From Variovorax sp. OAS795 (GTDB lineage: Bacteria; Pseudomonadota; Gammaproteobacteria; Burkholderiales; Burkholderiaceae_C): 64,000 nt of DNA. Below are positions 1-64,000 of this stretch, piece by piece. Below the pieces are notes generated by a model. That model ran no database searches. It was given only the letters and a program-made list of their open reading frames with translations, and was not told the DNA's origin. The position numbers were made by a program, and so were the translations under genes. Within the stretch, counting starts at the first letter, position 1. Each line of letters starts with the position of its first letter. The stretch is taken from NCBI RefSeq assembly GCF_040546685.1, contig NZ_JBEPOH010000001.1, positions 2,418,001 to 2,482,000 of the forward strand. Reading direction: 5' to 3'.

Positions 1-876
1 CGTGTCATCAGCAAGCTAAGGGGTGGGACGTTCACACTCCCGCTGGACAACGGCGCGCAAATCCAGGTACGAATCGACGTCGACATCGCAGCCCGAAATG
101 CTGTCATCGATTTCACCGGCACGTCCGGTCAGCAATCGAATAACTTCAACGCGCCGCGTGCGGTGTGCATGGCAGCGGTGTTGTATGTGTTCAGATCGCT
201 CGTCGGCGACGACATCCCTCTCAATGCCGGCTGCATGAAGCCGTTGAAGGTGATCGTGCCAGAGGGATCCATGCTCAACCCGGTGTACCCGGCGTCAGTC
301 GTTGCTGGCAACGTCGAAACCTCTACCTGCATCACAAATGCGTTGTATGGCGCGTTGGGCACGACTGCGGGAAGCCAGTGCACGATGAACAACTTCACCT
401 TTGGCAACAGCACCTATCAGTACTACGAGACTATTGCCGGCGGCTCGGGCGCTGGCGGCATCCTGGACAAGGATGGCGTCCTGGTGGACGGTTTCAACGG
501 AACGAGTGTTGTTCAATCCAATATGACCAACTCGCGCCTGACCGACCCAGAGATCCTAGAGTTTCGCTTCCCCGTGCGCTTGCAAAGCTTCGAAATCCTT
601 GCGAACTCGGGTGGAAGAGGGCGTTGGTTCGGTGGAAACGGCGGCGTGCGGCGAATCAAGTTCTTGGAGCCGATGACCGCAAGCATCTTGTCAAACGGAC
701 GCAGGCAAGGCTCCTTCGGAGCAGGCGGTGGAGAGACGGGAAGAACTGGATTAAACCGAGTGTTTCGAGGGGACGGAACAGTCGAGGTGCTGGACCACAT
801 CGGCCAGGCCGAAATGCACTCGGGCGACGTTTTCGAGATCCAGACGCCCGGCGGTGGCGGATTCGGCCCCCCGTAG
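1..876 (+). CDS. hyuB: Hydantoinase B / oxoprolinase subunit, C-terminal part (5' end outside window)
   Basis: The frame is open from the first base and ends at TAG 874-876, giving about 291 residues of the C-terminal part of a HyuB-type subunit. Family members hydrolyse hydantoins or 5-oxoproline with ATP, together with a HyuA subunit that would lie outside the window. Recognisable family stretches are VIDFTGTSGQQSNNFNAP near residue 38, the LNAGCMKPLKVIVPEGSMLNP block and the glycine-rich GGGGFGPP tail. The tail looks complete. An IS481-type element is inserted nine bases after the stop, so the gene is uninterrupted but cut off from whatever followed. Which amide is the substrate cannot be told. 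Confidence 0.85.
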   Translation, partial: RVISKLRGGTFTLPLDNGAQIQVRIDVDIAARNAVIDFTGTSGQQSNNFNAPRAVCMAAVLYVFRSLVGDDIPLNAGCMKPLKVIVPEGSMLNPVYPASVVAGNVETSTCITNALYGALGTTAGSQCTMNNFTFGNSTYQYYETIAGGSGAGGILDKDGVLVDGFNGTSVVQSNMTNSRLTDPEILEFRFPVRLQSFEILANSGGRGRWFGGNGGVRRIKFLEPMTASILSNGRRQGSFGAGGGETGRTGLNRVFRGDGTVEVLDHIGQAEMHSGDVFEIQTPGGGGFGPP

Positions 877-879
877 GCG

Positions 880-885
880 ACTAGG
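880..885. repeat. Left copy of 6-bp target duplication (ACTAGG)
   Basis: ACTAGG directly abuts the left terminal inverted repeat and is repeated exactly at 1929-1934. It fits the NCTAGN target preference known for IS481. The CTA of this copy supplies, on the minus strand, the TAG stop codon of the transposase. Confidence 0.85.
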
Positions 886-1831
886 TGTGAAGCGTCAAGA
901 GGTTGTTTCTTGACGAGTTGATTCTGGAGATGGGCGCGACGCCGCCGATACCGCTGTGCGGGCGATGCCAGTTGTAGTGGTGCTGCCAGCTTGCCAGGGC
1001 ATCGGTTCGATGGGCCGAGTTCTGGTAGGTCCAGCCGTAGGCCCACTCTCGCAGCGCGGACTGGATGAACCTCTCGGCCTTGCCATTGGTCTGCGGCCGG
1101 TAGGGTCGCGTGAAGCTGTGCTTGATGCCCAGTTCCGTGCAGGTTGCCCTGAACTCGCGCGAGCGAAACGCTGGGCCGTTGTCCGTGAGCAACCGCTTGA
1201 CGATGATGCCCAGGCGGGCGTAATAGGCCACCGCATTGCGCAGGAACAGGACCGCCTGCGCTTGCTTTTCGTCCGGGTGCATGGCGGTGAATGCCAGCCT
1301 TGCATGGTCGTCGATGGCCACGAACAGCGTCTCCCAGCCTGCTCCATCGACCGAGTCGCGCCGGTTTCCTGTGACACGGTGGCTGGGCCGCACGATGCGC
1401 CCAAGCTTCTTGGTGTCGATGTGCAGCAGATCGCCGGGCGCCTCGTGTTCATAGCGCACGACCGCTTCGACAGGCTCCAGATCGCTCAACCTGGACATGC
1501 CCGCTCGCGCCAGGACGCGACTGACAGTGGACTCCGAGACGCCCACGCTGCGGGCGATGCGAGCCTGCAGCATTCGGCGTTTGCGCAGCTCGACGATGAG
1601 CAAGGCCTTGCCCGCATCGATGGCCCTGGGCGAGCGCGTGGGCCTGGAGGACGCATCGGCCAACGCGGCTTCGCCGCCGGCCAGATAACGACCGAGCCAC
1701 TTCCTGGCCGTTGGCGCAGTGACGCCGTGTGCGGCTGCGGCTCGCACGGCATCCAGGCCTTCCAAGGTCATCTGTTTGACCATCTCGATTCGGCGGGCAA
1801 AGGTAAGTCGGGCATGCTTATGGGTGTTCAT
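881..1831 (-). CDS. IS481-family transposase
   Basis: A 316-residue DDE transposase. An N-terminal helix-turn-helix region (residues 10-115) precedes an rve integrase core with the catalytic triad at D139 (HIDTKKLG), D217 (LLTDNGPAF) and E253 (NGKAERF). The N-terminus MNTHKHARLTF matches my recollection of Bordetella IS481 transposase, so this is a close relative. The reading frame runs across the element end: the last sense codon straddles the terminal repeat and the stop TAG lies in the target duplication. Length and catalytic residues are intact, so the element may be active. ATG at 1831 is the natural start. Confidence 0.95.
   Translation of the reverse strand: MNTHKHARLTFARRIEMVKQMTLEGLDAVRAAAAHGVTAPTARKWLGRYLAGGEAALADASSRPTRSPRAIDAGKALLIVELRKRRMLQARIARSVGVSESTVSRVLARAGMSRLSDLEPVEAVVRYEHEAPGDLLHIDTKKLGRIVRPSHRVTGNRRDSVDGAGWETLFVAIDDHARLAFTAMHPDEKQAQAVLFLRNAVAYYARLGIIVKRLLTDNGPAFRSREFRATCTELGIKHSFTRPYRPQTNGKAERFIQSALREWAYGWTYQNSAHRTDALASWQHHYNWHRPHSGIGGVAPISRINSSRNNLLTLHT
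886..906 (+). repeat. IS481-type element, left terminal inverted repeat
   Basis: A 21-bp end beginning TGTGAAGC. Compared with the reverse complement of 1908-1928 it differs at two positions. The sequence resembles the known IS481 end (TGTGAAG...CAATAGGTTGT). Confidence 0.85.
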
Positions 1832-1907
1832 CCGGTTGGGCGTCCTGAGTGGATTGGGTGTTTGGCGACTTCCAGTCTCTCAAACCCAATCCGGATGAAC
1901 ACCGGAT

Positions 1908-1928
1908 ACAACCTATTGAAGCTTCACA
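1908..1928 (-). repeat. IS481-type element, right terminal inverted repeat
   Basis: Reverse complement reads TGTGAAGCTTCAATAGG..., pairing with the left end at 19 of 21 positions. It is followed immediately by the second ACTAGG. Confidence 0.85.
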
Positions 1929-1934
1929 ACTAGG
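1929..1934. repeat. Right copy of 6-bp target duplication (ACTAGG)
   Basis: Exact repeat of 880-885, abutting the right inverted repeat. Confidence 0.85.
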
Positions 1935-2011
1935 CCATCGACCGAGCACAAACGTGCGACCTATTACTGGCAAAATATAAACATTACAGTTGAGTCACCG
2001 GACGGGAACAG

Positions 2012-2800
2012 ATGCTCGAAGTCGAAGAACGATCCGCGCAGGCAGCAGGCGATAACTCGCCTGTGCAGCGCATCACTGAACTGTCGAGTTCGCCGCTGCA
2101 CGAAGTAGTCAAGCGCCAGATTTCCGAGGCCATCGACCTGGGGGCTTGGCCCCCAGGTCATGTGTTGCCCAGCGAGATCTCGCTGGCCAACACCATGGGT
2201 GTCGCAGTCGGAACAGTGAGGCGCGCTCTGCTTGATCTCGCAGCAGAGGGGCTGTTGAGCCGTCGACGCAAGACCGGAACTGTCGTTACCGGGCGCACTG
2301 CACACCGAGGACTGAGGTACTTCTTTAAGTACTTCCGACTGCACAGACGAGACGGCTCGCTGGTCCATTCCGAAGCTCGGGTGCTTGCTGTAGTGCGTGA
2401 AAAGGCGAACTCCGTGGTGCAGGAAAAGCTTGGACTGGACGCCGACGCGGACGTTATTCGACTCGAGCGACTTCGCTTGGTGAACGCACAGCCGGTAATG
2501 CTCGACACTTTCATTCTGGCGGCTGAACGCGTGCCGGATTTTCCCCTTAAGAACGAAGACGTTCCTCAACTCGTCTACACCTATCTTGTCGAGCGGTACG
2601 GGATTAAAATTTCGGCAGTGAGAGAAGAACTCAGCGCGGAACTCGCCTCGGCTGATGATGCTAGGCTTCTTGGTATACAGACACCTGCTGCCATCATGAT
2701 GATCGAGGAAGTTGCTTTCGATCAGTCCAACGTTCCAACTATCGTGGGCGTGCGACGTGCGTTAACCAAGGACCACGTCTACATTAACGAAGTGCGTTAG
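2012..2800 (+). CDS. GntR/HutC-family transcriptional regulator
   Basis: 262 residues. A GntR winged helix-turn-helix occupies about residues 28-95 (PLHEVVKRQISEAIDLGAWPP, LPSEISLANTMGVAVGTVRRAL), followed by a UTRA ligand-binding domain to about residue 255. Members of the HutC subfamily bind a small metabolite in UTRA and usually repress a neighbouring catabolic operon. The likely former target is the hydantoinase-type operon upstream, now separated by the IS element. The gene has a lower GC content than most of the window, which fits acquisition by transfer. The effector is unknown. Confidence 0.9.
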   Translation: MLEVEERSAQAAGDNSPVQRITELSSSPLHEVVKRQISEAIDLGAWPPGHVLPSEISLANTMGVAVGTVRRALLDLAAEGLLSRRRKTGTVVTGRTAHRGLRYFFKYFRLHRRDGSLVHSEARVLAVVREKANSVVQEKLGLDADADVIRLERLRLVNAQPVMLDTFILAAERVPDFPLKNEDVPQLVYTYLVERYGIKISAVREELSAELASADDARLLGIQTPAAIMMIEEVAFDQSNVPTIVGVRRALTKDHVYINEVR

Positions 2801-2814
2801 GCACCAAGTGCGAC

Positions 2815-3292
2815 TTGCCTCGCGATCTCCAGGTTGCCATCGCGCATGGGCTGAACGCCGATCTCGTGCGTAAGTGGCGCTCCGGCCACGGGCAAGGTAA
2901 GGGCACGCTGAGTGTCGCGTACCTATTGAACGAGCTTAGGTGTCGTCAAACCGGGGTTCAAGGCAAACCTGGTCGCCGCCTACTCTCGGTCCGTCGCGTC
3001 GATCGCCTCAGTGGCATTGGCCAATGGAATCAATGCGAACCTGTTGCGCCGATGGATCGAGCAAGGCGGTCAACGGTTGCCCAGCGCCGACTCTGGCGAG
3101 ACGACTATGGACATGCAGCGGGATCACGCCAAGGCGGCGCTCGTGCCCGTGCATCTCGGTGCGACCCCTTCGCCGGCAGCACCTGACATCCGGATCGAAC
3201 TCAAGCGCGGCGCGACCACAGTGGTCGTGAACTGGCCGTCAAGCGGCCGCAGCGGCGAGCGCCGCCTGGCTTCGCGAGATCTTGCGTTGTGA
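2815..3292 (+). pseudogene. Remnants of IS66-type accessory protein TnpA (two fragments)
   Basis: Two pieces of the same IS66 first-ORF family lie in different frames. The first (about 2815-2900) carries VAIAHGLNADLVRKWR. The second (2942-3292) carries SVASIASVALANGINANLL, RRW and then DIRIELKRGATTVVVNWP, the typical TnpA C-terminal region. Neither is full length and the first breaks after about 30 residues. Two copies of the same motif suggest two independent insertions or a duplication that has since decayed. Confidence 0.7.
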
Positions 3293-3552
3293 TCCGCGCC
3301 GAGTCCATCTGGGATGGCGGTGCAACCGCGGGACATGCGTGCCGGCACCGAGGCTGCTCTGACCCGAGTTGTGTTGGTGTTCGGCCCTGCACGCCCGCAC
3401 TATGTCTACCTCTTCGCCAACCCGCGGATGGTTGGCAAGGCTGTTGAACAGCGGCAAGTTCACTTGGCGAAAAAATATCAATGGAACGCTGACACTGAGC
3501 TGGCCGCAGTTCGATGCGCTGGTACTCGGACTGCCTTGCCAGATCGTCGGTG
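3290..3552 (+). pseudogene. Frameshifted remnant of IS66 TnpB
   Basis: The IS66 TnpB family begins with IRAE.IW and then DMRAGTEAAL. Here GTG 3290 gives VIRAESIW, then the frame changes and DMRAGTEAALTRVVLVFGPA and YLFANPR appear. A second shift leads to LNSGKFTW and FDALVLGLPCQIVGE. At least two frameshifts and an internal deletion of about 15-20 residues make it non-functional. It follows the TnpA remnant with the usual short overlap. The large TnpC is absent, so the element is a scar. Bases 3553-3813 hold nothing I recognise. Confidence 0.75.
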
Positions 3553-3813
3553 AGGCCGCCGTGATTTGGTCATCGGGCAGGAGATCATCGCGCCATGTCG
3601 CCGCTGAAGGCCGCGACCTTGTGAGGTACGAGCATTGAGATGCTCCGTTCCCGTTCCCAGTTTTCGCCCGACCCCGGAAACCTCATTCATGGTGATCGAG
3701 GCAACTGTGTCGAGTTTCGCTTTGTCGCGTTGTATTTGTCGTTTTGATGTTGTACTTTTTTTCCGGCGCGTCGGGAGGAGAACTCGAGAGCTTTCCCTGA
3801 GCATCTGACCCCT

Positions 3814-4728
3814 TCACAGGCCGTCGTCGGACTCCAATAACTCTCCGATCAAAAAGTCTCTGAAGCTTTCTGCTGCGGGTGACAGAGCTCGCGCGCGCGG
3901 ACAGAAGAGCGACAGGTGCCGATCGACGGTCGGCGACAGAAGAGGCCGCGAGACAAGGCCAAAGGACTCGAGCAACGGCAAGGCTTGGCTCGGCTGGGCT
4001 GTGATACCGAAGCCGCCCCTCACCATGCCAAGCGCGGTCGTGATGAACGAGACCTCGTGCGCCGGGTGCAGCGCGAGCGAGGCCGAGTGCTTGAAGAGGT
4101 CGGCCTGCAGGCGGTTCGTGAAATCGGGCGTGAGACTCACGAAAGGATGCTGCAGTGCCTGGGCCCAACTCACGCGGCTTCGCGCGGCGAGCGGGTGGTC
4201 GGGGCGGCACACCAGGCGCATGCGGTCACGCATGAGGCTCTGCTGTGTCAGCTCGGGCGGCGTCTGGCGTTGCGGTGCGATGCCCAGGTCGGCCTCGCCG
4301 CTCACCACCCGCGCGGTGGCCTGCTGGTTGAGCGAGTCAAGCACGTAGACCGCGATGGCAGGGTACCGGCGGCGGTAGCGAAGGATCATCTCGGGCAACG
4401 TGGTCGCGGCATACAGAGGCGTGCATGCGATGCGTACCGTGCCGCGCTTCTTTTGCTCCAGGTCCTGCGTGCTCTCCAGCGCGCGCGAGAGGTCGTCGAG
4501 CACCTGCCGTGCGAGCGGATAGAACTCGCTGCCCGCCAGCGAGAGCGCCGTGGAGCGCGTGGTCCGATCGAACAGGCGCACGCCCATGTTCCGTTCGAGA
4601 TCGCGGATCAGCAGGCTCAGCGCCGAAGGCGTGAGGTGCAGTCGGCCGGCCGCTGCGGCGAAGCTTCCGGCATCGGCGATGGCGACGAAGGCGCGCAGCT
4701 GGCGGAAGGTGACGTTTCCGATATTCAT
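3814..4728 (-). CDS. LysR-family transcriptional regulator
   Basis: 304 residues. The LysR helix-turn-helix is at residues 7-65 (FRQLRAFVAIADAGSFAAAAGRL, HLTPSALSLLIRDLE), followed by a two-lobed substrate-binding domain from about residue 92 (GTVRIACTPLYAATTLPE). It is divergent from the catabolic genes starting at 4827, the standard arrangement for a LysR activator of its neighbours. Its start codon lies at the edge of an 11-bp perfect inverted repeat (4728-4738 and 4760-4770), so autoregulation is likely. The inducer is probably a carboxylated aromatic or sugar-acid-like compound, judging from the operon, but this is not shown. Confidence 0.92.
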   Translation of the reverse strand: MNIGNVTFRQLRAFVAIADAGSFAAAAGRLHLTPSALSLLIRDLERNMGVRLFDRTTRSTALSLAGSEFYPLARQVLDDLSRALESTQDLEQKKRGTVRIACTPLYAATTLPEMILRYRRRYPAIAVYVLDSLNQQATARVVSGEADLGIAPQRQTPPELTQQSLMRDRMRLVCRPDHPLAARSRVSWAQALQHPFVSLTPDFTNRLQADLFKHSASLALHPAHEVSFITTALGMVRGGFGITAQPSQALPLLESFGLVSRPLLSPTVDRHLSLFCPRARALSPAAESFRDFLIGELLESDDGL

Positions 4729-4770
4729 AAGACAAGCTCACTTCGACATTAAAAAGTCTAGCTTGTCTTA
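4728..4770. promoter_or_regulatory. Candidate LysR operator: 11-bp perfect inverted repeat
   Basis: TAAGACAAGCT (4728-4738) and AGCTTGTCTTA (4760-4770) are perfect inverted copies separated by an AT-rich 21-bp spacer. They sit in the 98-bp gap between the divergent LysR gene and the catabolic operon. The left arm touches the LysR start codon. Position and symmetry fit a LysR-controlled divergent promoter. Confidence 0.6.
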
Positions 4771-4826
4771 GCAATGCCGGCTACCTACGATGCCCTTCAT
4801 CCCGCAAATAAACGCACATAGACACG

Positions 4827-5690
4827 ATGCTCCGATTCGATCCGAACCTACGGTGGCTCTTCACCGAATACCCCATGCTCGAACGATACGAAGCCGCCGC
4901 CAAGGCGGGCTTCCAGGGCGTGGAGGTCGCCTTCCCCTACGAGTACCCGGCGCGCGAGATCGCGGCCCGGCTCGACGCCAACGGCCTGCAGCTGGTGCAG
5001 ATCCTCTCACCTTTCGACTGGGACGCCGGCGAGCGTGGGTATGCGGCGCTGCCGGGCGCCGAGCAGAAATTCAGGCAGAGCATTCACACCGCCATCGAGT
5101 ACGCCTCTCAGGTCGGTGGGCCGATGATCCACGTGATGCCCGGCAACATTGCCCCTGGCATGGACCGGGCTCGCTGCATGGACCTCTTCAAGGACAACAT
5201 CGGCTGGGCTGCCGACCAGGCGCGTATGGCCGGGCTGACGCTGATCCTCGAGCCCTGCTGCCGCGCGCGCTTTCCCGACTTTCTGTACCACCGCATCGAA
5301 GAAGGCGTGGAGGTGGTCCAGGCGCTGGGCCGTGACAACGTGAAGCTGTGCTTCGACACTTTCCACATCCAGATGGAGCAGGGCGCCATCGCCGAACGGT
5401 TGAAGGCGGTGTGGCCGTACATCGGTCATATCCAGGTCGGCAGCGTGCCGGGCCGCAACGAGCCGGGCACAGGCGAGATCCGCTTTCTCTACCTGTTCGA
5501 ACTCATCGAACAAATGGACTGGAAGGGCTGGATCGGCTGCGAGTACGCGCCGTCGGGCCACACGCTGGACACGTTGGCGTGGGCCGCGGGCCATGGCATC
5601 CGCGATCCGCGTGCGCGCCGTGATGCGGCCGCGGAGAACACCGATGCAACGAAAACCGCTGCAACGAAAACCGCTGCAACAACGAATTAA
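4827..5690 (+). CDS. Hydroxypyruvate isomerase-like sugar isomerase/epimerase (AP endonuclease 2 superfamily)
   Basis: 287 residues with a xylose-isomerase-like TIM barrel of the Hyi family. Supporting stretches are YPMLERYEAAAKAGFQGVE near residue 15, HVMPGN, a metal-binding ILEPCC glutamate, LCFDTFHIQ, GHIQVGSVPGRNEP (histidine and arginine typical of Hyi) and WIGCEYAP with its terminal glutamate. The family interconverts hydroxypyruvate and tartronate semialdehyde or related keto-aldoses. It heads an operon whose other members are an oxygenase, a reductase and an FAH hydrolase, so the true substrate may be a different keto acid. The C-terminus has an extra low-complexity tail from a short tandem DNA repeat. 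It is 13 bases from the oxygenase. Confidence 0.85.
   Translation: MLRFDPNLRWLFTEYPMLERYEAAAKAGFQGVEVAFPYEYPAREIAARLDANGLQLVQILSPFDWDAGERGYAALPGAEQKFRQSIHTAIEYASQVGGPMIHVMPGNIAPGMDRARCMDLFKDNIGWAADQARMAGLTLILEPCCRARFPDFLYHRIEEGVEVVQALGRDNVKLCFDTFHIQMEQGAIAERLKAVWPYIGHIQVGSVPGRNEPGTGEIRFLYLFELIEQMDWKGWIGCEYAPSGHTLDTLAWAAGHGIRDPRARRDAAAENTDATKTAATKTAATTN
5646..5675 (+). repeat. 15-bp perfect tandem repeat (two copies plus a partial third) in the isomerase tail
   Basis: GCAACGAAAACCGCT occurs twice back to back (5646-5660, 5661-5675) and then starts a third time. It is in frame and adds two ATKTA units to the isomerase C-terminus just before the ribosome binding site of the oxygenase. Confidence 0.9.
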
Positions 5691-5703
5691 AGGAGACCCG
5701 AAG

Positions 5704-7056
5704 ATGCTCAGCGCAGCCGACAACGACATGCTCACCCGCACCGGGGCCGAGACAGCTATGGGGCAGTTCTTCCGCCGCTTCTGGCAGCCGGTGGCCCTTT
5801 CGCGCGAACTGCCCGAAGCCGATGGCGCGCCGATGCGCGTGAACATCATGGGCGAACGGCTGGTCGCGTTCCGCAACAGCGATGGCGTGGTCGGCTTGGT
5901 CGACTCGCGCTGTCCGCACCGCGGCGCCGACCTGTACTTCGGCCGCAACGAGAACTGCGCGATCCGCTGCGTGTTCCATGGCTGGCAGTTCGACCTGCAG
6001 GGTCGCCCAGTGGAACTGCCGAACGTCCCGCCCGGCGCGAGCTACCACGACACGCTGCGCCTGAAGGCCTACCCGACACGCGAGCACGGCGGGATCGTCT
6101 GGGCCTACATGGGCCCCGACCCTTGGGAGCGGGAACTGCCTCAAGTGCCGCAGCTCGAGTTCGCAGATCTGCCTGAATCGCACCGGTATGTGACCAAGAA
6201 ACTGCAGGAATGCAATTGGGCTCAGTCGATCGAAGGTGCGCTCGACACCTCGCACTTCTCGTTCCTGCACATGCCGGCGCCGAGCGTGCCGTCGAATGCA
6301 AACGCCGACGCACCCGCCGACGAAAAGCGGCTGCGCTGGATTCGCGAAGACCCGCTGCCGCAGTTCTCGATCCTCGAGCACGAGGTCGGATTTGTGGTGG
6401 GCGGCGCGCGGCGCGCAGAGGGCGGCGCGCGCTACTGGCGCAGCGCGCAGTTCGCGCTGCCCTCGCACAGCACCACGCCCTCGACGTTGCCCGGCGAAAC
6501 CCACTTCGGCTACACCTGGGTGCCGATCGACGACGAGAACTGCTGGATTTACACCTACGCCTGGAACCCCGACCGGCCGCTGGGCGAGGAAGAGGTCGCG
6601 AAGTTCAAGGAAGGCCACGGCGTCATCGCTGAAGTCGACGCCAACTACATCCCGATCCGAAATCGCTCGAACGAGTACCTGATCGACCGCACACACCAGA
6701 AGCACATCAGCTTCACCGGCGTGCGCGGCGTTGCCGAGCAGGACGCGATGATCCAGGACAGCCAGGGGCGTATCAGCGACCGCACGCGGGAGCATCTCTC
6801 GCCCTCCGATGCCGCCGTAGTGCGTTTCCGGCGCACGGTGCTCTCGGGCGCCAAGGCGCTCGCGCGCGGCATCGAGCCCGAGGCGCCGCTGAAGCACGAA
6901 GCCTACCGGCTGCGTTCGGGTAGCTGGTTCGCCTCGGAGGGCGTGTCGTTCGAGCAGGTGATGCTCGAACGCTTCGGCGACACCGTCGGCCGCGTGCCGG
7001 CCAGGGCGCCGCATACCGTCGCCGAAGGCTCGGAGGTGGAAGCCATCGTCAAGTAG
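5704..7056 (+). CDS. Rieske non-haem iron oxygenase, alpha subunit (phthalate-dioxygenase type)
   Basis: 450 residues from ATG 5704, chosen because AAAGGAGA lies eleven bases upstream; an upstream in-frame extension would run into the isomerase gene. The Rieske cluster ligands are C70, H72, C89 and H92 (CPHRGADLYFG and CVFHGW). The mononuclear iron motif DxxHxxxxH is D181, H184 and H189 (DTSHFSFLH). This is the phthalate 4,5-dioxygenase/phenoxybenzoate dioxygenase type, which takes electrons directly from a flavin/2Fe-2S reductase. A matching reductase is encoded at 8992-9963. Substrate is probably a ring-bearing carboxylate or aryl ether, but is not determined by sequence. Confidence 0.92.
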   Translation: MLSAADNDMLTRTGAETAMGQFFRRFWQPVALSRELPEADGAPMRVNIMGERLVAFRNSDGVVGLVDSRCPHRGADLYFGRNENCAIRCVFHGWQFDLQGRPVELPNVPPGASYHDTLRLKAYPTREHGGIVWAYMGPDPWERELPQVPQLEFADLPESHRYVTKKLQECNWAQSIEGALDTSHFSFLHMPAPSVPSNANADAPADEKRLRWIREDPLPQFSILEHEVGFVVGGARRAEGGARYWRSAQFALPSHSTTPSTLPGETHFGYTWVPIDDENCWIYTYAWNPDRPLGEEEVAKFKEGHGVIAEVDANYIPIRNRSNEYLIDRTHQKHISFTGVRGVAEQDAMIQDSQGRISDRTREHLSPSDAAVVRFRRTVLSGAKALARGIEPEAPLKHEAYRLRSGSWFASEGVSFEQVMLERFGDTVGRVPARAPHTVAEGSEVEAIVK

Positions 7057-7097
7057 CTGCACGTTTCGCGTTTAGATACCCATCCAGGAGACAAACA

Positions 7098-8081
7098 ATG
7101 ACCCCCACGAGATTCCGATGGCCCGCAGTGCTGGCCCTAGCCGCATGCGCCTTCCTCGGCGCCGCCACCGCCCGCGCCGACACCTATCCGAGCAAGCCCA
7201 TCAAGCTCATCATTCCCTATGCGGTGGGGGGCTCGACCGACCAGACGGGGCGGCTGATGGCCAAGTCGCTGTCCGAGCGGTTAGGGCAGCCGGTGGTGGT
7301 CGAGAACCGCCCCGGCGCGGGCGGCACCCTGGGGCAGGACTTCGTGGCCAAGGCGCCCGCCGATGGCTACACGCTGCTGTTCAGCGCCGCGGGCCCGCTC
7401 GCGGTAACCCCGCACGTCTATCCCAAGCTCGGCTACGACCCAATCAAGTCCTTCTATCCGATCACGCTGGTGGCGACGCAGCCGCTGCTGCTAGTAGTCA
7501 AGCCCGAGCTCAAGGTCAACAGCGTCAGCGAATTGATCGCCGAGGCCAAAGGCAAACCCGGCAAGCTCTCTTACGGCTCGTTCGGCAACGGCAGCGCCGC
7601 CCACCTCGCGGGCGAGTACTTCAAGATGCTTGCCGGCGTGGACATGGTGCACGTGCCGTACAAGGGCAGCGGACCGGCGCTGGTCGATCTCGTCGCCGGC
7701 CAGATCGACCTAATGTTCGACGTCTTCAGCACCTCGGCACCGCTGGTCAAGGGCGGCAAGCTTCGCGCCATCGCGATCACCTCGACGCAGAGGTCACCGC
7801 AGTTCCCGCAGGTGCCGACCATGCAGCAGGCTGGCGTCGCCGACTTCGAGGCCGGCACCTGGTTCGGCCTGCTTGCGCCCGCGAACACGCCGCGCCCCAT
7901 CATCGACAGACTGTCGCACGAGACCAATGCCGCGCTCCAGGAGAAGGAGCTGCAGGAAATCCTGGCCTCCCAGGGCGCCAGCGTGCGCGGCGGCACGCCC
8001 GATCAGTTCAAGACCTATTTCCTCGCGGAGTTCAACAAGTGGGGAAAGATCGTCAAGTCGGCCGGCATCACCGCCGAGTAG
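7098..8081 (+). CDS. Bug-family periplasmic binding protein (tripartite tricarboxylate transporter type)
   Basis: 327 residues with a signal peptide ending near ATARA-DTYPSKPIK (cleavage about residue 27). The Bug signature follows: YPSKPIKLIIPYAVGGSTD, then ENRPGAGGTLG and VPYKGSGPALVDL. Bug proteins bind carboxylates in the periplasm and are very abundant in Burkholderiales, often without cognate TctAB membrane genes, as here. Placed inside the oxygenase operon it probably delivers or senses the operon's substrate. A GGAG sequence eleven bases upstream supports ATG 7098. Confidence 0.93.
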   Translation: MTPTRFRWPAVLALAACAFLGAATARADTYPSKPIKLIIPYAVGGSTDQTGRLMAKSLSERLGQPVVVENRPGAGGTLGQDFVAKAPADGYTLLFSAAGPLAVTPHVYPKLGYDPIKSFYPITLVATQPLLLVVKPELKVNSVSELIAEAKGKPGKLSYGSFGNGSAAHLAGEYFKMLAGVDMVHVPYKGSGPALVDLVAGQIDLMFDVFSTSAPLVKGGKLRAIAITSTQRSPQFPQVPTMQQAGVADFEAGTWFGLLAPANTPRPIIDRLSHETNAALQEKELQEILASQGASVRGGTPDQFKTYFLAEFNKWGKIVKSAGITAE

Positions 8082-8117
8082 CCGCTCCGCGCAGTTCTCT
8101 TCTTTTTCCTCCGCACG

Positions 8118-8140
8118 CCCCTCGAGGAGAGGGGTCTTTT
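8118..8140 (+). terminator. Hairpin plus short T-run between the binding protein and hydrolase genes
   Basis: CCCCTC (8118-8123) and GAGGGG (8129-8134) form a perfect six-base stem with a five-base loop, followed by TCTTTT. It is short for a full terminator. More likely it lowers read-through or protects the 3' end of the highly needed binding protein message within the operon. Confidence 0.45.
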
Positions 8141-8146
8141 CCGACC

Positions 8147-8995
8147 ATGAAACTTCTGAGCTATTCCCATCAGGGACAGGCGCGCTGGGGCGCGCTCGTC
8201 GGCGAACGTATCGCCGATCTCCAGGCCGCTTCACAGGGGCGGTTTCCGACCCTTCCCAGCGCGCTGTCGCAACTCGGGCTGCCCGGGATCGAGGCACTGG
8301 CCGAGGGCGCCCTGCTGGATGTCGCGCTGCGCGACGTCAGCCTGCTGCCTGTCGTGCCCGATGCGCCGCGCATCTTCTGTGTGGGCCTGAACTATGAGGC
8401 GCACCGCGTCGAGGCTAAGCGCGAGAGGACCGGCCAGCCGACCATCTTCCTGCGCGTGGCGTCCTCGCAGGCCGGTCACGGCCAGCCTCTGGTGCTGCCG
8501 TCCGAGTCGGCTTGCTTTGACTACGAGGGCGAGATCGCCATCGTGATCGGCACGGGCGGCCGACGCATCCGGGAGGAAGACGCATGGACACACGTCGCGG
8601 GCTATGCCCCGTACAACGACGGATCGGTGCGCGACTGGCAGGCTCACACCACCCAATGGACGCCCGGAAAGAACTTTCCTGCGACCGGCGGTTTCGGCCC
8701 GTGGATGGTGACGCGCGGCGAGATAGCCGACGGTCAGGTGCTGGCCCTGACCACGCGGTTGAACGGCGAGACGGTGCAGCACGCGACCACCGAGCAGCTG
8801 ATCTTCTCGATGCCGAGCCTCGTGGCCTACATCTCGACCTTTACCGCATTGGAGCCCGGCGACGTCATCGTCACCGGTACGCCCGGCGGCGTGGGTTTCA
8901 AGCGGCAGCCGCCGCTGTACATGCGCGTGGGCGACGTGGTGGAGGTCGAGGTGGAAGGTGTGGGCACGCTGTCTAACCGCGTGTGTGCGGAATGA
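8147..8995 (+). CDS. Fumarylacetoacetate hydrolase-family protein
   Basis: 282 residues from ATG 8147. The FAH fold begins near residue 75 (PRIFCVGLNYEAHRVEAK). The metal site is seen in FDYEGEIAIVIG, followed by GYAPYNDGSVRDWQ, GKNFPATGGFGPWMV and TGTPGGVGF. The family hydrolyses or decarboxylates beta-diketo acids after ring cleavage. It overlaps the reductase gene by four bases (ATGA), so the two are translationally coupled. In this operon it probably acts on a product of the Rieske oxygenase step. Confidence 0.9.
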   Translation: MKLLSYSHQGQARWGALVGERIADLQAASQGRFPTLPSALSQLGLPGIEALAEGALLDVALRDVSLLPVVPDAPRIFCVGLNYEAHRVEAKRERTGQPTIFLRVASSQAGHGQPLVLPSESACFDYEGEIAIVIGTGGRRIREEDAWTHVAGYAPYNDGSVRDWQAHTTQWTPGKNFPATGGFGPWMVTRGEIADGQVLALTTRLNGETVQHATTEQLIFSMPSLVAYISTFTALEPGDVIVTGTPGGVGFKRQPPLYMRVGDVVEVEVEGVGTLSNRVCAE

Positions 8996-9963
8996 CGCAG
9001 GCTGCGCTGATCGAGACGCGGATTGTCGCCCGAGCGGAGGTCGCGAGGGACATCTGTGTCTTCGAGATCGGGGCGGCGGGCGCCGCACCGCTGCCGGCCG
9101 TCGAGGCCGGCGCGCATATCGACGTTCATGTGAGCGGCTTCGTGCGGCAGTACTCGTTGCTCGACGGGCCCAGCCGTGCGCCGCGGAGCTATCGCATCGC
9201 GGTGCTGCGCGCCGCCTCGTCGCGCGGCGGGTCCGAGGCGATGCATGTGCAACTGCGGGAAGGCAGCGCGTTGCGGATCTCGGCGCCGAGGAACAATTTC
9301 CCGCTACGGCCGGACAGTTCCTGCTCGGTTCTCATTGCAGGGGGAATCGGCATCACACCGCTCATGAGCATGGCCGCTGCGTTGCATGCGAGCGGCGCGC
9401 GTTTCGCGCTGCACTACTGCGCGCGATCGAGAGACCGCATGGCCTTCGCCGACGAACTGCAGCGCGCGCCGTTCGCGCACGCGGTACACCTGTATTCGGA
9501 CGACGAGGCACAGAGCGCCTTCGACGGCGGAGCCGTGCTCGCCTCGCAACCGTCCGGTGCGCACCTCTATGTGTGCGGACCTCAGGGCTTTATGGATCAC
9601 GTGCTGGGCATCGCGCGGGCAGCCGGCTGGGATGAAAGGAGACTGCATCACGAGTACTTCCAGGCGGCGGCGGTGGCGCCGACGTCCGGTGGCGATCGCG
9701 CGTTCGAGCTGATCGCCGTGCGAAGCGGCAAACGCATCACCGTCGCCGCCGCGGAGAGCGCGCTGCAGGCCTTGACCCGCTGCGGCATCGAGGTCGCGTT
9801 TTCGTGCCAGCAGGGAGTGTGCGGATCGTGCCTGACGCCAGTGCTCGAAGGCATTGTGGACCATCGTGACTCGTTCCTTACCTCGCAGGAAAAGGTCCGA
9901 AACGAAGCGTTCCTGCCGTGCTGTTCACGTGCGCACGGCGACGTGCTGATGGTGGACCTGTGA
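8992..9963 (+). CDS. PDR/VanB-type oxygenase reductase (FMN, NADH, 2Fe-2S)
   Basis: 323 residues. An N-terminal flavin-binding barrel (RQYSLLDGP), an NAD-binding domain (IAGGIGITPLMSM, LYVCGPQGFMDH) and a C-terminal plant-type 2Fe-2S ferredoxin domain are present. The cluster ligands are in CQQGVCGSC with a fourth cysteine in LPCCSRA. This is the canonical partner of phthalate-type Rieske oxygenases and completes a two-component system with 5704-7056. ATG 8992 overlaps the hydrolase stop. It is the last gene of the operon. Confidence 0.93.
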   Translation: MTQAALIETRIVARAEVARDICVFEIGAAGAAPLPAVEAGAHIDVHVSGFVRQYSLLDGPSRAPRSYRIAVLRAASSRGGSEAMHVQLREGSALRISAPRNNFPLRPDSSCSVLIAGGIGITPLMSMAAALHASGARFALHYCARSRDRMAFADELQRAPFAHAVHLYSDDEAQSAFDGGAVLASQPSGAHLYVCGPQGFMDHVLGIARAAGWDERRLHHEYFQAAAVAPTSGGDRAFELIAVRSGKRITVAAAESALQALTRCGIEVAFSCQQGVCGSCLTPVLEGIVDHRDSFLTSQEKVRNEAFLPCCSRAHGDVLMVDL

Positions 9964-10322
9964 AGCGAATCTTTCAGAGATCCTAGGGAAACGCTGAAGA
10001 AGAACGGCTTGGTCGATGAGAACGGACGGCCGGTGGTCGATCTAGCCCGTGACCTGTAATCGGTGCCGCAAGGGCGCGGCGACCCACGTCTGGTGCGCGG
10101 TCAGTCCGCAACTCGACAGCAATGGCAGGATGTTTTGCGCCGACTCCAATTCCCTGCCACGCGGAAGATCTTGAAGATCTGGTCGGAATCATTGACGTGC
10201 TTGGTCAGGCACCGACCTCGCTGCGCTCAGCCTGATCGCGACACGGGGTCGCCACGATCAACTTGCGTTTTTCCACTAGGTTTGAGTGTTTTCTTTGTCA
10301 CGTTGTTGAATTCCGCCGATCT
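9964..10322. other. Gap with no intact gene
   Basis: No open frame here looks coding. One frame directly after the reductase reads LKKNGLVDENGRPVVDLARDL and then stops at about 10059, resembling the tail of a lost gene that I cannot name. The rest shows no family resemblance. It precedes the RadC-like remnant and is probably part of the same scar. Confidence 0.5.
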
Positions 10323-10472
10323 CTGACCCAACAGGCAGAGCCGTCACCAGCCGACGAAGCGCTCACGCGGATCCTCAAGACCGCGCTCATGCTGGTGGAC
10401 GTGCGGGTGCTGGATCACCTGATCGTCGGCGGCTGCGTCATCTATTCGATGGCAGAGCACGGGCTGATGTAG
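10323..10472 (+). pseudogene. C-terminal fragment of a RadC-like (JAB/MPN) protein
   Basis: About 49 residues match the end of RadC-family proteins: [26 protein letters not shown] and AEHGLM before TAG 10470-10472. The metal-binding HxH upstream of this region is missing, so the enzyme cannot function. RadC-like genes are common cargo of integrative elements and plasmids. The nearby ParB-like fragment supports such an origin. Confidence 0.75.
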
Positions 10473-10482
10473 CAGAAGGGAG

Positions 10483-10505
10483 AAGGGGGCTTCGGCCCCT
10501 TTTTA
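10483..10505 (+). terminator. Rho-independent terminator after the RadC-like remnant
   Basis: AAGGGGGC, a TTCG loop, then GCCCCTTTTT: a GC-rich stem with the very stable UUCG tetraloop and a T-run. It lies 11 bases after the RadC stop. Confidence 0.85.
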
Positions 10506-10906
10506 TTCCTACTCGCATGCGCGCTGCGCGCGTGCATCTGGCCGGCGGCCGGTGCCGGCCGATTCCCTCGATCTCATCTCTCCAGTGGCGGTACCCGCCA
10601 CCTGCGCGCCGCTGCCTGCGGCTTGCCTGGCCTCTGCGGGCGCTCCTCCCGTCAAGGGCCGCTGCGGCGCCCGTGTCCTCGGCTTCGCCTGCGGGCCGCG
10701 CCAGCGCCTTCGCTGTTCTCCCTTGACGGCGCACCCGCGCCGGCCCCAGTCGGCCTGTATGGCCGCGAAAGGGCTTCGCGGCCCCTGCGGAGCCCAACAC
10801 CCAAGGAGAGCGCCTTTGCACAGACCCACGCCCTGAATCCAGTTCCGGTTTTCGTTTCTTTCCAGTTTTGTTTTCCAACGTCCCGACATGGGACAGGAGT
10901 TCGATC
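10506..10906. other. GC-rich non-coding leader
   Basis: Four hundred bases with no convincing gene. The sequence is unusually rich in CGCC/GGCC blocks up to about 10810 and then AT-richer (GTTTTCGTTTCTTTCC...) up to the ParB-like start. Layout suggests the untranslated leader of the mobile-element ParB gene. I see no defined site in it. Confidence 0.5.
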
Positions 10907-11221
10907 ATGAATACTGTTGATCCGCCAGAAGTTTCCACCTTTGAAGCGACCATGCCTGCGCAGAACATGGTGCTGGTGCCGTTGTCACGGCTGCGCGCGC
11001 GGCCGTCCAAGCGCAACGTGCGCCGCAAGGCGCGCACGTCGATCGCTGCGCTGGCGGCAAGCATCCGGCGTCTGGGCCTCCTGCAGAACCTCACCGTAAT
11101 TCCTTTCGGCGACGATGGGGACTTCGAGGTCGTCGCCGGTGGGCGGCGCCTCGCGGCCCTGAAGCTGCTCGCGAAGAAGCGGCAACATGAGTTCCTCTGT
11201 GTCTATCATTTTCATCGTTAG
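10907..11221 (+). pseudogene. Truncated ParB/Spo0J-like N-terminal domain
   Basis: 104 residues from ATG 10907, preceded by ACAGGAG. The ParB N-terminal domain is recognisable: LVPLSRLRARPSKRNVRRK, then SIAALAASIRRLGLLQNLTV and FEVVAGGRRLAALKLLA. Family members of integrative elements continue for several hundred residues, with a helix-turn-helix and C-terminal region. Here the frame ends after KKRQHEF with unrelated sequence, so the gene is cut at about residue 95. It is best read as the broken edge of an integrated element. Confidence 0.75.
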
Positions 11222-11260
11222 TGCCATGCGGCACGGCCCCCTCTTGCCGGAGGCGTCCGC

Positions 11261-11878
11261 ATGATGATGACCTTCATCTATGTCGTTGCCATCGTGGCTG
11301 AAGCCATGTCCGGTGCGCTGGCGGCGGGGCGCCGCAGCATGGACATCTTCGGTGTCGCGGTGATCGCCTTCGTCACCGCGCTCGGTGGTGGGACCGTGCG
11401 CGACGTGATCCTGGGCAACTTTCCTATCGGGTGGACGAAACACCCCGAATACGTCGGCTTGGTGATTGCTGCGGGGCTGTTCACAACGCTGATCGCTGCC
11501 CACATGCACAAGCTCAAACGCCTTTTCCTGGCGCTCGACGCGATGGGCTTGGTTGCGTTCTCGCTGATCGGCTGTGACATCGCGCTACGCCTGGACTATG
11601 CGCTGCCGGTGGTGGTCATGGCTGGAATGATCACGGGCATCTGCGGGGGTGTGGTGCGTGACGTGCTGTGCAACCAGATACCTGTCGTGTTCCAGCGCGA
11701 GCTTTATGCCAGTGTGTCGCTGGTGGTCTGCTGCCTTTTTCTGCTCCTGCGCTCGTTCGACCTCAATCCCGCATTGAACACCACGTTCAGCTTCGCCGTG
11801 GGCCTTGCGCTGCGCATGCAAGCCATTCGGTTCGGTTGGAAGTTGCCGACCTTCTCGTATCAAGGGCGCTGGGAATAG
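11261..11878 (+). CDS. TRIC-family (UPF0126) membrane protein, YadS-like
   Basis: 205 residues with seven predicted membrane segments and the two TRIC half-repeats. Each half carries a glycine-rich kink: GGGTVRD at 42-48 and GGVVRD at 129-134. Bacterial members are trimeric cation channels related to animal TRIC proteins. The start is one of three consecutive ATG codons, with GGAGG about ten bases upstream of the first. It is the first intact gene after the integrated-element scar and probably belongs to the core chromosome. Confidence 0.9.
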   Translation: MMMTFIYVVAIVAEAMSGALAAGRRSMDIFGVAVIAFVTALGGGTVRDVILGNFPIGWTKHPEYVGLVIAAGLFTTLIAAHMHKLKRLFLALDAMGLVAFSLIGCDIALRLDYALPVVVMAGMITGICGGVVRDVLCNQIPVVFQRELYASVSLVVCCLFLLLRSFDLNPALNTTFSFAVGLALRMQAIRFGWKLPTFSYQGRWE

Positions 11879-11933
11879 GTCTGCCACTGTGACTATGGAT
11901 AGACTGGCGCTCTTCCTGCAGGAGACCGACACC

Positions 11934-12590
11934 ATGACCCGCTTGCTCGTGCGCAGCTTCGGCGTTTCGCTCGATGGTTTCGCCGCCGGCCCTGACCAGA
12001 GCCTGCAACATCCGCTGGGCGTCCGGGGTCCCGAACTGATGGACTGGTTCTTTCCGACGCGCGTCTGGCAGCAGATGCAGCAAACCGGCGCGGCCAACGG
12101 CGAGACCGGCGTCGACAACGACATGGCCGAACAAGGCTTTGCGGAGATGGGTGCCTGGATCCTGGGACGCAACATGTTCGGACCGGTGCGCGGTCCCTGG
12201 CCCGACGAGAACTGGAAGGGCTGGTGGGGCGACGAGCCGCCGTACCACGTTCCGGTTTTCGTGCTGACCCACCATGCCCGTGCGCCGCTGGCGATGCGGG
12301 GCGGCACCACCTTCCATTTCGTCACTGGCGGCATCCATGAGGCCCTGGCGCTGGCAAAGGCCGCCGCGGGCGCGCGCGACGTGCGCGTGGGCGGCGGCGT
12401 CGCAACCATGCGCGAGTACCTGAAGGCCGGGCTGATCGACGAGCTGCACCTGGCCGTGCGGCCGGTGCTGCTGGGAAAGGGCGAGTCGTTGTTCGCAGGG
12501 CTGGACCTTCCGGCGCTGGGCTACCGCTGCGACCGGCAAGTAGCCGGCGAGCGGGCCACGCATATGTTCCTGCGCCGCAACGCGGCTTGA
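11934..12590 (+). CDS. Dihydrofolate reductase-like / RibD C-terminal domain protein
   Basis: 218 residues from ATG 11934, preceded by CAGGAGA. The RibD-C/DHFR fold is seen in VSLDGFAAGPDQ, the RNMFGP motif, a VLTHHAR strand, a FHFVTGG strand, VRVGGGVATMREYLKAGLIDELHL and the closing PVLLGKGE. These proteins are NADPH-dependent reductases of unknown substrate, widely found as single genes. No operon partner is apparent. Confidence 0.88.
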   Translation: MTRLLVRSFGVSLDGFAAGPDQSLQHPLGVRGPELMDWFFPTRVWQQMQQTGAANGETGVDNDMAEQGFAEMGAWILGRNMFGPVRGPWPDENWKGWWGDEPPYHVPVFVLTHHARAPLAMRGGTTFHFVTGGIHEALALAKAAAGARDVRVGGGVATMREYLKAGLIDELHLAVRPVLLGKGESLFAGLDLPALGYRCDRQVAGERATHMFLRRNAA

Positions 12591-12595
12591 CCGGA

Positions 12596-12871
12596 TCAGA
12601 GCAGCCGCAATCCCCCGGCGAAGCGAATGAAGGCCTGTGGGGGCGCGGGGGTCTTGCCCGTGCTTGCGATCTCGGCCAGGCCATCTTCCGTGATGCGCGT
12701 GACTGTGGCTACGCGCATCACGGCGTGCCGCACCCGGGACTTGATGGTGGCGAAGTCGGCATCGACCAGGCCGGTGGCCACAAGCACCGAGACTTGCCGG
12801 ACTTCGTCCGGATCGGTGACGCGAACAGGCAGCTGCACCCGTTGCAGCCTCAACAAAAGAAAGAGCGGCAT
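12596..12871 (-). CDS. Hypothetical protein, 91 residues
   Basis: Starts at ATG 12871 with GGAG seven bases upstream. The sequence is compositionally normal for a small soluble protein: a hydrophobic N-terminus (MPLFLLLRLQ), then VRVTDPDEVRQVSVLV and RVATVTRITEDGLAEI. It is convergent with the DHFR-like gene and five bases away from its stop. I recognise no domain. The region upstream (12872-13101) holds no gene. Confidence 0.6.
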   Translation of the reverse strand: MPLFLLLRLQRVQLPVRVTDPDEVRQVSVLVATGLVDADFATIKSRVRHAVMRVATVTRITEDGLAEIASTGKTPAPPQAFIRFAGGLRLL

Positions 12872-13101
12872 TTCGATTCTCCGAGGGGCGGCGCCACACT
12901 GCCAAGGTGCCGGCCCAATGTCCTGACGGCAAAGTCTTCCCATCGCTATTGCGAATCGCGGTGGCTCCGCGGGCAAAAACAATCTGTATGTGAAAAGTTC
13001 ACATTAATACCGGGGAGTCGGCCGTCTCGCGTCCAAATGGCGGGCCGCGATGTAGGCCGCCGCCTCAAAACAGGGTACCCAGGGGTGGATCGCCAAGTGG
13101 G

Positions 13102-14436
13102 TCAGGCGGCGCAGCCCCGCACCAGCCGCTCGAAGACGTCCTCGGAACCCATCTGGCCGCCCTTCAGCATGATCTCCACGCCATCGAGTGACGCGAGGTC
13201 GCTGTGGACGCGGCACAGCGATGCACCGGCACCCATGTCCGCCGCATAGGAGAGTCCCCATGCGTCGAGCGCCTGCACGGCGTGGCTCGAGGTGTCGCCA
13301 CCGGCAATGCCGATGCGCTGCAGCGGCGCCATGGCCAGCACCCTGGCCAGCAGCTCGCCGCCGGCCAGGGAGAGCGCGCGGGCATCGACCGGGTTCAGGG
13401 CAAGCGGATGTCCGCCGGGTCGCGTGCAAGCCAGCACATGGCGGCCCTGCGCCAAGGCCTGCGCGATCTCTTGGGCGTGGCGCTCCAACGTGGCTGCATT
13501 CCGGCCTGCGAGTCCGGCGGCGTCGAGCCACACGACATCGAAGGACGCTGCCGCCGCCACCTGCCGCGCCGTGACGGGCGAGAGGCTGCCGGCCAGCACC
13601 AGCACCGCACCGCGTGCGGGCGCGACTTGCCGTGGCGCAGGCGTAGCAACGTTGCGCGTGCCCAGCGCGCCAGCCAGCGCATCGACCACGCTGCTCGGAC
13701 CGACGGCAAGCAGCGTGGCACGCTGCGCCCGCGCCCACAGCACTTCGCCGATGGCGGCAAGCTGCGCGGCATCGGCCACGTCGAACAGCACGGCGCCGGG
13801 TGGGGCGCCACCGGATGCGGGTGCGCGCAACGTGCGCCGCAATGCCTCGCCGAGCGCATCCGGCCCCTGCGAGGCCACCGTGAAAGGGATGGAACGCACA
13901 TCGGCCAGGCCCTGCTCGGCCAGGTGCAGCCGCAGGTCCGCCTCAGGCATCGGCGTGACGGGGTGCCGGCTCATGGTCGGATGCCGATCGATGCGGAACA
14001 CTTCGCCGCCGGCACCGGCTGCGGCAAACAGGTTGCCGAAGAGGCAATGCCGCCCGAGGTTGGGCTGGCCGCCCACGATCGCGGTCGACGGCTGCTCGAC
14101 CGCGCCTCGCAGCGCGCGCACCGCCGCGCCGATCGAGCCGATGTGCGGCGCGCTGTCGAAGGTCGAGCAGGTCTTGTAGTGCAGCACGCGCGCGCCCAGC
14201 GATCGGAACAGGGCGGCGACAGGTGCCAGTTCGGCCTGCATGGCTTCCGGCGACATGGCGCGCGCGGCGCCCGCGATGCCCAGCACGTCGAGCGGCCCGG
14301 CCTGTGCGAGCCGCGCGGCGCCGGGCGTCTTCAGGAACAGCAGGGTGCGCAAGCCGGCGCGTGCCGCGGTGCCGAGCGTGTCGGTAGCGCCGGTGAAATC
14401 ATCGCCGTAGTAGACGATGGCCGGAGCCGTGCTCAT
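13102..14436 (-). CDS. DUF1537-family four-carbon/sugar-acid kinase (OiaK/OtnK-like)
   Basis: 444 residues. The N-terminal domain begins VYYGDDFTGATDTL, the hallmark of the DUF1537 kinases; the C-terminal nucleotide-binding domain has VLAGSLSPVTARQVA, RIGIAGGDTSSHAVQAL and LKGGQMGSEDVFE. Characterised members phosphorylate tetronates or 3-oxo-isoapionate. Its start overlaps the RuBisCO-like gene by four bases, so the pair is translationally coupled. With a RuBisCO-like partner rather than an aldolase, the oxo-isoapionate kinase type is the best guess. It is the last gene of the minus-strand operon. Confidence 0.88.
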   Translation of the reverse strand: MSTAPAIVYYGDDFTGATDTLGTAARAGLRTLLFLKTPGAARLAQAGPLDVLGIAGAARAMSPEAMQAELAPVAALFRSLGARVLHYKTCSTFDSAPHIGSIGAAVRALRGAVEQPSTAIVGGQPNLGRHCLFGNLFAAAGAGGEVFRIDRHPTMSRHPVTPMPEADLRLHLAEQGLADVRSIPFTVASQGPDALGEALRRTLRAPASGGAPPGAVLFDVADAAQLAAIGEVLWARAQRATLLAVGPSSVVDALAGALGTRNVATPAPRQVAPARGAVLVLAGSLSPVTARQVAAAASFDVVWLDAAGLAGRNAATLERHAQEIAQALAQGRHVLACTRPGGHPLALNPVDARALSLAGGELLARVLAMAPLQRIGIAGGDTSSHAVQALDAWGLSYAADMGAGASLCRVHSDLASLDGVEIMLKGGQMGSEDVFERLVRGCAA

Positions 14437-15716
14437 GGCTTGCCGAAGAAGGAGAGGGCGCGTGCCAGCTCGGGCGCGCTGCGCGCCGCTTCGTCCAGCG
14501 CGGTGCCCGCGCGCGCAGCCGACCAGGCCTGGCGGATGCTGGCGACGCCGGCCGCCGCACCGTCCGGATGCGCGAGGATGCCGCCGCCGGCCATGAAGAG
14601 CAGGTCGTCGCTGCCGATGGCGGCCCAGGTTGCGGGCACGGTGCCGGCCCACTGGCCCGACGAGAACGCGGGCATCACGCGGTCGTCCGCGGCATCGGTG
14701 AGCGGCGTGAAGCAGTCGCGTGCCGATTCGATGACCTCGGCATCGGGCTGCGAGAACTTGCCCTGCAGGCCGTGCACGTGCATGTGGTCCACGCCCGCAA
14801 GCCGCCACAGCGTCTGGTAGGCCTGGAACGAAATGCCCAGCAGCGGATGCCTGGACAGCGCGCCATAGCCGTTGCGATGCCCGTGCAGTGCCAGCCCGGT
14901 GTGGCGCCGCAGGGTCTGGATGCCGGCGTGCCCGCACCAGTTGAGGCTGGCCATCACGCACGATCCGCCTTCGCGCTCGACGAGGTCGGCATGCCGCTTC
15001 ATAGCATCGGTTTCGTCGGTGATGTTGAACGCCACCATCACATGCTTGCCGGTGCGCTGCTGGTGCGCGCGCACAACGTCCATCACGGCCGGCACGCGCT
15101 CGGCGAGCGGCGCATGCGCGGGGTCGGCGCAGACCTCGTCGTCCTTGATGAAGTCGACGCCCGCGGCGCAGAGCCTTGCAACCAGCCCGGCGGTCTCGGC
15201 CGCGGAGAGTCCCACGTTCGGCTTGATGATCGTGCCGACCAGCGCACCGCTTGCGACACCGGTCGTGCGCCGCGTGCCCGCGACACCGGCGCGCGGCATC
15301 TCGAAGCGTGCACGGTAGGCAGCAGGAAGGCGCAGCGATTCGAGCCGGAGGCCCGTCACCTCGCCCAGGTCGTACAGGTTGCCCGACACCGTGGCCGCGA
15401 GCGTCGGCAGGTTGGCGCCGATGTTCGCCACCGGAAACGAGATGTCGACATGCGCGCGCCGCCACGGCCCGCGCGTGCCCTTGCGTTCGAGCAGCGCGTT
15501 CGGCAGGGCGGGCGCCTCGGCAGGCGCAAGCTCGGTGATGGCCTCGACCGTGGCCCGCGCGCGTTCGCGCAGCGCATCGGTCTCGCCTTCGACACGCGTG
15601 AAGGTGCCGCACGATTGCTCGCCCGCCATCACCTCGGCCACCGCGGCCGGCTCCAGCGGGGTTTCGATCAGGTAGCGCGCATGGATGCGTTCGGCAGGCG
15701 CCATCGACGTGCTCAC
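14433..15716 (-). CDS. RuBisCO-like protein (type IV, probable sugar-acid phosphate decarboxylase/hydrolase)
   Basis: 427 residues with the RuBisCO large-subunit fold. Active-site equivalents are visible: K165 in TIIKPNVGLS, the carbamylated-lysine motif K191-D-D-E (FIKDDE), H280/R281 in LALHGHRNG, K320 in GLQGK, SSG at 352-354 and a phosphate-binding GGG at 377-379. It is shorter than true RuBisCO and lies in a catabolic operon. RuBisCO-like proteins coupled to DUF1537 kinases act on 3-oxo-isoapionate 4-phosphate in D-apionate breakdown (OiaX/OiaT). The start is GTG 15716, overlapping the VOC gene stop; an ATG five codons in is an alternative. Confidence 0.9.
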   Translation of the reverse strand: MSTSMAPAERIHARYLIETPLEPAAVAEVMAGEQSCGTFTRVEGETDALRERARATVEAITELAPAEAPALPNALLERKGTRGPWRRAHVDISFPVANIGANLPTLAATVSGNLYDLGEVTGLRLESLRLPAAYRARFEMPRAGVAGTRRTTGVASGALVGTIIKPNVGLSAAETAGLVARLCAAGVDFIKDDEVCADPAHAPLAERVPAVMDVVRAHQQRTGKHVMVAFNITDETDAMKRHADLVEREGGSCVMASLNWCGHAGIQTLRRHTGLALHGHRNGYGALSRHPLLGISFQAYQTLWRLAGVDHMHVHGLQGKFSQPDAEVIESARDCFTPLTDAADDRVMPAFSSGQWAGTVPATWAAIGSDDLLFMAGGGILAHPDGAAAGVASIRQAWSAARAGTALDEAARSAPELARALSFFGKP

Positions 15717-16252
15717 AGCTTGCTCAGGTCGGGGAAGGGCCGCACCGGTTCGCTGCCGTTCCAGCCTTCGGAGGCACTGCGGATCAGGTCGAACATCTTG
15801 CCTTTGGGGCCTGCGACTTCGGAGAGCTCGATCACCGTGCCGGGGTGGTATTCGGTGTCGAAGTAGATGAAGCGGCCGCGCTCACCCACCTCTCCGCTCA
15901 TCACGGGCTTGAAGCCTTGGGCGGTGAGGCGCGCCAGGTCGGCGTCGTAGTCGGCCGTCCAGTAGGCCACGTGCTGCAGCCCGGTGCGCCCAGCCTGCAG
16001 GAAGTCGCGGTACATCGACGGCACGTCGTTGCGCGTCTGGATGAGCTCCACCTGCACGTAGCCCGAATTGGCGAGCGCCACCGAGTTGTGCGGCTCGTGC
16101 GCCTCGCCCTTGTAGCGGTAGTTCCTGATGGGCACCTTCGGGTTGTAGAACCACGGGCCCACGCCCAGTGTGGTGCTCCAGTAGTCCATGGCGGCCTCGA
16201 TGTCGTGCACGACATAGCCCAGCTGGCGGATCTCGCCGAGGAATCGACTCAT
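15713..16252 (-). CDS. VOC-superfamily (glyoxalase/dioxygenase fold) protein
   Basis: 179 residues with two beta-alpha-beta-beta-beta halves. LGYVVHDIEAAMDYWSTTLG near residue 10 and LQHVAYWTADYDADLARL near residue 92 supply the paired metal-ligand histidines, with glutamate ligands in QVELIQ and TVIELSE. VOC enzymes are metal-dependent isomerases, epimerases or lyases. Between a TRAP transporter and the RuBisCO-like gene it probably carries out an isomerisation in the same pathway. It overlaps the next gene by four bases. Confidence 0.88.
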   Translation of the reverse strand: MSRFLGEIRQLGYVVHDIEAAMDYWSTTLGVGPWFYNPKVPIRNYRYKGEAHEPHNSVALANSGYVQVELIQTRNDVPSMYRDFLQAGRTGLQHVAYWTADYDADLARLTAQGFKPVMSGEVGERGRFIYFDTEYHPGTVIELSEVAGPKGKMFDLIRSASEGWNGSEPVRPFPDLSKL

Positions 16253-16286
16253 TGCGGTTGGCTCCGTTGATGTGAGTGTGTTGTTG

Positions 16287-18182
16287 TCAGAACTTCAGGA
16301 AGCCGGTCGAGAACCACGGGAAGGCGGCCACGATCACCAGGCCCACCAGCATCGCGGCGATGTAGCCCCAGATGTGCCGGATGCCTTCGTCGGGGTTGAC
16401 CTTGCTCACGGCGCAGGCGCCGTAGTAGCCCACGCCGAAGGGTGGCGCGAAAAGGCCGATGCCCATCGCGAAGATGACGACCATCGCGTAGTGCACCTCG
16501 TGCACGCCCGCGGCCTTGGCAATGGGGAACAGCAGGGGCCCGAACAGCACGATGGCCGGAATGCCCTCGAGCACGCTGCCCAGCACGATGAAGGCGACGA
16601 TCGACACCGCCAGGAAGCCGTAGGCACCGCCCGGCAGCGCGCCCATCACGCGCGCCAGGTCTTGCGAGAAGCCTGATTGCGTGAGCCCCCAGGCCATGGC
16701 CGTGGCGCAGCCGACAATGAAGATGATCGCGCCCGAGAGCGATGCCGTGTCGACCAGCATCGGCTTGAGCCGCTTCCAGTCGAACTGCCGGTAGACAAAG
16801 AGCCCGACCAGCGCCGAGTACACGATGCCGATGGTCGACACCTCGGTGGCGGTGGCCACGCCTTCGACCACGGCGGCGCGGATCACGAACGGCAGCAGCA
16901 CCGCCGGGAGCGCAACCAGCAGCAGCTTGCCGATCTCGCGCTTGCTGTGGCGCTGCACACCGCTGAGGTCTTCGCGCCGGTAGCGCCACCACACCACCAC
17001 GCACAGCGCGGCGCCCAGCACCACCGCCGGCAGCAGCCCGCCGGTGAACAGCGCGGCAATCGAAATGCCCGTGACCGAGCCGATGGTGATGAGCACGATC
17101 GACGGCGGAATGGTCTCGGTCTGCGCGCCCGTTGCCGAGAGCAGCGCCACCAGGTCGCCGGGCTTGGCGCCGCGCTTGACCATCTCCGGGAACAGCACGG
17201 GCGCGATGGCCGCCATGTCGGCGATCTTGGAGCCCGAGATGCCCGACACCAGGTACATTGCGCCGATCAGCACATACGAGAGGCCGCCGCGCACATGGCC
17301 CAAGAGGCTCGCAAGAAACTGGATCATGGCGCGCGCCATGCCCGTCATCTCGATCAGTGCACCCAGGAAGATGAAGAGCGGCACTGCAAGCAGGATGAGG
17401 TGCGACATGCCTTCGTCGAGCCGGCCCACCATCACCAGCAGCGGCGTTCGCGTGGTCAGCGCCAGGTAGCCGAAGGTGGCCAGCGCGAAAGAGAAAGCGA
17501 TGGGCACGCCCGAGAGCACGGTGGCGGCCACCACCACCACGAAGAAGATCACCAGGTTGAACTTGCCGAGCGCGCCGAACAGCGGCGCAGCGAGCCAGAA
17601 GGCGCCGACCAACGCGGCCATGCCCAGCACCGCCACCGCGATCTGCCGCCCGGTGCACACGCGCAGCAAACGCAGCAGCGCCATCGCCACCATGATGCCG
17701 ATGCCGGCCGGAATGGCCGCGGCGCGCCAGGCGTTGCTGATCTCCAATGCGGGCGTGACGATGAACGACTCTTCGTGTGCATAGTCGATCGACGGCCAGA
17801 TGATCAGCACCAGGAAAGCGATCGAGGCCGCGATGGCGAAGGCATCGAGCATCGCGCGCGTCGAAGGCGCCACCTTCTGCAGCAGCGCGGTCATGCGCAT
17901 GTGCTCGCCTCGCCGCAATGCCACCACGGCGCCCAGCATCGACAGCCAGAGAAAGAGAATGGACGCGAGCTCGTCCGACCACACCAGCGGCGCATGGAAC
18001 ACATAGCGCGACACCACGCCCGCGAACAGCACGCCGATTTCGGCCAGCACCAGCAGTGCGGCTACCGCCTCCACCACGCCGCCCAGCACGCGGTCGGCGC
18101 GGCCCGCCATGCCGCTCAGTGCGTTGGCCGACGGCCCCGCGCCCACGAACGGGGCGGCCTCGAAAGTCGATTCATGCACCAT
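16287..18182 (-). CDS. TRAP transporter fused permease (DctQ-DctM)
   Basis: 631 residues. An N-terminal four-helix DctQ domain (about 25-170, with SRYVFHAPLVWSDELAS) is fused to the twelve-helix DctM ion-coupled transporter domain (about 185-625, with VPLFIFLGALIEMTGMA and GSKIADMAAIAPVLFPEM). TRAP transporters take up organic acids with a sodium gradient. The partner binding protein is encoded directly upstream, six bases away. The genes behind it suggest a branched sugar acid as cargo. Confidence 0.93.
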   Translation of the reverse strand: MVHESTFEAAPFVGAGPSANALSGMAGRADRVLGGVVEAVAALLVLAEIGVLFAGVVSRYVFHAPLVWSDELASILFLWLSMLGAVVALRRGEHMRMTALLQKVAPSTRAMLDAFAIAASIAFLVLIIWPSIDYAHEESFIVTPALEISNAWRAAAIPAGIGIMVAMALLRLLRVCTGRQIAVAVLGMAALVGAFWLAAPLFGALGKFNLVIFFVVVVAATVLSGVPIAFSFALATFGYLALTTRTPLLVMVGRLDEGMSHLILLAVPLFIFLGALIEMTGMARAMIQFLASLLGHVRGGLSYVLIGAMYLVSGISGSKIADMAAIAPVLFPEMVKRGAKPGDLVALLSATGAQTETIPPSIVLITIGSVTGISIAALFTGGLLPAVVLGAALCVVVWWRYRREDLSGVQRHSKREIGKLLLVALPAVLLPFVIRAAVVEGVATATEVSTIGIVYSALVGLFVYRQFDWKRLKPMLVDTASLSGAIIFIVGCATAMAWGLTQSGFSQDLARVMGALPGGAYGFLAVSIVAFIVLGSVLEGIPAIVLFGPLLFPIAKAAGVHEVHYAMVVIFAMGIGLFAPPFGVGYYGACAVSKVNPDEGIRHIWGYIAAMLVGLVIVAAFPWFSTGFLKF

Positions 18183-18188
18183 GGACGG

Positions 18189-19208
18189 TCAGGCCAGCTT
18201 GCCGACCGCGCCTTCGAGCAGCGCCCACGCTTCGGGGCCGAATCGGCCCTTCCACTCGCCGTAGAAACCCGATTCGCGCAGCTTGGCGCGAAAGCTCTCG
18301 GCCACCGGGCGGTTGATGGTGAGGCCCTTGGCCTGCAGGTCGCCGACGACCGACTCGTTGAGCTTCCTGATGTCGTCGCGCTGCTGCATGCCGGCGTCGT
18401 TGATGGCGCGCGCGACGATGGTCTTCAGGTCGTCGGGCAGTGCCTCCCAGGCACGTCCGTTGGCAATGAACCAGTAGCCGTCCCAGATGTGGTTGGTGAG
18501 CGAGCAGAACTTCTGCACCTCGAACAGCTTGGCGACCTGGATGATCGGCAGCGGGTTCTCCTGCGCATCGACGATCCTGGTCTGCAGGGCGGAGTAGACC
18601 TCGCTGAACTGCAGGCTCGCGGGTGCGGCGCCCAGGCCCTTGAACATCGAGATCGACAGCGGGCTCACCGGCACGCGGATCTTCAGGCCGTCCATGTCCT
18701 TCGCGTTCGTGACCGGCGCCTTGCTGCTGGTGGTCTGGCGAAAGCCGTTGTCCCACATCTTCTCGAAGGCGTAGAGCCGCGACTTGGCAATGGCACCGCG
18801 CACATGCGCGCCGAGCTTGCCGTCCATGGCCGACCAGACCTGGGCGTAGTCGTTGAAGGCAAAGCCCACCGCATTGATGGCTGCCACCGGCACCAGCGTG
18901 GCAATGACCAGCGCCGAGGGCGTGAAGAACTCGATGCCGCCCGAGCGCACCTGGGCCAGCATGTCGGTGTCGCCGCCCAGCTGGTTGTTGGGAAAGATCT
19001 TGATCTCGACGCGGCCCTTGGTTTCCTTGGCGATGCGGTCGGCCGCCTCCTGCGCGCGGATGTTCAGCGGATGCGTCAGCGGCAGGTTGTTGCCGTACTT
19101 GTAGGAGAACTCGGCCGCGCGCGCGATGCGCGGCAAGGCCGCCGCGATGCCGGCTGCGGGGAGGGCGGAAAGCGTGCGCAATGCACTGCGGCGGGTCAGC
19201 GATGTCAT
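18189..19208 (-). CDS. TRAP transporter periplasmic binding protein (DctP)
   Basis: 339 residues from ATG 19208, preceded by GGAGA. A twin-arginine-like signal (MTSLTRRSAL, hydrophobic stretch, ARA-AEFSYKYGN) covers about the first 31 residues. DctP features follow: LPLTHPLNIRAQEAADRI, EIKIFPNNQLGGDTDML and the carboxylate-binding arginine in LKIRVP. It is the first gene of the operon and faces a LacI regulator. Three TGATGC repeats lie just upstream. Confidence 0.93.
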   Translation of the reverse strand: MTSLTRRSALRTLSALPAAGIAAALPRIARAAEFSYKYGNNLPLTHPLNIRAQEAADRIAKETKGRVEIKIFPNNQLGGDTDMLAQVRSGGIEFFTPSALVIATLVPVAAINAVGFAFNDYAQVWSAMDGKLGAHVRGAIAKSRLYAFEKMWDNGFRQTTSSKAPVTNAKDMDGLKIRVPVSPLSISMFKGLGAAPASLQFSEVYSALQTRIVDAQENPLPIIQVAKLFEVQKFCSLTNHIWDGYWFIANGRAWEALPDDLKTIVARAINDAGMQQRDDIRKLNESVVGDLQAKGLTINRPVAESFRAKLRESGFYGEWKGRFGPEAWALLEGAVGKLA

Positions 19209-19220
19209 GTCTTGTCTCCG

Positions 19221-19248
19221 TGATGCGGTTGATGCAATCTGATGCATC
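19221..19248. promoter_or_regulatory. Three phased TGATGC repeats upstream of dctP
   Basis: TGATGC occurs at 19221-19226, 19230-19235 and 19240-19245, spaced 9 and 10 bases, close to one helical turn. The last is part of the palindrome GATGCATC (19241-19248). They lie in the 114-bp gap between dctP and the divergent lacI-type gene and may be its operator, or a leader element because they are only 13-40 bases from the dctP start. Confidence 0.45.
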
Positions 19249-19322
19249 CTTGTAATCGGGGCCCAGTGAAGATAAAAGCCTGCATGATCCAGGTCAAACT
19301 CTGGCTTGATGGTTTTTGATGT

Positions 19323-20372
19323 ATGCGGGAGAACCCTCCAACCGATGCGCGCCGCGCCCGCGTGGTCGACATCGCGCGTGCCGCCCAGGTGTCGACCGCC
19401 ACCGTCGATCGCGTGCTCAACCGGCGCCCCGGCGTGCGCGACGCCACCGTGCAGCGCGTGCTCAAGGCCGCGGGCGACCTCGACTACCTGCCCGGGCCCG
19501 AGCTCTACGCCGCGCTCACGCCGCCGCCCCTCAGGCTGGTGTTCCTGCTGCCCGCGGGCACCAACCGGTTCCTGCGCATGCTGGGCGACATGGTGGGCTA
19601 TTCGCAGGAGCACTGGGCGCCGTTCAACGTGCAGTGCCGCACCGTCTTCATCGAGAGCTTCAACCCGCACGAGCTGGCCGATGCGCTGCGTCGCCATGGC
19701 CAGCGCTGCGACGGCATCGCGATGATGGCACTGGAGCACCCCGCGGTGCGCGAGGCGGTGGCGGCGCTCGCTGCGCGCGGGGTGCCGGTGGTCACGCTGA
19801 TTTCAGACCTGTCGAATTCGGAGCGCGCCGCCTTCGTGGGGCTCGACAACCGCGCGGCCGGGCGCACCGCGGGCTATCTCATCGGCCGCTTCATCGGCGC
19901 GCGCGCCGCCAAGGTCGCGCTCATCGCGGGCAGCCTGAGCTACAAGGCGCACGAGGAGCGCGAGGCCGGTTTCCTCCACGTCATCGACGAGATGTTTCCA
20001 AAACTCCAAGTGGTGGGCCTGCGCGAAGGGCAGGACGATGCCGGCAAGAACTACCGCCAGACCCGCGCGCTGCTGGAGCAGTACCCCGACATGGGCGGCA
20101 TCTACAACATCGGCGGTGCGTCAGACGGCGTTGCGCGCGCACTGAAGGAGGCCGGGCGCGAGCAGAAGGTGGTCTTCATCGGACACGGCCTCACCCCCGA
20201 CACGCGCACGCTCCTGATCGACGGCAGTATGGACGCGGTGATCACGCAGAGCCCGCACACCACGCTCGTGAACTGCGTGCGCATCTTCGCCAACCTGCGC
20301 GACAAGCGCGAGGCGCTCGGCGGCGTAGAGACCACGCGCAGCCAGGTGATCTTCCGCGAGAACCTGCCCTAG
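19323..20372 (+). CDS. LacI-family transcriptional regulator
   Basis: 349 residues. The helix-turn-helix and hinge cover residues 13-58 (VVDIARAAQVSTATVDRVLN), followed by a periplasmic-binding-protein-like sugar domain of the subtype with a predicted D-ribose/inositol-like pocket (VGLDNRAAGRTAGYLIGRFI, LISDLSNSERAAF). It is divergent from the TRAP/RuBisCO-like operon and is its likely regulator. The effector is presumably the imported sugar acid or an intermediate. Confidence 0.92.
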   Translation: MRENPPTDARRARVVDIARAAQVSTATVDRVLNRRPGVRDATVQRVLKAAGDLDYLPGPELYAALTPPPLRLVFLLPAGTNRFLRMLGDMVGYSQEHWAPFNVQCRTVFIESFNPHELADALRRHGQRCDGIAMMALEHPAVREAVAALAARGVPVVTLISDLSNSERAAFVGLDNRAAGRTAGYLIGRFIGARAAKVALIAGSLSYKAHEEREAGFLHVIDEMFPKLQVVGLREGQDDAGKNYRQTRALLEQYPDMGGIYNIGGASDGVARALKEAGREQKVVFIGHGLTPDTRTLLIDGSMDAVITQSPHTTLVNCVRIFANLRDKREALGGVETTRSQVIFRENLP

Positions 20373-20401
20373 CGGTCCGTGCCGCCCGGCACGGTTTACC
20401 G

Positions 20402-20475
20402 ATGGACACCTCCAGGGCGTGTGAGCGTCAATAATGGGCTGGATTCCGTGTCCCCGGACGCAATATGGACACCTC
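20402..20475 (+). promoter_or_regulatory. Two direct copies of ATGGACACCTC upstream of the first Crp-type gene
   Basis: An 11-bp sequence at 20402-20412 is repeated exactly at 20465-20475. The copies are 63 bases apart, six helical turns, and the second abuts the start codon. Such phasing suggests looping or cooperative binding by one protein, possibly autoregulation by the Crp-type product. Confidence 0.4.
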
Positions 20476-21192
20476 ATGTACCTGCATCCGCTGATGGCCA
20501 ATGTGCCCCCGACCGAACGCGCGGCATTGATCGAATGCAGCGAGCTGCGTTCCTACCGCCGCAGCGACAACGTGCTGGCGGCGCAGGAGTGGACCGGAAG
20601 CATCTACTTCGTGACGAACGGGCTCCTGCGCGTGGTGGAGCATGGCAGCGGCCCGGATGGCGACGCGACGACCGACTTCATCCATCGGAACGATTTCTTC
20701 CTCGGCGCCACCCTGCAGGAGGACCGCCACAGGGCCACGCAGACGCTGGTCGCCGCGCTGCCGTCCTCGGTGTACCTGATCCCCATCCCCGCGATGCGCA
20801 GGCTCTGCGAAGCCCATCCCGACGTGGCCATGGCCTTGTTCGAGATGGCGGCGAGGCGGATCAGGATGCTGCGCGGCCAGTTGCAGAAGGTCTCTTCGCT
20901 CTCGTCCGAAGACCTTGTGGCGCGGGTGCTTCACCAACTGACCCAGCTCGCACCCGCAAGCACCGGCGGGTTCGACAAGCGCATCACCCAGGCCGTGATC
21001 GCCTCCTATTCGGGGCTCTCGCGCGAACTGGTCAACAAGATCATGCGCGACCTCGAAAGCCGAGGCCTGGTCTGGCGCGACGGGCAGGGCATCCATGTGG
21101 GGGCGGAATTCGCATCGACGCACATCGGCGGCTTGCAGGAGAGCGTTCCCGATGCCGGGGAGCGCCAGCGTGCGTTGAAGAAAGAAGGCTGA
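20476..21192 (+). CDS. Crp/Fnr-family transcriptional regulator (copy 1)
   Basis: 238 residues from ATG 20476, chosen because the tandem paralogue starts at the same place (MYL..L). An N-terminal cyclic-nucleotide-binding-type barrel (about 15-120; LRVVEHGSGPDGDATTDFI, FFLGATLQEDRHRATQTLVA) is joined by a long helix to a winged helix at about 165-215 (ITQAVIASYSGLSRELVNKIMRDLESRG). No FNR cysteine cluster is present. It is followed at 21287 by a close paralogue. Target genes unknown. Confidence 0.88.
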   Translation: MYLHPLMANVPPTERAALIECSELRSYRRSDNVLAAQEWTGSIYFVTNGLLRVVEHGSGPDGDATTDFIHRNDFFLGATLQEDRHRATQTLVAALPSSVYLIPIPAMRRLCEAHPDVAMALFEMAARRIRMLRGQLQKVSSLSSEDLVARVLHQLTQLAPASTGGFDKRITQAVIASYSGLSRELVNKIMRDLESRGLVWRDGQGIHVGAEFASTHIGGLQESVPDAGERQRALKKEG

Positions 21193-21286
21193 TTTGTAAC
21201 AAGGTCAGGCGTGTTCCCGGGTTGTCCCAGGGGTCATCCCTAATTCATGGGTAGGCGCCCATGGGGCTTTCCCGCATCATCGGGAC

Positions 21287-22003
21287 ATGTATCTGAATAC
21301 TTTGGTTTCGGGCCTGCCGCCTGCAGAACGCGCGGCGCTGGTCCAGGCCAGCGAGCTTCGTTCCTACCGGCGCAATGAAACCGTTCTTGCCGTGGACGAA
21401 TGGACCGACCGCTTCTACTGCGTCGCCAGCGGCCTCTTGCGCGTGGTGGCGCATGGCCGCGCCGGCAGCGGCGACGTGACCACCGAGTTCATCCGCCGGG
21501 ACGATTTCTTTCTCGGCTCCTCCCTTTCCGAAGACCGCCACCAGTCCACCCAGACGCTGATCGCGGCGCTGCCTTCGTCGGTGTACCTCATTCCAATTTC
21601 CGCCATGCGAAAACTTTGCGAGCGGCACCCGCACGTGGCCATGGCGCTGCTCGATATCGCGATGAAGCGAATGAACCTGATGCGCGGCCAGCTCCGGAGG
21701 ATTTCCGCCCTGTCCTCCGAAGACCTCGTGGGCCGCGTGCTCCATCAGCTGACGCAGCTGGCACCCGCCACGACCGGCGCGTATGACAAGCGCATCACCC
21801 AGTCGGTGATCGCGTCCTATTCGGGCCTCTCGCGCGAGGTGGTCAACAAGACCATGCGCGACATGGAGAACCGCGGCCTTGTGCGCCGCGACGACGACGG
21901 CGTGCACGTGCCCGCGGACTTCGCGGCGACCGACTTCGACCTGCCGCCCGACGACCTGGAGCCGCGCGAACCCCGGGGCTGCGCGCCGCGGCCGTGTTCC
22001 TGA
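21287..22003 (+). CDS. Crp/Fnr-family transcriptional regulator (copy 2)
   Basis: 238 residues, colinear with the gene 95 bases upstream and identical or similar along nearly its whole length (shared SELRSYRR, AALPSSVYLIPI, SSEDLV.RVLHQLTQLAPA, DKRITQ.VIASYSGLSRE.VNK). The pair arose by tandem duplication. The copies diverge most at the C-terminal tail and in the effector barrel, which suggests different ligands with related DNA targets. Confidence 0.88.
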   Translation: MYLNTLVSGLPPAERAALVQASELRSYRRNETVLAVDEWTDRFYCVASGLLRVVAHGRAGSGDVTTEFIRRDDFFLGSSLSEDRHQSTQTLIAALPSSVYLIPISAMRKLCERHPHVAMALLDIAMKRMNLMRGQLRRISALSSEDLVGRVLHQLTQLAPATTGAYDKRITQSVIASYSGLSREVVNKTMRDMENRGLVRRDDDGVHVPADFAATDFDLPPDDLEPREPRGCAPRPCS

Positions 22004-22181
22004 AGTTGTATCAACTTTGTCCAATTTGTGACGCGCGCCACATCTGCGGCCCGAAAGCGGATGCCAGGAGCCGGCGTTCTCCGTAGCATCGATTCAGTCT
22101 CATCCATGTTCCAGGAACTTGCAGGTTGACGGCCTCCAGGTTCCAGTCTTGCGGATCGCCAACGCTGGCGAGCAATTGAAA

Positions 22182-22685
22182 ATGTCCATCACGCACACCG
22201 AATCGACGATCAAGCGGCATCCCTCCTGGCAGCAGGCGGGGGGGCCGGCGATCGGCAGGCTCCCGCGTGCCGCGGCCAACGACGATTGGCGCGTGAACTC
22301 CGCAGCCGCCGCGGGCGCCGTGCGCGACATGTTCGCAAAGGCCAACGCCATGGACCTCGCCTCGCTGATGCGATCGATCGAGCTCGGCAACTCCCCGGCG
22401 GCATCGGCAATTGCGCGGCGCATCCTCGACGCCTTGCCTGCGACGGCCGAACCCAGGCCCGCCGCGGCCTCGAAGGGCCTCTTGTCGCCGCGCGAACTGA
22501 AGGTGCTGCGGCTCATTTCCGAGGGGCAAAGCAACCGGCAGATCGCCGAGGACACGCACCGTTCCATCAACACGATCGAGGCCCAGCTCAAGAGCATCTA
22601 CCGCAAGCTGGACGTCAAGTCGCGCACGCAAGCGGTCCGCGAGGCCACGCAAATGGGCCTCCTGAGCTGGGAAGAGGCTTCCTGA
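22182..22685 (+). CDS. LuxR-type DNA-binding protein without a receiver
   Basis: 167 residues from ATG 22182. The C-terminal third is a LuxR/MalT-type helix-turn-helix (LSPRELKVLRLISEGQSNRQIAED, INTIEAQLKSIYRKLDVKSRTQAV). The N-terminal 95 residues show no receiver, PAS or ATPase domain and look like a short helical region. It resembles the tail of a large MalT-type regulator made as a separate protein. A TTG start at 22119 is possible. It follows the two Crp-type genes, so this is a block of three regulators. Confidence 0.8.
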   Translation: MSITHTESTIKRHPSWQQAGGPAIGRLPRAAANDDWRVNSAAAAGAVRDMFAKANAMDLASLMRSIELGNSPAASAIARRILDALPATAEPRPAAASKGLLSPRELKVLRLISEGQSNRQIAEDTHRSINTIEAQLKSIYRKLDVKSRTQAVREATQMGLLSWEEAS

Positions 22686-22709
22686 GGCGCGGCGCCTTGC
22701 GCCGCACCG

Positions 22710-22952
22710 CTACTTGGCCGGGGTACTTGCTGGTGCGGTATTTTCCGGCGATGCCTGCGGCGCTGTGCCCGCAGGCGCACTCTGTGTCGGCGTCTCGGGC
22801 TTGACCGGGCCTTCCTCCCTCGTCTGCGTCAGGAAGTTGTAGGCCAGCGCCAGCAAGAAGACGAAGATCGCCGCGCCAATGCCCCACCGGAAGACGCGCC
22901 GGTTGTCGCGCTCGTCGTTCCTCGCTTGTTGAGCCTTCATTCTCTCGATCAT
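22710..22952 (-). CDS. Small single-pass membrane protein
   Basis: 80 residues from ATG 22952, supported by AAGGAAG eight bases upstream. A charged N-terminus (MIERMKAQQARNDERDNRR) is followed by one membrane helix (about 25-43) and a proline/alanine/threonine-rich tail. Orientation would put the tail in the periplasm. No known domain. Confidence 0.7.
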   Translation of the reverse strand: MIERMKAQQARNDERDNRRVFRWGIGAAIFVFLLALAYNFLTQTREEGPVKPETPTQSAPAGTAPQASPENTAPASTPAK

Positions 22953-23207
22953 CTCGGTCTTCCTTCCGTGCGGTTTTTTCCGAACGCTGCGCCGGGGCGA
23001 TAGCACAGGGTGTCGGACGGCGGCTTGGAAGCCTGTCGCGAAAACACAGAACAGCGAGGCGCCAGATCGCCGGCCACGGCGGCCCCGTGCGTCAGCCATT
23101 GGAGACGGCCGCGCGGCGATGCAGGCCTACGTTGCCGTGCTCCGCGTCGCACTCGCCGGGCAGCCCCGAGCGTCCAAGCTCCGCGCATGAAGCAAGGAGA
23201 TCGCCCG

Positions 23208-23699
23208 ATGAACACGTCCGTCCGGAGCCCGGCGAGTTCGGTCCTCAGAACCGGCCTCATCGCCGGCGCCTTCGCCAGCGTGGCATCGAGCATGGCGCTG
23301 GCGGTGTGCGGCCGCCGCGAGGCGGGAAGCTCCTCGGCGCCCCACAACGCCATCAGCCACTGGATATGGGACCGCGAGGCGTTGTTCAGGAAGTCGCCGA
23401 CGCTGCGCCACACGGTGCTCGGCTACGCCATCCACCACGGCTCCGCAACTTTCTGGGCGGTGCTCTATGCCTGGCTGCATGCCAACCGGCGGCCCGCGCA
23501 ATCGCTGCCCGCGGCGTTGTCGGGCGCGGGTATGGCGGCAGGTGTCGCATGTGCCGTCGACTTCCTGGCCACGCCCAGGCGCCTGACGCCGGGCTTCGAG
23601 CACCACCTGTCCAAAGCCTCGCTGGCCGCGGTGTACGCGAGTTTCGCGGTCGGTCTTGCGCTGGGCTGTGCGGTGGCGAACCGTCCGGCCGGCCGTTGA
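23208..23699 (+). CDS. Hypothetical integral membrane protein
   Basis: 163 residues from ATG 23208, with AAGGAGA upstream; a second ATG at 23187 is less well placed. About four membrane helices are predicted (residues 14-33, 70-88, 100-118 and 132-152). A conserved-looking HHGSATFWAVLYAWLHA stretch is the most distinctive part. It precedes an SDR-DoxX fusion and a DUF2269 gene in the same direction with gaps of 36 and 7 bases, so the three form an operon. Function unknown. Confidence 0.75.
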   Translation: MNTSVRSPASSVLRTGLIAGAFASVASSMALAVCGRREAGSSSAPHNAISHWIWDREALFRKSPTLRHTVLGYAIHHGSATFWAVLYAWLHANRRPAQSLPAALSGAGMAAGVACAVDFLATPRRLTPGFEHHLSKASLAAVYASFAVGLALGCAVANRPAGR

Positions 23700-23735
23700 A
23701 GCCCGGGGCTGGCGCGGCACCGCGAAAGACGAGCG

Positions 23736-25076
23736 ATGAGAGTGGTGATCGTCGGCGCATCCGGCTTCCTCGGACGCGCATTCGCCGAAGCCCTGGCCCA
23801 CCGCGGCGCCGACCTGCTGTGCACCGCACGCGACCCCGGGAGCGCACGCGCGCAGGCCACCTGGCCGCAGGCGCACACGCAATGGATCTGCGCCGACCTG
23901 GCCCAGGCTCCGCCGGCTTCGTTCTGGGCCGGGCACTTGCGCCGCGGCGATATCGTCATCAATGCGGCCGGGGTGCTGCGCGAGCGGCATGCGGGCGAGT
24001 TCGATGCCGTGCATCACCGCGGCCCGGTGCAACTCTTCGAGGCCTGCGCTGCGGCCGGCGTGGCGCTGGTCATCCAGGTCTCCGCGCTGGGCGCCGCAAC
24101 CGACGCCGCCAGCGGCTATCACCGCAGCAAGGGCCAGGCCGACCACCATCTGCGGCAATGCCGGGTCGCATCGGCCATCGTGCAGCCTTCGCTCGTGTGG
24201 GGCGACGACGGTGCGAGCGCCGGGCTCTTTGCCGCGCTGGCCGTGATGCCGCTGCTGGTCCTTCCGGGCGGTGGCCGGCAGCAAGTGCAGCCGGTTCACC
24301 TGGACGACGTGGTGGCCGGCGTGCTGGCCTTGGCCGAAGCGCAGCCCGTGGGCAGCCGCACCATCGCGTTCGTGGGCCCAGAGCCGGTGAGCTTTCGCGG
24401 CTACCTGGCCGACCTGCGGGTGCAGCTCGGCCATGCCCGCGCCGCATGGGTGCTGCCGGTCCCGGAAGGGCTGTTCCGCTTCGGCGCGCGGCTGGCCGGA
24501 CAGTTCGAGGCGAGCTTTCTCGATGCCGACACGGCGGGCATGCTGCTGCGTGGCAACACCGCGCCCGCAGACGACTTCGCGCACTGGCTGCGCCGCGCGC
24601 CGCGCTCGCATCGCGCCTTCGTTCCCGCCCACCGTGCCGAGGCGCTGCGCCGCGCGTCCTGGCTGGCATGGATGCTGCCGTTGCTGCGCGCATCGGTGGC
24701 GCTGGTATGGATCTGGACCTTCGTGGTGTCCATCGGGCTCTATCCGCGTGACCAGAGCCTCGCATTGCTGGCCCGCGTGGGGGCCAGCGGCGCGTGGGCC
24801 GAACTGCTGCTCGACGGCGCGGCGGTGTTCGACCTGGCGCTGGGCATCGGCACGCTGGCCCTGCCGGCGGCCTGGCGCGCCCGCGTGCTGTGGCCGCTGC
24901 AGCTGGCGTTGATCGGTTTCTACACGGCGGCCATCAGCTGGGCGATGCCGGAATTCTGGCTGCACCCGTTCGGGCCGCTCTCCAAGAACCTGCCGATGTG
25001 CGCGGCCATCGCGCTGCTCTGGGCGATGGAGCCGCCCCCGCGCTCCAAGGGTCGCGCAATGCCCACACCGGATTGA
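23736..25076 (+). CDS. NAD(P)-binding SDR-type protein fused to a DoxX-like membrane domain
   Basis: 446 residues. Residues 1-290 are an atypical SDR (VVIVGASGFLGRAFAEAL nucleotide loop, VINAAGV, SALGAATDAASGYHRSKGQAD with the YxxxK-like pair). Residues 300-430 hold four membrane helices of the DoxX-like type (SVALVWIWTFVVSIGLYP ... FGPLSKNLPM). Such fusions are annotated as epimerases with a membrane anchor in many Burkholderiales. The reaction is unknown; the membrane part suggests a quinone- or lipid-linked substrate. Confidence 0.85.
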   Translation: MRVVIVGASGFLGRAFAEALAHRGADLLCTARDPGSARAQATWPQAHTQWICADLAQAPPASFWAGHLRRGDIVINAAGVLRERHAGEFDAVHHRGPVQLFEACAAAGVALVIQVSALGAATDAASGYHRSKGQADHHLRQCRVASAIVQPSLVWGDDGASAGLFAALAVMPLLVLPGGGRQQVQPVHLDDVVAGVLALAEAQPVGSRTIAFVGPEPVSFRGYLADLRVQLGHARAAWVLPVPEGLFRFGARLAGQFEASFLDADTAGMLLRGNTAPADDFAHWLRRAPRSHRAFVPAHRAEALRRASWLAWMLPLLRASVALVWIWTFVVSIGLYPRDQSLALLARVGASGAWAELLLDGAAVFDLALGIGTLALPAAWRARVLWPLQLALIGFYTAAISWAMPEFWLHPFGPLSKNLPMCAAIALLWAMEPPPRSKGRAMPTPD

Positions 25077-25083
25077 ACCCGCC

Positions 25084-25557
25084 ATGGAATACCTCGTCCT
25101 GAAATACGTGCACGTGATCTCGTCGACCCTGCTGTTCGGCACCGGCATCGGATCGGCGTTCTACCTGCTGGCCACCACGCTCTCGCGCGACGTGCGGGCG
25201 GTGGCGGTGGTGTCGCGCATGGTGGTGCGCGCCGACTGGCTTTTCACCGCCACCACGGCCGTGCTGCAGCCGGCCACGGGGCTCTGGCTCGTGCACCGCA
25301 TGGGCATGCCGCTGTCCACGCCGTGGCTCATGGCCTCGCTGGCCTGCTATGCGCTGGCCATCGCGTGCTGGCTGCCGGTGGTGTGGCTGCAGATGCGGCT
25401 GCGCGACCTGGCGGCCCAAGCGGCGCGCGAGGGCGTGCCACTGGGCCCGCGCTACTGGTTCTTCTTCAAGTGCTGGGTGGCACTGGGCGTGCCGGCCTTC
25501 TTTCTTTTCCTCGCGCTGTTCTGGCTGATGATCGCCAAGCCCGCGCTCGGCGCCTGA
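25084..25557 (+). CDS. DUF2269-family integral membrane protein
   Basis: 157 residues with four membrane helices and the DUF2269 features KYVHVISSTLLFGTGIGSAFY and a long amphipathic loop RLRDLAAQAAREG. It starts seven bases after the SDR-DoxX gene and is probably co-expressed with it. Function unknown. Confidence 0.88.
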   Translation: MEYLVLKYVHVISSTLLFGTGIGSAFYLLATTLSRDVRAVAVVSRMVVRADWLFTATTAVLQPATGLWLVHRMGMPLSTPWLMASLACYALAIACWLPVVWLQMRLRDLAAQAAREGVPLGPRYWFFFKCWVALGVPAFFLFLALFWLMIAKPALGA

Positions 25558-25818
25558 TCAGGCGGCTGCTTTCGCGCGCTCGATGATCCCCTGCACCGCG
25601 CAGGAAAGGCTCGAGAGATAGCGCGCATCGGCCGAGAACGACCGGCTCATGGCCCTGACGAGCTGGTCGAAGTCCTCGTCGCCGGGGACATTCGCGGCAT
25701 CGCTCTTCCTGCGCGAGAGCGCTTCATTGATGCGCTTCTGCACCCGCATGTAGTCTGCGCGCAGCAGCACGCTGCGCGCCAGCAGGACGTCCAGGTTCAA
25801 ATGGTCCAGTGCGGTCAT
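25558..25818 (-). CDS. Hypothetical soluble protein, 86 residues
   Basis: ATG 25818 is preceded by AAGGAA. The protein is predicted all helical (LNLDVLLARSVLLRADYMRVQKR, DFDQLVRAMSRSFSADARYL). It is convergent with the DUF2269 gene and the stop codons meet without a gap. No family recognised. Confidence 0.7.
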   Translation of the reverse strand: MTALDHLNLDVLLARSVLLRADYMRVQKRINEALSRRKSDAANVPGDEDFDQLVRAMSRSFSADARYLSSLSCAVQGIIERAKAAA

Positions 25819-25863
25819 GGATGTTCCTTTCGTGTTCTTCTGGAACGACCGGCATCCTCGGTC

Positions 25864-26769
25864 TCAGCCCAGCGCCGTATCCAGCACCATCATCAGCACG
25901 AAGCCGAGCATCAATCCGCCGGTCGCGAACGCCTCGTGTCCTTGCCTGTGGGATTCGGGAATGATCTCGTGGCTGATGACGAACAGCATGGCCCCGGCTG
26001 CGAGCGCCAGCCCCCACGGCAGCAGGCTGGCCATCAGCGTGACCACGGTCGCGCCCAGCACGGCCATGGCGGGTTCCACCAGGCCCGATGCAACGCCCAG
26101 GCCCACGGACAGGAGACGCCCATAGCCCACGCCGCGCAGCGCGAGCGCCACCACCATGCCTTCGGGAACGTCCTGGATCGAGATGCCGGTCGCCAGCGCG
26201 CCGGCCGCCACCGGATCGGAGCCCGCGAAGGCGACGCCGATGGCCAGGCCTTCGGGCAGGTTGTGCAGCGCGATCGCCAGCACGAAGAGCCAGACCCGCT
26301 TCAATTTCATGGCCTTGGGACCTTCCAGTCCTTTCACGAAGTGCTCGTGCGGCACCAGCCGGTCGATGGCCAGCAGCAGTGCGGCACCCAGCAGCACGCC
26401 CGCACCCACGATGCCGCCCGCACCCCAGGACCCTGCACCTTGCAAGCGCGCTGCCTGCAGGGCCGGAATCACCAGCGAGAACGAGGTGGCCGCCAGCATC
26501 ACGCCCGCGCCGAAGCCCAGCATGCTGTCGTAGATGCGCTGGGAGAATTGCTGCGACAGCAGCACCGGGATCGTGCCCAGCGCCGTGGCCAGTGCCGCAA
26601 GGCTGCCGCCCACCAGGGCGCCGCGCACGCGCGCATCGCCGCTCGCAATCGCTTCCACCGCTTCGAACGCGAGGAGGCCCAGGCCGACCGCCACAATGGC
26701 AAAACCCACGCCGCGCCGCAACGGACGCATCCGGGGACCGCGCGCAAACAGCAGATCAAGCGTCGTCAT
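25864..26769 (-). CDS. ZIP-family divalent metal transporter
   Basis: 301 residues from ATG 26769 with eight membrane helices. The metal-path motifs are HNLPEG in helix 4 and HEIIPE in helix 5, both complete, and a histidine/glutamate segment (PHEHFVKG) lies in the variable loop. ZIP proteins import zinc, iron or manganese. With a manganese catalase elsewhere in the window manganese is tempting but unproven. No regulator is adjacent. Confidence 0.9.
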   Translation of the reverse strand: MTTLDLLFARGPRMRPLRRGVGFAIVAVGLGLLAFEAVEAIASGDARVRGALVGGSLAALATALGTIPVLLSQQFSQRIYDSMLGFGAGVMLAATSFSLVIPALQAARLQGAGSWGAGGIVGAGVLLGAALLLAIDRLVPHEHFVKGLEGPKAMKLKRVWLFVLAIALHNLPEGLAIGVAFAGSDPVAAGALATGISIQDVPEGMVVALALRGVGYGRLLSVGLGVASGLVEPAMAVLGATVVTLMASLLPWGLALAAGAMLFVISHEIIPESHRQGHEAFATGGLMLGFVLMMVLDTALG

Positions 26770-26943
26770 CTTCGACCAAGAGGAAAATGCCCGCAAAAAA
26801 GGCGGCGGCCACCACGGCCGCCGCCAAACTCGCACCCACGTGAACCAGGTCGTCGAGCTGGTGTTGTCCACCTGGCTCGAAGATTCCGGTTGGCCTCGCT
26901 GGCGCTGCGTAGGAACCTTTCTCATGTGGGCAGGTTGCGCAGA

Positions 26944-27372
26944 CTACAAGCGGCCCGGGGCCTGGCGCGCCGGCAATCGCTCGAGCAGGTCGGCGAGGAA
27001 CTCCTGCTGCCGGACCGGCGACACCCACAAGTCGCCATGGGCGCAGCGAAGAAGAATGCGGTCGGACGACAGCGCCGGCGCCCACGCCCAGCCTTGCGCC
27101 GGCGTCGCTTCCAGGATCTCTGCGTACGGGATGTGGCGAATGAAGAAGCCAGCCTGCACGCTGAGCGCCTCGGTCCGCAGCGTATAGCGGCACGGAACCG
27201 CCATGCAGACGAAGGCCAGGGCCACGGCCGTGGCAAGGCTGCGCATCAGATGCGACAGGGCGGGGTCTTGCCCGCGCAATGCCAGGGCCGCGATGTAGGC
27301 CAGCAGGCAGGAAAGCGCCAGCACGATCCAGACCCCCGCCACCTTGGAGCGATAGCTTTGCATGGGGACCAC
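26944..27372 (-). CDS. Bacterial PH-domain (bPH) membrane protein
   Basis: 142 residues from GTG 27372, chosen because AGGAGGT lies six bases upstream; ATG 27363 is the alternative. Two membrane helices (about 12-60) precede a small PH-like domain: YTLRTEALSVQAGFFIRHIPY, EILEATPAQ, DRILLRC and VSPVRQQEFLADL. Such proteins are membrane-anchored with unknown ligand. It follows the PRTase/kinase-like gene on the same strand, 32 bases away. Confidence 0.75.
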   Translation of the reverse strand: MVPMQSYRSKVAGVWIVLALSCLLAYIAALALRGQDPALSHLMRSLATAVALAFVCMAVPCRYTLRTEALSVQAGFFIRHIPYAEILEATPAQGWAWAPALSSDRILLRCAHGDLWVSPVRQQEFLADLLERLPARQAPGRL

Positions 27373-27404
27373 GGCAGCACCTCCTGGGGTTTTCGCGCGC
27401 GGCT

Positions 27405-29153
27405 TCAGCGCAGTGCCAGATGACGGCGCAACGCGCACGCATAGCGCTCGCGCTGGGCCGCGAGGCGTGACCGCTCGACGGCAACGCGGGCGTCCTGCGC
27501 GGCCATTTCGTAGTGGCCGAGCTGGAACGCGAGGTAGGCGGGCATGTAGAAGGCCAGCAGTTCCGCGTCGATCGCGCAGCCCTCTTGCAAGAGGCCGTCG
27601 CGCAGCCGCGCCACCTCGGAGTCGGCAAGCCCGAACTCGGCCGCGGCGCCTGCCACGTCCCAGGCCGGATCCTGGCAGCCGACGAGGTCGTGGCCCGCGT
27701 GATGGTCCACCGCATCGGTCTTCAGGATGGCCGCGCTGCTCGCCAGCCACTCCCATGCGTGCATGCGGTTGTCGGTGCGCACGCGCTGCACGCGATGCCC
27801 CAGCCGCGTGGCGTCGCGCGCGAAGCCGTCCCAAGCATGCGCACTGTGGGTGCCCAGGGCTTCGCTGCAGTTCTGCCGGCCCATGTCGCACAAGGCCTGC
27901 AAGGAGGCGCCGCTTTCATCCGGCGCCGGAAACGTGCGGGCCCGGAAAGCGATGTAGCGCGCCAGGTGCGCGACCAACCGGGCACGCAGGGCGGCGTCAC
28001 CCAGGCGGCCCGCCGAGAGCGGTGCCATGCCGCCGTGCCAGCGCTCCACCATGAACCCGTGGCAGAGCCCCGCCACCGCGGGAGAGAAGCCCGCCTCCGC
28101 AAGTGCCCTGGCGCAACCGAAGCGCTCGCGTGCGCCGTGTCCGAGCCCGATGAACTTCACGAGCCAGCTGCCGTCGCGCGCGGGGGCCAGGAACTTGCGG
28201 CGCTCCTGCCACGGGTGAGCCGGCGCAAGCTCGCCGCCTGCATGCGCACCGCGCCATCCGCCGCCGGTCACTTCCAAGAGCGGCGTGTGCAGCGGGCCCA
28301 CGATGGCTTCGACCCAGCTTTGCAGCCGATGGGCCGGATCGGCCGCCTGCAGGATCAGTTCGTCCGTGCTCACCCCATGCATCGGAGCCTGCGCCCACAA
28401 CGCGCGCGTGCCGGGGCTCGCCTGCGCGCCGGGCCCGTTGCCGTGGCCGGGAAAGAGATGGATGCGCTCCGGCGGCACGCCTTCGCCCTGCAGCTGCCGC
28501 ACCACGCCCGCCATCGACGATCCCGAGAGACCGGGCCCCTCGTCGACGATGGCGTGATGCGCATCCCGCGTCGAAAGCGGTGCACCGCGCCAGGCGACAC
28601 GGCGATCGAAGGGGTGGCCGGTCGGCCGCACGGTGATGGGCGAGCGGTCCCCCAGTGCAACCGCCACCATGGCCGCCAGGCTGGTGCCGATGCTTCGGAG
28701 CCCGATGACGCGCCAGGGCCGGCGCTGCATCCGCTGCGCCGCGACGAAGTAGCTTTCGGGATACAGCGCGTAGAACGCATAGCCTTCCGGCTGCTTCACG
28801 TCGATGTCGATGGAAGGCAGCACGGCCGCGCACGGCGTGACCGGGTCATCGAGCATTTGCAGGGGCCCTGAGAAAGCGGAGGTCCAGGACTTCGCGCACA
28901 GCGCGGCCATGGCCATCGCCAATGCCATGGCGCCATCCGTTTCGGGCGAACGCGCATCCTGCTTTCCTTCGGCCTCGAAGCGCGCATCCGCGAGGCCTTG
29001 TGCCAGTTCGCCGGCCTCGATCAAGGCATCCACGAGCACGCCATGGCGCCCGATGCCGGGGGGCATGGCGCGCGCCGCCGCGAGCTGCGTGCGCAGCCGC
29101 GCCAGCTTGCGCGCGACCGGCTCCCGCCGCGTGGCGTCTCCATAGACGAGCAT
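27405..29153 (-). CDS. Uncharacterised protein with PRTase-like and kinase-like domains
   Basis: 582 residues from ATG 29153. The middle has features of a type I phosphoribosyltransferase: a strand-loop LRSIGTSLAAMVAVAL (152-167) and a PRPP-loop-like AIVDEGPGLSGSS (201-213). The C-terminal half resembles a degenerate aminoglycoside-phosphotransferase-type kinase (SWLVKFIGLG near residue 335, then DPAWDVAGAAAEFGL, where the family has D.AWDLA). I recognise no closer family. It is coupled to the upstream phosphatase through a TGATG stop/start. The set points to synthesis and removal of a phosphorylated, ribose-linked signal or cofactor, but this is inference. Confidence 0.7.
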   Translation of the reverse strand: MLVYGDATRREPVARKLARLRTQLAAARAMPPGIGRHGVLVDALIEAGELAQGLADARFEAEGKQDARSPETDGAMALAMAMAALCAKSWTSAFSGPLQMLDDPVTPCAAVLPSIDIDVKQPEGYAFYALYPESYFVAAQRMQRRPWRVIGLRSIGTSLAAMVAVALGDRSPITVRPTGHPFDRRVAWRGAPLSTRDAHHAIVDEGPGLSGSSMAGVVRQLQGEGVPPERIHLFPGHGNGPGAQASPGTRALWAQAPMHGVSTDELILQAADPAHRLQSWVEAIVGPLHTPLLEVTGGGWRGAHAGGELAPAHPWQERRKFLAPARDGSWLVKFIGLGHGARERFGCARALAEAGFSPAVAGLCHGFMVERWHGGMAPLSAGRLGDAALRARLVAHLARYIAFRARTFPAPDESGASLQALCDMGRQNCSEALGTHSAHAWDGFARDATRLGHRVQRVRTDNRMHAWEWLASSAAILKTDAVDHHAGHDLVGCQDPAWDVAGAAAEFGLADSEVARLRDGLLQEGCAIDAELLAFYMPAYLAFQLGHYEMAAQDARVAVERSRLAAQRERYACALRRHLALR

Positions 29154-29692
29154 CAGCGGCCCCGCAGGTCGCGGTATGCAATGGCCTGGAACGCGTCGAA
29201 ATCGGGGATGTCCCAGGCCTTGCGCTGAAGTTCGCGATGGCGGCGCAGCCATTCGCTCCAGCAGGCGAACTGCGCGGGCGAGGGCGAGACCAGGGCCCTG
29301 CGGCTCTTCATGCGTTCGAGTGCATCCAGCGGCGCCTCGCCGCGCCACACCATCACGCAGAGCGCGAGCGTGGCCGAGCGGCCGATGCCGTGCTCGCAAT
29401 GGATCAGCACGCGTTCGCCGCGGTCGAGCGCGGCATCGGCAAAGGCCACGCCATGGTCGAGCTGCGCAGCATCGACGCCGCACATGTCCTCGGTCGGCAG
29501 GTGCAGCAGCGTGATCCCGTGCCGCTGGAGCAGGGCCTCGTCGTCCCTGGCCTCTTCGCGCAGGTCGACCACCGCACGGATGCCGTACGAACTCGCAAGC
29601 TCTTGCGCGCGCTCGGACGGAAAGCTGCCGCCCACCGCGAGCTGCTGCGTGATCCAGCTGAAATTGGGTTTCCACGTCTTCATCGCCATCAT
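29153..29692 (-). CDS. Dual-specificity (tyrosine/serine-threonine) protein phosphatase
   Basis: 179 residues. The CX5R active site is HCEHGIGRSA with C99 and R105, and the general acid is D69 in LPTEDM. VVDLREEARDDE near residue 41 is the usual DSP core strand. It is the first gene of a unit with the PRTase/kinase-like protein (one-base overlap). A sigma-54-like site lies at 29707-29721, so close that the predicted transcript would start only about four bases before this ATG; a later ATG (29683) could then be used. Confidence 0.88.
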   Translation of the reverse strand: MMAMKTWKPNFSWITQQLAVGGSFPSERAQELASSYGIRAVVDLREEARDDEALLQRHGITLLHLPTEDMCGVDAAQLDHGVAFADAALDRGERVLIHCEHGIGRSATLALCVMVWRGEAPLDALERMKSRRALVSPSPAQFACWSEWLRRHRELQRKAWDIPDFDAFQAIAYRDLRGR

Positions 29693-29706
29693 CGGATGAG
29701 TGTCTC

Positions 29707-29721
29707 GGCAATCGGCGTGCC
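29707..29721 (-). promoter_or_regulatory. Sigma-54-like site upstream of the phosphatase unit
   Basis: On the minus strand GGCACG-CCGA-TTGCC: the GG and GC are ten bases apart as sigma-54 requires. It is one of ten similar intergenic sites in this window. Distance to the start codon is unusually short. Confidence 0.55.
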
Positions 29722-29884
29722 CGGTGCAGTCGGCGTTCGCTTCTGCGTGTGCGGCAAGGCCCTGCTCATCAATGGGATCAACCTCGGTCCACGGTGGTGT
29801 CCTGTTCCTTCTCCGAAAAAAATCTGCTAGGTTTTTTCAACACGCTTACACCACACGCAACTGCGAACTTCACCGCCCCCTTTC

Positions 29885-31270
29885 ATGAAAATCTCAGTCC
29901 TCGGTACCGGCTATGTGGGTCTCGTCACGGGCAGCTGCCTGGCGGAGCTCGGCAATGAAGTTTTCTGCTTCGACGTCGACCAGCGCAAGGTGGAGATCCT
30001 CCAGTCGGGTGGCGTGCCGATCCACGAAGAGGGACTGCCGCAGCTCATCGAACGCAACGTGCGCACGGGGCGCCTGCACTTCACCACCGACGTTGCGCGC
30101 GCCGTGCACCATGGCGACCTGATCTTCATCGCGGCCGGCACGCCGCCCGGCCAGGATGGCAGCGCCGATCTGCAGTACGTGATCGCGGCGGGCCGCAGCA
30201 TCGGGCGCCACATGCAAGGCTTCAAGGTGGTGGTGGAGAAGTCGACCGTGCCGGTGGGCACTGCCGGCAAGCTGCGCGCCGCCATCGAGGAAGAGTTGTC
30301 GCAGCGGCGCAGCAATGGCGACCACGCGGCCGGCAGCGGCCTGCACGGCGTTCCCGTGGCGATCGTGTCGAACCCGGAGTTCCTGAAGGAAGGCGCCGCG
30401 GTCGACGACTTCATGCGGCCCGACCGCATCGTGGTCGGAACCGAACCCGGCGAGGAGGGACGCCAGGCGCGCGAGGTGATGACGCGCCTGTATGCGCCGT
30501 TCAACCGCCAGCGCGACCGCATGATCCACATGGACGTGAAGGCGGCCGAATTCACCAAGTACGCCGCCAACGCGATGCTCGCCACACGCATCAGCTTCAT
30601 GAACGAACTCGCCAACCTCGCCGAGAAGGTGGGCGTCGACATCGAGCAGGTGCGCCGCGGCGTCGGCTCCGATCCCCGCATCGGCTACAGCTTTCTCTAT
30701 GCGGGCCTGGGCTACGGCGGCAGCTGTTTTCCCAAGGACGTGCAGGCGCTGGTGCACACCGCCGCCACGCATGGCCAGCGGCTGCACGTGCTGGAGGCCG
30801 TGCGCGCGGTGAACGACGCCCAGAAGCTGGTGCTGATCGAGAAGATCGTGCGCCGCTTCGGCGAAGACCTGCGCGGACGGCGCTTCGGCATCTGGGGCCT
30901 GGCCTTCAAGCCCGACACCGACGACATGCGCGAAGCGCCGAGCCGCATCGTGATCAAGGCCCTGCTGGTGCGCGGGGCGGAGGTGGTCGCCCACGATCCG
31001 GTGGCCATCCCCGAGGCGCGCCGCGTGCTTGCCAGCGACCTCGACGGCATGCCCGAGCTGCTGGCGCGCCTCAGCTATGTCGACAACCCGATGCAGGCGG
31101 CCGAGGACGCCGATGCGCTCGTGGTCCTCACGGACTGGAAGGCGTTCAAGAGCCCGAGCTTCAGCGCGCTGAAGACGGCGCTGCGCCAGCCGCTGATCTT
31201 CGATGGCCGCAACCTCTACGACCCGGAGATCCGCTCGCAGGGTTTCGACTACCTGGCCATCGGGCGCTGA
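29885..31270 (+). CDS. ugd: UDP-glucose 6-dehydrogenase
   Basis: 461 residues. The NAD loop is [17 protein letters not shown], the central domain has [12 protein letters not shown], and the catalytic cysteine is C281 in [10 protein letters not shown]. It oxidises UDP-glucose to UDP-glucuronate in the cytoplasm. The next gene converts UDP-glucuronate to UDP-xylose, so the two supply a pentose nucleotide sugar for the glycosyltransferases further on. It opens the glycan cluster. Confidence 0.95.
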
Positions 31271-31322
31271 AATGATCCCGCCGTGCGGCGCGTAAATGAA
31301 CAAAAGGAACAAGGAGAACGAT

Positions 31323-32372
31323 ATGCGCATCTACAACACCCAACGCCGCATCCTCGTGACCGGAGGCGCAGGCTTCCTGGGCAGCCACCTGTGCGAGCGC
31401 CTGCTGGCGCAGGGCCACGACGTTCTGTGCGTGGACAACTTCTTCACCGGCACGCGGCGCAACGTGGAGCACCTGCTCGGCAATCCGCACTTCGAGCTCA
31501 TGCGCCATGACGTGACCCTGCCGCTGTACGTGGAAGTGGACCAGGTCTACAACCTCGCGTGCCCCGCGTCGCCGGTGCACTACCAGCATGATCCGGTGCA
31601 GACCACCAAGACCAGCGTGCACGGCGCCATCAACATGCTGGGCCTCGCCAAGCGCGTGCATGCGCGCATCCTGCAGGCCTCGACCAGCGAGGTGTATGGC
31701 GACCCGGACGTGCACCCGCAGCCCGAGAGCTACTGGGGCAAGGTCAACCCCATCGGCGTGCGCAGCTGCTACGACGAGGGCAAGCGCTGCGCCGAGACGC
31801 TGTTCTTCGACTACCACCGCCAGCACGGCGTGGACATCCGCGTGGCGCGCATCTTCAACACCTATGGTCCGCGCATGCATCCGCGGGACGGCCGCGTGGT
31901 GTCGAACTTCATCGTGCAGGCGCTTTGCGGCAATCCGATCACCATCTACGGCGAGGGCCTGCAGACACGCAGCTTCTGCTTCGTCGACGACCTGGTGGAG
32001 GGGCTCGAGCGCTTCATGGAGTCCAGCACAGGCGCGGGCCCGGTGAACATCGGCAACCCGGTGGAGTTCACCGTGCGCGAGCTCGCGATGCTGGTGATCC
32101 GTCTCACGGGCTCGTCGTCGAAGCTCGCGTTCGCGCCGCTGCCGTCGGACGATCCCTTGCAGCGCCGGCCCGACATCCGGCTCGCCAAGGAGATGTTCGG
32201 CTGGCAGCCCAGCGTGCAGCTGGAGGAGGGCCTGCGCAAGACCATCGAGTACTTCGACGGCCTGCTCTCGGCCGGCGAACTTCCCGTGGTTCAGCGTGCC
32301 GGCGCGCGCGGCGGTGCCGTGGTGCCGGCATCGGCGAACGGCATCACCGTGCACGCCCGGCTGGACGCGTAG
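31323..32372 (+). CDS. UDP-glucuronate decarboxylase (UDP-xylose synthase type)
   Basis: 349 residues from ATG 31323, with AAGGAGAACGAT in front. SDR features: [16 protein letters not shown] at residue 13, [21 protein letters not shown] and the catalytic SCYDEGKR (YxxxK). The pattern is that of UXS-type decarboxylases. It lies 52 bases after ugd. Its last 82 bases overlap, in antisense, the 3' end of the glycosidase-like gene. Confidence 0.92.
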
Positions 32373-33247
32373 CGCCGGACCATCGCCGCGCAGAACTCGG
32401 CAAACTCCTCCGGCTGCTGCGGCGGGCTCGTGTGGTGCGGCGCGATGCCGCGGTGCTCGGGCGTGAAGCAGAAGGTGAGCGTGACGTCGAAATCTTCGAT
32501 CGCGCGCATCTGGCGGTCGAACCACTGCTCGGCGTTCGGGCGAAAGCTGTCGGCCCAGCTCAGGCCCGTGCGCAGGTGGCGCACGCCCAGGCGCTCGAGC
32601 CATCGCACCGCATCGTCCAGGCGGTGGTCCTCGAAGTGGAACCACTGGCAGATGCCCATGGCCGGTGTGCAGGCCGCGAACTGCTCGCACGCGCGCTTGG
32701 GCGTGCCGTCTTCGCGCAGCAGCCCCATGTGGAAGTGCCGGTAGTAGCTGGAGCCCTCGGCCTCGCGATGCCGCGTGGTGGCGGGCCAGGCCTGCGGCAG
32801 GTCGTACAGCGAATACCAGTAGATGCGCGGCACGCGGCCGATCAGCAGTTCGGCCGTTCGCCTGAGGCCGAACTCCTGTACCTCCTCGGCGCCGAAGGTC
32901 GAGACGCCGACCTCGGTCACCCACACCGGCAGGTGCGTGACGGCTTCGATCTCCGCGATGCGCGTGGGCCACTCGTGGATCTGCCAGTTGTTCCAGTCGA
33001 GCGGAAAGCCGTGCACCGCGACCGCATCGAGACCGTCGAGCACGCCGCGGTCGCGCAGCCCCGCCATGAAGTGCGCATCGATCGGCGAGATCCCGCCCAG
33101 CACCTGCGTGAGCGTGGCGTTCTCGGCGCGCACCGCCTGCGAGGCCAACTTGACCATCTGCGAGTAGGCCGACCAGCCGGGGTCGAGTTCGAGGTCCCAG
33201 TGCGACTTGTTGTTGGGTTCGTTCCAGAACTTGACCGCCTCGATCAT
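32291..33247 (-). CDS. Clan GH-A glycosidase-like protein with permuted barrel order
   Basis: 318 residues. The acid/base motif WNEP is at residues 8-11 and the nucleophile is E112 in WVTEVG, both typical of GH39/GH5-like TIM barrels. In a normal barrel three strands precede WNEP; here they are missing at the N-terminus and a matching segment ([14 protein letters not shown] at 220-233, [16 protein letters not shown] at 253-268) follows at the C-terminus instead. The order suggests a circular permutation. The start overlaps the inositol-phosphate synthase stop by four bases (ATGA), so no upstream half exists. Convergent with and overlapping the UXS gene. Possible roles are trimming or transglycosylation of the cluster's product. 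Confidence 0.8.
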
Positions 33248-34395
33248 GCGAGCTTGCTCCCCTTGGCGTGACGTGCGGCGGGCTGGTGCATGCGCGGCCG
33301 CGGCACGGGCGGCGCGGCGGCTTCGGCGTCGCCGCGGATGAAAGCCTCGACCAGTTCGCGGGCCTCGTCGTCGGTGAACTGCTGCGGCGGCGACTTCATG
33401 AAGTAGCTCGAAGGCGCGAGCACCGCGCCGCCCACGCCCCGGTCCATCGCGAGCTTCGCGCAGCGCACTGCGTCGATCACCACGCCGGCCGAGTTCGGCG
33501 AATCCCACACCTCGAGCTTGACCTCGCACTGCAGCGGCACGTTGCCGAAGGTCGTGCCCTCCATGCGGATGTAGCACCACTTGCGGTCGGCCAGCCACGG
33601 CACGTGGTCGCTCGGCCCCACGTGCACGTCGGAGCCCTTCATGGGGTGCCCCAGCTGACTGGTCACGGCCTGCGTCTTCGAGATCTTCTTGGACAGCAGC
33701 CGCTCGCGCTCCAGCATGTTGAGGAAGTCGGTGTTGCCGCCGAAGTTCAGCTGGTAGGTGCGGTCGAGCCGCACGCCGCGCTTCCTGAACAGGTCGGTGA
33801 GGATGCGGTGCACGATGGTGGCGCCCACCTGCGACTTGATGTCGTCGCCGATGATGGGCAGGCCGCGCTCGGCAAAGCGCCGCTCCCATTCGGGCCGCGA
33901 GGCGATGAACACCGGCACGCAATTGACGAAGGCGCAGCCCGCTTCCAGCACCTGCTCCGCATACCACTGCGTGGCCTTCTCGGAGCCCACCGGCAGGTAG
34001 GACACCACCACGTCGGTGCGCGTCTCCTTCAGGATCTTTGCGACGTTCCGGGCCTTGCCCGGTGCGAGCGGCACCACGTCCTTCAGGTAGGTGCCGATGC
34101 CGTCGTGCACAGGGCCGCGCTGCACCGTGACGCCGAGCCTGGGCACATCGGCAAAGCGGATGGTGTTGTTGGGCTCCGCATAGATGGCTTCGCCGAGGTC
34201 GCGGCCGACCTTGTGCGCATGCACGTCGAAGGCCGCGCTGAACTCGATGTCCGACGGGCGATAGCCCGCGAGGTCCAGGTGCATCAGCCCGGGAATGAAG
34301 TCGCTGCCCTCGGCGTTGCCATAGAACTGGACGCCCTGAACGAGCGAGGAGGCGCAGTTGCCCACACCGACGATTGCGACACGTATCTTGTTCAT
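33244..34395 (-). CDS. ino1: Inositol-3-phosphate synthase
   Basis: 383 residues of the prokaryotic myo-inositol-1-phosphate synthase type. NAD-binding [16 protein letters not shown] at residue 6, [29 protein letters not shown] and [12 protein letters not shown] are the key conserved blocks. It converts glucose 6-phosphate to inositol 3-phosphate. Bacterial copies often feed a special inositol product rather than phospholipids. ATG 34395 is chosen because the family N-terminus begins here. It is divergent from the epimerase genes and coupled to the glycosidase-like gene. Confidence 0.93.
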
Positions 34396-34477
34396 GCTGG
34401 AACCCTTTTTCTTGAATGCCGCTGCGAGCGCGCGAAGCAGCATGGACGCTTTGTTGCTCGCCAATCTACGCCGGTTT

Positions 34478-34492
34478 TGCGCGCGGCGCGCA
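34478..34492. promoter_or_regulatory. 15-bp perfect palindrome in the divergent ino1/epimerase gap
   Basis: TGCGCGC-G-GCGCGCA. It lies in the 296-base gap between two divergent transcription units, 83 bases from ino1. It may be an operator; GC-rich background makes a chance palindrome possible. The rest of the gap (34396-34691) shows no gene. Confidence 0.3.
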
Positions 34493-34691
34493 CGCGAAAT
34501 CGCTTCAATGCACAGAGCCAACTCTGCAGTGGAGTAACAGGGCATCGCGCCTACACACAGGTAAGTACCTTCGCACATGGACGCGGCATCCTTTCGACGA
34601 ATTTCAAGGCTCGCCAAGGCGTTGGAAAAGCATGTGGAGCTCACTCCCGGCGCCCCGACGGCGGATCTGAACTCGAAGAAAAAGGGTCTTC

Positions 34692-35810
34692 ATGTCGCAG
34701 CACATCCTCATCACCGGCGGCGCCGGCTTCATCGGCTCGCATCTTGCGGACGAACTCCTCTCCCACGGCTACCGGGTCCGCGTCCTCGACAACCTTGCGC
34801 CGCAGGTGCACGGCGACAGCGGACGAAGGCCCGACTATCTCGAAGCGGATGTGGAACTCGCCGTCGGCGATGTGTGCGATGCCGCGGCGGTGCGCAAGGC
34901 GCTCGAGGGCATCGATGCGGTCTACCACTTCGCATCGGCCGTGGGCGTGGGGCAGAGCATGTACGAGGTGGCGCACTACACGCGCATCAACAACCTCGGT
35001 ACCGCCGTGCTGCTCGAGGCGCTCATCGAGCGGCCGGTGAAGAAATTGATCGTGGCCTCGAGCATGAGCCTCTATGGCGAAGGGCTCTACCGCACCGCGG
35101 CCGGCGAGCTTCGCACCGTGCAGGAGCGCACGCTGGAGCAGCTGCGGCGTGGCGACTGGGAGTGGCGCGACGAGGACGGCGTGGCCCTGGTGCCCGCGCC
35201 CACGCCGGAAGACAAGGCGCCGGCGCTGGCGTCGGTGTATGCGCTGTCCAAGTTCGACCAGGAGCGCATGTGCCTGATGATCGGCCGCGCCTACAACATT
35301 CCCACCGCGGCGCTGCGCTTCTTCAACGCCTACGGGCCGCGCCAGGCGCTGTCCAATCCCTACACCGGCGTGCTCGCGATCTTCGCCTCGCGGCTGCTGA
35401 ACGGCAGCCCGCCGAAGATCTTCGAGGACGGCTGGCAGCAGCGCGACTTCGTGAGCGTCTACGACATCGCGCGTGCTTCGCGGCTCGCGCTCGAGATGCC
35501 CGCGGCCGCCGGCGAGGTGTTCAACATCGGAAGCGGCGAGGCCTACAGCGTGCGCGACATCGCGCAGCGCGTGGCCGAGGCCGTCGGCAAGGAAAACCTC
35601 ATGCCGGAGATCACCGGCAAGTACCGCGTCGGCGACATACGGCATTGCTATGCCGACATCTCCAAGGCGCGGCGCGTGCTCGGCTACTCGCCCCGCGTGA
35701 GCCTGGAAGACGGCCTGGCCGAGCTCGCGGCCTGGCTCGAAGGGCAGGCCGCGGTGGACCGTGTGGCGCAAGCGAGCGCAGAGCTTTCCGCGCGCGGGTT
35801 GGCCATATGA
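34692..35810 (+). CDS. NAD-dependent epimerase/dehydratase (SDR), first copy
   Basis: 372 residues. TGGAGFIGSHLADELL at residue 8, VYHFASAVGVGQSM, SSMSLYGEG and the catalytic SVYALSKFDQE (YxxxK) place it among extended SDRs acting on nucleotide sugars. A longer-than-usual insertion with RTLEQLRRGDWEWRDEDG lies between the serine and tyrosine. It begins an unbroken chain of overlapping genes to 44774 and overlaps the next by four bases. Confidence 0.9.
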   Translation: MSQHILITGGAGFIGSHLADELLSHGYRVRVLDNLAPQVHGDSGRRPDYLEADVELAVGDVCDAAAVRKALEGIDAVYHFASAVGVGQSMYEVAHYTRINNLGTAVLLEALIERPVKKLIVASSMSLYGEGLYRTAAGELRTVQERTLEQLRRGDWEWRDEDGVALVPAPTPEDKAPALASVYALSKFDQERMCLMIGRAYNIPTAALRFFNAYGPRQALSNPYTGVLAIFASRLLNGSPPKIFEDGWQQRDFVSVYDIARASRLALEMPAAAGEVFNIGSGEAYSVRDIAQRVAEAVGKENLMPEITGKYRVGDIRHCYADISKARRVLGYSPRVSLEDGLAELAAWLEGQAAVDRVAQASAELSARGLAI

Positions 35811-36937
35811 ACAGCCGGGACGCAGTGCTCCCTTCCCGGCGCGCCCTCGACGGCAAGGACCGTGTCACGCTCATCACCGGTGGCGCAGGCTTCGTCGGCG
35901 CCAACCTGGCGCACCGGCTGCTGTCGGAAGGCCGCCGTGTGCTGGTGCTCGACAACCTCTCGCGTCCGGGCGTGGAGCGCAATCTCGCGTGGCTCGAAGA
36001 GAACCATGCGGCCGGGCTCGACGTGATGGTGGCGGACATCCGCGATGCCGCGGCCGTGGAACGCGCCGTGGCGCGGGCCGACCATGTCTTTCATTTCGCC
36101 GCGCAGGTGGCGGTCACGACCAGCCTGGCCGATCCGCGCGAGGACTTCGCGGTCAATGCGCTGGGCACGCTCAACGTGCTCGAGGCGGCGCGCGCGCAGC
36201 GGGTGCCGCCCTCGGTGCTCATGACCTCGACGAACAAGGTCTACGGCGGCCTGGAAGACGTCGTGCTGGAACTTGAGGGCCAGCGCTACCAGCCGGTGGC
36301 GGAGGACATCGCGAGCCACGGCATTTCCGAGGCGCGGCCGCTCGACTTCCACAGCCCCTACGGCTGCTCCAAGGGCACGGCCGACCAGTACGTGCACGAC
36401 TACGCGCGCAGCTACGGCATGAAGACCGTGGTGTTCCGCATGAGCTGCATCTACGGGCAGCGCCAGTTCGGCACCGAGGACCAGGGCTGGGTGGCGCACT
36501 TCCTGCTGCGCGCACTCGACGGCGAGCCCATCACGCTGTTCGGCGACGGCAGGCAGGTGCGCGACATCCTGTTCGTCGACGACCTCGTCGATGCCTTCGT
36601 GCTCGCGCAGCACCACATCGGCAAGCTGGCGGGCGGCGCCTTCAACATCGGCGGCGGCCCGCGCAACGTGATCAGCCTGCTGGACCTGCTCGACCAGATC
36701 GAGCGGCTCGAGGGCCGGCGCCCCACGACGGCGCACGAGGACTGGCGCACCGGCGACCAGCGCTACTACGTGTCCGACACGCGCAGCTTCGAGGCCGCCA
36801 CGGGCTGGCGGCCCGCGGTCGGCGCGAAGGAGGGCATCGAGCGGCTGCACCGCTGGCTGCAGCAGATGCGGGCCCAGCCGGCGCCGGCGCGCAAGGCCGG
36901 CCAGCGGCGCCCGCTGTTCGCGTTGACCGGGAGGTGA
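35807..36937 (+). CDS. NAD-dependent epimerase/dehydratase (SDR), CDP-paratose 2-epimerase-like
   Basis: 376 residues. TGGAGFVGANLAHRLL at residue 24, STNKVYGGLED and the catalytic SPYGCSKGTADQY resemble CDP-tyvelose/paratose epimerases. It probably makes or modifies a second nucleotide sugar for this cluster. ATG overlaps the previous stop; the next gene starts three bases after its stop. Confidence 0.9.
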   Translation: MNSRDAVLPSRRALDGKDRVTLITGGAGFVGANLAHRLLSEGRRVLVLDNLSRPGVERNLAWLEENHAAGLDVMVADIRDAAAVERAVARADHVFHFAAQVAVTTSLADPREDFAVNALGTLNVLEAARAQRVPPSVLMTSTNKVYGGLEDVVLELEGQRYQPVAEDIASHGISEARPLDFHSPYGCSKGTADQYVHDYARSYGMKTVVFRMSCIYGQRQFGTEDQGWVAHFLLRALDGEPITLFGDGRQVRDILFVDDLVDAFVLAQHHIGKLAGGAFNIGGGPRNVISLLDLLDQIERLEGRRPTTAHEDWRTGDQRYYVSDTRSFEAATGWRPAVGAKEGIERLHRWLQQMRAQPAPARKAGQRRPLFALTGR

Positions 36938-36939
36938 GC

Positions 36940-37893
36940 ATGTTCGCGAGTGTCATCGCCTCGCCAGGACAAGCCATCCTGCAGCGTGTGGAAAGACCCG
37001 AGCCGGGCGCCGGGCAGGTGCTTCTGCAGCTCGAAGGCTCGGGGGTCTGCGCTTCCAGCCTGCCGCTGTGGGAGGGCCGCGAATGGTTCGACTACCCGCA
37101 GCCCGCGGGTGCGCCGGGACACGAGGGCTGGGGCCGCGTGGCGGCAGTGGGGGAGGGCGTCGAAGGCCTTGCCATCGGCGACCGCGTGGCCGCGCTCACC
37201 TACCGTGCGCATGCCGAGTACGACGTGGCCGATGCCGGCGCGGTGGTGCCGCTGCCTGCATCGCTGGCCGGCGTGGCCATGCCCGGCGAGCCGCTGGGCT
37301 GCGCGGTCAACATCTTCCGCCGCAGCGGCATCCAGGCCGGACAGACGGTGGCGATCGTCGGCATCGGCTTTCTCGGCGCGATCCTCACACGGCTTGCCGC
37401 GCAGGCGGGGGCGCGGGTCATCGCCATCTCGCGCCGGCCCTTTGCGCTGGACGTGGCGCGCCAGGCCGGCGCCGCGCACACCATCGCGATGGACGACCAC
37501 TGGCGCATCCTCGATGAAGTGAAGCGCCTCACGGGCGGGTCGATGTGCGAGCGCACCATCGAGGCGGTCGGGCTGCAGTGGCCGCTGGACCTGGCCGGCG
37601 AGCTCACCGGCGAGCGCGGGCGGCTCGTGGTCGCCGGCTATCACCAGGACGGCACGCGCCAGGTGAACATGCAGATGTGGAACTGGCGCGGCATCGACGT
37701 GGTCAATGCCCACGAACGCGACCCGCGCATGTACGTGCAGGGCATCCGCGAAGCCGTCGACATGATGGCGGCGGGCGTGCTGGACCCCGCGCCGCTCTTC
37801 ACGCACCGCCTGCCGCTCGACCGGCTCGGCGAGGCACTCGAACTCACGCGCACCCGGCCCGACGGTTTCCTCAAAGCGGTGGTGACGACATGA
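36940..37893 (+). CDS. Zinc-type alcohol dehydrogenase-like (MDR) protein
   Basis: 317 residues from ATG 36940 with GGGAGG upstream. MDR features: GSGVCASSLPLWEG (catalytic cysteine position), GHEGWGRVAAVGEGV, and a dinucleotide loop VGIGFLGAILTRLAA. The four structural-zinc cysteines of classical ADHs are missing, as in many sugar-acting members. It would oxidise or reduce a hydroxyl on the sugar or cyclitol. Overlaps the next gene by four bases. Confidence 0.88.
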   Translation: MFASVIASPGQAILQRVERPEPGAGQVLLQLEGSGVCASSLPLWEGREWFDYPQPAGAPGHEGWGRVAAVGEGVEGLAIGDRVAALTYRAHAEYDVADAGAVVPLPASLAGVAMPGEPLGCAVNIFRRSGIQAGQTVAIVGIGFLGAILTRLAAQAGARVIAISRRPFALDVARQAGAAHTIAMDDHWRILDEVKRLTGGSMCERTIEAVGLQWPLDLAGELTGERGRLVVAGYHQDGTRQVNMQMWNWRGIDVVNAHERDPRMYVQGIREAVDMMAAGVLDPAPLFTHRLPLDRLGEALELTRTRPDGFLKAVVTT

Positions 37894-38954
37894 GGGCGCC
37901 GAACGCCATGGACGCGCTGGGCATGGTGCCGGCTCGCGGCGCCGAAGGCGAATCGGCTGGGCGGCTGCGCAAGCCGAGACTGGGTTTTCTTGGCGTGGGA
38001 TGGATCGGCCGCAACCGCATGGAAGCCATTGCACGCGACGGTTGCGCCGAGATCGCGGCCGTGGCGGACGCCGATGCCCGGACCTCCGAAGCCGCGTCTG
38101 CGCTCGCGCCCGGCGCGTTGCGCCTGGATTCGCTCGATGCGCTGCTGGACCATGCGCTCGACGGCATCGTGATCGCCACGCCCAGCGCCCTGCATGCGCA
38201 GCAGGCCGAGGCGGCGCTCGCACGCGGCCTGGCGGTGTTCTGCCAGAAGCCGCTCGCGCGCACCGCCGCCGAGACCCGCGGCGTGATCGAGGCGGCCCGG
38301 CGCGCGAACCGGCTGCTGGACGTGGACCTGTCGTACCGCCGCACTGCCGGCATGCAGCGCATCCGCGACCTCGTGTCGGCCGGGGAGATCGGCGAGGTCT
38401 ACGCCGTCGACCTTGTATTCCACAACGCCTACGGGCCCGACAAGCCCTGGTTTCGCGACCCCGTGCTTTCGGGCGGCGGCTGCGTGATCGACCTGGGCAT
38501 CCACATGATCGACCTCGCACTCTGGACCCTGGGCTTTCCGCGCGTGGCGGCGGTGTCGAGCCGCCTGCATGCGGCAGGCCGGCGCCTCGTGCTGCCTTCG
38601 TCCTCGGTGGTCGAAGACCATGCCGTGGCGCAGATCGATCTCGCGGGCGGCGCCGTGGTGCGGCTCGCGTGCTCCTGGAACCTGCCGGCCGGGCGCGACG
38701 CCGTGATTGAGGCGAGCTTCCATGGCACGCGCGGCGGCGCGGCATTCCGCAACGTCGGCGGTTCCTTCTACGACTTCGTCGCCGAGCGCTTCGAGGGCAC
38801 GCGCACCACGCCGCTCGCGTCGCCGCCCGACGACTGGGGCGGACGCGCGGCCGTGCACTGGGCGCGCGCGCTTGCGAACGGCGGCGCATTCGATCCCCGG
38901 ATCGAACGCCTCGAAGAAGTCGCGGCGGTGCTGGATGCCATCTATGAACGCTGA
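37890..38954 (+). CDS. Gfo/Idh/MocA-family oxidoreductase
   Basis: 354 residues. Rossmann loop LGFLGVGWIGRNRMEA at residue 31, the family lysine in CQKPLA, and GGGCVIDLGIHMIDLALW with the catalytic aspartate and histidine. This family includes inositol 2-dehydrogenases and nucleotide-sugar dehydrogenases. Together with ino1 it suggests an oxidised or aminated cyclitol. It overlaps the next gene by eleven bases. Confidence 0.9.
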   Translation: MRAPNAMDALGMVPARGAEGESAGRLRKPRLGFLGVGWIGRNRMEAIARDGCAEIAAVADADARTSEAASALAPGALRLDSLDALLDHALDGIVIATPSALHAQQAEAALARGLAVFCQKPLARTAAETRGVIEAARRANRLLDVDLSYRRTAGMQRIRDLVSAGEIGEVYAVDLVFHNAYGPDKPWFRDPVLSGGGCVIDLGIHMIDLALWTLGFPRVAAVSSRLHAAGRRLVLPSSSVVEDHAVAQIDLAGGAVVRLACSWNLPAGRDAVIEASFHGTRGGAAFRNVGGSFYDFVAERFEGTRTTPLASPPDDWGGRAAVHWARALANGGAFDPRIERLEEVAAVLDAIYER

Positions 38955-40095
38955 ACGCCCGCGCCATGTGCTGATGACCGCCGACACGGTGGGCGGCGTC
39001 TGGAGCCATGCGCTGGAGCTCGCCGCTGCGCTCGGCGAGCGCGGCGTGCGCGTGTCGCTGGCCACCATGGGCGCGCCGCTCACGCCGGTGCAGCGCCGGC
39101 AGGCGGCGGCGCTTTCCACTGTGGAAATGCACGAGGGCCATTGGCGGCTCGAATGGATGGACGCGCCGTGGGAAGACGTGCGGCGTGCCGGCGATTGGCT
39201 GCTCGGGCTCGAAGCGGCCGTGCGCCCGGACATCGTGCACCTGAACCAGTTCGCCTTCGGCGCGTTGCCGTTCGCCGCGCCGAGGCTCGTGGTCGCGCAT
39301 TCCTGCGTGGCCTCGTGGTGGCGTGCGGTGCACGGCCAGCCCGCGCCCGCCGAATGGAACACCTACCGCCATGCGGTGCGGCAGGGACTCGACGGCGCCG
39401 GCCTGGTCGGCGCACCGACCGCGGCGATGCTCTCCTCGCTGGCGCTGGACTACGGCTATGCGGCGGGAGGCTGCGTCCTGCCGAACGGCCGCAGTGGCAC
39501 GATGTTCGCACCCGGCGCGAAGGAGCCCCTGGTGCTCTCGGCCGGCCGGCTGTGGGACGCGGCCAAGAACATCGCCGCGCTGCAGGCGGTCGGCGCGCGC
39601 TTGCCATGGCCTGTGTGCGTGGCCGGGCCCGCATCGCCGCCGGGCGCCGCCGCACGCGAGACCGCCATGCCGCCGGGCGTGCAGTGGCTCGGCGAGCTGG
39701 CGCCCGATGCGCTCGCCGCGCGGTTCGCGCGCGCCTCGATCTATGCCTTGCCCGCGCGCTACGAACCCTTCGGGCTGTCGGCGCTCGAGGCCGGCCTGTC
39801 CCGCTGTGCGCTCGTGCTGGGCGACATTCCGAGCCTGCGCGAAGTCTGGGACGACGCCGCGCTGTATGTGCCGCCCGACGACCACGATGCGCTGCATGCG
39901 GCGCTGATGCGATTGATCGGCGAGCCGGCGCTGCTGCAGGAGATGGGCTGCAAGGCCCTGGACCGTGCGCGCCGCTTCACGCCCGGGCGCATGGTCGATG
40001 CCTATCTGTCGGCCTACGCGCGGCTGCTCGCGCCGGGTGCGGCAACCGCTGCGCGCCCGCGCCGCAAACCCGAGGAGTCCGCATGCGCTTCGTGA
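38944..40095 (+). CDS. GT4-family glycosyltransferase
   Basis: 383 residues with the GT-B fold. N-terminal VGGVWSHALELAAALGERG and C-terminal LSAGRLWDAAKN plus the EPFGLSALE donor-binding motif (E-x7-E) are typical of family GT4, retaining enzymes using nucleotide sugars. Cytoplasmic. It is followed by three CgeB-type proteins that together could build a four-sugar unit. Overlaps the next gene by 13 bases. Confidence 0.92.
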   Translation: MNAERPRHVLMTADTVGGVWSHALELAAALGERGVRVSLATMGAPLTPVQRRQAAALSTVEMHEGHWRLEWMDAPWEDVRRAGDWLLGLEAAVRPDIVHLNQFAFGALPFAAPRLVVAHSCVASWWRAVHGQPAPAEWNTYRHAVRQGLDGAGLVGAPTAAMLSSLALDYGYAAGGCVLPNGRSGTMFAPGAKEPLVLSAGRLWDAAKNIAALQAVGARLPWPVCVAGPASPPGAAARETAMPPGVQWLGELAPDALAARFARASIYALPARYEPFGLSALEAGLSRCALVLGDIPSLREVWDDAALYVPPDDHDALHAALMRLIGEPALLQEMGCKALDRARRFTPGRMVDAYLSAYARLLAPGAATAARPRRKPEESACAS

Positions 40096-41204
40096 TGTTC
40101 TGCCATTCGCTCGTGTCCGACTGGAACCACGGCAACGCACATTTCCTGCGCGGCATCTGCAGCGAACTGCTGGCGCGCGGCCATGAGCTCGCGGTGTACG
40201 AGCCGCGTGATGCATGGAGTCGCGTCAACCTCGAAGCCGAGCACGGCCATGCGCCGATCGAGGCGTTCGCGCGCGTGTATCCGGAACTGCACAGCACCGC
40301 CTGCGACCCCGCAACGCTCGATCTCGACGTGGCGCTGGAGGGCGCCGACGTGGTGCTGGTGCACGAATGGAACGACCACGCGCTGGTGCGCCGCATCGGC
40401 CTGCATCGCCATGGCGGCGGGCGCTACCGGCTGTTCTTCCACGACACGCACCACCGCAGCGTGACCGACGAGAAGAGCATGGCGGCCTACGACCTCTCGC
40501 ACTACGACGGCGTGCTGGCCTTCGGCAACGTGATCCGCGACCTGTACCGCCGCAAGGGCTGGGCGCGCCGCGCCTGGACGTGGCACGAGGCGGCCGATAC
40601 GCGGCACTTCCATCCGCTCACGAACGAGGCGGAGGAGGGCGACCTCGTGTGGATCGGCAACTGGGGCGACGGCGAGCGCGAAGCGGAGCTCGACGAGTTC
40701 CTGCTGGGCCCCGTGCGCGACCTCGGCCTGAAGGCGCGCGTGCATGGCGTGCGCTATCCGGACCGCGCGCTGGAGCGGCTTCGCGCGGCCGGTATCCGCT
40801 ATGCTGGCTGGCTGCCGAATTATCGGGCGCCGACAGTCTTTTCGTGTCATCGCGTCACGGTCCATGTGCCGCGCAGGCCGTACGTCGAGGCGCTGCCGGG
40901 TATCCCGACCATCCGCGTGTTCGAAGCGCTGGCCTGTGGCATTCCGCTGGTCTGCGCACCCTGGCACGACGCCGAGGATTTGTTCACGCCGGGCCGCGAT
41001 TTTTTGGTGGCGAACGACGGTGCGGCGATGCGGCAGAGGCTGCGCGACGTGCTGCACGACAGGGACCTGGCGCGCGCACTGCGCGAGCAGGGCCTGGACA
41101 CGGTGCTCGCGCGCCACACCTGCGCGCATCGCGTCGACGAACTGCTGGCCATCCATGCCGAACTCGAAGCCCAACCCATCCACCTCCGGAGCATTGCCGC
41201 ATGA
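40083..41204 (+). CDS. CgeB-type glycosyltransferase, copy 1
   Basis: 373 residues. The C-terminal glycosyl-transferase-1-2 domain is marked by RVFEALACGIPLVCAPWHDAE and FTPGRDFLVANDG. The N-terminus (FCHSLVSDWNHGNAHFLRGI) shares SLxSxWxNGxAxxxRGI with the next two proteins, so the three are paralogues. CgeB-like proteins are named after a Bacillus spore-coat protein but are in effect GT4-like transferases of unknown acceptor. Four-base overlap with the next gene. Confidence 0.88.
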   Translation: MRFVMFCHSLVSDWNHGNAHFLRGICSELLARGHELAVYEPRDAWSRVNLEAEHGHAPIEAFARVYPELHSTACDPATLDLDVALEGADVVLVHEWNDHALVRRIGLHRHGGGRYRLFFHDTHHRSVTDEKSMAAYDLSHYDGVLAFGNVIRDLYRRKGWARRAWTWHEAADTRHFHPLTNEAEEGDLVWIGNWGDGEREAELDEFLLGPVRDLGLKARVHGVRYPDRALERLRAAGIRYAGWLPNYRAPTVFSCHRVTVHVPRRPYVEALPGIPTIRVFEALACGIPLVCAPWHDAEDLFTPGRDFLVANDGAAMRQRLRDVLHDRDLARALREQGLDTVLARHTCAHRVDELLAIHAELEAQPIHLRSIAA

Positions 41205-42310
41205 AGAAAAAACTGGACATCGCCATCTTCGGCTCGAGCCTCGTCTCGGCCTACTGGAACGGCGCCGCCACCTACTACCGCGGCATCGTGCGCTCGATGC
41301 ACGAGCGGGGCCACCGGGTGCGCTTCTTCGAGCCCGACGCCTTCGGCCGCCAGCAGCATCGCGACATCGAGACGCCCGATTGGGCCGAGGTGATCGTCTA
41401 CTACGGCAGGAACGATTGCGACGCGCTGCAAACGCTCAAGGAGGCTCGCGGCGCCGACCTGGTGATCAAGGCCAGCGGCGTGGGCGTGTTCGACGCGGCG
41501 CTCGAGAAAGGCGTGCTCGACCTGCAAGGCCCGTCCACGCGCGTCATCTTCTGGGACGTCGATGCGCCCGCCACGCTCGACCGCCTGCAGGCCAACCCCA
41601 GCGACCCCTTCCATGCGCTGATCCCGCGCTACGACATGGTGCTGACCTATGGCGGCGGCGATCGCGTGGTGCAGGCCTACCGGCGCCTGGGCGCGCGCGA
41701 GTGCACGCCGATCTACAACGCGCTCGATCCCACCACCCACTACAAGGTGGGCGCGGACCTTCGCTACGTGGCCGACCTCGGCTTCCTCGGCAACCGCCTG
41801 CCCGATCGCGAAGCGCGCGTGGACGAGTTCCTCCTGCGTGCGGCCACCCTGTCGCCCGGGCGCTATTTCCTGCTGGGCGGCAGCGGCTGGGGCGACAAGG
41901 CGCTGCCGGCCAACGTGCGCCACCTCGGCCACGTCTACACGGCCGACCACAACGCGTTCAACCGTTCGCCCAAGGCCGTGCTGAACATCAGCCGCGAGAG
42001 CATGGCGCGCTACGGCTTCTCGCCGGCCACGCGGGTGTTCGAAGCAGCCGGCGCCGGCGCCTGCGTGATCACCGACGCGTGGGAAGGCATCGATTACTTC
42101 CTCGAACCCGGAAAGGAAGTGCTGGTGGCCGCCAACGCCGAGGAAGTGGCGGCCCATGTGTGCGCGCTCGACATGGAAAAGGCCCGCCGCATCGGCGATG
42201 CCGCGTTGCGGCGCGTGCTGGCCGAGCACACCTATGCGCACCGCGCCGCGCAACTGGAGGCGCTGCTCGAAGGCCGCGATGCCGTGCGCCCGCTGGGGGT
42301 GACCGCATGA
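41201..42310 (+). CDS. CgeB-type glycosyltransferase, copy 2
   Basis: 369 residues. N-terminal GSSLVSAYWNGAATYYRGIV and C-terminal RVFEAAGAGACVITDAWEGID with LEPGKEVLVAAN give the same architecture as its neighbours. Middle region has FWDVDAPATLDRL, where copy 3 has FYDIDTPVTLAAL. Probably transfers a different sugar in the same series. Start and stop both overlap neighbours by four bases. Confidence 0.88.
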   Translation: MKKKLDIAIFGSSLVSAYWNGAATYYRGIVRSMHERGHRVRFFEPDAFGRQQHRDIETPDWAEVIVYYGRNDCDALQTLKEARGADLVIKASGVGVFDAALEKGVLDLQGPSTRVIFWDVDAPATLDRLQANPSDPFHALIPRYDMVLTYGGGDRVVQAYRRLGARECTPIYNALDPTTHYKVGADLRYVADLGFLGNRLPDREARVDEFLLRAATLSPGRYFLLGGSGWGDKALPANVRHLGHVYTADHNAFNRSPKAVLNISRESMARYGFSPATRVFEAAGAGACVITDAWEGIDYFLEPGKEVLVAANAEEVAAHVCALDMEKARRIGDAALRRVLAEHTYAHRAAQLEALLEGRDAVRPLGVTA

Positions 42311-43401
42311 GCACCACGGCCCTTCGCATCGTCATCCTCGGTCTCTCCATCACCTCATCGTGGGGCAATGGCCACGCCACCACCTACCGCGGCCTGGTGC
42401 GCGAGCTGGCGCGGCGCGGGCACGACGTGCTGTTTCTCGAACGCGACGTGCCCTGGTACGCCGGGCACCGCGACCTGCCCGAGCCGCCGTTCGGGCGCAC
42501 CGCGCTGTACACCGACCTGGCCGGATTACAGCGCGACCATGCAGCGGACATCGCGGCGGCGGACCTGGTGATCGTCGGCTCCTTCGTGCCGGACGGCGTG
42601 GCCGTGGGCGACTGGGTGCAATCCCAGGCGCCGGGCCGCAGCGCCTTCTACGACATCGACACGCCCGTCACGCTGGCGGCGCTCGCGCGCAGCGGCGGTA
42701 CGCCGTACCTGGCGGCGCGCCAGGTCGCGGGCTACGACCTGTACCTGTCGTTCACCGGCGGACCGACGCTCGAACGGCTGGAGCGCGAGTTCGGCTCGCC
42801 CGCCGCGCGCGTGCTCTATTGCTCCGTCGATCCCGAGGTCTACCATCCCGAAGCCGTGGCGCAGGATTGCGACCTCGGCTACATGGGCACCTACAGCGAC
42901 GACCGCCAGCCGACGCTTGAAGCCCTGCTGCTGGAGCCGGCGCGGCGCTGGTCCGCGGGGCGCTTCGAGGTCGCGGGGGCGCAGTACTCCGAAGGCATCG
43001 CGTGGCCGCCCAACGTGCGCTACACGGCGCACCTGCCGCCGGCGCAGCACCGCGCCTTCTACAACCGGCAGCGCTTCACGCTCAACGTCACGCGGGCCGA
43101 CATGATCCGCGCCGGCTGGTCGCCCAGCGTGCGCATCTTCGAGGCCGCGGCCTGCGGCACGCCCATCGTGAGCGACCGCTGGGACGGCATCGAGTCGCTG
43201 CTGGTCCCGGGCGAGGAAATTTTCCTGGCCGACACGCCCGAAGAGGTGCTGGCGCTGCTGCGCGACCTGCCGGACGCGGAGCGCCGCGCCGTGGGCGAGC
43301 GCGCCCGCCGGCGCATCCTGTCGGAACACACGGCCGCGCATCGCGCCGCGGAACTCGAAGGCCATGCGCGCGCGCTGCTGCGGGTGCGCGAGCCGGCCTG
43401 A
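42307..43401 (+). CDS. CgeB-type glycosyltransferase, copy 3
   Basis: 364 residues. N-terminal GLSITSSWGNGHATTYRGLV, middle FYDIDTPVTLAAL and C-terminal RIFEAAACGTPIVSDRWDGIE with LVPGEEIFLAD. It is the third of three tandem paralogues. The following methyltransferase starts 19 bases later with its own strong ribosome binding site. Confidence 0.88.
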   Translation: MSTTALRIVILGLSITSSWGNGHATTYRGLVRELARRGHDVLFLERDVPWYAGHRDLPEPPFGRTALYTDLAGLQRDHAADIAAADLVIVGSFVPDGVAVGDWVQSQAPGRSAFYDIDTPVTLAALARSGGTPYLAARQVAGYDLYLSFTGGPTLERLEREFGSPAARVLYCSVDPEVYHPEAVAQDCDLGYMGTYSDDRQPTLEALLLEPARRWSAGRFEVAGAQYSEGIAWPPNVRYTAHLPPAQHRAFYNRQRFTLNVTRADMIRAGWSPSVRIFEAAACGTPIVSDRWDGIESLLVPGEEIFLADTPEEVLALLRDLPDAERRAVGERARRRILSEHTAAHRAAELEGHARALLRVREPA

Positions 43402-43420
43402 ACGCAAAGGAGGCCCACGC

Positions 43421-44239
43421 ATGCACGATCGCCGACCTGCAGCCCCAACCACTGCCGGTGGTGCCGATGCCATCCGCCGGGAGATCGACGCGCTCGGCCC
43501 CTGGTTCCACAACCTGCACCTGCCGGGCGGCGTGCAGACGCTGCCCAGGCATTTTCTCGGCGGCGACTTTCCCAACTTCAAGTGGCAGGAGATCAAGCCC
43601 TTCGTTCCCGATGACCTGCGCGGATGGCGCGTGCTCGACGTCGGCTGCAACGCCGGCTTCTACAGCTTCGAGCTGGCGCGGCGCGGTGCCTCGGTCGTGG
43701 GCATCGACGTCGATGCGCATTACCTCGCGCAGGCGCGGTGGGCCGCGGGCCAGCTCGGCATGGCGTCGCAGGTCGAGTTTCGCGAAATGCAGGTGTACGA
43801 CCTCGCGCACTCCGACGAAAGCTTCGACCTGGTCTGGTTCATGGGCGTCTTCTATCACCTGCGCTATCCGCTGCTGGCGCTCGACCTGCTGGCCGCGCGC
43901 ACGCGCCGCATGATGATGTTCCAGACGCTCACCATGCCCGGCGATTCGGTCTATACCGAGACCGCGGACTGCAGCATCGAAGACCGCACGCCGCTGCTGG
44001 AGAGCGGCTGGCCGCGCATGGCCTTCATCGAGCACCGGCTGGCCAACGACCCGACCAACTGGTGGGCGCCCAACCATGCCGGTGTGGAAGCCATGCTGCG
44101 CTCCAGCGGCCTGCGCATCGAGGCGCGTCCGGGCCATGAAATCTACCTGTGCGTGCCCGATGCCAAGGCACAGGATGCCCGCCGCATCTACGCCTCGCAG
44201 TTCGAGTCCGCCACCGGAGCGATCCGTGGCAGCGGCTGA
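43421..44239 (+). CDS. SAM-dependent methyltransferase (CmoB-like, Rta_06860-type)
   Basis: 272 residues from ATG 43421 with AAAGGAGG upstream. The SAM loop is VLDVGCNAGFYSFELARRG, followed by GIDVDAHYLAQARWA. Flanking conserved stretches (WFHNLHLPGGVQT, FMGVFYHLRYPLLALDLL, NWWAPNHAGVEAML) match a methyltransferase family that I recall being named after a Ramlibacter gene and found in such clusters. It resembles the tRNA carboxymethyl transferase CmoB but its context says it methylates the glycan product or a precursor. Confidence 0.87.
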   Translation: MHDRRPAAPTTAGGADAIRREIDALGPWFHNLHLPGGVQTLPRHFLGGDFPNFKWQEIKPFVPDDLRGWRVLDVGCNAGFYSFELARRGASVVGIDVDAHYLAQARWAAGQLGMASQVEFREMQVYDLAHSDESFDLVWFMGVFYHLRYPLLALDLLAARTRRMMMFQTLTMPGDSVYTETADCSIEDRTPLLESGWPRMAFIEHRLANDPTNWWAPNHAGVEAMLRSSGLRIEARPGHEIYLCVPDAKAQDARRIYASQFESATGAIRGSG

Positions 44240-44774
44240 CCCCGCGCGGCCCGGCCACGGCGAGGAGCAGCCCGTCGCGGGCGTGATCGACCGCAACATC
44301 GCCGCGCTGGTGCGCCGGCGCGAGCAGCAGCGCATATCGACCGGGCTGCAGGACAGGATCGCCGATGCCATTACCCACTTTGCGGGCAGCATGAAGTTCG
44401 TCTACCTGCACCTCTTGATCTACGGCGGATGGATCGTGATCAACCTGGGGTGGGTGCCCATGGTGCGCGCCTTCGACCCGACCTTCGTGGTGCTCGCCAT
44501 GGTCGCCTCGGTCGAGGCCATCTTCATCTCGACCTTCGTGATGATCAGCCAGAACCGCATGGCCGCGCTGGCGGACCAGCGCGCCGACCTGGATCTGCAG
44601 ATCAGCCTCCTGGGCGAGCACGAGATCACGAAGATCGTCACGCTGGTGGCCGAGATCGCCAAGCGCATGGACATTCCCGCCGCACACGATCCCGAGCTCG
44701 ACGAGCTCAGCAAGAACGTCTCGCCGGAGCGCGTGCTCGACCGCATCGAGCGCCCGCCCGGCGAAACCCGCTAG
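44226..44774 (+). CDS. DUF1003-family membrane protein
   Basis: 182 residues from GTG 44226, which overlaps the methyltransferase end by 14 bases. Two membrane helices (about 57-75 and 85-105, with FVYLHLLIYGGWIVINLGWVP) and the following QNRMAALADQRADLDLQISLL are characteristic of DUF1003. Function unknown; such genes are often part of stress regulons. It is the last gene of the overlapping chain. Confidence 0.88.
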   Translation: MAAADPARPGHGEEQPVAGVIDRNIAALVRRREQQRISTGLQDRIADAITHFAGSMKFVYLHLLIYGGWIVINLGWVPMVRAFDPTFVVLAMVASVEAIFISTFVMISQNRMAALADQRADLDLQISLLGEHEITKIVTLVAEIAKRMDIPAAHDPELDELSKNVSPERVLDRIERPPGETR

Positions 44775-44781
44775 GCACCCG

Positions 44782-45363
44782 TCATTTCGCCTTGGCGCCG
44801 GCAATCTGCTGTGCGGTGGTCAGGTGCCCGTGCACCACTGGCAGCGTCTTCGCGGCGTAGGCCTTGAGGTCCGGGTCGTTCGCACTGCGCTCCACCTTCT
44901 GCAGCATCTCGTGCGTCTTCTTGTGGTCGGAAACACCCACGGTCGACATGTAGCGCTTGTCGAAGCTGTCGCCGTTCAGGGCCTTCAGTGCGGTGGCCGA
45001 CGCCTTGTGCTTCGTGTCGGTCTCGGTCGGGAGCTGCACGCCTTTCTTCGACGCGATGTCCTGCAGTTCGGTCAGCGCCTTGGTGTGGTCGTCCACCATG
45101 GTCTGGGCGAACTTCTTCACCTCGCCGTTCGAGGCCTTTTCCTGCGCCAGCTTTCCGGTCTCGATCTCCGCGATGTTGGCTTGCGCAATGTCTTTCATCA
45201 TGCGCTCGTCGGCTTTCGAGGACTTGCCCGCCTGGTCGGCCTTCGCGTTCGCCGAGCTGCGCGTGCCGGCGCTCTGCGCCGCGGCGGGAAGGGTGGTGGC
45301 CGTGAAGGCGCAGGCGGCGATCGCGGCAACGCCGAGCCGCACGGCCGTGCTTTGAATGGTCAT
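44782..45363 (-). CDS. DUF4142-family exported stress protein
   Basis: 193 residues from ATG 45363, with AAGGAG upstream. A signal peptide ends near PAAAQ (about residue 30). The helical ferritin-like DUF4142 domain follows: DERMMKDIAQANIAEIETGKLA, EVKKFAQTMVDDHTKAL and YMSTVGVSDHKKTHEML. Such proteins are periplasmic and stress-induced in other proteobacteria. A sigma-54-like site at 45433-45447 would start transcription about 59 bases before the start codon. Confidence 0.9.
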   Translation of the reverse strand: MTIQSTAVRLGVAAIAACAFTATTLPAAAQSAGTRSSANAKADQAGKSSKADERMMKDIAQANIAEIETGKLAQEKASNGEVKKFAQTMVDDHTKALTELQDIASKKGVQLPTETDTKHKASATALKALNGDSFDKRYMSTVGVSDHKKTHEMLQKVERSANDPDLKAYAAKTLPVVHGHLTTAQQIAGAKAK

Positions 45364-45432
45364 GTCGATGTGCTCCTTGAGGGATGGTGTTTTCGGGCCC
45401 GCCCAAAAGGGCGGGGTGTCCGCCCCTCGTGT

Positions 45433-45447
45433 GGCAACGCGCGTGCC
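45433..45447 (-). promoter_or_regulatory. Sigma-54-like site upstream of the DUF4142 gene
   Basis: Minus strand GGCACG-CGCG-TTGCC, a full match to the core consensus GGCACG-N4-TTGC. Predicted transcription start is near 45422, about 59 bases before the DUF4142 start. A second site facing the other way lies at 45460-45474. Confidence 0.7.
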
Positions 45448-45459
45448 CGCGGCCGCGCA

Positions 45460-45474
45460 GGCATGCCGCTTGCC
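45460..45474 (+). promoter_or_regulatory. Sigma-54-like site upstream of the 94-residue protein
   Basis: Plus strand GGCATG-CCGC-TTGCC. Predicted transcription start near 45485, 39 bases before ATG 45524. It is divergent from the DUF4142 site 13 bases away. Confidence 0.65.
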
Positions 45475-45523
45475 GCTTCCGCGGCGTCCTCCTTTCTCTT
45501 CACAACGCCTTGGGTGTCCTCTC

Positions 45524-45808
45524 ATGAAAAGATCGCCATCGCGCATGAGCCATGCCAGCGAGTGCTATGAACTGCTCGAATTCCTGTCCCGCCGGCAGAT
45601 GCCCGTCGTGTGCTCCGAACCCGACGACATTCACAAGATCCTCGCGCTGCGCAGCGCTTCGCTGCTCCAGGCCATGACGGAGCCCACGGTCATCCTGCGC
45701 ACGGGCGAGCGGCGTATCGCACGCGCCATCGTCACCGCCATCACCGCGGAAGGCCGCGCTGCCTGCATGACGCGCAGCGCCACGGCGCTGACAGGCGCGC
45801 GCCGTTGA
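45524..45808 (+). CDS. Small protein, paralogue of the protein encoded at 46079-46372
   Basis: 94 residues. The central part LEFLSRRQMPVVCSEPDDI, HKILALRSASLLQA corresponds to IEFLRALAKCRAPLTLTDPQEI, NNLLVLRAAGLVVA in the protein encoded at 46079-46372, so the two form a small paralogous family. No known domain; it might bind another protein of the sigma-54 system. ATG 45524 is the first start; ATG 45545 is possible. Confidence 0.75.
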   Translation: MKRSPSRMSHASECYELLEFLSRRQMPVVCSEPDDIHKILALRSASLLQAMTEPTVILRTGERRIARAIVTAITAEGRAACMTRSATALTGARR

Positions 45809-45830
45809 GTGCGGCATTCACCGCGCGCGT

Positions 45831-46082
45831 TCAGAACTGCCCCTGGCCGTCTCCCGTGCGGTCGTGCACCCAGCGCATCGCCTGCTGCTGCGCATGGCGC
45901 AGCGCCTCGGCTTCGGTGGCGTAGCCGATCTCGTCGGTGTCGTCGGGCAGCATGGTTTCCTGTTCGTCCGCTCCCTGGCCGAGGCAGACGACCACGGGGC
46001 GGTACACGCCCGTGCCCATGGGGGTGGCGCTGTAGGCGAAGCGCCAGCCCCGGTACACGAAGATGCGGCGCTGCGCATTCAT
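45831..46082 (-). CDS. Hypothetical protein, 83 residues
   Basis: Begins MNAQRRIFVYRGWRFAYSATP and continues with PVVVCLGQGADEQETMLPDDTDEIGYATEAEALRHAQQQ cut here by a normal stop. Its start overlaps the stop of the preceding small gene by four bases, so it is the third gene of the rpoN operon. No family recognised. A single alpha/beta domain is likely. Confidence 0.72.
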   Translation of the reverse strand: MNAQRRIFVYRGWRFAYSATPMGTGVYRPVVVCLGQGADEQETMLPDDTDEIGYATEAEALRHAQQQAMRWVHDRTGDGQGQF

Positions 46083-46372
46083 CGGGCGTGCTCCTGCGGT
46101 GCGGAGGCTTCGTTGCGGAACAGCTTTCCCGGCGCGCCGGCTTCGCCGAACTGGCGGGGCGGGTTCTCGCGCGACAGGTCGAGCAGGCTGTGGCCGTCGG
46201 GCGTGAGCGTGAGAAACCGGGCCACCTCGCGCCCGCCGGCTTCGGGCCGGAGCGTCAGGGCCACCACGAGGCCGGCCGCGCGCAGCACCAGCAGGTTGTT
46301 GATCTCCTGCGGATCGGTCAAGGTGAGGGGCGCGCGGCACTTGGCGAGCGCGCGCAGGAATTCGATGGACAT
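46079..46372 (-). CDS. Small protein in the rpoN operon, paralogue of the protein encoded at 45524-45808
   Basis: 97 residues from ATG 46372, preceded by AAGGAA. IEFLRALAKCRAPLTLTDPQEI and NNLLVLRAAGLVVALTLRP show it is related to the product of 45524-45808. The C-terminal part (FLTLTPDGHSLLDLSREN) resembles a winged-helix end but is too short to be sure. It lies 41 bases after rpoN. Confidence 0.75.
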   Translation of the reverse strand: MSIEFLRALAKCRAPLTLTDPQEINNLLVLRAAGLVVALTLRPEAGGREVARFLTLTPDGHSLLDLSRENPPRQFGEAGAPGKLFRNEASAPQEHAR

Positions 46373-46413
46373 GGGGATTCCTTGTTGTTCGTTCGGCGCA
46401 GAGATGCGCGGCG

Positions 46414-47859
46414 TCATGCGGGCCATGCCGGCGTTCCCGCGTCCGTGCCTTGGGCACGGCGGCGTTCGAAGGGGTCGATGTTCATGCTCTGGCGGTACTT
46501 GGTGACCGTGCGGCGCGCAATGCGGAAGCCCTGTTGCGCCAGCTGGCGCGCCAGCGCCGCATCGCTCAGCGGGGCCACGGGTTTTTCCACCGCGATGAGT
46601 TCGCGGATGAGGCCTTGCAGCGCCACCGGCGCGCTGGCACCGCCCGCCGCATGGTTCAGCCCGCGCGAGAAGAAGTGCTGAAGTTCGAACACGCCGGCCG
46701 GCGTCGCCATGTACTTGTTGTGCACGGTGCGCGACACCGTCGACGGATGCACGCCCACTTCCTCCGCGATCTCGCGCAGGCCGAGCGGCTTCATGGCGAG
46801 CGGGCCGTGCTCCAGGAACATCTTCTGCCGCGCGACGATGGCGCGCGCCACGTCCAGGATGGTGGAGGCGCGCTGCGACACGCCGCCGACCATCCAGCGC
46901 GCCTGCTCCAGGCATTCCTTCATGGCGGGGCATTGGCTCGTGCCGTGCTTCTCGAACATTTGCGCATAGGCCGTGTTCAGCTTCACGCGCGGCAGGGCAC
47001 TGGTGTTGAGCGAGGTCTTCCAGGTGCCGCGCACTTTCTTCACGGTCACGTCGGGTATCACGATGCGCGCGGCGGTCTCGCCGAACTGCCAGCCCGGATG
47101 CGGGTCCAGGCGGCGGATGCAGTCGATGGCGGATTGGACATCCCGCGCGGTCGCTGCCAGCGCCTTCGCGAGCTTGCCGGTCTCGCGCGCCGCGAGCCAG
47201 CCGATGTGTTCCTCGAGGATCCGGCGCGCGAGCTGGCGGATCCTGCCGTCCGCGCGGTCGGCGTGGGCATCGAGCTGCAGGCAGAGGCACTCGGCCACGT
47301 CGCGCGCCGCGACGCCCGCGGGCTCGAGCGCCTGCACGCGCCGCAGCGCCGTGCGAAGTTCGCGTTCGGCCTCCCCGCCGGTTTCGCCCAGCGCCGCGCC
47401 GATGTCCGCAAGCGAGATGCGCAGGTAGCCGTCGTCATCGAGCGCCTCGACCACGGCCCGCGCAAAGGCCAGCTCGCGCGCCGAAAGTCGCAGCACGCCG
47501 AGCTGTCCGTGCAGATGGGCACGCAGCGAATCGGGCAAGGGCACGCGCTGCATCAGGTCGACGCTTTCGTCGTGCGACAGGTGCCGCTCGCCCGAGGCGG
47601 GCGCCGCGGTGATGCGGTCGAAGGCGGCGGCGGCCTCGAAATGTTCAGCGGCGGCTTCGTTCTCGGAGGGCGCGGCTTCCGTGGCGCCTTCCTGCGGCGG
47701 CGCATCGATCTCGAGGAAGGGGTTCAGTTCGGCCGCATCGCGCAGCGCCTGGGCGTACTCCTGCGAGGACATCTGGAGCAGCCGCACGGCCTGCTGCAGC
47801 CGGGGCGAAAAGACGGGAGCCTGCACCTGGCGGGCTTGCAAGACGATCGACGTGTTCAT
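46414..47859 (-). CDS. rpoN: RNA polymerase sigma-54 factor
   Basis: 481 residues. Region I has the glutamine-rich SPRLQQAVRLLQMSSQEYAQAL at about 18-40; the core-binding domain follows; the C-terminal helix-turn-helix (LREIAEEVGVHPSTVSRTVHNKY) and the RpoN box ARRTVTKYR are intact. The usual rpoN neighbours (lptB, hpf, ptsN) are absent and small unknown genes follow, so this is probably an additional copy. A perfect TGGCACG-N4-TTGC site lies 44 bases upstream of its start, so it likely drives its own synthesis. Confidence 0.93.
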   Translation of the reverse strand: MNTSIVLQARQVQAPVFSPRLQQAVRLLQMSSQEYAQALRDAAELNPFLEIDAPPQEGATEAAPSENEAAAEHFEAAAAFDRITAAPASGERHLSHDESVDLMQRVPLPDSLRAHLHGQLGVLRLSARELAFARAVVEALDDDGYLRISLADIGAALGETGGEAERELRTALRRVQALEPAGVAARDVAECLCLQLDAHADRADGRIRQLARRILEEHIGWLAARETGKLAKALAATARDVQSAIDCIRRLDPHPGWQFGETAARIVIPDVTVKKVRGTWKTSLNTSALPRVKLNTAYAQMFEKHGTSQCPAMKECLEQARWMVGGVSQRASTILDVARAIVARQKMFLEHGPLAMKPLGLREIAEEVGVHPSTVSRTVHNKYMATPAGVFELQHFFSRGLNHAAGGASAPVALQGLIRELIAVEKPVAPLSDAALARQLAQQGFRIARRTVTKYRQSMNIDPFERRRAQGTDAGTPAWPA

Positions 47860-47902
47860 GGTTCTCCGTAGCGCCTCCGATCCCCGGTGGCCGGAATGCT
47901 GC

Positions 47903-47917
47903 GCAACGGTCGTGCCA
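47903..47917 (-). promoter_or_regulatory. Sigma-54 promoter upstream of rpoN (autoregulation)
   Basis: Minus strand TGGCACG-ACCG-TTGC, a full match to the -24/-12 consensus. Predicted start near 47891, 32 bases before the rpoN ATG. Confidence 0.78.
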
Positions 47918-48064
47918 AGCCACATCCTCCGGCGAAAAGCCAATAAAGAGTACCAAAGTTCTAACTTAATTCGCGGCCGCCTCGCCGGTCGTGGAAGCCT
48001 TGCGGTAAATCTTGCGGTTATCCCCGGGCAGACAACGAAGGCATATTTGTCACAAACTTCGCAC

Positions 48065-48427
48065 ATGAAAAAAACGTCGGGAGATGCCAGGGAGGGTGCG
48101 GCGGGCACGGCCGCGCTGGTCGGGCTGTGCACTGCCACACTCGTGGGGTTCGGCCTCGCGTGGCGGCAAAAAGCGCGTGCCGCCGAATCGGCCCGGATGC
48201 TCGCGCTTCACCAGGAGCGGCAGGCGCGGCATGCGCTTCGCGCGAAACGCCTCGAGCACGACCTGCGCAGCCCCATCGGCGCCATGGCCGTGGCGCTGGA
48301 GCTGTTGCGCACCGCGGAGGACAGCGCCACGCGATGCGAAGCCATGCAGGTGCTCGAAAGGCAGGTCGCGCGTATGACCTCGCTGACAGAGCAAGTGCAC
48401 GATTTCGCACAGGACTTGAACGATTGA
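48065..48427 (+). CDS. Membrane-anchored orphan histidine-kinase dimerisation (DHp) protein
   Basis: 120 residues. One membrane helix (about 14-34) is followed by a coiled region and a HisKA-type H-box EHDLRSPIGAMAVALELL with H65. The second DHp helix (RCEAMQVLERQVARMTSLTEQV) is present, then the protein stops; there is no ATP-binding domain. It could accept phosphate from another kinase, or dimerise with one. It is divergent from rpoN and upstream of the NtrC-type activator. Confidence 0.8.
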   Translation: MKKTSGDAREGAAGTAALVGLCTATLVGFGLAWRQKARAAESARMLALHQERQARHALRAKRLEHDLRSPIGAMAVALELLRTAEDSATRCEAMQVLERQVARMTSLTEQVHDFAQDLND

Positions 48428-48566
48428 GCCGTCCGCTGAGCGCGCGTTCCAGGCGCAGCATCCCGACTGGAGCGAGACGGGTCGGAGCACCGGTCCGGCG
48501 CAGGTTTTGACAGGGTCGCAGCGAAGCAGCTGGCTGCGCAACACAGGCATCACGCCAGGAACGAAG

Positions 48567-50009
48567 GTGGGTCACGCACTCATAGTTGAAGACGACGAAG
48601 ACTCGGCGAAGATGATCGCCGCGCTGGTCGCGCGCGAAGGGCACACGGTCATGTGTGCGCACAGCATTGGCGCCGCGCGAAAGCTCATCGCCATGCAGCG
48701 GCCCGACTTGTTGCTGCTCGACCTGCACCTGCCCGACGGGAACGGTTTCGACCTGCTGCACGACCCGGACATCGCCAACGACACCATGCTGGTGCTGATG
48801 ACGGGCCAGGCGAGCCTGGAGACCTCGATCAAGGCCTTGCGCCTGGGCGCCGCCGACTATCTGGTGAAGCCGATCAATCCGCAGCACCTCAAGGGGCTGC
48901 TCAAGCGCCTGATCGCGCCCTCGCAATTGCGTGCCGAGCTCGACGAGGTGCAGGAGCTCTGGCGCGAGACCGGGCGCTTCGGCCATCTCATCGGCCGCTC
49001 GCAGCCCATGCAGCGCGTCTACCGGCAGATTTCCCGGGTGGCCGGCACGGCCGTGACCGTGTTCATCCATGGCGAGAGCGGCACCGGCAAGGAACTGGTG
49101 GCCCGCGCCGTGCACGACCTGAGCCGGCGGCGCGAGCAGCCCTTTCTTGCCGTCAACTGCGGCGCGCTGTCGCCGCACCTGGTCGAAAGCGAGATCTTCG
49201 GCCACGAGCGCGGCAGCTTCACGGGCGCCGAGCGCCAGCACCAGGGCTTCTTCGAGCGCGCGCACGGCGGCACGCTGTTCCTGGACGAGGTGACCGAAAT
49301 GCCGCTCGAGCTGCAGGTCAAGCTGCTGCGCGTGCTGGAGAGCGGCACCTTCATGCGGGTCGGTTCCACCCAGGTGCAGCAGACCGACGTGCGCATCATC
49401 GCCGCCACCAACCGCGACGCCGCCGAGGCGGTGGCGCGCGGCAAGATGCGGGAAGACCTGCTGTACCGCCTCAACGTCTTTCCCATTGCGCTGCCGCCCC
49501 TGCGCGAGCGCGGCGACGACATCGCGCTCATCGCCGCGAGCTTCCTGCAGGACCTCGGGCGCCAGGAAGGCGGCAGCAAGCGCTTCACGCCCGGTGCGCT
49601 GGCGCGGCTCGCGTCGCACCGCTGGCCGGGCAACGTGCGTGAATTGCGCAACGTGGTGCAGCGCGCCTGGGTCATGGCGTCCGGCGACCAGATCGACGAG
49701 GAATGGCTTCCGCCGGTCGAAGACCCGGGGCCCGGCGCCGGCCTCCGGCCCGAACCCGAGGCGGCGCAAGGCCCGGCGCTGGCGCCGATGCCGCCCGATG
49801 GGCATCGCAATGGCGCTGCCGCGGCCGCGCTGTCGGGCGCGGGGGAGAACCAGATCGTGGTCGAGGTCGGCACCCAGCTCGCGGAAGTGGAACGCCGTGT
49901 CATCCTGGCCACCTACGAGCGCTGCGGGCGGCACAAGGAGCGCACGGCGGCGCTGCTGGGCATCAGCATGAAGACGCTCTACAACCGGCTGAAGGAGTAC
50001 CAGCAATGA
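48567..50009 (+). CDS. NtrC-family sigma-54-dependent response regulator
   Basis: 480 residues from GTG 48567, chosen because AGGA precedes it and the receiver begins at once; a TTG at 48507 is possible. Receiver (1-115) has D9/D10, phospho-site D52 and K101. The AAA+ domain (140-375) has Walker A GESGTGKE at 169-176, the sigma-54 contact loop as GSFTGA (216-221) instead of GAFTGA, and LFLDEVTEMP for Walker B. The C-terminal helix-turn-helix (RHKERTAALLGISMKTLYNRL) is complete. It is the probable activator for the sigma-54-like sites in this region. Confidence 0.93.
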   Translation: MGHALIVEDDEDSAKMIAALVAREGHTVMCAHSIGAARKLIAMQRPDLLLLDLHLPDGNGFDLLHDPDIANDTMLVLMTGQASLETSIKALRLGAADYLVKPINPQHLKGLLKRLIAPSQLRAELDEVQELWRETGRFGHLIGRSQPMQRVYRQISRVAGTAVTVFIHGESGTGKELVARAVHDLSRRREQPFLAVNCGALSPHLVESEIFGHERGSFTGAERQHQGFFERAHGGTLFLDEVTEMPLELQVKLLRVLESGTFMRVGSTQVQQTDVRIIAATNRDAAEAVARGKMREDLLYRLNVFPIALPPLRERGDDIALIAASFLQDLGRQEGGSKRFTPGALARLASHRWPGNVRELRNVVQRAWVMASGDQIDEEWLPPVEDPGPGAGLRPEPEAAQGPALAPMPPDGHRNGAAAAALSGAGENQIVVEVGTQLAEVERRVILATYERCGRHKERTAALLGISMKTLYNRLKEYQQ

Positions 50010-50215
50010 GAGGAAGGCGACTGTGGGCGGGCCGGCGCAAGCCGGCGGCCGCGTGAAGAAGGACCGGCCGCCGGTATTCCGGCCCGGCGGCGCTCCTTCC
50101 AGACGCGAAGGCGCAGCCGATAGGCGGCGGCGCCGGCGGGATCGAAATCCGTGCCCAGATAGTTCGCCGGGTTTTCCTGGGGATGGCGGACGAAATAGCT
50201 GCTGAGTTCGTTCAT
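49979..50215 (-). CDS. Small hypothetical protein, 78 residues
   Basis: Starts at ATG 50215 with GGAGA upstream and begins MNELSSYFVRHPQENPANYLG. A sigma-54-like site 55 bases upstream of the start supports it as a real gene. The last 31 bases overlap in antisense the end of the NtrC-type gene. The N-terminal half is well composed; the C-terminal part is arginine/proline rich and may be partly spurious. No family known. Confidence 0.6.
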   Translation of the reverse strand: MNELSSYFVRHPQENPANYLGTDFDPAGAAAYRLRLRVWKERRRAGIPAAGPSSRGRRLAPARPQSPSSHCWYSFSRL

Positions 50216-50280
50216 TTGCGTGTCTCCGGTGCGTGAGGGTTTCCGCTCGGCGAAGGTCTCGCGCAAGGCACTGGCGGTCC

Positions 50281-50295
50281 GGCAAACTGCGTGCC
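50281..50295 (-). promoter_or_regulatory. Sigma-54-like site upstream of the 78-residue protein
   Basis: Minus strand GGCACG-CAGT-TTGCC. Predicted start near 50270, about 55 bases before ATG 50215. Confidence 0.62.
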
Positions 50296-50318
50296 GACCG
50301 GCGGCGGCGCCGAAGGCC

Positions 50319-50333
50319 GGTACGCCGTTTGCC
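50319..50333 (+). promoter_or_regulatory. Sigma-54-like site upstream of the CheB/CheR hybrid kinase
   Basis: Plus strand GGTACG-CCGT-TTGCC. One mismatch at the third base. The predicted start (near 50344) falls at the ribosome binding site, so the true initiation site or start codon may differ slightly. Confidence 0.5.
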
Positions 50334-50353
50334 ACTGCAACAAGGAGAGCGCA

Positions 50354-53300
50354 TTGAATGACATGAATCCCGACCGCGCCGAGGAAGAACTCGCCGACCA
50401 GCTCGACGATGCCGTGCCGTCGCGCGGCTACCGCATGCTGCCGGTCGTGGGCCTGGGCGGCTCCGCGGGCGGCATCGATGCCGTGGGCGCCTTCTTCGAG
50501 GCCACGCCTGCCGACACCGGCATGGCGTTCGTGGTCGTGCTCTCCGCGCCGGCCGCGAACGAGAACGCGCTGGCCGAGGTGCTGCGGCGGTCCACGCCCA
50601 TGCGGGTGGTGCAGGTGGCCGGCAGGGAGCGCATCCAGCCGAACACCGTGTATGCCATTGCGCCCGGCAAGTCGCTGCGCACGCGCGGGGAGCACATCGA
50701 GCTGGCGGCGCTGCCGCCGGGACCGGGCCGGCACGTGGCGGTCGACTACTTCTTTCGCACGCTGGCCGATACGCACGGGCCCCACGCCATCGCGGTGGTG
50801 CTTTCCGGCCCCGACGGCGACGGCACCATCGGCGTCAAGCGCATCAAGGAGCGCGGCGGCCTGACGATCGCGCAGGAACCGCAGGAGGCCCAGCACGGTG
50901 CCATGGCGCAGTCGGCCATCGCCACGGGGATGATCGACTGGGTCCTGCCCGCGCGTGAAATCGGCGCGCGCATCCATGCCTACTACCGCATCGAGCGGCA
51001 GCTCAGGCTGCCCCCCGAGCAGGTGCCGGGCGACGGCAAGGACGACGCGCCGCCCGCCGCCGACCTCGACGAAGCGGCGTTCCGCGAAGTGCTGGCCTTC
51101 GTGCAAAGCCGCAGCGGACGCGATTTCGCCAACTACAAGCGCGCCACCGTGCTGCGCCGCATCGGCCGCCGCATGCAGGTGAACGGCGTGAGCAACCTCA
51201 CGGCCTATCTCGACTGCCTGCGCACGCGGCCCGGCGAGGCCGGCGCGCTGCTGCAGGACATGCTGATCAGCGTGACCAACTTCTTCCGGGACAACGAATG
51301 CTTTGCCGCCCTCGAAGGCATGGTGCACGAGCTGTTCCGCAACAAGACGGCGGCCGACACCGTGCGCGTCTGGGTGGTGGCCTGCGCCACCGGCGAAGAG
51401 GCCTATTCGATTGCGATGCTGCTCGCCGAGCATGCCCGCACGCTCGAAAGCCCGCCGTCGATCCAGATCTTTGCCACCGACCTGGACGAAGACGCGGTGC
51501 AGGCCGCGCGCGAAGGCGTCTACCCCACGGTGGCCGAGGCGGACGTTTCCGAGGAACGCCTGCGGCGCTTCTTCGTGCGCGAGCAGCGCGGCTACCGCGT
51601 GCGCCGCGAACTGCGCGAGATGGTGCTCTTTGCCGTGCACGACGTGCTGAAGGACTCGCCGTTCTCGCGCATCGACCTGGCCACCTGCCGCAACCTGCTC
51701 ATCTACCTCAACCGGGACGCGCAGGCCCGCGTCTTCGACACGCTGCATTTCTCGCTGCTGCCCGGCGGGCGGCTTTTCCTCGGCGCCTCCGAAGCGGTGG
51801 ACGAGGAAAGCCCGCTGTTCTCGGTGATCGACAAGAAGCACCGCATCTACGCCCAGCGCCATGCGCCCAAGGCCGCGTTGCCGATCCCCGAGGGCCGCAG
51901 CAGCACCGCGCTGGCGCTGGAACTCAAGCGCCCGCCGCCGGTGATTCCCGGCGCGGCCTTCGCGCAGTTGCAGCGCCGCACGGCACCGCCGATGGCCGAC
52001 GGCCGCGCCATGAGCTGGGCCGAGCTGCACCTGCGGCTGCTCGACCGCCTGGCGCCGCCGTCCATCCTGCTGGACGCGGACCACGAGATGCTGCACATCT
52101 CCCCCGCGGCAACGCCGTTCCTGCACTTCAGCGGCGGCGAGCCGTCGCGCAACGTGTTGCGCGCCATCGTGCCCGACCTGAAGGCCGAGCTGCAGACCGC
52201 GCTCTATCACGTGAACGAAAGGCGCGAGCCCGTGGACGTGGCGCCCGTCTGGGTGCGGCTGGGCCCGACCGCCGAGGTGGAGGTGTCGCTGCACGTCATG
52301 CCGGTGGAAGAGTTCGGCGGCTTCATGGTGCTGCTGCGCAAGGGCGAAACGGCCAGCGGCCGCAGCAGCATCGTGGTGCCGCGCGTGGACGCGGAGCCGA
52401 TCGCCGAGCACCTGGAGCGCGAGGTGCGGCGCCTCAAGTCGCAGCTGCGCGAGACCGTGGAGCAGTACGAGACCTCGACCGAGGAGCTCAAGGCGAGCAA
52501 CGAAGAGCTGCACGCCATGAACGAAGAGCTCCATTCGGCAACCGAAGAGCTCGAGACCAGCCGCGAGGAGCTGCAGTCCATCAACGAGGAGCTCACCACC
52601 GTCAACCACGAGCTCAAGAGCAAGGTGGACGATCTCGGCCAGGCCAACAGCGACATGCTGAACCTGATGGACGCGACGGCCATCGCCACCGTGTTCCTGG
52701 ACCGCGATTTCCACGTGACCCGCTTCACGCCGAGCGCGGTCGCCATCTTCAAGCTGATCGCCACCGACGTCGGCCGCCCGCTCTCGGACCTGACCACGCC
52801 GCTGGACTATCCGCAGCTGGCAGACGACGCGCGCCGCGTGCTGGAGACGCTGCAGCCCACCGAGCGCGAGGTGGGCGACAGCGCGGGCAACTGGTACCTT
52901 GCGCGCGTGCGGCCCTACCGCACCATCGAGGACCGCATCGCCGGCGTGGTGCTCACCTTCGTGGACATCACCGAGCGCAAGGACGCGCAGGAGTCGCTGC
53001 GGCAGTCGCAGGAGCGCTTCAGCGCCATCGTCAACCAGGCGTCCGTGGGCGTGGCCCAGACGCGGCTCGACGGCGAGATCACCTTTGCCAACACCTGCTA
53101 CCACGATCTCATGGGCTATGGCGAGCACGAGCTCGTCGGCCTGCGCGCCATCGAACTGGTGCATGCGGCGGACCACGCGGCGATCTCGGCATTGTTCGGG
53201 CGGCTCGAGCGGCATGGCGAACCCTTCGAGAGCGAAAGCCGCAACGTGCGCAAGGACGGCTCCTTCATCTGGCTGCACTACAGCGTGACGGTGCTCACCG

Positions 53301-54973
53301 ACGCGAGCGGCAAGCCCGACTCGGCGCTGATCGTGTGCAGCGACATCAGTGAACGCAAGGGGGCCGAGGAAGCGCTGCGCGCGAGCGAAGAGCGGTTCCG
53401 GCTGATGCTGGAGAACGCGGTCGACTATGCGATCTTCTCGGTCGACATGGAGCGCTGCGTGAAGAGCTGGAACACCGGCGCCGAGCGGCTCCTGGGCTAC
53501 ACCGAATCGGAGATCCTCGGCCGCTCGGCCGACATCATCTTCACCGAGGAAGACCGCGCGGCGGGCGCGCCGGCCGAGGAGGCGCGCAACGCGCTCAGCG
53601 CCGGCAGGGCCGCCGACGACCGGCTGCACCAGCGCAAGGACGGCTCGCGCTTCTGGGCCAGCGGCGCCCTCATGCCCATGCACAACGGCGAAGGCGCGGT
53701 GATCGGCATGGTCAAGGTGCTGCGCGACCAGAGCGAGCAGCGCGCGGCGCAGCAGGAAGTGGAGCAAAGCCGCAGCGAACTGCTCGATGCGCTGCGCGCC
53801 AACGAGGCCGCGCGCCAGGCGCTCGAAGCCGCGGATGCGGCCAAGGACCGCTTCCTGGCCGTGCTGTCGCACGAGCTGCGCAATCCGCTCGCCTCGATCA
53901 GCGGCGCCGCGGAACTGCTGGCGCCCGAGCAGCTGCCCACGCCGGAGCAGGGGCGTGCGGCGCGCGTGGTCCGGCGCCAGGCGGCGGCCATGAAGGTGCT
54001 GCTGGGCGACCTGCTCGACGTGTCCAGCCTGCGCCGGGGCCGGCTGGTGCTGCGGCGCGAGCGCGTCACGGCCCAGGCCATCGTCGATGCGGCGCTGGAG
54101 GCGACCGGACCGCTGATGGAACTGGGCCGCCACAGGCTCGAAGCGGAGATCGCCGACGCCGAGATCGTGCTCGATGCCGATCCCATGCGCCTCACGCAGG
54201 TGATCTCCAACCTGCTCTCCAATGCGGCCAAGTACACGCCCGACAAGGGCGAGATCCGGCTCGCGCTGCACACCGAGGGCGACGACGCCGTGTTCTCCGT
54301 GACCGACAACGGCATCGGCATGGACCCCGACACGGTCGACACCATGTTCGAGATGTTCACCCAGAGCGTGCATGGGCACGAGCGCTCCGCCGGTGGGCTC
54401 GGCATCGGGCTGGCGCTGGTGCGCAACATCGTCGAGATGCACGGCGGCACCGTCTCGGGCGAGAGCAGGGGGCTGGGGCTCGGGAGCCGGTTCACGGTGC
54501 GCATCCCGCAAGCCGAAACGCGACTGGCCGAAGCCGGGGCCGCGCAGGGTCCGGACAGGGACCTGCCCGCTTCCGCCCCCGGCGAGGAAAGTCCGCAGCG
54601 CGTGCTGCTGGCGGACGACAACACGGACGCCCTCTGGGGCATGGCCCGCATGCTGTCGATCTCGGGCTTCAGCGTGAAGACGGCCGACAACGGCGTCGAT
54701 GCGCTTCGCGTGGCCGAGCACTTCAGGCCCGATGCGGCGGTGCTGGACATCGGCATGCCGGGGCTCGATGGCCACGAGGTGGCACGCCGCATCCGCGCGC
54801 AGCCCTGGGGACGCGGCATGCTCCTTGTCGCCGCCACCGGGTGGGGCCAGCCCGAAGACCGGCTTGCTGCGCTGGAGGCGGGCTTCGACGAGCACCTGGT
54901 CAAGCCCGTGGCGGCAGCCGACGTGCAGCGCCTGCTGCGGGCGCGCGACGGATTGTCCGGGCCGGGGAGCTGA
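50354..54973 (+). CDS. CheB-CheR-PAS-histidine kinase-receiver fusion protein
   Basis: 1539 residues from TTG 50354 (AAGGAG seven bases upstream); ATG 50363 is the alternative. Order: CheB-type methylesterase (about 30-205), CheR-type methyltransferase (about 235-500, with ACATGEEAYSIAM and CRNLLIYL), a long coiled coil of repeated EEL.. units (about 700-760), three PAS domains (about 770-1140), HisKA (SHELRNPLASISGAAELL), HATPase (NLLSNAAKYTPDKGE, DNGIGMD) and a C-terminal receiver (LADDNTD, VLDIGMPG). In the CheB part the catalytic serine is kept (S37, GGSAGG) but the histidine of the triad is replaced by serine (S64), so methylesterase activity is doubtful. A free CheB follows in the operon. 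Confidence 0.92.
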   Translation: MNDMNPDRAEEELADQLDDAVPSRGYRMLPVVGLGGSAGGIDAVGAFFEATPADTGMAFVVVLSAPAANENALAEVLRRSTPMRVVQVAGRERIQPNTVYAIAPGKSLRTRGEHIELAALPPGPGRHVAVDYFFRTLADTHGPHAIAVVLSGPDGDGTIGVKRIKERGGLTIAQEPQEAQHGAMAQSAIATGMIDWVLPAREIGARIHAYYRIERQLRLPPEQVPGDGKDDAPPAADLDEAAFREVLAFVQSRSGRDFANYKRATVLRRIGRRMQVNGVSNLTAYLDCLRTRPGEAGALLQDMLISVTNFFRDNECFAALEGMVHELFRNKTAADTVRVWVVACATGEEAYSIAMLLAEHARTLESPPSIQIFATDLDEDAVQAAREGVYPTVAEADVSEERLRRFFVREQRGYRVRRELREMVLFAVHDVLKDSPFSRIDLATCRNLLIYLNRDAQARVFDTLHFSLLPGGRLFLGASEAVDEESPLFSVIDKKHRIYAQRHAPKAALPIPEGRSSTALALELKRPPPVIPGAAFAQLQRRTAPPMADGRAMSWAELHLRLLDRLAPPSILLDADHEMLHISPAATPFLHFSGGEPSRNVLRAIVPDLKAELQTALYHVNERREPVDVAPVWVRLGPTAEVEVSLHVMPVEEFGGFMVLLRKGETASGRSSIVVPRVDAEPIAEHLEREVRRLKSQLRETVEQYETSTEELKASNEELHAMNEELHSATEELETSREELQSINEELTTVNHELKSKVDDLGQANSDMLNLMDATAIATVFLDRDFHVTRFTPSAVAIFKLIATDVGRPLSDLTTPLDYPQLADDARRVLETLQPTEREVGDSAGNWYLARVRPYRTIEDRIAGVVLTFVDITERKDAQESLRQSQERFSAIVNQASVGVAQTRLDGEITFANTCYHDLMGYGEHELVGLRAIELVHAADHAAISALFGRLERHGEPFESESRNVRKDGSFIWLHYSVTVLTDASGKPDSALIVCSDISERKGAEEALRASEERFRLMLENAVDYAIFSVDMERCVKSWNTGAERLLGYTESEILGRSADIIFTEEDRAAGAPAEEARNALSAGRAADDRLHQRKDGSRFWASGALMPMHNGEGAVIGMVKVLRDQSEQRAAQQEVEQSRSELLDALRANEAARQALEAADAAKDRFLAVLSHELRNPLASISGAAELLAPEQLPTPEQGRAARVVRRQAAAMKVLLGDLLDVSSLRRGRLVLRRERVTAQAIVDAALEATGPLMELGRHRLEAEIADAEIVLDADPMRLTQVISNLLSNAAKYTPDKGEIRLALHTEGDDAVFSVTDNGIGMDPDTVDTMFEMFTQSVHGHERSAGGLGIGLALVRNIVEMHGGTVSGESRGLGLGSRFTVRIPQAETRLAEAGAAQGPDRDLPASAPGEESPQRVLLADDNTDALWGMARMLSISGFSVKTADNGVDALRVAEHFRPDAAVLDIGMPGLDGHEVARRIRAQPWGRGMLLVAATGWGQPEDRLAALEAGFDEHLVKPVAAADVQRLLRARDGLSGPGS

Positions 54974-56067
54974 TGGCCCCGCCCGGCGCGCCGGGCACGC
55001 CGATTGCCCTGCAAGGAGGAGACCCCTATTCGCCGTACTTCTTCTTGTCAGGAATGCCCAACTCCGATCCCCATCAACAAGCCATCTTCATCGGCGCTTC
55101 CTCCGGAGGCGTCTATGCCATGCTCGATCTCGTCGCGGCCTTGCCGGCCGGCTTTCCCGCGCCGATCTTCTTCGTGCAGCACATCGGTGCCCACCGCAGC
55201 CAGCTGGCTTCGCTGCTGAGCAGCCGAGGACCCAACCGCGCCGTCGAGGCGAAGGAGGGCGACGAGCCCGCGCCGGGGACGATCTGCGTCGCGCCCTCGG
55301 ACCATCACATGCTGCTGGAAGGCGGCGTGGTCCGCCTGACCCGCGGACCCAAGGAACACCATGCCCGCCCCGCCATCGATCCGCTGTTTCGCTCCGCTGC
55401 GCTGGCCTACGGCCCGCGTGCCGTCGGCGTGGTTCTCACGGGCATGCTCGACGACGGCAGCGCCGGACTGCGCGCCATCAAGGACTGCGGCGGCATTGCC
55501 GTGGTGCAGGACCCGGCCGAAGCGCATGAGCCCAGCATGCCGCAGAGCGCGATGGCCGCAGTGCAGGTGGACCACGTGGTTCCGCTGCGCGGCATGGGCC
55601 GGCTCCTGTTCGACCTGGCGCAGCCGCGCACCGGCGACCTGCCGGCCACCGAGGCACCGGCCACCCTGCGCCGCGAAAACGCCGTGGCGTTGGGGGAGCG
55701 CGCCGTGGAAAACCTGAAGGCGATCGGCAAGCCGTCGATGTTCAGCTGCCCGGACTGCGGGGGCGTGCTGTTCGAGCTGGACGACAAGCGCCCGGTACGC
55801 TACCGCTGCCACACCGGCCATGCCTTCAGCGTGCGCAGCCTGGCCGCCACGCAGGAGCAGGTGACCGACGTTGCGCTGTGGACCGGCCTGCGGGCGCTGC
55901 AGGAGAAGGAGTCGATCCTGCGGCGGCTGGCCCAGGTCCAGAAGGCGGAAGGTGTCGGCGACGCCGAGAGCTCGCTGCGCGAGGCCGACGAACTCGCCGT
56001 TGCGAGCGCCGCATTGCGCAAGCTCACGTTGAAGGCCCCCAGTCCGGGAAGCTTCGACGCGAGCTGA
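54973..56067 (+). CDS. Stand-alone CheB-type methylesterase with zinc-ribbon tail
   Basis: 364 residues. The triad is complete: S43 in GASSGG, H70 in FVQHIG and D161 in GMLDDGSAG. No receiver domain precedes it. The C-terminal part has a zinc ribbon (CPDCGG at 259-264, CHTGH at 279-283) and a helical tail, a variant seen in CheB proteins outside chemotaxis. It starts in a TGATG overlap with the fusion gene and could replace the inactive CheB domain there. ATG 55054 is a possible shorter start. Confidence 0.9.
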   Translation: MAPPGAPGTPIALQGGDPYSPYFFLSGMPNSDPHQQAIFIGASSGGVYAMLDLVAALPAGFPAPIFFVQHIGAHRSQLASLLSSRGPNRAVEAKEGDEPAPGTICVAPSDHHMLLEGGVVRLTRGPKEHHARPAIDPLFRSAALAYGPRAVGVVLTGMLDDGSAGLRAIKDCGGIAVVQDPAEAHEPSMPQSAMAAVQVDHVVPLRGMGRLLFDLAQPRTGDLPATEAPATLRRENAVALGERAVENLKAIGKPSMFSCPDCGGVLFELDDKRPVRYRCHTGHAFSVRSLAATQEQVTDVALWTGLRALQEKESILRRLAQVQKAEGVGDAESSLREADELAVASAALRKLTLKAPSPGSFDAS

Positions 56068-56076
56068 GGCGGCGCA

Positions 56077-56997
56077 TCACTTTCTTGGCGGCATGGTGCT
56101 ATCGCCGTCCCCGGACAGGGCCGGTCCTTCGCCCATGCCGAGTTCCGCACCCGTGAGCGGATCGCCATCGGGGCGCGACTGGGTCCGCATGGCCATCTGC
56201 TCGAGCACCGGCGCATCGGCGGCGTCGAGCTCGACCGTGGCCAGGCCGTCGCCGCCGTCCACCGGCCCCGAATCCTGCGTGACGGGCACGAAGTCCCAGC
56301 GCTCGCCCTGGTTCCAGGGGCCGCGCAGGTCGGCCTCGCCCTGGGACATGCGGAAGTACACGTTGGTGAAGCGCGGGTCGCCGGGCAGCTTGCCCGGTGG
56401 GAAGTTGGGCTCGATGGCATAGAGTGCCTTCTCGAACGATTTCTGGTGCGCGATCTCGCGCGTCATCAGGAAGCCGAGTGCTTCTTTCACGCCCGGATCG
56501 TCCGTGAGGTTGATCAGCCGCTCGTAGACGATCTTGGCGCGCGCCTCGGCCGCGATGTTGGAGCGCAGGTCGGCCGTGGGTTCGCCGATGGTGTCGATGT
56601 AGGCGGCCGTCCAGGGCACGCCGGCCGAGTTGACCAGCGCGGGGCCGCCGCCATAGAGCACCTGCGTGACATGGCTGTCGTTGCCTGCGCCGGTGATGGT
56701 GCGGTACATCTCGCCTTGCTCTTCCACGCCTTCGGCGAGGCGTCCCTTGGCGCCCTTGTTGAGCATGCCGACGATGGTGCCGATGATCTCGAGGTGGCTC
56801 AGCTCCTCGGTCGAGATGTCGAACAGCATGTCCTTGCGGCCCGGGTCGTCGTCGCCGAGCGCCTGGGTGAAATAGCGGCAGGCCGCGGCCAGCTCGCCCT
56901 GCGGGCCGCCGAACTGTTCGAGCATGAGGTTGGCAAGGCCGGGATTGGTCTCGCTGACGCGCACCGTGTACTGCAATCGCTTGTTGTGGGAGAACAT
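56077..56997 (-). CDS. Manganese catalase
   Basis: 306 residues from ATG 56997, with AAGGAG upstream. The four-helix bundle has the dimanganese ligands in GGPQGELAAACRYFTQAL, ELSHLEIIGTIVGML, SNIAAEARAKIVYE and TREIAHQKSFEKAL. It converts hydrogen peroxide to water and oxygen. A perfect-looking sigma-54-like site lies at 57070-57084, and the KGG-type stress gene is divergent from it. Confidence 0.93.
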   Translation of the reverse strand: MFSHNKRLQYTVRVSETNPGLANLMLEQFGGPQGELAAACRYFTQALGDDDPGRKDMLFDISTEELSHLEIIGTIVGMLNKGAKGRLAEGVEEQGEMYRTITGAGNDSHVTQVLYGGGPALVNSAGVPWTAAYIDTIGEPTADLRSNIAAEARAKIVYERLINLTDDPGVKEALGFLMTREIAHQKSFEKALYAIEPNFPPGKLPGDPRFTNVYFRMSQGEADLRGPWNQGERWDFVPVTQDSGPVDGGDGLATVELDAADAPVLEQMAMRTQSRPDGDPLTGAELGMGEGPALSGDGDSTMPPRK

Positions 56998-57069
56998 GGG
57001 GACTCCTTGCGTTGGAACATGAGGGTTGGGGGAACGGCCGCGCCCTGTGCACCGCCGCGCTTCTTTCGC

Positions 57070-57084
57070 GGCAAGCGGCGTGCC
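57070..57084 (-). promoter_or_regulatory. Sigma-54-like site upstream of manganese catalase
   Basis: Minus strand GGCACG-CCGC-TTGCC. Predicted start near 57059, 62 bases before the ATG. The same 15-mer appears facing the other way at 57116-57130. Confidence 0.75.
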
Positions 57085-57115
57085 GGGAATCGAGGGCCGC
57101 CCCGTGGCGCAGGCA

Positions 57116-57130
57116 GGCACGCCGCTTGCC
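57116..57130 (+). promoter_or_regulatory. Sigma-54-like site upstream of the KGG-type stress gene
   Basis: Plus strand GGCACG-CCGC-TTGCC, identical to the catalase site. Predicted start near 57141, 63 bases before ATG 57204. Confidence 0.75.
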
Positions 57131-57203
57131 GAAGAAAGGGTCTGCGCGCAATGGTTGCGCGCACAGGCCCGCACTGTTTCGCGGATCGAAGGAAGACATC
57201 TCA

Positions 57204-57410
57204 ATGGAAAACCAAGAAGGGCGCGCCCGTTCCAGGCGCGGATTTGCCGGAATGAGTCCTGAACGGCAAAGGGAGATCGCAAGGCAGGGCGGGCGGGCGG
57301 CCCATGAGTTGGGACGCGCGCATGAATTCACTCCCGAGGAAGCTCGCCAGGCCCGGGCCAAGAGCCTCAGCGCTCGTGCGCAGGCCGCTCCGCTGCAGCA
57401 GCAGGAGTAG
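57204..57410 (+). CDS. KGG-type (GsiB-like) small stress protein
   Basis: 68 residues. Contains the motif GFAGMSPERQREIARQGGRA and HEFTPEEARQA of the stress-induced KGG/Con-10 family. These proteins are hydrophilic and accumulate in stationary or osmotic stress. It is divergent from the manganese catalase with matching promoters. Confidence 0.87.
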   Translation: MENQEGRARSRRGFAGMSPERQREIARQGGRAAHELGRAHEFTPEEARQARAKSLSARAQAAPLQQQE

Positions 57411-57443
57411 GCAGAAGGCCGCCGTGCCGCCGCGCCGCCGCGT

Positions 57444-58013
57444 TCAGGTGATCGCGGCGTGCAGCGCGGCCGGCTCGAAGGAACGCGCCAGCACGGCATC
57501 GAATCCCGCGATGCCGCCCTTGTCCTGCTGGTCCTGCGCCAGCGGCGATCCCCAGACGGCCACCATGCGGCCCTCGAATCCGGCGCCCCGTGCGCGCTGC
57601 GCCAGCGAGAGGGCCGTGCCGGTCGACGTGCGCACGTCGACCACGGCGAGCTCGGGCGCGCGCTTCATGAGGGCGTTGTAGCCGCCGTCGCTGCTCGCGG
57701 CGAGGTCGACCTTGTAGCCCGCATCCGACAGCAGCACCCCCAGCACCGCCAGCAGTCCGGCATCGTCGGACACGGCCAGCGCACGGCCGCTGGCGTGGGT
57801 GCCGCGCTGCGCATGGGCGACGAGTTCGCTCATCCGCGCCGAGAGCTGGCGGGATTGGCGCGCCACCACCACGCCCGCCTCGCGAAGCACCGCCTGCGGC
57901 AGCTCCACGCGCGCGAGTATTTCGCTGGCCGACGAGATCGCAGCCAGCGCGTTGCGTGCATCGTGCACGCAGCGCTTCAGGTCCCGGGTGTCTTCGAGGA
58001 GAGTTCGAGTCAT
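57444..58013 (-). CDS. DHp-like plus receiver protein without an ATPase domain
   Basis: 189 residues. Residues 5-70 are HisKA-like (RCVHDARNALAAISSASEIL with H17). Residues 76-185 are a receiver-like fold with D126 in AVVDVRTSTG, but the conserved lysine is replaced by arginine (VLARSFEP). No ATP-binding domain is present. It could be a phosphotransfer or decoy element of the same network as the hybrid kinase. A palindromic sigma-54-like site lies 33-47 bases upstream. Confidence 0.8.
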   Translation of the reverse strand: MTRTLLEDTRDLKRCVHDARNALAAISSASEILARVELPQAVLREAGVVVARQSRQLSARMSELVAHAQRGTHASGRALAVSDDAGLLAVLGVLLSDAGYKVDLAASSDGGYNALMKRAPELAVVDVRTSTGTALSLAQRARGAGFEGRMVAVWGSPLAQDQQDKGGIAGFDAVLARSFEPAALHAAIT

Positions 58014-58045
58014 GTGAATTCAGTGCATGGATGCGCGAACTCCAT

Positions 58046-58060
58046 GGCACGCGGCGTGCC
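58046..58060. promoter_or_regulatory. Palindromic sigma-54-like site upstream of the DHp-receiver gene
   Basis: GGCACG-CGGC-GTGCC reads almost the same on both strands. The -12 has GTGC rather than TTGC. On the minus strand it would start transcription about 22 bases before ATG 58013. Confidence 0.45.
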
Positions 58061-58257
58061 TGCGGCATGGCATGGCATGGCCGCTGCTGCCGAGCCCGCC
58101 CCGCGCCGCCATTTGCTGCAAGTTTTGCAAGGCCCGGGTTCATGCGCGCGCGGCTGACACGAACGGCCGCGCGGGGACGACAGGGCATGCCAGGGGCCGG
58201 GACACCATGGCCTGGCCAGCCGCAGAAAAGCCCGCATCAATGAGCCAAGGAGCAGCC

Positions 58258-58500
58258 ATGACCCGCACCCCCGAACAGTCGCCCGTGAACATCGACCAGA
58301 ACCGCGCCGTCGGTCAGGACAGCCCGGCCGAGGGCAGCGAAATCGGCCGCGAGGCGAACAAGCGCCGCGGCTATCCCGGCTCGCGCGACATCGGCACCAA
58401 TGCCGCCCAGAGCATGGAAGCGGGCGAGCAGCCGCCGCCGACCGACGCGCCCAGGCCCGACGACGACGAAAGCCAGGCCGATCCCGGGCCGGGCCGCTAG
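58258..58500 (+). CDS. Small disordered hypothetical protein
   Basis: 80 residues from ATG 58258, with AAGGAG upstream. The sequence is hydrophilic, proline- and acid-rich (MTRTPEQSPVNIDQNRAVGQD, QPPPTDAPRPDDDESQADPGPGR) and predicted disordered. A degenerate sigma-54-like site (GGCATG-CCAG-GGGCC) lies at 58184-58198, too weak to call. Typical of small stress genes but no family recognised. Confidence 0.7.
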   Translation: MTRTPEQSPVNIDQNRAVGQDSPAEGSEIGREANKRRGYPGSRDIGTNAAQSMEAGEQPPPTDAPRPDDDESQADPGPGR

Positions 58501-58512
58501 GTGCCGCGGCCC

Positions 58513-59406
58513 TCAGCGCGGCCCGACCACGGCCTCGAGGAATTCGATCAGCGCCTTCGACGGATCGTCCCGCGCCAGGGGAATCATCTCGATGCCCCAC
58601 TGCGCGAGCACCGCCTGCTGCACCTCGTTGGCCGAGGGCGAGAAGAGGTAGGAAACCGGCTGCGCCACGTCGGGCACCGACTGCTTCCACAGCCGAGAGA
58701 GCTTGTAGAAGAGATAGCGGATGTTCACGTCCGCGAGGCTGTAGCCGATGAAGACCACCGAGCGTCCGAGCACGTCGGCGCGCAGCTTGATGTCCAGCGG
58801 CGACTCGAAGTCCAGCCGCGCGAAGTAGCTGCTCTCGTCGAGCACGATGGACGCGTCGTCTTCCAGGTCGCCATGGAACTTGATGATCTGCGTGGCGCCG
58901 GGGTGCAGCTTGGCAAGGTCGGCAACACTCACGATCTTGGTGTACTTCACCTTGTGGTGGTCGAACGCGGCTTCCAGCCAGCGGTCGTAGTTGGTGGTGT
59001 AGATGATCGGGAAGCGCCCCTTGGCCAGCAGCTCGTGGATGCGCGAGCTCTCCACGCGCACGTCGTTGCGGTGCCATTCGCGGTCCATCCAGCTGCGCAG
59101 CGGGCCGATGCTGCCGTGCCGGAGGCGAAAGTATTCGGCCAGGGTCAGGTAGCCGCCCTTGTCGCCGAACGACCGAGCATCGATGCCGAGCTCGCGCGCC
59201 ATGTGCTCGATGAGCGCCGACCATGGTGGCAGCCCCAGGCCCATCGAGATGCCCGCCCCCACGAACAGCACCACCTTGCCGCGCCGGTGCGCTTCGCGCA
59301 GCTGCGCGAGCTTTTCGCCATCGGCCTTTTGCACCGGAAGGCGCGGCGTTGCCGGTGCTGCGCTGCGTCTTGCAACGCGCCGGCCGGTACGCTGCGTCGT
59401 GGACAC
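58513..59406 (-). CDS. SIR2-domain protein (SIR2_2-type)
   Basis: 297 residues from GTG 59406. Sirtuin-like NAD motifs are present: VVLFVGAGISMGLGLPPW (46-62), TTNYD (137-141), the catalytic-type histidine in KFHGD (H178) and GYSLAD (221-226). This subgroup lacks the zinc finger of deacetylases and in characterised cases is an NADase in antiphage systems. Here it begins three bases after cytochrome oxidase subunit I in the same operon, an unusual place. No effector partner of known defence systems is near. Confidence 0.87.
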   Translation of the reverse strand: MSTTQRTGRRVARRSAAPATPRLPVQKADGEKLAQLREAHRRGKVVLFVGAGISMGLGLPPWSALIEHMARELGIDARSFGDKGGYLTLAEYFRLRHGSIGPLRSWMDREWHRNDVRVESSRIHELLAKGRFPIIYTTNYDRWLEAAFDHHKVKYTKIVSVADLAKLHPGATQIIKFHGDLEDDASIVLDESSYFARLDFESPLDIKLRADVLGRSVVFIGYSLADVNIRYLFYKLSRLWKQSVPDVAQPVSYLFSPSANEVQQAVLAQWGIEMIPLARDDPSKALIEFLEAVVGPR

Positions 59407-59409
59407 GGA

Positions 59410-61059
59410 TCAGCCGACCACCCGGGTCGCCGTGGCGTCGAGCCGGGGCGGGGTCTCGAAGGTGTGGAAAGGCGCGGGCGAAGGCACCTCCCACTCGAGT
59501 CCCTCGGCGCCGTCCCACGGCCTGGCGGGTGCCGGCTTGCCGCGCTTGCGCAGCGCGGGCAGCACGACGAACAGCACGAAGTAGGCCTGGCCGAGCCCGA
59601 ACACGAAGGCGCCGATGCTGGCGACGAGGTTGAAGTCGGCAAACTGCATCGGATAGTCGGCATAGCGGCGCGGCATGCCCGCCAGGCCCAGGAAGTGCAG
59701 CGGGAAGAAGCCGACGTTGAAGCTCGTGATCGACACCCAGAAGTGGATCTGGCCGCGAAGCTCGTCGTACATGACGCCCGTCCACTTGGGCGACCAGTAG
59801 TAGTAGCCGGCGAACATCGCGAAGAGCGAGCCCGCCACCAGCACGTAGTGGAAGTGCGCCACCACGTAGTGGGTGTCGTGCACCTGGATGTCGATCGGCG
59901 AGATGGAAAGAATCACCCCGCTGAGTCCGCCGATCGAGAACACGAAGATGAATCCCATCGCGAACAGCATCGGCGTCTCGAGCGAAAGCGAGGACTGCCA
60001 CATGGTGGCGATCCAGTTGAACACCTTCACCGCCGTGGGCACGGCGACGAGCATGGTCGCGTACATGAAGAACAGCTGGCCCGTGACGGGCATGCCGGTG
60101 GTGAACATGTGGTGCGCCCACACGATGAACGAAAGAATCGCGATCGACGCGGTGGCGTAGACCATCGACGAGTAGCCGAACAGCCGCTTGCGTGAAAAAG
60201 CCGGCACCACCTGGCTGACGATCCCGAAGGCCGGCAGGATCATGATGTAGACCTCCGGGTGGCCGAAGAACCAGAAGATGTGCTGGAACAGCACCGGGTC
60301 GCCGCCGCCCGCGGGGTTGAAGAAGGTGGTGCCGAAGTGGCGGTCGGTCAGCAGCATGGTCACCGCGCCGGCCAGCACGGGCATCACGGCCAGCAGCAGG
60401 TAGGCAGTGATGAGCCAGGTCCAGCAGAACAGCGGCATCTTCATGAGCGTCATGCCGGGCGCGCGCATGTTCAGGATGGTGACGATGATGTTGATGGCGC
60501 CCATGATCGAACTCGCGCCCATGATGTGCACGGCAAAGATGCCCAGATCCATGGCCGGCCCCATCTGCAGGCTCAGCGGCGGGTAGAGCGTCCAGCCCGA
60601 GGCGGCGGCGCCGTCGGCGCTGAAGAAGGGCGCGATCAGCATCAGCGCCGCCGGCGGCAGCAGCCAGAAGCTGAAGTTGTTCATGCGCGCAAAGGCCATG
60701 TCGGAGGCGCCGACCTGCAGCGGCACCATCCAGTTCGCAAACCCCACGAAGGCCGGCATGATCGCGCCGAACACCATCACGAGCCCGTGGATGGTGACGA
60801 ACTGGTTGTAGAGCTCGGGGTTGAGCAGCTGCAGCCCCGGCTGGAACAGCTCGGCGCGGATGCCCAGCGCGAGCACGCCGCCCACCATCAGCATCGAGAG
60901 GCTGAACAGCAGGTACAGCGTGCCGATGTCCTTATGGTTGGTGGCCAGGAGCCAGCGCCGCCAGCCGTGGGGCAGGGCATGGTGCTCGTCGTGCGCGCCC
61001 GCGGCGGGCGCGGGGTCGTTGGCAGCAAGGGCGTCGAGGGGATGGTGGGTGAAGCTCAT
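59410..61059 (-). CDS. Haem-copper cytochrome oxidase subunit I
   Basis: 549 residues from ATG 61059 with twelve membrane helices. The crosslinked His-Tyr motif is HPEVY, with HHMFTTGMP and the haem ligands in HDTHYVVAHFHYVLV. This is an aa3-type (CtaD-like) subunit. Subunits II and III and assembly genes are not adjacent, so this is an extra copy that must borrow partners or work with unlinked ones. It lies between DUF2244 and SIR2-domain genes. Confidence 0.92.
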   Translation of the reverse strand: MSFTHHPLDALAANDPAPAAGAHDEHHALPHGWRRWLLATNHKDIGTLYLLFSLSMLMVGGVLALGIRAELFQPGLQLLNPELYNQFVTIHGLVMVFGAIMPAFVGFANWMVPLQVGASDMAFARMNNFSFWLLPPAALMLIAPFFSADGAAASGWTLYPPLSLQMGPAMDLGIFAVHIMGASSIMGAINIIVTILNMRAPGMTLMKMPLFCWTWLITAYLLLAVMPVLAGAVTMLLTDRHFGTTFFNPAGGGDPVLFQHIFWFFGHPEVYIMILPAFGIVSQVVPAFSRKRLFGYSSMVYATASIAILSFIVWAHHMFTTGMPVTGQLFFMYATMLVAVPTAVKVFNWIATMWQSSLSLETPMLFAMGFIFVFSIGGLSGVILSISPIDIQVHDTHYVVAHFHYVLVAGSLFAMFAGYYYWSPKWTGVMYDELRGQIHFWVSITSFNVGFFPLHFLGLAGMPRRYADYPMQFADFNLVASIGAFVFGLGQAYFVLFVVLPALRKRGKPAPARPWDGAEGLEWEVPSPAPFHTFETPPRLDATATRVVG

Positions 61060-61114
61060 GGCGGGCGGCCGGTGATGGATGGCAACGGCATTCGGCAAGC
61101 CGGGTGCCCGGCAG

Positions 61115-61624
61115 TCAGCCCGGGCTTCCGGCCGTTCGCACGGCCGCCAGCGTGCGGCTGAAATCCGCAGCGAACCGGCGCCGCTGCGCGTCGGCCAGGT
61201 ACACCGCCACGGGCACCCGGATGCGGCCGCTGCACAGCGCCGGCGGTGCCGCGCCTTGCGGGCATTCGAGCCGGGTCCAGCAGGGGTCCAGCCGCACGGT
61301 GGTCGAACGGAAGCCGCGCCGGCACTGCACCTCGAGCGTCCGGCCGGTGAGCACCAGCTGCTCGCCGTCGAGCGCGTGCGCCGCATGGCAGGCCACGGCA
61401 GCCGCAAGTGCGAGGGCCTGGCAGGCGCAGAAGCCGAACACCACCGGGTAGCCCGCGACCCAGAACCCGACGCCGATGGCGCAGCTGGCACCGGCCGCCG
61501 CGCCGACATGCAGCATGAAGGCGCGCGGCGTCATCGCGATGTTGCGCGTGAGGTTCCAGCGCACGGCGGCGGGTGCCGCGGCATGCGTGGGTGTCTCTGC
61601 GCAGGGGTCGACAAGGGCTGGCAT
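61115..61624 (-). CDS. DUF2244-family membrane protein
   Basis: 169 residues from ATG 61624, with CCGGAG upstream. An N-terminal region WNLTRNIAMTPRAFMLH, two membrane helices (about 39-76) and LVLTGRTLEVQCR belong to DUF2244. Such genes are often found next to cytochrome oxidase genes. It is the first gene of the operon with subunit I and the SIR2-domain protein and has a sigma-54-like site 38-52 bases upstream. Confidence 0.85.
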   Translation of the reverse strand: MPALVDPCAETPTHAAAPAAVRWNLTRNIAMTPRAFMLHVGAAAGASCAIGVGFWVAGYPVVFGFCACQALALAAAVACHAAHALDGEQLVLTGRTLEVQCRRGFRSTTVRLDPCWTRLECPQGAAPPALCSGRIRVPVAVYLADAQRRRFAADFSRTLAAVRTAGSPG

Positions 61625-61661
61625 TCTTGCTCCGGCAGGTCCCGCCACAGGCACTTTCCTC

Positions 61662-61676
61662 GGCAACCGGCATGCC
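61662..61676 (-). promoter_or_regulatory. Sigma-54-like site upstream of the DUF2244-oxidase-SIR2 operon
   Basis: Minus strand GGCATG-CCGG-TTGCC. Predicted start near 61651, 27 bases before ATG 61624. Confidence 0.65.
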
Positions 61677-61786
61677 CGCGCGGCGTGTGGGCAGCGTCCG
61701 ACGGTAGCTCTGGACGCGTGCTGTCGCATGGCCTTCGCGCGCGTCCGATGCTGGTTGCCGTTTCAACTCTTGCAAGGGGCACAGGC

Positions 61787-62044
61787 ATGAACAAGGACTC
61801 GGTCAAGCAGATCCGGCCCGGCGCGTTCTCGGAGTCTGTGGCGGGCGAGGAAGACCCCGGCGCATCGGTCGATCTCGTCCAGCCACCGCCGATGGAGCCC
61901 GGCGACGAGGCGCCGCGCGGCGCACCCGGCACCGGTGAAACCGTGTGCCGACTGTGCGGCGGCAGCGGGCGCGGCAAGGGCGGCGAAACCTGCCCCGAAT
62001 GCGGCGGCAGCGGCAAGGTGAACGTCGGCGTCGGCGGCGGTTGA
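61787..62044 (+). CDS. Small DnaJ-type zinc-finger protein
   Basis: 85 residues. The C-terminal half has two CxxCxGxG-type motifs, CRLCGGSGRG and CPECGGSGKV, as in the DnaJ zinc-binding domain; the rest is hydrophilic and proline-rich. No J domain. It is divergent from the DUF2244 operon. It may act as a small redox or chaperone accessory, but the function is unknown. Confidence 0.75.
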   Translation: MNKDSVKQIRPGAFSESVAGEEDPGASVDLVQPPPMEPGDEAPRGAPGTGETVCRLCGGSGRGKGGETCPECGGSGKVNVGVGGG

Positions 62045-62066
62045 GCGCGGCGGACGAGCGCGCGGT

Positions 62067-63493
62067 TCAGGCGCCTCGGTCGTCAGGCGCGAGCCGCGCC
62101 ACCCAGCTGCCGATGCGGCCCCGCGAATACGCCAATGCGTGATAGAGCGCGAGCGCACCGCGGGCCCAGTGCACGTACAGCGCGCGGCCGCCGGTCGCGC
62201 GTGCCATCGCGAACAGGCGCCGGCTCCAGCGCGTGATGGCCGCGCGCATGCGGTAGATGAGCTTGCGGCGCCAGGGCAGCGCGTGGCCGGGGCGCACCCG
62301 CTTGACCGGCTGGACGCCACGCCGCCGCCAAGCCAGCCGGTAGGCCAGGCCTTCGCGCCGCTGGCGGAAGCCGGCCGCCTGGGTCTGCACGAGAAACGCC
62401 GCATCGACCGGTGCGAGCGTGAGGCGCCGCGACGCGATGGCGCCTGCCACGAGCGCATGCAGCACCGGCGAACGGACGATCACCACGTTGGTCCCGCGGC
62501 CGTCGGACGCATACGGTTCGACCCAGGCATCGCCAAAGGAGATGTCGGCGTCTCGGCCACCACGTCGTCGCAGAAATTGCAGGCCTCATGCTGGAAGAAG
62601 CCGGAACCCCAGTCGCCCTCCGCCAGGTGGAACCAGTCGCGCTGCACGCTGCGGCCGTCGTGCAGCACGAACCGCGCGGTGTACCAGTTGGCCGGCCGCC
62701 GGGCGTCCTTGAGCCGGTACTCCACGCTGCGAATGTCTTCGAGCCCCACGCCCATCTGGTAGGCAAAACTCTCGACCAGCCGCGCGCTTTTCATGTGGCC
62801 GCAGAACAGGCCGAGCGTGAAGGCGATGCGCTCGCGCAGCAACGGGTCTTCGCGCCGCAGCAGCTGCAAGGCCTTGATGAAGCAGGGCACGCCGACGACC
62901 GCATAGCGGCCCGGCGTGGCGCGCATCGCCTCGATCACGCCGGACATCTCCACCGGGTAGTAGCGCGACTTCGCGCCGGCACCGATCTCCTCGGGCGTGC
63001 GAGAGAGGCGGTAGCGAAAGAAGCGCTCGCCTTCCGACGGCACCACATGCGCCACCGCGTCGACCAGTCCCGCGCGCAGCAACTCGCAGGCGGTCCAGCT
63101 GACCATGCCACCGGAGCTGCCGTTCGCACGAAATTCGCCCTCGCCGGCATGCCCCACATACGCACCCTGGAACCGGCCCACCTGCGGGTCGTCGTGAGCG
63201 GCGAGGGGAAAGAGCTCGGCGGCCAATTCGGTTTCGTTGCGCGACGTGGGAGAGAACGGGCAGGTGCGCGCGAAGGCCTCGGGGCCGGCCTGCAACCATG
63301 CCGTTGCGCCCGCGGGCTTGAGTTCGCCGTGGCGGTCGAGCCGCATGTGCGGCGCTTCGGCATCGCCGGTGGATGGCAGCGCCTGCCCCATGCGCGCCTG
63401 CGCCACGCAGCTGCCGCAGCCGATGCAAAGGCCCGAGCGCACGATCTCGGCTGGGGCGATGCCGGGCCTCCGGTGGAGCCGCCTCTCATGCAT
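62067..63493 (-). pseudogene. F420-hydrogenase beta-subunit-like (FrhB) gene with a frameshift
   Basis: From ATG 63493 the protein starts with a ferredoxin-like CIGCGSC, then FRANGSSGGMVSWTACELLRAG, VGVPCFIKALQLLRREDPLL and CNFCDDVVAET, all typical of FrhB-type proteins found beside polysaccharide pyruvyl transferases. At about 62549 one base is missing: the frame runs to an early stop, while DISFGDAWVEPYASDGRG, TNVVIVRSPVL and about 120 more residues continue in the next frame to 62067. Restoring one base would give about 475 residues. It overlaps the pyruvyl transferase stop by eight bases. The gene is either broken or a sequencing error is present. Confidence 0.8.
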
Positions 63494-64000
63494 GGGCGTA
63501 CTCCGATTCGACGGCGTCCGGGTCTTGCTGCAGCGCTTGCCGCAGGTATTGCGCCGAGGACGCCCGCAGCGCCGCGATGCGCGCCTCGATCGAATGAGCC
63601 GGCGGGTCCGACAGGGCGGCATCGCAAGACGCGGCCGGCGTGCCGGCATCCGCCAGGTGGCCTTCAGCCCCCAGCGCAAACAGCAGGTCCCGGATCTTGA
63701 TGGCACGGTAGGGCGAGTCTTCGCAGAGAAACGGCTTGCGGTTGCGCAGCGCGAAGACGCAGCCGTGGAAGAAGTTGGTGGCCACCGCGCCCGCATCGGC
63801 CATGAAGCGTGCGAAGTCTTCGGGGCCGGCGGCCAGCCATTGGGCGTCGGCCCAGTCGTTGCGATAGCCGATGCTCACCAGGCGCATATTCCGCCTGCGG
63901 GCCCACGCGCGCATGCGGGACGCAAACCAGGGGCTGAAGTTGTGGCCGTAGACGGCCAGGCAGCGTTCTTCCTGGCCTTTGCGGTCCAGCTCGCCCGGCT
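63486..64000 (-). CDS. Polysaccharide pyruvyl transferase-family protein, C-terminal part
   Basis: The open frame runs to the window edge, giving about 171 residues. GHNFSPWFASRMRAWA, VSIGYRNDWADAQWL and TNFFHGCVFALRNRKPF match the C-terminal half of the CsaB/WcaK-type pyruvyl transferases, which add pyruvate ketals to exopolysaccharide or cell-wall sugars. With the FrhB-like gene it marks the edge of a separate exopolysaccharide cluster. Confidence 0.85.
   Translation of the reverse strand, partial: PGELDRKGQEERCLAVYGHNFSPWFASRMRAWARRRNMRLVSIGYRNDWADAQWLAAGPEDFARFMADAGAVATNFFHGCVFALRNRKPFLCEDSPYRAIKIRDLLFALGAEGHLADAGTPAASCDAALSDPPAHSIEARIAALRASSAQYLRQALQQDPDAVESEYAHA

Follow-up and report, generated by a model that had tools for sequence, protein, structure and literature searches.

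A conserved gene island in Variovorax places a second sigma-54 gene (rpoN2) amid likely stress-protection genes that carry one altered sigma-54 promoter sequence, an arrangement whose sequences suggest a separate sigma-54 switch. We put at roughly two in three the probability that this is a regulatory island around a sigma-54 paralogue, with a kinase and an activator turning on rpoN2 and the resulting RpoN2 reading the promoters of the regulon. The preliminary description of the window (the whole 64,000-nucleotide stretch analysed) had proposed ten sigma-54-type sites as one self-regulated unit; the sigma-54-type promoter set stands, but its treatment as a single self-regulated class is not supported by the sequences.

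A shared class of candidate promoters among putative stress genes

Eleven sites of one class (C-N-GGCAYG-CCG-N-TTGCC, hereafter the regulon class) were found in the window, all intergenic and with a start codon 15–78 bases downstream, preceding genes for a manganese catalase, a KGG-type protein, a DUF4142 protein, a phosphatase, a DUF2244–oxidase–SIR2 group, small proteins and signalling parts. The core originally described was present at all ten places given for it, and nine of these sites form one class, but the tenth, before rpoN2, lacks TTGCC and belongs to another, and two sites, at 54994 (+) before CheB and 61094 (−) before the oxidase gene, had been overlooked. The label 'stress' draws on the gene families, which fit a general stress regulon (Pfam), and on the roles usually associated with them.

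The site at 29707..29721 (−; matrix score 25.6) is present as described, though merely 15 bases ahead of the start codon called here for a dual-specificity phosphatase (29153..29692, −; PF22785 and PF00782); it recurs in the same place in G066, G096 and G091, and the phosphatase unit also includes a 582-amino-acid protein (27405..29153, −) with no Pfam or NCBIfam match. A DUF4142 gene (44782..45363, −; PF13628) is preceded by a site at 45433..45447 (−; 20.6) that recurs in G004, G025, G066, G096, G091 and G094, and a 94-amino-acid gene (45524–45808) by one at 45460..45474 (+; 25.3) that recurs in relatives. Among the signalling parts, a GGTACG variant at 50319..50333 (+; 19.9) precedes the hybrid kinase gene and recurs in G004, G066, G096 and G094, and as GGTATG in G091, while the site at 50281..50295 (−; 22.1), also recurrent in relatives, precedes a 78-amino-acid gene (49980–50212). 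The overlooked site at 54994..55008 (+; 26.0) counts as upstream of the CheB methylesterase gene (55054..56067, +; PF01339) if that gene starts at 55054, as we propose, and not at the caller's 54973; it recurs before CheB in G030, G004, G066, G096, G091 and G114.

The manganese catalase gene (56077..56997, −; PF05067) and a small gene (57204..57410, +; no NCBIfam match), whose product we take from its sequence to be KGG-type, are preceded by sites at 57070..57084 (−; 25.4) and 57116..57130 (+; 27.8, the window's highest); the two 15-mers are identical, as had been reported, and stand 73 and 74 bases ahead of their respective starts. Before a DHp-like and receiver-like protein (57444..57968, −; receiver match weak and below cut-off, DHp part recognized by eye), the GTGCC-type site at 58046..58060 (−) is likewise present, but it is a perfect palindrome readable on both strands and the least certain assignment, with 21.5 bits toward the gene and 9.7 in the opposite direction. 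The DUF2244 membrane protein gene (61115..61624, −; PF10003) has a site at 61662..61676 (−; 26.6), and the gene for haem-copper oxidase subunit I (59410..61059, −; PF00115, TIGR02891) has the second overlooked site at 61094..61108 (−; 18.1, with GGCACC for GGCACG), whose equivalent place is occupied in G004, G096 and G091; the SIR2-like protein is encoded at 58513..59334 (−; PF13289).

Chance matches in a GC-rich genome are an extremely improbable source of these sites: single matches do occur within genes (36 of the 69 core matches outside the window, the other 33 being intergenic), but shuffles, reversed and altered-spacer controls, and recurrence at equivalent places in relatives contradict this explanation. 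The core GGCAYGN4TTGC had 9 exact matches in the window and, with one mismatch allowed, 36 against 21.5 expected, a count reached by none of 100 shuffles. Across the whole genome (6.09 Mb) there were 78 exact core matches, whereas the reversed pattern matched 20 times; the island's 32 kb contains 9 of these 78, where an even spread would give 0.4. A weight matrix trained on 103 sites from other genomes only and applied at a threshold of at least 18 bits marked 11 places in the window, recovering nine of the ten sites first described and adding two, while dinucleotide shuffles (n = 100) gave a mean of 0.05 such places (maximum 1; best shuffled score 21.6). The preliminary description had named equal frequency in coding DNA as the outcome that would tell against it; instead, 118 regulon-class matches were intergenic and 7 coding in 37 island-type stretches (36 from the genus Variovorax, RpoN2-less genomes included, plus G057 of another family; sites from closely related genomes do not count as independent observations). 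Control patterns with a spacer one base shorter or one base longer, or with the motif reversed, had no intergenic match in the 37 stretches. Thirteen islands of other genera also show a sigma-54-type promoter set (22 intergenic versus 2 coding matches).

The regulon sites have GG and GC elements at fixed spacing before genes, as sigma-54 promoters do, although the base after TTGC is C in 66/69 of them, where the usual sigma-54 consensus has A or T. The GGCA and TGCC arms form inverted repeats, perfectly so at 58046, as would be expected if the 15-mer were a dyad operator (GGCA-N7-TGCC) for another transcription factor and no promoter. We judge this unlikely, and markedly so, because of site direction: with both-strand matches dropped beforehand, 44 of the 53 informative sites in the 37 stretches aim at the next gene, as do 9/9 in other genera (an earlier count gave 31/35). 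Its halves are also unequal (GGCAYG versus GGCAA), and the TGCC arm is missing from the rpoN2 site in 28/28 loci. Six of the nine misdirected sites lie at the position of the 78-amino-acid gene, missed there by the gene caller (genes outside the window were called with a simple codon-bias script) and called at the equivalent position in G034, G030, G025 and G012, which leaves three wrong-way sites (G028, G074 and G064) without such an excuse. Comparison between genomes gives good support to a set of sigma-54-type promoters, conserved in many Variovorax genomes, that surrounds a second rpoN together with an NtrC-type activator; the placing of both genes within the set, part of the original account, was borne out.

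RpoN2 and the candidate promoter of its gene

RpoN2 (46414..47859, −) matches the sigma-54 activator-interacting (AID), core-binding (CBD) and DNA-binding (DBD) domains of Pfam (PF00309, PF04963 and PF04552) above their cut-offs and NF009118 at 458 bits (cut-off 396), and its clade stands apart from canonical RpoN (100/100). Its RpoN box is present but reads ARRTVTKYRQ, compared with ARRTVAKYRE in canonical RpoN; the Ala-to-Thr change occurs in 43/43 and the Glu-to-Gln change in 42/43 RpoN2 proteins, and the helix-turn-helix is altered as well. These changes would be consistent with specificity of RpoN2 for the regulon promoters. In the plasmid collection, one record contains an RpoN2 at E ≤ 1e-80.

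The site before rpoN2 itself (47902..47916, −; TTGGCACGACCGTTGCG), with an exact core in 28 of 30 rpoN2 loci, reads GGCACGACCGTTGCG on the minus strand and so does not fit TTGCC. In the 28 loci with the exact core, the class is TGGCAC-N5-TTGC[G/A], the base after TTGC being G or A; C never occurs at −11 and the CCG spacer is absent. A T precedes GG at rpoN2 sites and is not preferred at this genome's other intergenic core sites (8/33), so it is no general trait of promoters for the canonical protein, RpoN1. Differences at −11, in the spacer and in the base preceding GG set the rpoN2 site apart, so that rpoN2 appears to use one promoter type and its presumed regulon another; across the 28 loci compared, the sequences do not point to the simple self-regulation originally proposed.

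An element of the form TTGCNGCAAN3TTGC lies 79–109 bases upstream in 20 of the 28 rpoN2 loci with the exact site. Here the candidate enhancer is TTGCGGTAAATCTTGC (48000..48015), with one mismatch and aligned with relatives; an exact candidate element, TTGCTGCAAGTTTTGC, lies at 58113..58128, and in most close relatives the full element occurs twice in the island, once at rpoN2 and once elsewhere. One common enhancer for all regulon promoters was looked for and not found, the element being absent from most of them. Separately, GCAAN3TTGC, half of the candidate enhancer (GCAATGGTTGC, 57148..57158), sits directly downstream of the KGG site and keeps the same offset from it in five genomes.

Genomes with and without RpoN2

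The pattern GGCAYGCCGNTTGCC averaged 4.9 matches per genome in 31 genomes with RpoN2 and 1.5 in 69 without, whereas its reverse averaged 0.39 and 0.32, respectively. Among the matches listed for 15 genomes (those with listed places plus the window's genome, leaving out G095 and one G001 place), 50 of 88 sites were at most 50 kb from rpoN2. The activator was found in 30/31 genomes with RpoN2 and in 6/69 others, six RpoN2-less genomes thus carrying a close activator.

These distributions bear on whether the sites are real sigma-54 promoters read by canonical RpoN1, with RpoN2 redundant or serving other genes and the class difference reflecting shared island ancestry. The core would suit any sigma-54, and three genomes (G005, G009 and G074), in which canonical RpoN was the only one found and neither RpoN2 nor the activator passed the thresholds applied, nevertheless have the class near a manganese catalase gene; the class can therefore not be regarded as strictly exclusive to RpoN2. 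Against RpoN1 as the reader, the class is concentrated around rpoN2, and the RpoN2-less genomes examined show mostly coding background, with 17 of 20 sites inside genes (a further G009 site, intergenic and upstream of the catalase gene, had been identified beforehand and does not figure among the 20). Within this genome, −11 is C at 7/8 exact intergenic island sites versus 6/33 elsewhere (Fisher P = 5 × 10−4), and the RpoN box and helix-turn-helix are changed in RpoN2. Overall, we consider RpoN1 as the reader unlikely, and RpoN2 as the reader of the regulon promoters the preferred interpretation. Among the five RpoN2-less genomes with the catalase gene, G086 and G119 are without such a site; in G005 the catalase site is of the palindromic type and a TTGCC type precedes KGG, and G074 carries an additional catalase gene at which no site is aimed.

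A possible cascade and related systems

Three signalling genes could feed such a switch: a CheB–CheR–PAS hybrid histidine kinase with a receiver (50363..54973, +; Pfam); an NtrC-type activator (48567..50009, +) with a receiver, an AAA+ domain (PF00158), a Fis-type helix-turn-helix (PF02954) and GSFTGA as its GAFTGA-type loop, features of an enhancer-binding protein; and a small DHp protein without an ATPase domain (48065..48427, +; Pfam HisKA on a 76-amino-acid part, longer start taken). The hybrid kinase would sense a stress and pass phosphate, perhaps via the DHp proteins, to the activator. Bound at the TTGCNGCAAN3TTGC element, the activator would use either canonical or island sigma-54 to open the promoter of rpoN2. 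The RpoN2 holoenzyme would next read the altered promoters, those of the kinase and CheB included, so that a positive loop would close.

A fuller version, advanced tentatively and at something short of even odds, is a sigma-54 to sigma-54 cascade in which the stress kinase and activator let canonical sigma-54 turn on rpoN2. RpoN2 would then be the sole reader of a general-stress regulon across Variovorax and further members of the Burkholderiales, its RpoN box and helix-turn-helix having changed along with its promoters at −11, in the spacer and at the upstream base. If protein and promoters did change together, a single cell would contain two naturally separate sigma-54 systems, and some 100 naturally occurring sites with 43 proteins would allow sigma-54 promoter choice to be tested. 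Stress protection would lie behind a switch that stays off until the ATPase fires. General stress is usually run by sigma-S, sigma-B or EcfG; the alphaproteobacterial EcfG response resembles the system proposed here in joining a dedicated sigma factor to kinase input, while the island has a sigma-54 with an AAA+ activator.

No publication on the island was found among the literature matches listed, which is weak evidence because subscription journals were mostly outside their scope. In Rhodobacter (Cereibacter) sphaeroides, promoters of the paralogues RpoN1 and RpoN2 are reported to differ at −11 (PMC11999139, PMC3162934), a precedent that by analogy would support the proposed reading; as in the island, the sigma-54 paralogues have their own activators (NifA and FleQ) and gene sets. 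That pair, however, serves nitrogen fixation and flagella, whereas the Burkholderiales island holds catalase, KGG, DUF4142 and oxidase genes, and its classes differ not at −11 alone but also in spacer and in the base preceding GG. A possible parallel is RpoN2 of Burkholderia pseudomallei, likewise a second RpoN with a link to a catalase gene, katE (PMC4745423), but KatE is not a manganese catalase, and the part of that report available describes no island or altered class. In the related Aquincola tertiaricarbonis, another possible parallel, RpoN1 is one of four rpoN paralogues and has a mapped −24/−12 start; a PEP-CTERM gene is under its control, as is floc formation (PMC9850573). Manganese catalase and KGG proteins, represented by katN and yciG-type genes, are stress genes under sigma-S in Salmonella and Escherichia coli (PMC7161692, PMC5363993), whereas in the island they have sigma-54-type promoters.

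The idea that the sigma-54 regulon substitutes for a missing RpoS was rejected as a general one. None of 61 genomes reached the RpoS model cut-off (378.7 bits), and three RpoN2 genomes (G001, G025 and G064) had only matches of the weaker kind; in this genome, however, a 358.8-bit match beside a 277-bit match read as RpoD indicates that an RpoS-like protein is present.

Promoter-like sites in the window and its relatives

All ten of the sigma-54 promoter-like sites in the preliminary description are present in the window. In this genome, the core pattern GGCAYGN4TTGC is about four times commoner than its reversed control (78 versus 20 matches); 9 of the 78 exact matches sit in this 32 kb (29707..61676), and 33 of the 69 outside the window are intergenic (flanks of all 69 fetched and scanned). 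A weight matrix was built from 103 intergenic sites in islands of other genomes, with none from the window. All of its top eleven window places are intergenic and precede a start codon by 15-78 bases (54994 counts only if CheB starts at 55054), and those ranked 12 and 13 (16.4 and 14.7 bits) both lie within genes; in each of 100 dinucleotide shuffles of the window, at most one place reached 18 bits. Nine of the ten described sites are among the top eleven, with two others, 54994 and 61094, having been missed. On sequence grounds, the site set is real, larger than first reported, and marks a conserved RpoN2 island.

Across 37 stretches, in which intergenic DNA makes up 15% of bases, GGYAYGN4TTGCC occurred 118 times between genes versus 7 times within them, rather than with the equal frequency in coding DNA that the preliminary description had set as the contrary outcome; controls with the spacer one base shorter, one base longer or the motif reversed gave no intergenic matches in these stretches. 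Thirteen islands from other genera gave 22 intergenic versus 2 genic matches. Site position is kept in at least three relatives each before the DUF4142, 94-aa, phosphatase, 78-aa, hybrid kinase (50363..54973, +), CheB (55054..56067, +), manganese catalase (56077..56997, −), KGG (57204..57410, +), oxidase (59410..61059, −) and DUF2244 genes.

Two putative promoter classes and the second sigma factor

Base counts for the regulon class used the 69 of 90 intergenic core matches (16 stretches: window, 14 genus genomes and G057) that precede, in the correct orientation, any gene except rpoN2. The base after TTGC was C in 66, the first and third spacer bases were C and G, respectively, in 60 each, and T preceded GG in 6. 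The second sigma-54 gene, rpoN2 (46414..47859, −), has its own site at 47902..47916 (−), and was compared at 30 loci from 31 genomes (G095 left out). Exact GGYAYGN4TTGC lies upstream in 28 (GGCACA replaces GGCACG in the remaining two), with T before GG in 26 of the 28 and G (25) or A (3) after TTGC in all; none has a CCG spacer. Among 13 rpoN2 genes of other genera, 8 have a core site near the start, and the site nearest the gene always ends in A or G. Comparison of exact intergenic core sites within this genome gave C after TTGC in 7 of 8 island sites versus 6 of the 33 others (Fisher p 5e-4); T precedes GG in only 8 of those 33, so the genome's other sites do not generally share the T of rpoN2.

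Contact with the −24 element is made by the RpoN box and with the −12 element by the helix-turn-helix. Two RpoN-box positions differ: an Ala found in 15 of 15 canonical proteins is Thr in all 43 RpoN2 proteins, and a Glu found in 13 of 15 is Gln in 42 of 43; in the helix-turn-helix, canonical VTTQ becomes mostly TVHN in genus RpoN2 and VTNN in 13 of 13 others. Arg 377, aligned with residue 383 of solved chain 7qv9_M, is kept. The novelty is the pairing of two putative promoter classes with matching sigma-factor changes.

Of the 28 rpoN2 loci with an exact site, 20 also have an upstream TTGCNGCAAN3TTGC-type element, counted in both orientations. Its nearest spacing is 79 in one locus, 87-90 in five, 96-102 in eight and 108-109 in six. 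Successive groups are offset by roughly one turn of the helix, which would be consistent with an activator occupying a single face of the DNA. The window's candidate enhancer copy (48000-48015) has one mismatch and stands outside the 20 counted loci. The shorter GCAAN3TTGC was found 46 times between versus 17 times within genes (N2 control, 8 versus 14; N4 control, 4 versus 25). One copy, at 57148-57158, lies just downstream of the KGG site, at the same offset in the window, G034, G030, G004 and G066, and four bases different in G091.

Distribution of RpoN2 and its link to the regulon class

RpoN2 was found in 31 of 100 genus genomes (E < 1e-100) and, family-wide, in 65 of 349 genomes (two belonging to the genus) and 33 of 141 genera, at 44-53% identity in other genera; scanned named genome records yielded four relatives, of which three are Variovorax (83-88% identity). 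In a tree of 58 proteins, 43 RpoN2 rows separated from 15 canonical rows (support 100/100), with 29 of 30 genus rows in one clade and that of G028 among other genera. A Comamonadaceae isolate from an Arabidopsis leaf carries one copy on a 424-kb plasmid, where a single small gene separates it from an activator gene.

Genomes with RpoN2 averaged 4.9 matches to GGCAYGCCGNTTGCC (152 in 31) versus 1.5 in those without (103 in 69), the reversed control giving 0.39 and 0.32; 50 of 88 sites in 15 RpoN2 genomes lay within 50 kb of rpoN2, and in five genomes lacking RpoN2, 17 of the 20 examined sites sit inside genes. A relative of the NtrC-type activator (48567..50009, +; E ≤ 1e-120) occurs in 30 of 31 RpoN2 genomes versus 6 of 69 others, and the catalase gene in 5 of the 69. 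A strict link is opposed by G005, G009 and G074, which carry the regulon class beside catalase, yet have no RpoN2 or activator at the thresholds used.

Proposed control and neighbouring genes

In the activator, a receiver is combined with AAA+ and HTH domains and a GSFTGA motif; the hybrid kinase joins CheB, CheR and PAS to kinase and receiver domains. The island also encodes a small HisKA-domain protein without an ATPase domain and a second, DHp-like protein that matches a receiver only weakly; phosphate might be relayed through the two. Because regulon-class sites precede the kinase and CheB genes, a positive loop is possible, and since the rpoN2 site belongs to a different class, control may be a two-step switch, with the first step served by canonical RpoN (RpoN1) or RpoN2. 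Rhodobacter sphaeroides sigma-54 paralogue promoters are reported to differ at −11 (PMC11999139, PMC3162934), the base after TTGC, as the putative classes here also do; RpoN2 supports katE expression in Burkholderia pseudomallei (PMC4745423); Aquincola has four rpoN paralogues (PMC9850573); and in enterics, KGG genes and katN are under sigma-S control (PMC7161692, PMC5363993). No description of this island was found among the literature matches listed.

Small proteins at 45524-45808 and 46079-46372 look alike by eye, as does a copy 25 kb past the window (L035, C1 near 2507600); a regulon-class site 126 bases upstream of the latter suggests that the regulon may extend beyond the window. A 582-aa protein (27405-29153), with no match in Pfam or NCBIfam, is encoded with the phosphatase, a pair kept in relatives. 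The phosphatase site is separated from the remaining island by a sugar-nucleotide and glycosyltransferase cluster (29885-44239), which itself lacks regulon-class sites in the window and adjoins rpoN2, on either side, in many relatives. A close activator paralogue (71-78% identical) lies near a gene for a ~2400-residue protein in six fetched stretches (L172, L173, L174, L175, L179 and L180), none containing rpoN2. In several relatives (L102-L106, L181-L186 and others), catalase and KGG are separated by a 165-aa gene, its product presumably resembling YciF-type (DUF892) proteins. At 58513-61624, haem-copper oxidase subunit I, with no subunit II called, lies between DUF2244 and a SIR2-like protein whose weak match is to the N-terminal part of Dsr1, an anti-phage protein; in the G064 rpoN2 island (L187), oxidase subunit I and II-like genes lie near regulon-class sites.
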